A stretch of DNA of 19,193 nucleotides from Leucogyrophana mollusca (lineage: Eukaryota; Basidiomycota; Agaricomycetes; Boletales): positions 1 through 19,193 of the forward strand of contig MU266719.1 in assembly GCA_021014945.1 (NCBI GenBank). The letters are read 5' to 3'. This document shows positions 1-19,193 of this stretch, piece by piece; positions within the stretch are counted from its first letter, which is position 1; each line of letters starts with the position of its first letter. Below the pieces are notes generated by a model. The model was given only the letters and a program-made list of their open reading frames with translations. It was not told where the DNA came from and ran no database searches. The translations under genes were made by a program, and so were the position numbers.

Positions 1-745
1 ATAAGATCAATCGGACAGCTGTTGAGAAGCATGGTGCTCCCAGACCAGAAAGACTGGGCAAATAAGGTTCCCCTGGCTGAGTTTGTGATAAACTCGAGTA
101 TCAGCGCGTCAATGGGGTTTGCCCCGTTTGAACTGAACTACAGATACCTACCCACATTCAACATGGGTATGCACCCCCAGGAGAAGAATGTTGTTCACGG
201 TGTTCGGCACTTTGTGCGTCAAGCACAAAACAACCTGGCAATGGCACATGACACCATCATTGAGAGCAGGGTCAATCAGACCCACTACGCTAATCAGCGT
301 AGGGGGACAGAGTACGATCTCCAAGTAGGAGATCTAGTGTACTTGTCCACGAAGAACTAATCCCTACCCTTGGGTAGGGTGTTCAAGCTGTTGCCCAAAT
401 ACATAGGGCCCTACAAGGTCCTAAGTAGCAATGAGGATAGCTCGAACTACACGCTCAAGCTCCCCGAAATACTTGTCAATAGACGAGTCCACCCCACGTT
501 TCACATAGGCGTACTGCGCAAGCATGAACCGAACAACAATGGGTTGTTCCCCCATCATGACGTCCAAGTCTATTACAACTTCAGAGACGATGACAAGACT
601 GAATGGCTTGTTGACAAGATCAATGCCCACCGGTGGGTGGGTGGCAAAGTGGAGTTCCAGGTTCGATGGAACTTGGGCAACTCTACGTGGGAGCCTTACA
701 ATGAGTGTAAGGACTTAGAGGCTCTAGACAATTATCTAGAGCTTG
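1..745 (+). pseudogene. Ty3/gypsy Pol fragment: integrase C-terminus, GPY/F module and chromodomain (element A)
   Basis: This is the carboxy-terminal part of a Ty3/gypsy polyprotein, which joins element cDNA to host chromatin. The frame is open from base 1, so the gene begins left of the window. The first residues (IRSIGQLLRS, then FAPFELNY) match the end of the integrase catalytic core, just after the expected third catalytic acid, which would lie outside the window. A GPY/F motif (KYIGPYKV) starts near base 391. A chromodomain follows at about 595-741, with the aromatic and acidic pattern EWLVDKI...FQVRW...TWEPY. One in-frame TAA at 358-360 splits the frame (STKN, stop, SLPLGR); both sides are in the same frame, so this is a point change, not a frameshift. 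The natural 3' end was displaced by a solo LTR inserted after base 745; without the LTR the frame would reach its own stop at 1575-1577. The family call is firm; the stop makes it a pseudogene. Confidence 0.93.
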
Positions 746-1498
746 TGTTAAATCCGGTTCCTCCGGTGCTTTCCGGGGAACTCCGGACTAGGGAGTAAGC
801 GTAGATATGTAGATAGGAGGGAATGAACTGATTCCGGAGTCGGAGTGGAACATTGGCTTCAGCTTATGTGCTGCACCTTTGTCTGAGCTCAGTTCCATAT
901 TTCGGAAGTAGGACGGGAGGGGTCGGAGGATTACAGAGAAAAAAGGAAAACTGAGGAAGTCTTAAGAATAGACTTAGAGAAGGTAATCGGAGAGGGGACT
1001 AGAGGCGGAACACAGAGGAGGTGATTAGAATGATATTCAAACTGAAGTACAAGGTTACATCGGAGCAGTATTTATAGTACGGAGTCGGGCTGTGCTACGG
1101 AGTGTGTGTGGGTACAGTAACTGGAAACTGGTGCAAGAAACAATAAGTAAAGTTAAAGGGGAATGGACTCAGAGAACGGAGTGGGTCCGGAAAACGGAGG
1201 GGGCTATGTACATAGGATTAGCATGACAGACAGAGGATAAATAATAGAGTTAGTATGGAGACCAGTAAAAGGCAATGCATAATAAAACAAAATTATAACT
1301 GACAACATACTGAAAATCCGATGAGGTAGTGTTCGGCCCAAGGGACCGGCGGAGAGTCCGGAGGAGTGGAGATGGAAGGACGAGTCTAGAAATCGTTAAG
1401 TCCAACAATTGTTAGACGGAGAGGGCGGAGTGATGCGGGATTGTTCGGAAAGGACTCGGAATGGTATGTACGGGCACGTGGCTGCACGGGATATGACA
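746..1498 (-). mobile_element. Solo LTR of a Ty3/gypsy-type element, 753 bp, TSD GCTTG
   Basis: On the minus strand this unit starts TGTCATATCCCG (at 1498) and ends TTTAACA (at 746), the usual TG...CA form. It is flanked by identical 5-bp duplications, GCTTG at 741-745 and 1499-1503, which fixes both ends. A minus-strand TATA box (TATAAA) lies at 1071-1076. The sequence is a close but diverged relative of the plus-strand LTR at 10172-12225, aligning along nearly the whole 753 bp. There is no internal retroelement sequence, so it is a solo LTR formed by LTR-LTR recombination. Its insertion replaced the last codons of the upstream Pol frame: the apparent ORF to 798 is a chance read into the LTR. 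CGGA occurs about twenty times (see findings). Confidence 0.92.
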
Positions 1499-1503
1499 GC
1501 TTG

Positions 1504-1577
1504 CCAGAGTGGGCAACTGGCGACAGTTGCCCAAGGCATCCACACACCCTAAGGAGCGCGCACTTGGTAAAGGTTGA
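1504..1577 (+). pseudogene. Displaced last codons of element A pol, with stop TGA at 1575-1577
   Basis: If the solo LTR and one TSD copy are removed, the chromodomain frame continues without interruption for about 24 codons here and stops at TGA 1575-1577. The residues after the chromodomain helix (ARVGNWRQLP) fit the usual tail of agaricomycete Ty3 Pol proteins better than the LTR-derived read-through does. The segment also contains a perfect hairpin with 10-bp arms (1510-1519 and 1524-1533), typical of the internal sequence of this element. Confidence 0.8.
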
Positions 1578-1783
1578 AGTCCAGTTTAGGACTGGACACG
1601 CGTGTGGGGCCTTGGTCTGAGTCCCTGACGCCGGGATCCAAATTAGGATCCCGAGATTAACCCGAAATGAATGATTGACTCATCGAGTCAATTTAGACTT
1701 TATGCGAGCGCAGAGCTTGAATGTATTTTGGCAAAGCAAGAGGGGCCCTCTCACTCTTACCCTACACCCTCATCGTCTAGACC
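1578..1783. other. Spacer between pol and the 3' ORF of element A, rich in perfect hairpins
   Basis: No gene is visible. The spacer has three perfect inverted repeats: 1579-1585/1591-1597 (7-bp arms), 1632-1639/1646-1653 (8-bp) and 1674-1681/1685-1692 (8-bp). Their presence in non-coding DNA shows that the palindrome pattern of this element is not a by-product of codon choice. Confidence 0.75.
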
Positions 1784-2680
1784 ATGAGCAACAAGCAATC
1801 CAAGCAGCCCTCGGGCAGCTGCCAGAACGCTTGCCGTGCGTCGCCCCTAGGGGAGTCACACGACAAGCCCATGGACCATGAGTCCACAGAACCGCCCTCC
1901 GCACCCTTGACAATGGCAACGTTGAAGAGGTCGCGGCATCTGAGCGACAACAATAGTCGCTCATCAAAACGCCCACCCCACGGGTGGGTATTCAAACCGT
2001 TCCTGCAGATGGTAGCTCACGCTACCGGCTGTCCGCAGTGCATGGCGTACATTGAGCACCCCAGTGAGGTCGATAGTACTTCGTGCAGATTTGCAGCTGC
2101 CATTGAGGCACGCAACAGCTACTATGCTGATTGCGCAAATTGTGACATGCTGCCCGGATGCGATGTTGCCCTCTTGGAGGACAACATGCGATGTTTTCGT
2201 GGCAGGATGGAGAAGGCCATCGTCACTCATGACAAATATTTACACGAGTTGCGAGATCAGGATTCTGAAAGTGCAACTCTCAAGGAAGAGTTGGCCATTG
2301 CACAGGCGCAACTGGCCTCTGTGAGCATCCCGCTGGTTGCTCATGGGGGGCGGGGGAGTGGCGGCTCCTCGAAACCGACGGCGAGGGGCAAAGCGCCAAG
2401 CTTCCCCCCCTCGACGTCAAAACCACCCTTGCTCAAGAAGGGTGAGACCTCTGATCCGCCCTTATTGGGCCAGGCGACGTTCACGTCATATGCAAAGCCT
2501 CTGACCTCTGATCCGCCCTTATTGGGCCAGGCGACGTTCACGTCATATGCAAAGCCTCTGACAATGTCCGCGTTGTCAAACAAGCCCCCAGCAATGTCTT
2601 CATTGCCCACTACTGCAAGCAAGCCCACTGCGGTCCCGACCTCTGAAAAGGGGAAGGGACCCGCAGCCCTGATCCCGTAA
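1784..2680 (+). pseudogene. N-terminal part of the element A 3' ORF, unknown function, cysteine-rich with coiled-coil-like segment
   Basis: A 298-codon open frame starts with ATG at 1784, about 200 bp after the end of pol and on the same strand. I do not recognise a named domain. Residues 1-70 are polar and low complexity. Residues 83-126 contain six cysteines (C83, C86, C101, C117, C120, C126), including two CxxC pairs, which could bind zinc. Residues about 140-185 are rich in charged and leucine/alanine residues and could form a coiled coil. The rest is rich in Ser, Pro, Lys and Thr and holds an exact duplication of 19 residues (TSDPPLLGQATFTSYAKPL twice). The frame stops at TAA 2678-2680, but protein-like sequence continues in the other forward frames, so the real ORF was longer. 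Its place between integrase and the 3' LTR is where env-bearing retroelements keep env, but no signal peptide is visible here. Confidence 0.65.
2446..2559 (+). repeat. Perfect tandem duplication, 2 x 57 bp, inside the 3' ORF
   Basis: Bases 2446-2502 and 2503-2559 are identical. The 57-bp unit is a multiple of three, so it duplicates 19 residues in frame. Identity in an otherwise decayed ORF suggests a recent duplication, or one made during the last reverse transcription. Confidence 0.95.
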
Positions 2681-3464
2681 AGGGGAAAGGGAAGGACATC
2701 TGGAGGGACTTGTCCCCACCAGAGAAGCTGTCCAAGCAGGACGGTTGAACCAGGAGGTCAACCCGGCACTCTTTGGATATGTCACCAATGAATCCAACTC
2801 CGAGGAGGAGTGCCGACATGAGGTGTGCGATACGAGTATCGCAGGATGAGACGACCCAAGTGATCTACGAAGACAACGGGGCGAGCAGCTCCGTTCCCAA
2901 CCCGCCATGCAAGACTGTGGCAAGAAAAAACAAGGGTAAGGCAGTCGAGACTGCCCCCCAAGCCGCTGAAGTGCAGGAGGACGCCCCCAAAGTCCTGCCT
3001 GACAAGTCCATATTCTATGGACGAGGTGTGCGACCCCCAGGGTGGCTAGAGGGGGAGCGGGGGAACCAGTTCTTCCACTTTGAAGGTGAAGACGACGGGA
3101 CCTTAGTGGTCCTGATTGGCAGTATGGAATACTACTTCTCCGGCGCTGCTAGACTGCGCGTGGAGACCACCATGGCCAACGGGGCCCCACCTTCCCTTGA
3201 CGGCGCCCGTCAAGACGCCATCCCGCTATTTAACATTATATGTGGAATGGCGCGGATTCTTTGCACATGCGCGTGATCCACGCTCGCGTGACATAGAGGT
3301 GATCTTCAAGATCAAACGCTATGTTGCGCATGGATCCAGGCCGTGGTACTGGAGGAGTGGAGGACTCCCACTTGGTATGCCAAGTGGAGAGAAGACCACC
3401 CTCCTGCGGCACCCTTGGGTGCCTCCAATTGTTCTAATGTGCCTGCCCGAGGCATTCACCCTAA
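2681..3464 (+). pseudogene. Middle part of the element A 3' ORF, broken by several frameshifts
   Basis: Protein-like sequence passes between the three forward frames: about 2676-2747 (KGKDIWRDLSPPEKL), about 2748-2845 (NPALFGYVTNESNSEEE), 2845-3276 (long open stretch with IFYGRGVRPPGWLEGE and MEYYFSGAARLR), about 3255-3350 (GFFAHARDPRSRDIEVIF), then about 3343-3480 (EEWRTPTWYAKWRED). Each part stays coding-like for tens of codons before the next takes over, as expected from accumulated small indels in a once continuous gene. I recognise no domain. Hairpins with 7-8-bp arms are spread through it, e.g. 2826-2843, 2940-2955, 3006-3022, 3197-3213, 3368-3387 and 3408-3423. The exact shift points are estimates. 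Confidence 0.55.
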
Positions 3465-4421
3465 GCCGGTGAAGAAAGAGGGCGCATTGCCTCAACCAGG
3501 CTCACTTCCACTCCGCAGGAGTGGAAGGACTGGATTGAATTCTACTCGAAGGAATTCAATGGTGTTCCACTCGAGGGTGGAACTGTTAGCCTGCGTGACG
3601 TGAGGGGTCACATCCTGGTGTCGCGCCTCAACCCCACCTTCGAGAAGGGGACCAGCGAACAAAGGTGTACCATATTCTGGTACCACCTCTGCCTGTTGGC
3701 CCTGGTACCAGGGTTGTACCACGAATATCTGGCCATGTTCGCATGGCCCATTGCCCCAATGTTCAAACCTGTGCGGTTCAAAGGACACGTCAACAACCTG
3801 ACGGAGGATGATGTTGCCCAGCACCTAGCGCAGTGCGGGGTATCCCTCCACCAGGTTGATGACATTCAACCCTACATGCAACACTGGCTGTCGTGCTGTC
3901 TGGACACCTGCCACAGGTTCCTGACGGATGACGAACGCGCCATCCTCAGCGAACGCCTGGTGATCGTGGTGTCCCCGGATGCGTACACCACCCTGTCACT
4001 TGAGGGACGTGCCTAGCTCGAGACAATCGCACGTGAGAAAGGGACCGAGCTCCCTGACGCTGCTCCCGCCTCGAGGATATTCTCGTCGTTCGACGATCAG
4101 CAGATGAGCCTGCTGGCTGATCCCCCAACCGTGCACAATTTAGTCACGGCTAGTGCGACATCTGGACTTGTCGCCGGGGAGTTTGCCGCCAACAATCCAT
4201 TGGCCGATGTGGACCATGAAATGGCCACAGTCGTCCCCAACAACAAGCGGCAGCTCATCATCGGCCGTCCCTGTGATTCTCCCCCTCCTGGCAAGGGGGC
4301 AGTCTCTCTCGACTACAGAGAGGGAGATGTACCCGTCAACATGAGTGTTGACACCGCCAACATCCCTGGTGACCCAACAGGTCACCCCAATGTCCCCGCT
4401 AACGAGGCCCCGCCCTCGTGA
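3465..4421 (+). pseudogene. C-terminal part of the element A 3' ORF with a hydrophobic stretch, one in-frame TAG
   Basis: One frame is open from 3465 to TAG 4014-4016 and then, in the same frame, from 4017 to TGA at 4419-4421, so only a single point stop separates two blocks of about 183 and 134 codons. The TAG most simply comes from CAG (Gln). The first block begins with TPQEWKDWIEFY-like sequence. It has a strongly hydrophobic, aromatic stretch at about 3669-3764 (FWYHLCLLALVPGLY then MFAWPIAPMF), then polar helices with several cysteines (SCCLDTCH). The second block is acidic and ends in a Pro-rich tail. The hydrophobic stretch could be a buried core or a membrane segment; nothing else supports an envelope protein. 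I do not recognise the family. Confidence 0.6.
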
Positions 4422-4622
4422 GCGCTCTATCATCCACGCTACCCTAGGGTAGCGTCTATTTCTCTTTTTCTTTCTTCCTTCTCTCATTTCCCTCTACTTA
4501 AAATATGCAAGTACCCTAGTGGTACTTGCTCTCTGTACTACTGCTGCCTAGTACGTTACTGTACCACCACCCGTGCGTCTCGATGCGTGCTGTTGAAACT
4601 ATCAGAGTCCCAAGGGACTCCA
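4422..4622. other. Non-coding 3' spacer of element A with three strong palindromes
   Basis: No gene is seen between the 3' ORF stop and the polypurine tract. The spacer contains a 20-bp perfect palindrome (4436-4455), a hairpin with 9-bp arms (4507-4515/4521-4529) and a hairpin with 7-bp arms and a 2-nt loop (4605-4611/4614-4620) that ends three bases before the polypurine tract. Confidence 0.7.
4436..4455. repeat. Perfect 20-bp palindrome
   Basis: The half-site ACGCTACCCT (4436-4445) is followed directly by its exact reverse complement (4446-4455). It lies 15 bp downstream of the 3' ORF stop codon. It could form a stem in element RNA; its role is unknown. Confidence 0.95.
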
Positions 4623-4632
4623 GTGGGGGGAG
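4623..4632 (+). promoter_or_regulatory. Polypurine tract for plus-strand priming of element A
   Basis: GTGGGGGGAG directly precedes the TG of the LTR at 4633. This is the canonical placement of the RNase H-resistant primer that starts plus-strand cDNA synthesis in LTR retrotransposons. It supports the reading that 1-4779 is one plus-oriented element. Confidence 0.8.
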
Positions 4633-4779
4633 TGTAAGCATATATTCACTCCTATCTACTATAAATACCTACAAAAACCTTATTTACATCATCTTTGTAC
4701 TTTTCACTTACTTACCATCAAATACACCAAGTGGTCGTGTTAGTGGTCCCGAGTGATAAAGTATAACGAAACCGTTACA
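4633..4779 (+). repeat. 3' LTR of element A (short, about 147 bp)
   Basis: The segment starts TGTAAGC right after the polypurine tract and ends CGTTACA, giving a TGTAA/TTACA terminal inverted repeat of 5 bp. A TATA box (TATAAA) lies at 4660-4665. The right end is inferred from the TTACA terminus and because the Plavaka-like reading frame is open from 4781 on. 147 bp is very short for a gypsy LTR, so the end could be wrong. The 5-bp target duplication would then be CGTAT (4780-4784); its partner must lie left of the window, next to the 5' LTR. Confidence 0.6.
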
Positions 4780-7719
4780 CGTATGGGACTTTCTCTTTGG
4801 TGATTTCTACCACCATAGCATCACATCCATTATTCGGGAGAAGATATCCAATCATAATTGTCAGCGCTTCCACTTTGAACCATATGGCTTATACTGCCAA
4901 TGTCACAATAGAACAGGGGTTGTCCAGGATCCTATTTGAGTGCATGGGGAGCTATACACTTTGCTGGCATTCATCGATGCCTATAAAGAGGTTCAGGACC
5001 TTCCTGGTGAGCCAGGATGCGACATGCCGCGAATTGTGGTCGCCCTTCAGTTTTGGTTGGATAGTACCCATCTGACATCTTTTGGGAACGTGAAGCTCTG
5101 GCCTCTCTACCTCTGGTTCGGCAACGAGTCGAAATATCAACAATGTAAGCCGTCATGCCATCTGTGTAGTCATGTGGCATATTTCCAACCAGTGAATACT
5201 ATTCTTTTACAGCCTGCAAGGTTGCTTAGACTGCGAACGTGTCCACAGCTTCCCGATTCTTTCAATGGTTCCCACTGCAGTAAGTTTGTCGTGCGAAGTC
5301 TTTGATTGTCTGATTGACGTATTTTCTCACCCCTCGCATAGAACACATTTTCTAAGGCTCTGACACCCCTTGGAATCAACATATTCCCAATGTTTATTGT
5401 GGATCTCCTGCACAAATTCGAGATTGGTGTTTGGAAGACTTTTTTCATTCACCTCCTTTGGATATTGGAGGCTTCTAAAGAAGGGTTACTTCATGAGCTT
5501 GATCAATGGTAATGTATGCACTTTTCCTCGAACAAGATTATTTCTGACGTTTCTCAGGTATTGGCTGGTTCCAACCTATGGGAATAGCACCATCAGACGG
5601 TTCTCTCGCAACAGCTCGGAACTGAAGAATATGGCCACAAGAGATTTCGAAGACCTTTTGCAGGTGTGTGCACTTTCTTTCATCAACTGGTATATACTCA
5701 CTACAATTTCTACTGTGAAGTGCGCCATCCCTGTATTTGAGGGCCTGCTGCCTGGGACACACAACGAGCATGTCCTACAGATATTGTTCATGCTTGCGCA
5801 TTGGAATGCCTTGGCAAAGCTCCGCATGCACACTGACTCAACACTGGCCCTTCTCAATCATGCTACCGTTTCGCTTGGCGCCACTTTGCGCCACTTCCAG
5901 GCAATGGTGTGTCCTGCCTTCAAGAGGCGAGAATTGAAATGGGAAGCAGAGGCTCAAAAGCGTAACACCAGTAGTCAAAACAATTCACGCCCCACCAAAC
6001 CCAGACCCCCCACCAACACCGGAACCAATCCCGGGACCTCCACCAACGGCAGATCTTCCACCAATGCCCTCAATAATCTTTCTAGGAGCAACGGCAAGCA
6101 GCCTGAGGTAGGCTCCAGTGCATCAACACGACGGCCGAAGGTCTTGAACCTACAGACGTACAAGTTACATGCCCTCGGCGACTACACCGATTGCATTCAA
6201 CGGTACGGCACAACAGATTCATATTCCACTGAACCTGTATGTCGCCTCCACAATTCCTGCAGCCTTTCTTAAACTAACTTACATCTGCTGCCAGGGCGAG
6301 CTTGAACACCGCCGACCAAAACACTGGTATACACGTACCAGCCAGAAGCAATACGTGAAGCAAATAACGAAGATTGAATGCCATCAAGCACATATTTGCC
6401 ACATCCGTGAGCAGCTGGGCAGCCAGGTCACAAGGGACGCTCATGACGAGTCTGATTACATGGTGCATTCGCCCGATGTCCATCACGTTATTGGCTCATC
6501 GCAGAACATTCCACGCAATATTCCCTTGTTTATGCAAAAGTATGTCAACAACCCCACCATCAAGGTAAATTATGGTGGTTTATATGAATGAACCGGTCCA
6601 GTACTAAATTAACGCTTTACACCACAGGCTTTCTTACCACAACTGAAGAAGCACCTACTTCACCGTATTTGTGCTGCCCTACGATCGGAAGCTACTGAGA
6701 CAGGTATGCTTCAGAGCTACAGTACACAGGCTGGGATCACAAGTGAAGATGACTGGTGTTTCATATTCCTCAAGAATGAAGCCATCTATGAACACAAACT
6801 GATGCGTATCAATTACACAACCTATGACGTCCGATGTGCGCAAGATGTTATAAGCCCGTCCACGACGCACAATAATATCATGATGCTTGCTACCGCTGCT
6901 CCTGACGCCCCAGAATGTTCTCTCAGTCAGCACCCTTTCTGTTATGCACACATAGTCGGGATATTTCACACCAACGTCATCTTCACTGGGCCGGGGACCC
7001 CAGACTATAACCCACGACACTTAGAGTTCTTATGGGTCTGATGGTATGAGATTGAAGGGGAGTTGGCTGGTTAGGATGCCTTCAGGCTGGACCGTGTCCA
7101 ATTCCTCCCAATGGCTGATGAGGGTGCCTTCGGGTTTTTGGACCCAAAAGATGTCTTATGTGGCTGTCATATTATTCCCGCATTTGCCCAGGGAAAACTG
7201 CATGCAGATGGTATCGGCCTATCCCGGTGCATCGATGACTTTCAAGACTCAAAATATTACTACGTTAATCGGTGTCATTTACTGTTACCCCCATGTCACA
7301 AACCTCATGAGACCCCATGCCCTTTACAATCAGTTTTGTCGACCGTGACATGGTGATGTGGTACCATTTTGGGCAAGGTGTGGGTCATGTTCATGCTACC
7401 CCTCATTGCTCAGAAAATCCGAGTGCCAGCCACCATGTTATCTCTACCAACAAAGAACATGGAATTCACAAGAGTGCCAACGAATCAGCAGGGTGCGATG
7501 AAGAACATGAAATAAAAAACGGCTAGCGGTTCAGCAGACTGTCAGCAAAACGACTTTGATGAAATGGGATCTTTCTTGGACCTTGATGACTCTTGGGTAG
7601 ACGCCGATGGTCAAGAGTCTGACTTCGAGGATGAAGATGGCGACGACTCGGACGAGCTTTTACTCGCCATGGACGATATGTATGGATGGGATTATTTACA
7701 GGCCGAGACTTATGATTGA
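4780..7719 (+). pseudogene. Plavaka-like (KDZ/CACTA-related) transposase gene, 5' truncated and degenerate, with introns
   Basis: Exons by family match and GT-AG sites: about 4780-5191, 5249-5279, 5342-5508, 5558-5663, 5721-6236, 6295-6564, 6628-7271, 7334 to about 7513 and on to TGA 7717-7719. Introns are 49-63 nt. Exon 1 has the conserved block VKLWPLYLWFGNESKY and CHLCSHVAYFQ. Exon 3 has DLLHKFEIGVWK, exon 4 STIRRFSRN and ATRDFEDLLQ, exon 5 IPVFEGLLP and YKLHALGDY, exon 6 GELEHRRPKHWYTR, exon 7 INYTTYDVR, FCYAHIVGIFH, LEFLWV and AFGFLDPKDVL, and exon 8 FVDRDMVMWYHFG, ending in an acidic tail. These are hallmarks of the agaricomycete Plavaka proteins. Defects: the N-terminus is missing because Ty3 element A was inserted in exon 1; in-frame stops TGA 4937-4939, TGA 7039-7041 and TAG 7072-7074; a frameshift at the A6 run 7514-7519; and a missing central segment between exons 2 and 3. 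It encodes the transposase of a DNA transposon; no terminal repeats were identified. Confidence 0.85.
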
Positions 7720-8175
7720 TACTGGAACACTGAAGTACTGAACACGTTAGAAAATGCCAGTGCAAAGCATCAACCTCTGGCCAACCATCCCTTTGATTTT
7801 CCTTCCTTTCCTCCAGTGACCCCAGCCCCTTGGGCCCACCCTATGCTCCCCCTACCCTGACCACCCTCATGAACTACGTCGGGGGGGTCCCAAACTCCTC
7901 ATCGCAAGGGCTCTCCGTCATATGCCCCACCATCAAACACTCATTGCAAGGGCTTTCCATCATACGCCCACATCGTCAAGACTCAAGGCTTGCCAATGAC
8001 GTGCTCCTTGTGCCCGGGCACCACTGCAACAAATGTCAAGCCTGCCGTCTCCCGTGGGAACACGAGCAATAGCACAATTCTGCACCAAGTGGCGTCAAGG
8101 CCAAACGTTTGACTGTCAGGTGCCACCCACCCACCTCTGACGATGGGAGCTCAACAACAAATTGAATTGTAAGTA
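7720..8175. other. Stretch without a recognisable gene; contains a 30-bp imperfect direct repeat
   Basis: It follows the Plavaka-like gene. Short open frames are Pro- and Ser-rich and I recognise none. Bases 7898-7927 and 7940-7969 are an imperfect 30-bp direct repeat (CTCATYGCAAGGGCTYTCC core) with a 42-bp period, so the copies encode similar peptides in any frame. It could be the transposon's 3' flank or part of an unknown gene. Confidence 0.4.
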
Positions 8176-8541
8176 ATGTGTGCGGTCCATGTCGTAGATT
8201 GGTATGTCCCCCAAACATGGTGCTGGCCGTGGCCTGTACTCCATACAGAGCACGTTTACTGGACCATGCTAGGGTATTCAATAGGCGGCCGTCGGACAAA
8301 CGTGAACAATTCCCATTCCACTGGTAATGTTGTCAAGGCCCTCATGGACTCGCTCATGCCAAAGGCAAAGGTCAGACATGACGGAACCTGGTCGGAAATC
8401 GAGTTTTTGGACCCTGTACCCAGTGACATGATCCCCTTCAATATCAGTGACATTGTGCCCACCGACTGCCATCTCACTGAGGCCATCAACATTTCTATCA
8501 ACCAAGCAGCATTGTTGCCCCAGAGCAAAACTTGGCGATGA
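8176..8541 (+). CDS. Unrecognised open frame, possible exon
   Basis: A 121-codon frame ends with TGA at 8539-8541. From about 8270 it reads like ordinary protein (VVKALMDSLMPKAKVRHDG, then WSEIEFLDPVPSDMIPF), with mixed composition and no low complexity. No domain, signal peptide or membrane segment is evident. The start is uncertain and the N-terminal third looks less coding-like. A plausible 5' splice site (GTAAGT at about 8551) follows the stop, so this may be one exon of a broken gene that continues toward 8860. Function unknown. Confidence 0.3.
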   Translation: MCAVHVVDWYVPQTWCWPWPVLHTEHVYWTMLGYSIGGRRTNVNNSHSTGNVVKALMDSLMPKAKVRHDGTWSEIEFLDPVPSDMIPFNISDIVPTDCHLTEAINISINQAALLPQSKTWR

Positions 8542-8860
8542 GTGTTTCTTGTAAGTCTATGCCTCTATCATCAAATGTCCCCCGCTCATGTAAATATTTA
8601 GTCGTTCGACCTGTAGTTGCTGGTGCCACTGTTTCCCAGGAAAGCGGTGTCTCCATTACTCGCACCCTAGTCCCGCATTGCCTCTATCCACAAGTCGCTC
8701 TACTTGAATCATGTCTCATTTAATCACAGTTCTTCTAGTAAGTGAAAGGCGAGAAGCAGACCATGGAGTTCTGCCAGAGACATCCTCTCTCCAAACTCTC
8801 GAATTAAGAACTTGTTTCGAAGCAGATAGCACCACCCAGCTGCAACCTTTAGGTACTTTC
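8542..8860. other. Stretch with splice-like signals but no recognisable gene
   Basis: Short open frames exist on the plus strand, with GTAAGT-type sites near 8551 and 8739. None is recognisable. The stretch ends at CTTTC (8856-8860), the left target duplication of the next LTR. Confidence 0.35.
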
Positions 8861-9490
8861 TGTCATATCCCATGCACACACGCACATCTCCGGTCCTCCA
8901 CCTTCATCTCCGGTCCTCCGACCTTGTAATACTCCTCTGTATGTTCTCTTATTGTTTGTTTCCTTATAAGATACACTCTGCCCTTGTGCTACTTATTGTC
9001 TTTATTGTTCTATATGACAGCTGTCAACTTATTGTTTCGACTTAACAATAATCTCCATTTCCTCCGAGCTCCGGCTCCATTCCTCTTTGCTCCGCTGACA
9101 TGTCTTTTTGTTATACAATCTATACTATACTCAATTTGTGTTGGTTATCCACATCTTGCTCCAGCTTACTTGTAGTATAAAAGCCTGTACTTTACATTGT
9201 TTGTACTCAGTTCAAATATCAACAAAGTTGATTCTCTTGCTCATCCTCTGTTCCTCCGCGTGCTCTGATCTCCGGACACAACTCCGCCCTCAGTCCCCTT
9301 CAATAACTTTGCGATAATCTTCCCTTAACTCCCTCGTTCTCCAACCTTTTCAAAATACTGCAACCAAGTCCACAGAAGGGCGCAGTGCATGAACTGAAGC
9401 CAAGTCCCTTCCGTCTTCATTATATCATTAAGCTTACCTCATTGCAATCTCTGGAGCTAGCTCCGGACCCCCGGAATCACGTACTTGACA
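8861..9490 (+). mobile_element. Solo LTR of a Ty3/gypsy-type element, 630 bp, TSD CTTTC
   Basis: It starts TGTCATATCCC and ends TTGACA, with identical 5-bp flanks CTTTC at 8856-8860 and 9491-9495. A TATA box (TATAAA) lies at 9176-9181, and CAGTTCAAATATCAAC follows at 9208-9223; the same 16-mer occurs at 11926-11941 in the LTR at 10172-12225. It therefore belongs to a related LTR family but is shorter. The short open frames inside it are not genes. A direct repeat with core CATCTCCGGTCCTCC lies at about 8883-8920. Confidence 0.92.
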
Positions 9491-9968
9491 CTTTCCACAA
9501 GTAAGTCCTGTTTTGACAAAGTCTTCCTGATAGTGTTCAAGGCTCAGCACTGCTGACTGCAGGAACTGGAGAACCTTTGCATTGACTGTCTTATCATGCT
9601 CAGGTCAGGGCGGAGCAGGGGTTGTGGTGGAATCCAAACGGTTGCGTGCCGAAGGCCTGTTAACCTACATTGAAAGGCCCATCAGACAGGACATAATCAT
9701 GATTATGACTACTACATACCCTGATGAGGTGATGTTCATGTGGCTGTGAAGGGCCCCAAGTGTTCATTGGCGCCTCCAGTAAGATATCTAATGAGGGCTA
9801 TATCATGAACAATGGAGAAACCTACCATATATCTCAAGTAAGCCCTGATGATTCTTTTCTGTCAGAGTTGGACAATTGAAGTCACCACCTGCTGAGATCT
9901 GATCATGATCACAAAACTGATCAAGTCACCTGATCTGATAAGGGTGAGATCATCATAGATCAGACAAA
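9491..9968 (+). other. Possible exon remnant (about 9601-9748) and otherwise unassigned DNA
   Basis: After the right TSD of the LTR there is a GTAAGT at about 9501 and several candidate AG acceptors up to about 9602. From there a frame is open to TGA at about 9748, with coding-like residues (GAGVVVESKRLRAEGLLTY, then ERPIRQD). The left half of the exon would be the sequence just before the LTR at 8861, so the LTR may have split an exon. I do not recognise the protein. From about 9750 to 9960 I see only AT-rich sequence and short TGATCATGATCA-like inverted repeats. Confidence 0.3.
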
Positions 9969-10200
9969 CAGAATAATTATGAATCCACCATTGACTGAAT
10001 ATCACACTGCTAATTAAATGTCATCAGATATCAGACTTATTTTGTGCCGATAAACGAACATCCTTATGTTACCCTGTCACTTTTGTAGATATATGCTTCT
10101 CAGATGAGCAGAATGATTATAAATCCATTGTCAACTGAATATCACAATGCTAATTAAATTTCATCAGTTATTGTCATATCCCGAACAGCCACGCGCCCCC

Positions 10201-11508
10201 GTTGATGAGCCTCGTGCCCATCTAAGCTCGGATACGACCGATATCCTAGGTTTTTCGACTTCGCGAAGCGCCACCGCATCCGGCGACCGATCCGCGAACG
10301 TGACTCGACTTCGGCGACCGGCAAGAAGCCTTCGCGAACGCCTGGAGCGCTTCAAGTTCCTCTGACTCACAAGCACGCGCCATTTCCCTACGCCCTACGC
10401 CCTCAACCCTTCCCCTAGGCCCTGGGCTTCTCTACCCTCGCATCACAAGCGTCTCCGAAGCTCTGGCTAGCGGGCGAGTGCCCATGTCCATCAAATGGGG
10501 CGAGTCAGTGTCGACCCACATCAAGTGCGATCGCCCTTGACCCAGGGCATCGCTTTGCGCCTTTCCGACGCTTCCATGACGTTGACGCTCATACTCTATC
10601 AATATTAACTCCTCGGCCACTATCGCAGAGTTACAGAAGTCGTGATTTAGCAGGTACGTGCTTGCCAAGACGCATGGACTGTGTATTGAGGATCGAGTAG
10701 CTGCCAGACCAACTGTAGTACAAGTAGACACTCTTGTATTGTAGACCTCAGTGAAGCACACCCCGTTTCTTCAGCTCACATTTCGAAGTCCACATCTCTA
10801 AGCAGCAGCGCGACCAAGGGTCTTTGACTTATTGGTAGCGTATATCACTTATAGTGTTTTCCCCTCTGGCGACTCATTAGCGTACTACCCCTTTCGGTGT
10901 TCCCCCTTTGGCGTTCCCCCTTTGGCGTTCCTACTTTCTAGCGTTCTCTCCCTTTCGGCGACTCTTCAGCGACCAGCGTATCCCCTCGGCGATCCAGTTT
11001 TAGTCTCTCGACCTTAGCAACAGCGTATAGCTTGGGCGACCGGTCTCAGACCCGATCGCAATCCAGTCTACCATTGTCCTAGCGGTCTCAACTAACGACT
11101 TCGACGACCTTGTTTGCTTTCCGATTGCATTTGCATTCAGGCGGTCTCACTTGGTTATACTTGCTCGCTGTGTATCTTGACCAGCGATCGAGTTGTATCC
11201 CATACTAACCAAACCCCCTTTCCCCTCACTGACCTCGGCTGTCACCCACAGTCAAGACTCAGAGATCCTATGGAGATCCTCGCACCCCTCAGACTAGTTC
11301 CGCAGGTAGCCTATCTACAAGAGACTCGACCCTCCCTTCCTACTCCCCCATTTGCATTCCAGCAGCCCCACAGCTCAGTAATCAGACTCGCTCGCACTCA
11401 CTCGCACGGTCGCAGCGTCGCACAGTCTCGCACTAGCAGACCGACTGTTTGTTTGTTTGTCCTTTAGGTTTTGGGTTTTGCCTCTAGGCCCGCCCGCAAG
11501 CGCATCAC
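10201..11508. mobile_element. Unclassified 1.3-kb insertion inside an LTR
   Basis: It is absent from the sister LTR at 746-1498, where the same flanking motifs (GCCACG and ATACCATT) are only about 10 bp apart. It is more GC- and CpG-rich than its surroundings, especially 10201-10400. Its open frames (longest about 110 codons, minus strand, 10432-10761) are not recognisable. The ends show a weak inverted similarity (TGATGaGCcT at the left; TGATGcGCtT read inward from the right). No clear target duplication or retroelement coding sequence is visible. It could be a non-autonomous element or a longer LTR variant. Confidence 0.5.
10888..10930 (+). repeat. Short tandem repeat, 14-15-bp unit, three copies
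   Basis: The unit CCCCTTTGGCGTTC occurs exactly at 10903-10916 and 10917-10930. A variant copy precedes it at 10888-10902, and looser variants (CTTTCTAGCGTTC, CTTTCGGCGAC) follow to about 10962. It is inside the unclassified insertion. Confidence 0.8.
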
Positions 11509-12449
11509 TGTATACCATTTCCGGTCTCCTCCCGCACGTTTCCGCCTCACTCTGATCCCTCCGTCTAACAATCGTTGGACTTAGCAATTTCTAGATTCCT
11601 CGTTCCGCCTCTGGTCCTCCGGACTCTCCGCCGGTCCCTCGGACCGAACACCACCTCGTTTGGACCTTCTGTATGTTGTCAGTTATAGTTTCCATTTTAT
11701 TATGCATTGCCTTTGTTAGTCTCCATATTAACTTTATTATTTATCCTCCGTCTGTCATACTAATCCTGTGTACATCGCCCCCTCCGTTTTCCGGACCCAC
11801 TCCGTTCTCCGGAACTATTCCCCTTTGATCTTACTTATTGTTTCTTGCACCAGTTTCCGGTTACTGTACTCCGTAGCACAGCCCGACTCCGTACTATAAA
11901 TATTGCTCCGATGTATCTATGTACTTCAGTTCAAATATCAACTCAATCACCTCCTTTGCATTCCGCCTCTGATCTCCTCTCCGAATATCCTCTCTAAGTC
12001 TTTCCTTAAGACTTCCTCAGTTCTCCCTCATCTTTTGTATCACTCCGACTCCTTCCGATTCATCTCCGAAATACGGAACTGAACTCGAGCAAAGGCGCAG
12101 CACATAAGCTGAAGCCGACGTTCCATTCCGACTCTGGATTCAGTTCGTCCACTCCTATCCATATACCTACGCTTACTCCTTAGTCCGGAGTTCCCCGGAA
12201 AGCACCGGAGGAACCGGATTTGACAGTTATCAGACTTATTTTGTGCCAATAAATGAACATCCTTATGCTACCCTATTACTTTCATAGATATATGTTTCTC
12301 AGACCAGCAGAATGATTATGAATCCATTGTCAACTGAACATCAAACTGCTGGTTAGATGTCATCAGATATCAGACTTATTTTGTGCTGATAAGTTGATAT
12401 CCTTATGTTATCTTATTACTGGTGTAGATAAGCCTATATATGATTTTTC

Positions 12450-12728
12450 TTGCTTGTGTCTGCTTGTCAAATCTGTCCGGAAATAGCAGCACCTCCCCGA
12501 TTTCATGATGTGATTGACGGGGAAGCCAGCGGGTCACCGCAGGCGAGTAGTCCCCCAGACTCTCTGCCAGAGCTGGAGGACGCAGAGGGCCCACCCATGG
12601 GCGAGCCCTCCGATGTTTCTAGTAACTGGTGGTTCTACCACCAGACCGGCAATGTGCACTATAATTCTATATGGATTGATGGAAGTTTCCATTTGGGCTC
12701 GAAACATCCAGATTGGAACTTTCCCTAA
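12450..12728 (+). CDS. Unrecognised open frame, possible terminal exon
   Basis: A frame open to TAA at 12726-12728. The C-terminal half looks like real protein (NWWFYHQTGNVHYNSIW, then GSFHLGSKHPDWNFP), preceded by an acidic, Pro/Ser-rich segment. A 3' splice site (AATAG, then CAG) at about 12487 could mark an exon start, making the first twelve codons of the frame intronic. No domain is recognised and no partner exon is identified upstream, where the tandem repeat lies. Confidence 0.3.
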   Translation: MLVSACQICPEIAAPPRFHDVIDGEASGSPQASSPPDSLPELEDAEGPPMGEPSDVSSNWWFYHQTGNVHYNSIWIDGSFHLGSKHPDWNFP

Positions 12729-13034
12729 CTGCCAAATATAGGCAATACTTCACATCTCCGGCTCACCTGGCTGCAACATTCAGCCGCTTTTTTCAAGCTC
12801 AGCTCAAACTGTATTCCACAAGTGACATCATATGGTTTGCAAATGTTTGGCTGTATGTTTTGGATGATTCTGGGTGCTTTTTCAAGTGGCCAAAAGCGGA
12901 AATAACCACCACAACACCCAAAACATACCCATTATGGCTACACACATTATATCTGGCTTTCCCACACTCTTGCACACCCTCCCCTGCTTCCTCCTGCATC
13001 CTCTAGCACATATGTTAGATACCTATGTAGTAGG
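12729..13034. other. Stretch without a recognisable gene
   Basis: A 97-codon open frame (12713-13006) has no recognisable features. On the minus strand this is the region just downstream of the copia Pol relic. TGTTAGATACC at 13013 could be the outer end of a copia LTR (read TCTAACA on the minus strand), but no matching LTR start or target duplication was found. Confidence 0.35.
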
Positions 13035-13787
13035 TTAGTATTCTAGTATATAAAACAATGAAAATATAAATTTACTCCGCTTTTTTTCACCCAGAATGGG
13101 CGGGCGAGTGGTATGGTAAAGAGGTCGGTGATGTTCTCTTCTATAGAAACGCATGCAAGTCGAATGGTACTGGCGGCAACATGCTCGCGTAGAAAATGAT
13201 ATCGAAAGTTCGACTGGTCCATACAATTCGCTGAGTAAGAGTTGAATGTAACGGGTTTCACGGAGCGTGCTAGTCATCACAATATACTCTGCCTCGGTGG
13301 ATGACAGTGCGATAATAGATTGTGATCGTGCACCCCACACAACCGGTCCATCATTCAGAGTGATGACGAAACCCAAAATGGAGTGACGATGGGCCTGAGT
13401 TGCCCAGTCTGAGTCCACGTAGGCTGCAAGTCCTAGGTCTCCTCCACTGAGGATGAGCTTATAGTCCGACGTGCTTGTAAGGTAAGATATGACATGTTTT
13501 GTTGCCTCCCAATGGGGGCGACCTGGATTCTGCATGAATTGCGAGAGCGTTGTGACAGAAAAAGCAGTATCGGGTTGTGTGCTGGTAGCCGCATACATTA
13601 CCGACCCTACTCCCTCCTGGTGAGGGACGGTTTGCATGTCGGCGACTTGCGCTGGAGTGGCTGGGCACTGCTCGGTGCTGAGGAGCGTGCCCGATTCCAT
13701 TGGCGTGGAGACCTTCTTTGTGTTCGTGAGGCGAAAATGTTTGGCAATGGTACTGATATAGGGCGATAGTTCGCGCACTATGGTCAC
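13035..13787 (-). pseudogene. Ty1/copia Pol relic: RT connection and RNase H domain
   Basis: RNase H removes RNA from RNA-DNA hybrids during reverse transcription. The minus-strand frame reads ISTIAKHFRLTNTKKVSTPM, SVMYAATSTQPDTAF, PGRPHWEATKHVISYL, AAYVDSDWATQAHRHSI and IIALSSTEAEYI, the usual order for copia elements. The first RNase H aspartate (YVDSDW) and the glutamate of STEAEY are present. The family's next block (CDNQSAI...HARTKHID) is missing: SELYGPVE runs almost directly into RYHFLREHVA, which lies in another frame (13043-13261). This points to a small internal deletion that also shifts the frame at about 13195-13210. After the shift, ENITDLFTIPLARP is the normal C-terminus. It continues from the RT fragment at 13770-14283 through a second frameshift near 13770. 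Confidence 0.9.
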
Positions 13788-14283
13788 GTTTGACCTTAAG
13801 ACCGAGGAGCCATGTCAGTTCTCCCAGATCACTGATCTTGTACCATTTCGATAGTTCACTCTTGAACATTTTGATGTGAGTGATGTGATTTGACGCGACG
13901 GCCATGTCATCCACCGATACGGTGACCACTGAGTGTTCAGGTTTGACTCGTTTGAAGAATACTGACCGATCAATCTTCAAACGGTTGAAACCCATCTTGT
14001 TGAATGTCCCTGCCAACTCCTCTGACCACTCAAATCCAGCCTGTTTCATCCCATACAGCTCTCTCAGCAGCTTCAGCACCTTTCCCTCCTGGTCAGGCTT
14101 TAAGTATCCTGGTGGTGGATGCATGTATATGTCTTCTTTGATCTTGGCATAGAGGTAAGCACTCTTGATATCGACTTGATGGATCTCCCAGTCGTATTCG
14201 GCAGCCTTCGTGAGTACAGTGCGAATTGAAGACATGTGCACAGTGGGTGCCGACGTATTGAAATAATCGACACCATGTTGCTG
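13770..14283 (-). pseudogene. Ty1/copia Pol relic: reverse transcriptase core
   Basis: The minus-strand frame contains WEIHQVDIKSAYLYAKI with the first catalytic aspartate, then PPPGYLKP, LRELYGMKQAGFEW, and VSVDDMAVASN as the active-site motif, then SDLGELTWLLGLKVKRD. SVDD in place of YVDD is, as I recall, usual in agaricomycete copia elements and need not be a mutation. It is in the same frame as the fragment at 14284-14622, separated by one in-frame TGA (14284-14286, minus). At about 13770-13785 an indel moves the reading to the frame of the RNase H fragment. Confidence 0.92.
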
Positions 14284-14622
14284 TCAGCGACCATTGGCTA
14301 CTAGTTGTGCGTGAAGCTTTAGTTTCTCGCCATTTGGGCCACGCTTTGTCGCGAGTATGAAGTGACAAGGTATGATGTTGGCGCCAGCTGGTGCATCGAC
14401 AACTTCCCAAGTGTTTAACTTTTCGAGTTGAGCGAGTTCGTAATCGATTGCCTCTTGCCATTCAGCTGCGTCTGGCCCGTTCAAAGCTTCTGTCAGAGTT
14501 GGCTCGCGTTCGGCACTCGCAAAAGCAAACAATGGGAGTAAGTCGTAATCTTCACTGATTCCGTCCTCAGCGAAATCGGTGGGATCTTCGATGATGGTGG
14601 CAGCCTGCTCGCCTCGGTTCAA
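14284..14622 (-). pseudogene. Ty1/copia Pol relic: N-terminal reverse transcriptase segment
   Basis: The frame shows the usual entry to copia RT: EPTLTEALNGPDAAEWQEAI, then LEKLNTWEVVDAPAG and LKLHAQLVANGR. It is preceded by the acidic linker that separates integrase and RT in this superfamily. It ends at TGA 14284-14286, after which QQHGVDYFNTSAP continues in the same frame, so the break is a point change. The upstream TGA at 14647-14649 is also in the same frame. Confidence 0.9.
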
Positions 14623-14649
14623 TCTGGCATAATAACCAGGCGGAGGTCA

Positions 14650-15085
14650 TGCACAACGTGGCTGAATTGGTGGATTGGGGCTCACAGGTGCCTCAGAGTC
14701 TTCGGCAGTGTTTTCGGTGGTTGAGGGAGTATGCTGGGTGGCATTCGGGTCGTTTTGGTCATCACTGACCTTCAGCTCCCCCTCAAGCTGAATGTCACCT
14801 GGAATAGACACCTCCTCTGGTCAAAAGCTGACATCTCTTTCCACCGAAACTCTGTTCTTCGCTGGCCAATAGACGCGGAACCCCTTGCTCTCGTCATCGA
14901 AGCCAATGAATACACCTTCTGCAGTGTGAGGATTAAGCTTTCACCCATCAAGGGTTCGAACGTAGACAGTGGATTCGAACTCGTGGACTTGCAAGACATC
15001 TGGCGTCACATCGAAAACCATCTCGAATGGTGTCTTGTTCGGTAGGGCGCGGGTAGGGGGGCGATTCTTCGCTACTGCTTCAATG
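14650..15085 (-). pseudogene. Ty1/copia Pol relic: end of integrase and integrase-RT linker
   Basis: Reading on the minus strand from about 15085, AVAKNRPPTRALPNKTPFEM and VHEFESTVYVRTLDG are the end of the copia integrase core. KLNPHTAEGVFIGFDDES, FRVYWPAKNRVSVERDVSF and the linker IPGDIQLEGELKV follow in the same frame. Two TGA codons interrupt it, at 14941-14943 and 14821-14823 (minus strand). The catalytic DDE residues and all of gag and protease are missing because the relic ends at about 15085, where element B begins on the opposite strand. Confidence 0.85.
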
Positions 15086-15516
15086 GGGTAGTAGTTGCCC
15101 TGTTCAAGCGCTTCATTACTGAAGCGACAGCCCAGAAGGCACACGACAAGTATGCCGCAACGCGCTACTTGCGCGCCAAAGGCGCATTGGCTTTCTACAA
15201 CGAGATCCAGCGGCGAGCTGCTAGGATGATCCAAAGGCCTGATGATTATTCCATCAGGCGCAAGTTCCTGACCGGACTCCCGCACGAACTCGTGCAGGAT
15301 GTCCTCAAGTCGAGAGGAATCTCAGCTGAACACTTGTCAATCGACGAGATCCTAATTGCCGTAAGGCAGATGGAATCAGCCCACCGCTTTGTGGAACACC
15401 ACAGGCGGGGAATGGACCATAGTGCCCACCAGAGTGGTGGGAGTTCACAATGTCGAGATGACAAGCAACCCAATAGGTCGCGCGAGCAAGGACGCCCTTA
15501 CCAAGTGGTAAGGTGA
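15080..15516 (+). pseudogene. Ty3/gypsy Gag, central region, 5' truncated (element B)
   Basis: Gag forms the cytoplasmic particle in which element RNA is packed and copied. The frame reads VVALFKRFITEATAQKAHDK, ALAFYNEIQRRAARMIQRPD and YSIRRKFLTGLPHELVQDVL, the pattern of retrotransposon Gag in basidiomycete Ty3 elements. The N-terminus and 5' LTR are absent: the frame becomes recognisable only at about 15080, where it meets the copia relic. The frame ends at TGA 15514-15516, inside a perfect hairpin region (15496-15503/15506-15513); the family would continue, so one or more indels lie between 15510 and 15545. Confidence 0.85.
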
Positions 15517-15544
15517 ACCGACGCCATGATAAGGCGCCCAACTC

Positions 15545-16264
15545 TTGAGAAAGGGGAAATTACCCCAACAGGAACAAATACCAATCTGCCCCAGGGGCGG
15601 TAATGGGACTGGAGGATACCCTCCAAGGAAGAATAACTTTGGGGGCGACAAAGCCGCCCCCAAGAAATCACACCCACTGGGTGTGAAGTGCTATATATGT
15701 GGCGGGCAACATTATGCAAATGAGCATAAAGAGAAGGCGCAGCAACTGTTTGCTGTGCATATCATAGAGGAAGGTGAGCCTTCTCCTGAGGAAGACACAC
15801 CGACTGGCGCCGCCGCCAATGAGGCTGAGCAAGCCCAGCCTCCTGCAGAAAGTGAAGAGCCTTCCAATAACAAAGTTTCAGAGGAAGAGGACCCAGAGGG
15901 ATCCTCAGAGAACTCGGATGAGTACGTCCTGGAGCCATATGAATCATACAGGGAAGAGGATGACAATAGCAATATCATCTATATACGGGCCATGAACACA
16001 AGGTTCAATGTCCCTGACCTCGATGAGCCCATGAGCGTGGTGGAGGACAACGATGTCCCCCGCTCGAGGATGCAGACAACTCCTCTCACAGGGGGGGTAC
16101 TGCAGGACAGGAAGCCCTTCCAGAAGGAAGGAGGCCAAGGTGGCAATACCATCCCGAGGATGGTATTGTGCACAACAGTGACAAATGTCGCATATGCAAG
16201 GGATACCGCGCCCACTTGCACCAAGCAAGGGACGCAGAGGACGCGACCTATGAGGTCGCGGTAA
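15545..16264 (+). pseudogene. Ty3/gypsy Gag C-terminal region with zinc-knuckle-like motif (element B)
   Basis: The frame encodes a basic, Gly/Pro/Gln-rich segment, then CYICGGQHYANEH, which resembles the nucleocapsid CCHC knuckle but is short by one residue and has His in place of the last Cys. A long acidic Glu/Ser/Pro-rich linker follows. It ends at TAA 16262-16264, but coding-like sequence passes to another frame at about 16160-16200. Two hairpins with 9-bp arms flank the knuckle codons (15639-15663 and 15668-15686). Whether the altered knuckle still bound RNA cannot be judged. Confidence 0.75.
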
Positions 16265-17184
16265 CCGAGAGAGTAGATCATGAACACATGATCTATATGA
16301 ATGCCTGGGACACTTATGAAGCGTCCTCAATTGGACCCGAGTCAGAAGAGTATAGAGCACTGCTCACTCAACTGTCAAGGGCCAATGACAGGCTGCAGAC
16401 CGCCTCACGAATGGCGGATGAACTGGCCAGCGCGGCAGTCAAGACTGTGCGCAAGATGCGAGAAGGCCACCGATGGGTGGCCCACAGACTGCATCTGCAC
16501 TACCAGGGAGAGGGCAGTGAGGCCGAGTCTGAAGAAGACTCGACCCCATCGCCAGGACCAGCATGGGTCCTCGCCTCTGACGAGGCGGATACATCCACCA
16601 ATGAGGTGGAGCAATTATTGACGGAGCCTGTGGGATGCATGCGCTGCGTGAGCCATAGCAGTGGCGACTCCTCTCATGGAGAGGAGAGCAAACAGCTTCA
16701 TCCCATGCATGAAGCAAAAGCACCTGAAGAGCGAGAATATTGCTACACCATCAGGAAGCCCACGGCTACAGGACAGCGTCCCAAGAGGGACACTCGTGCA
16801 CAGCGGTGCATGGCAAGGTATATTACCCTCAACGGCTTTCGAGCCTACACACTGTTCGACTCTGGGAGCACGACCAACTCGGTCAGCCCCCAGGTGACGG
16901 AGGTAGTGAAGCTACCAGTTTTCCAACTGGATAACCCAGTGACATTGCAACTCGGCTGCATTGGCAGCCGCTCCAAAATATTCTATAGTTGCAATGTAAC
17001 CGCTGTGTTCGGTCCACTATCAGTGGACCACTACTTCGATGTCACGAACATCGATAGATACGACTGCATCGTAGGGAATCCCTGGATGCGTGAACACAGA
17101 GTCCTATTGGACTTCGCCAACGACGCCATTGTTATCAATGGTGTACCTATCCCCGCTCTTACGGAGGGGGAGGAACAGGAGTGA
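16168..17184 (+). pseudogene. Ty3/gypsy linker and aspartyl protease (element B)
   Basis: A 338-codon frame. The first about 200 residues are a helical, charged linker starting CRICKGYRAHLHQARDAED. The retropepsin domain begins at about residue 218, with the catalytic triplet DSGS at nt 16858 (residue 231) in YTLFDSGSTTNSVSP, then VTLQLGCIGSRSKI, VDHYFDVTNIDRYDCIVGNPW and a C-terminal INGVPIPAL. The active-site Asp-Ser-Gly is intact. Retropepsin cuts Gag-Pol into mature parts. The frame ends at TGA 17182-17184; RT lies downstream in the same frame (17263 on), so read-through or loss of a sense codon is possible. Confidence 0.88.
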
Positions 17185-17262
17185 CTAGCTCACTCGAAGT
17201 CCTCCGGTATCTCTACGAAAGTAGAGCCAGCAAGGACTTCTCGCCCCCACGCCACAAAAATA

Positions 17263-18756
17263 GTGGAAGTGGAGGACAAGGAGGCACCCAAGAGTGCCTC
17301 GCGTGGAGGGAGCGCGGTGCAGGCGCCTCACTCACAAGGTAATGTTAGTCACCCGAGGGGGACCTCAGAGGCCCCTTCAGAAAAATCTGAAAAAGCCAAA
17401 AAGAAGTTGAAGATCAAATCTCCGAAGAGAAGGGAAAGCAGGAACACCCAACGAGCTTTCCTGGCTAGGATACGGGAGAACTCCCTAACAGAGGAGGACA
17501 TCCCGAGGCTTTGAGAACAATGGTTCTCGAAGTGTGTGGATATGATGGGAGGAGTACCTCCCAGAATGCCGCCCTTACGGGCAGTAAATCATCATATACC
17601 CCTTGTCAATCCTGACAAGCAACATACATACCACCTCCCAAGGTGTCCGGATGCCCTTAAGCTGCAGCTTATGGACAAGATCTGTACGTACGGAGATGCA
17701 AAGTGGTGGGTACGTGCCAGCGTACCCCAAGCTGCACCAATGTTGTGCATTCCCAAGAAAAATGGGAAGTTTAGGACAGTCGTGGACTGTTGCAAACGGA
17801 ACGATAACACCATAAAGGATGTTACCCCATTCCCGGATCAAGATCAGATCCGGATGGATGTAGCTCGAGCGAAAATTCGCTCGAAGATAGACATGGCAAA
17901 CACGTACGAACAAGTACGCGTTGACCCCGCGGACGTGGTGTTGATGGCCTTTGCGACCGTCTACGGCATGTTCCTGAGCAATGTAATGCAGCAAGGGGAC
18001 TGCAACGCCCCCGCTACATTCCAGCGGCTCATGACCACGATATTTCGTGATTATATTGGGGTGTTTATGCACATCTATCTAGATGACATGTTTGTGTTCA
18101 GCGATACAATTGAAGAACACGAAGAACACCTGGGGATGGTGTTCACAAAGCTGCGCGAGGTGCAGCTATACCTCAAGAAGGAAAAATGCGACTTGTATTC
18201 CAAGTGCATGGACTGTCTCGGCCACATAGTGGACAACAAGGGGCTTCACACCGACAGTGATAAAATGGCACGAATTCGTGCCTGGAGAGCAATGCCCTCG
18301 TACCATGAGGTACAGCGCTTCCTGGGACTGGTGGAATATCTGGCACAATTCATGCCAGACGTATCTGCGTATACCAGTTCATTGTCTGGCATGACCAAGA
18401 ATGGTCACGTGTTCTACTGGAGACCGCTCCATGATAAGTGCCTTGAGTATATCAAGGCACTGGCATGCAAATCGCCGATACTTTGGCCAATCAACCCAAA
18501 ATTGCTTGAAGCAAATTGGTTGATCTGTGATGCCTTGGCATTGGGGCTAGGAGCATACTACGGGTGGGGCCCAGATTGGAGGACATGTAGGCCAGCTGGC
18601 TTCATGTCCAAGAAACTCAGTGATGCCCAGCATCACTACGCCGTATATGAACACGAGGTCCTCGCGATACTTGAGGCACTCCTCAAGTGGGAGGATAAGC
18701 TCCTCGGGTACAAGTTCAGCATAGTGACTGACCATGAGTCAATAGAGTTCTTTTGA
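17263..18756 (+). pseudogene. Ty3/gypsy reverse transcriptase and start of RNase H (element B)
   Basis: The frame runs 17263-17511, is cut by TGA 17512-17514, and continues in the same frame from 17515 to TGA 18754-18756. RT blocks in order: NHHIPLVNPDKQHTYH, QAAPMLCIPKKNGKFRTVVDC, SKIDMANTYEQVRV (first catalytic Asp), QQGDCNAPATFQRLM, and YLDD at 18076-18087 (the active-site pair). Thumb and connection follow (CLGHIVDNKGLHTD, RFLGLVEYLAQFMP), then RNase H with LICDALALGLGAYYG, AGFMSKKLSDAQHHYAVYE, EVLAILEALLKWEDKL and VTDHESIEFF. The catalytic residues are intact; the two stops inactivate it. The TGA at 17512 probably derives from CGA (Arg), because the surrounding hairpin would pair fully with C (see findings). 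Confidence 0.93.
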
Positions 18757-19193
18757 ACTCAAAGGAAATTATCGAGTCGACAGACTCGATGGATGGAATA
18801 CATTGCCCGATCCAACGCAGACATTGTCTACGTGAAGGGCGAAGACAACAAAGTAGTGGACTGTTTGTCCCGCTACTTTGAAAGCAACACCTGGGAAGAT
18901 GTCCCCCAGGAAGGGGACATGGCATTTGCAGATGTGCGATTGGATCCCCACGGTGACGACCTTCCCCAGGGAAGGATAATAGAATTACGATCCCAGAGGA
19001 TTGTGAGAGAATCTACTCATAAGAGTAGGCGGCTGAAGGAAACACCTGAACCCAGGAGGGTTCAGGCTGAGGAACTCACACACGCCACCCCTCAACGAGG
19101 GGAAACAGTGTGTGGCCCTTCGAAAGACCCAGGGGGTGGGAAACCAACCCCAGGGACCCTTGAGGGACCAAGCATTGCACTCCAAGGAGACGG
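18757..19193 (+). pseudogene. Ty3/gypsy RNase H C-terminus and RNase H-integrase linker (element B), continues past the window
   Basis: Directly after TGA 18754-18756 the same frame continues open to the end of the window: TQRKLSSRQTRWMEYIAR, then IVYVKGEDNKVVDCLSRY, the usual C-terminus of Ty3 RNase H with its last conserved Asp (NKVVDCLSR). From about 18880 on is a charged, Pro-rich linker that precedes integrase in this lineage. Integrase itself is not reached. Perfect hairpins crowd this stretch: 18771-18790, 18899-18920, 18960-18975 and 19045-19066. Confidence 0.9.

Follow-up and report, generated by a model that had tools for sequence, protein, structure and literature searches.

The window, the whole stretch of 19,193 nucleotides of Leucogyrophana mollusca DNA analysed here, carries two pieces of a Ty3 retrotransposon, A and B, which copy comparison assigns to a single Ty3 family, A as its 3′ part and B as its 5′ part. 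Its features are as follows, with the strand given where one applies.

1..745, + strand: 3′ part of Ty3 copy A, with the end of the integrase and a chromo-like tail; perfect hairpins, 8
746..1498: foreign solo LTR of 753 bp inserted in A, ends TGTTA..TGACA; 0 hairpins
1499..4632, + strand: A continued, from the 3′ ORF region to GGGGGGAG, a purine-rich tract ahead of the 3′ LTR; 25 perfect hairpins
1784..2680, + strand: 3′ ORF of A, 298 aa; four relatives at 65-76% identity
4633..4779, + strand: LTR of 147 bp, probably the 3′ one of A, ends TGTAA..TTACA; 0 hairpins, too short for a density
15069..19193, + strand: 5′ part of the second copy B, with gag region, protease, RT and RNase H; from 15080 onward it has 34 perfect hairpins
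16168..17184, + strand: protease ORF of B; 9 perfect hairpins versus 0.8 in synonymous shuffles
17536..18756, + strand: RT-RNase H ORF of B; 12 perfect hairpins versus 0.87 in synonymous shuffles

The element is a Ty3/gypsy LTR retrotransposon, as its RT/RNase H, upstream protease and TG..CA LTR with polypurine tract show. The RT and RNase H of B are of Ty3 type (RVT_1, 94.1 bits; RT_RNaseH, 59.2; RT_RNaseH_2, 53.2; all above cut-off), and an aspartyl protease lies upstream of the RT (RVP_2, 22.8 bits, cut-off 20.3). In A, a profile search placed SH3_Tf2-1 above cut-off within 1..745, and a candidate chromodomain after the integrase (PF00385), which would mark the chromovirus branch of Ty3, scored 20.2 bits against a cut-off of 25.1. 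The 147-bp LTR, with its TG..CA ends, directly follows the polypurine tract, and its end was also found 5′ in copies L024 and L026. No Pfam match was found for the 3′ ORF, which shows an excess of differences at third positions; three of its four relatives are named Leucogyrophana mollusca. The foreign LTR at 746-1498 is flanked by a 5-bp GCTTG target duplication and has an inverted, diverged copy at 11512-12225; two further sequences are interrupted by related copies, a different Ty3 pol (L022) and a window-family copy (L024). It was rejected as a piece of the palindromic element, being the solo LTR of another element.

Perfect hairpins in one Ty3 clade

Hairpins were counted by script as perfect inverted repeats with arms of at least 7 nt and loops of 0-10 nt. 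The Ty3 pieces contained 67 of them in 7,993 bp (arms 7-11, loops 0-9), namely 8 in 1-745, 25 in 1499-4632 and 34 in 15080-19193, for which dinucleotide-preserving shuffles (20 per stretch) gave expectations of 0.35, 2.70 and 2.25, or about 5.3 together. An earlier note on this DNA had seen at least 52 with arms of 7-10 and estimated about 5 by chance, and the script thus confirmed and extended its count. The enrichment is 12-fold over dinucleotide shuffles and 13-fold over synonymous shuffles, so the excess stands under both of the controls that the note had proposed. Most arms were short (37 of 7 nt, 18 of 8, 7 of 9, 4 of 10 and 1 of 11), and the excess was already apparent at arms of 5. Loops of 2-7 nt accounted for 59 of the 67, and loops longer than 9 occurred at background number. 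The 12 hairpins with arms of at least 9, together with three shorter ones, are listed here.

362..379: arm 8, 2-nt loop; four other copies have its reverse complement as their loop
1510..1533: arm 10, loop 4 (GCGA)
3505..3527: arm 10, loop 3
3534..3560: arm 9, loop 9
4436..4455: palindrome, arm 10, loop 0
4507..4529: arm 9, loop 5; identical stem in copies with wholly or largely different loops
15639..15663: arm 9, loop 7
15668..15686: arm 9, loop 1
16144..16168: arm 11, loop 3, the longest of the window
16274..16295: arm 9, loop 4
17833..17853: where the conserved peptide PDQDQIR is encoded; C529 has T-A in place of one G-C pair, through two transversions, both synonymous
17865..17884: arm 9, 2-nt loop, inverted in copy L024
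18437..18461: arm 10, loop 5
18619..18637: arm 8, loop CCA; TGG, its exact inversion, in L022 only among six copies compared
19045..19066: arm 9, loop 4

The arms differ from one another, as the earlier note had seen, and Rfam gave 0 matches at gathering score, by which one dispersed repeat or a known RNA family was rejected. No regular spacing was found in four tests, where the share of simulations as regular was 0.14 to 0.95.

Elsewhere in the window, the 10,447 bp of 4633-15079, including the copia relic and the Plavaka piece, held 5 hairpins versus 5.8 expected, and the solo LTR held 0 versus 0.3 expected. Thus the low density reported for the copia relic and the Plavaka region was upheld, while the LTR used for the same comparison is either the foreign one or, at 147 bp, too short to be informative.

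In the same genome, 16 clade stretches were scanned, each on its own contig except for one contig that supplied two, and 15 of them were enriched 10-22.5-fold. The internal sequence of clade elements has roughly one hairpin per 120 bp and about 40% of bases within a hairpin of arm at least 5. Chance, base composition, codon bias or an assembly artefact is refuted by the dinucleotide and synonymous shuffles and further opposed by this recurrence, nothing was found in its favour, and we regard its probability as negligible. In comparison, six copies from five other Ty3 families showed 4 hairpins versus 7.2 expected, which rejects a general Ty3 habit; the attribution of the hairpins to Ty3 elements as such had been too wide. 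A copia habit was rejected on one element (5 versus 3.0 expected), and a genome-wide palindrome habit on 50 kb sampled from the five largest contigs (25 versus 28.4 expected). Neither the copia relic and Plavaka region nor the host sequence sampled shows the equal enrichment that would have undone the claim. The hairpin-rich group also stands apart from the other Ty3 group in the RT tree. Hairpin density is therefore a trait of one Ty3 clade within the genome examined (L. mollusca).

For a mobile element of cells, a twelve-fold hairpin excess that is limited to one clade and not accounted for by its proteins is a strong structural signature. With this clade it can be tested which of two sources gives rise to dense stems across a genome, selection acting on the nucleic acid or a polymerase templating its own palindromes. 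The other Ty3 families examined in the same genome have no hairpin excess and supply a built-in contrast.

Synonymous construction and turnover of stems

Under synonymous-codon shuffling, five coding stretches showed 32 hairpins versus 2.5 expected, with enrichment in all coding regions tested, in agreement with the claim that the density is independent of coding. With random synonymous codons the RT protein would yield 0.51 palindromes per kb, and the mean of 29 homologues is also 0.51. Since the protein has no extra palindrome capacity, it is codon choice that makes the palindromes. In arms gained in the window family, synonymous change was 0.61 versus 0.55 outside and amino-acid change 0.31 versus 0.33. 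Amino-acid change in gained arms was 0.33 versus 0.29 in C404 and 0.43 versus 0.29 in C529, and was not raised in C535.

Our preferred reading, which we hold tentatively at a little short of even confidence, is that the element genome, while single-stranded, is selected to fold densely and locally, as a Ty3 version of genome-scale ordered structure. The genome under selection would be the genomic RNA or the minus-strand cDNA. Point changes that complete stems would be retained, largely as synonymous changes in the RT region studied, and stems would be lost and replaced over time, with density rather than position conserved. We infer selection as the cause of the hairpins, and a function for the folding, which may serve packaging, protection or shielding from host RNA/DNA surveillance. 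Largely synonymous construction, together with the A-rich sense-strand loops described below, fits this reading, which is weakened by the raised amino-acid change in the gained arms of C404 and C529. To maintain some 80-90 separate stems per element, an extrapolated number, selection would need a large effective population, which we consider doubtful for a fungal transposon.

Three families kept the density while their hairpins were mostly different. Between the window family and C404, at about 31% divergence, 5 of 13 testable stems were kept, compared with 0 at slid positions. Watson-Crick pairing survived in 4 of 10 double changes (slid mean 1.7), and in 7 of 11 when the C404 family was read to the window (slid 1.2). 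Against the more distant C448 and C535, stems kept were 0 of 13 and 2 of 21, and covariation was 4 versus 3.2 and 6 versus 6.0 in slid controls. Covariation thus exceeds controls in the closer comparisons only, and its near absence in the distant ones weakens the case for selection. At non-CpG pairs of stretches 80-88% identical, 23 double changes were seen versus 4.0 expected, 20 of them Watson-Crick, in comparisons that overlap one another, with a few non-clade stretches among them. Copies of the window family form a near-star, their differences being mostly post-insertion decay that is strongest at CpG, so that most of the covariation seen at CpG pairs within the family comes from copies decaying independently. 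That arms diverge less is due in large part to the choice of perfect ones.

The close rival is hairpin-templated correction, a serious possibility that we place somewhat behind even confidence. Here the clade RT, or a clade-specific polymerase step, would copy one arm into the other at imperfect palindromes as the nascent strand folds back, a few bases per cycle, leaving palindromes as by-products filtered only by the proteins. Of 11 loops that had changed completely or almost so, 5 were exact inversions, a known template-switch footprint (PMC8604942, PMC8794818). Three of the five are private to single copies and so may postdate insertion, as events in host DNA, which counts against the rival. 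Of 39 palindromes, 15 had two or more changes that allowed polarisation, and 6 of these 15 were one-armed, versus 5.1 expected; with three or more polarised changes it was 1 of 7, versus 1.1 expected. Templating should be one-armed, whereas these changes are spread over both arms in the way expected of independent point changes, which supports selection. No copied tract, seen as a change cluster in one arm, was found among the polarised changes. Comparison of copies and families, along the lines that the earlier note had suggested, has yielded covariation beyond controls in the closer comparisons and loop inversions, and no copied tracts.

Templated correction would account for stems that are mostly perfect, for similar behaviour across coding stretches, for the lack of a loop motif or spacing rule and for the raised amino-acid change that C529 shows in its gained arms, and it needs no strong selection on each stem. 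Against it, arms gained in the window family and in C535 show no excess of amino-acid change, and A-rich sense loops would require an extra reason. In its strongest form, which we consider less likely than not, the clade RT would continually rewrite its own genome towards Watson-Crick self-complementarity, with perfect palindromes accumulating under protein filtering only. If true, this would be enzyme-driven, self-templating sequence symmetry, a form of molecular drive.

Strand signature and rival readings

Local RNA folding gave mean z values between -1.5 and -3.4 in all nine partial stretches of clade elements, while seven other stretches gave -0.8 to +0.1 on the sense strand. No difference in folding energy between strands was found in clade stretches, nor between the strands of single hairpins (0.03 ± 0.06 kcal/mol, n = 105). 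Stems with exactly one odd pair had 93 G-U and 81 A-C over 12 copies or families, a tally in which window-family copies are not independent and L021 alone gives 15 versus 5; odd pairs common to several copies were 7 G-U versus 7 A-C. Among window-family stems of at least 8 pairs, 25 were all Watson-Crick (0.2-1.5 expected); a single G-U occurred in 12 and a single A-C in 13, where 2.2 would be expected for either. There is not clearly a preference for G-U over A-C. Sense-strand loops were 35.3% A versus 27.0%, a level that 0 of 2,000 simulations reached, although loops of C535 were not A-rich (A fraction 0.22, 27 bases). The A-richness of loops is the sole strand-specific feature; neither G-U tolerance nor better sense folding, the signature of an RNA strand, was found.

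Selection on RNA should favour G-U over A-C, and it is weakened by the near-equal counts, as selection generally is by equal strand folding and the absence of a loop motif and of regular spacing. The near-equal treatment of G-U and A-C speaks for templated correction. Of the two causes named in the earlier note, RNA-stem selection fits the synonymous construction and A-rich sense loops and not the pairing preference or strand folding, and RT template switching fits the loop inversions and near indifference to pair type and not the two-armed changes that make the stems.

Strand-symmetric stems and near-equal G-U and A-C also agree with selection on double-stranded or cruciform DNA, or with a host factor reading DNA hairpins in methylation, recombination or replication. 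CpG sites in clade copies are heavily decayed, as expected for methylated DNA. We nevertheless consider this explanation improbable, as the loops differ by strand, unlike a duplex feature, and no hairpin excess is seen in the other Ty3 copies, the single copia element or the host sequence sampled from this genome. Dispersed packaging signals, with every stem-loop a Gag contact as proposed for several RNA viruses, would match the many short, sequence-wide stem-loops with A-rich loops. A k-mer search of 105 loops found no dominating motif and spacing was no more regular than random, so that this reading appears slightly more improbable still.

Genome-scale ordered RNA structure (GORS) is a property of some RNA viruses. 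Like the clade, such genomes fold beyond shuffled controls over long coding sequence without being bound to position, and folding energy below shuffled controls was what the nine clade stretches showed. Unlike GORS, the clade stems are short, perfect, strand-equal and without clear G-U preference, and they lie in a retrotransposon. The dispersed packaging signals of RNA viruses (PMC6281560) share with the clade many short stem-loops over one genome, whereas in the clade no common loop motif or spacing rule was found. Template-switch mutations at quasi-palindromes, described from events in rRNA genes or 39 yeast genes, resemble the clade in perfect stems, covariation and inverted loops; they differ in that a whole element clade is affected here and copied tracts were not seen (PMC8794818 and PMC8604942). 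In yeast Ty3, SHAPE of the genomic RNA revealed a folded core, with short palindromes proposed for dimerisation. Folding and short palindromes are thus shared with the clade, but that RNA is a mosaic of structured and dynamic regions, and the available part of the report describes no element-wide perfect hairpins (PMC11381356). Among the matches listed in the open literature, titles and abstract openings contained no description of hairpin-packed or self-templating retroelements.

No relative was found in the viral contigs scanned; bacterial and archaeal genome contigs gave one short match, not used, and a plasmid search one distant match. The RT is 53-66% identical to its 29 aligned homologues. 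Its relatives among Agaricomycetes Ty3/gypsy elements (Meripilus, Trametes, Pleurotus), compared by protein only, are alike in RT, RNase H, protease and short TG..CA LTR, while the extra 3′ ORF of the window element has few relatives, the four matches given above. Hairpin density is a sequence-only marker of the clade, and it provides a prediction for relatives in Polyporales and other Agaricomycetes.

Hairpin density in the Ty3 stretches

An earlier note had described the Ty3 stretches of the window as dense in short palindromes that are independent of coding, with no similar density between them. The stretches belong to two copies, A and B, of one Ty3 family, laid out as follows.

15069-19193: B, the 5′ part of the family
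1-745 plus 1499-4779: A, the family's 3′ part
746-1498: foreign solo LTR of 753 bp with a 5-bp target duplication
1784-2680: 3′ ORF
4633-4779: the element's own LTR, 147 bp

Stretches matching the B and A parts are found in that order at another locus, L024. Perfect inverted repeats (arm at least 7, loop at most 10) were scanned by script, and 67 were present in the three Ty3 stretches (7,993 bp), compared to 5.3 expected from dinucleotide shuffles. The 10,447 bp between them had 5 (5.8 expected) and the foreign solo LTR had 0 (0.3 expected) under the same shuffles, so that both the density and its confinement were borne out. The excess was visible from arms of 5 upward and rose with arm length, giving 30 hairpins with arms of at least 8 versus about 1 in shuffles. 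Hairpins with arms of at least 5 covered about 40% of element bases, but 10-12% of shuffled sequence and 10% of the window's middle part. Loops measured 2-7 nt in 59 of the 67 hairpins.

Five coding stretches, the last with one stop, held 32 hairpins versus 2.5 in synonymous shuffles. Thus, the enrichment stands against both kinds of shuffle, and independence from coding was upheld. Conserved RT peptides holding hairpins include PDQDQIR and ILEALLKW, and the suitability of the RT protein for palindromes was not above that of 29 homologues. Arm-coded columns varied a little more than the rest (entropy 1.30 vs 1.04, p 0.05), but window residues in them were no less typical (0.60 vs 0.61).

Distribution of the trait

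The pattern is real and strong, and is limited to one clade among what was examined, so the earlier attribution to Ty3 elements holds only in part. Among protein-homologous stretches of 16 clade members in this genome, 15 were 10-22.5 times enriched, the smallest of these (L033) resting on 2 hairpins, while the sixteenth (L034, 366 bp) had 0, the expectation being 0.13. No excess was seen in six copies from other Ty3 families (4 vs 7.2 expected) or in five samples of 10 kb taken from the largest contigs (25 vs 28.4); one copia element had 5 versus 3.0. An RT tree of 20 rows set the palindromic group apart by a branch supported at 100/100. Four relatives, from Meripilus, Trametes and Pleurotus, also fall inside that branch, beside the group's three families in an order the tree does not settle, so this host may not be the only one with the trait.

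Stem turnover and possible causes

Copies of the window family differed mainly by decay, most marked at CpG: about 60% of CpG-type positions were variable, compared to under 10% of the remaining positions, arms and loops left aside, a sign of methylated, decaying copies. Many hairpins were not shared between families, whose DNA diverged by about 30%. Testable window-family stems were retained in 5 of 13 cases in C404, 3 of 8 in C529, 0 of 13 in C448 and 2 of 21 in C535 (related copies or families of this genome), and in none at shifted control positions. From the window to C404, Watson-Crick pairing survived 4 of 10 double changes (1.7 in the shifted control), and in the opposite direction 7 of 11 (1.2); against C448 and C535 such changes barely exceeded the control. 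Near RT alignment column 1093, a stem shared by the window family and C404 had several pairs altered on both sides. Synonymous change was elevated in gained arms of all four reference copies, whereas amino-acid change was not raised in the window (0.31 vs 0.33) or C535 (0.24 vs 0.30), slightly up in C404 (0.33 vs 0.29) and more clearly up in C529 (0.43 vs 0.29, 42 codon comparisons).

Both mechanisms offered earlier find some support. Selection acting on how the single-stranded element genome folds could well cause the density, though we hold this tentatively; it would account for the largely synonymous construction, stem turnover at constant density and A-rich loops. Loops were rich in A on the sense strand, except in C535, and this sole strand-specific sign points to a single-stranded stage. 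Clade folding energies showed no strand difference beyond about two errors (the hairpin-free control L043 favoured the sense strand, -2.07 ± 0.90 kcal/mol), and single hairpins folded equally on both strands. Selection leaves unexplained the indifference to G-U: stems with one odd pair had A-C and G-U at 8 vs 8, shared ones at 7 vs 7, and a larger count gave 81 vs 93.

This indifference, and the perfection of stems, would follow from templated correction, a close rival that we hold somewhat less likely as the source of the hairpins. Copied tracts were absent, however: 15 of 39 palindromes had at least two polarised changes, and these were spread over both arms, as point changes predict. Of 11 distinct loops (2-5 nt) wholly or nearly wholly changed, 5 were exact reverse complements (4 of 6 two-base, 1 of 1 three-base and 0 of 4 five-base loops). 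Three were private to single copies (window, L022 and L024), so strand switching within hairpins does occur, though perhaps in the DNA of the host once the copy has inserted. The remaining two distinguish L031 from L032, at positions to which no gene was assigned. A mixture of causes is possible.

Other features

In pooled clade loops (19.8 kb), perfect stems fell steeply past 7 nt, from 18 (loop 7) to 3 (loop 8), a step not known to be expected from loop energies, whether of RNA or of DNA. In the window family and other copies, 5′ arms were C-rich (0.35 vs G 0.23). C-G was the commonest closing pair in this family with its copies, a preference that was weaker in most of the other families.

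The 3′ ORF looks coding from third-position differences. Only four relatives turned up, of which three carry the name Leucogyrophana mollusca, so a Boletales fungus close to this genus is the probable host. Neither the ORF nor its longest relative has a Pfam domain; the ORF contains a 57-bp exact tandem duplication (2446-2559). Copies similar to the 753-bp solo LTR disrupt other retroelements in L022 and L024, indicating a recurrent inserter, and a diverged relative lies inverted at 11512-12225. A weak E1-E2 ATPase match under its cut-off (8176-8541) is possibly a host gene fragment trapped amid transposons.
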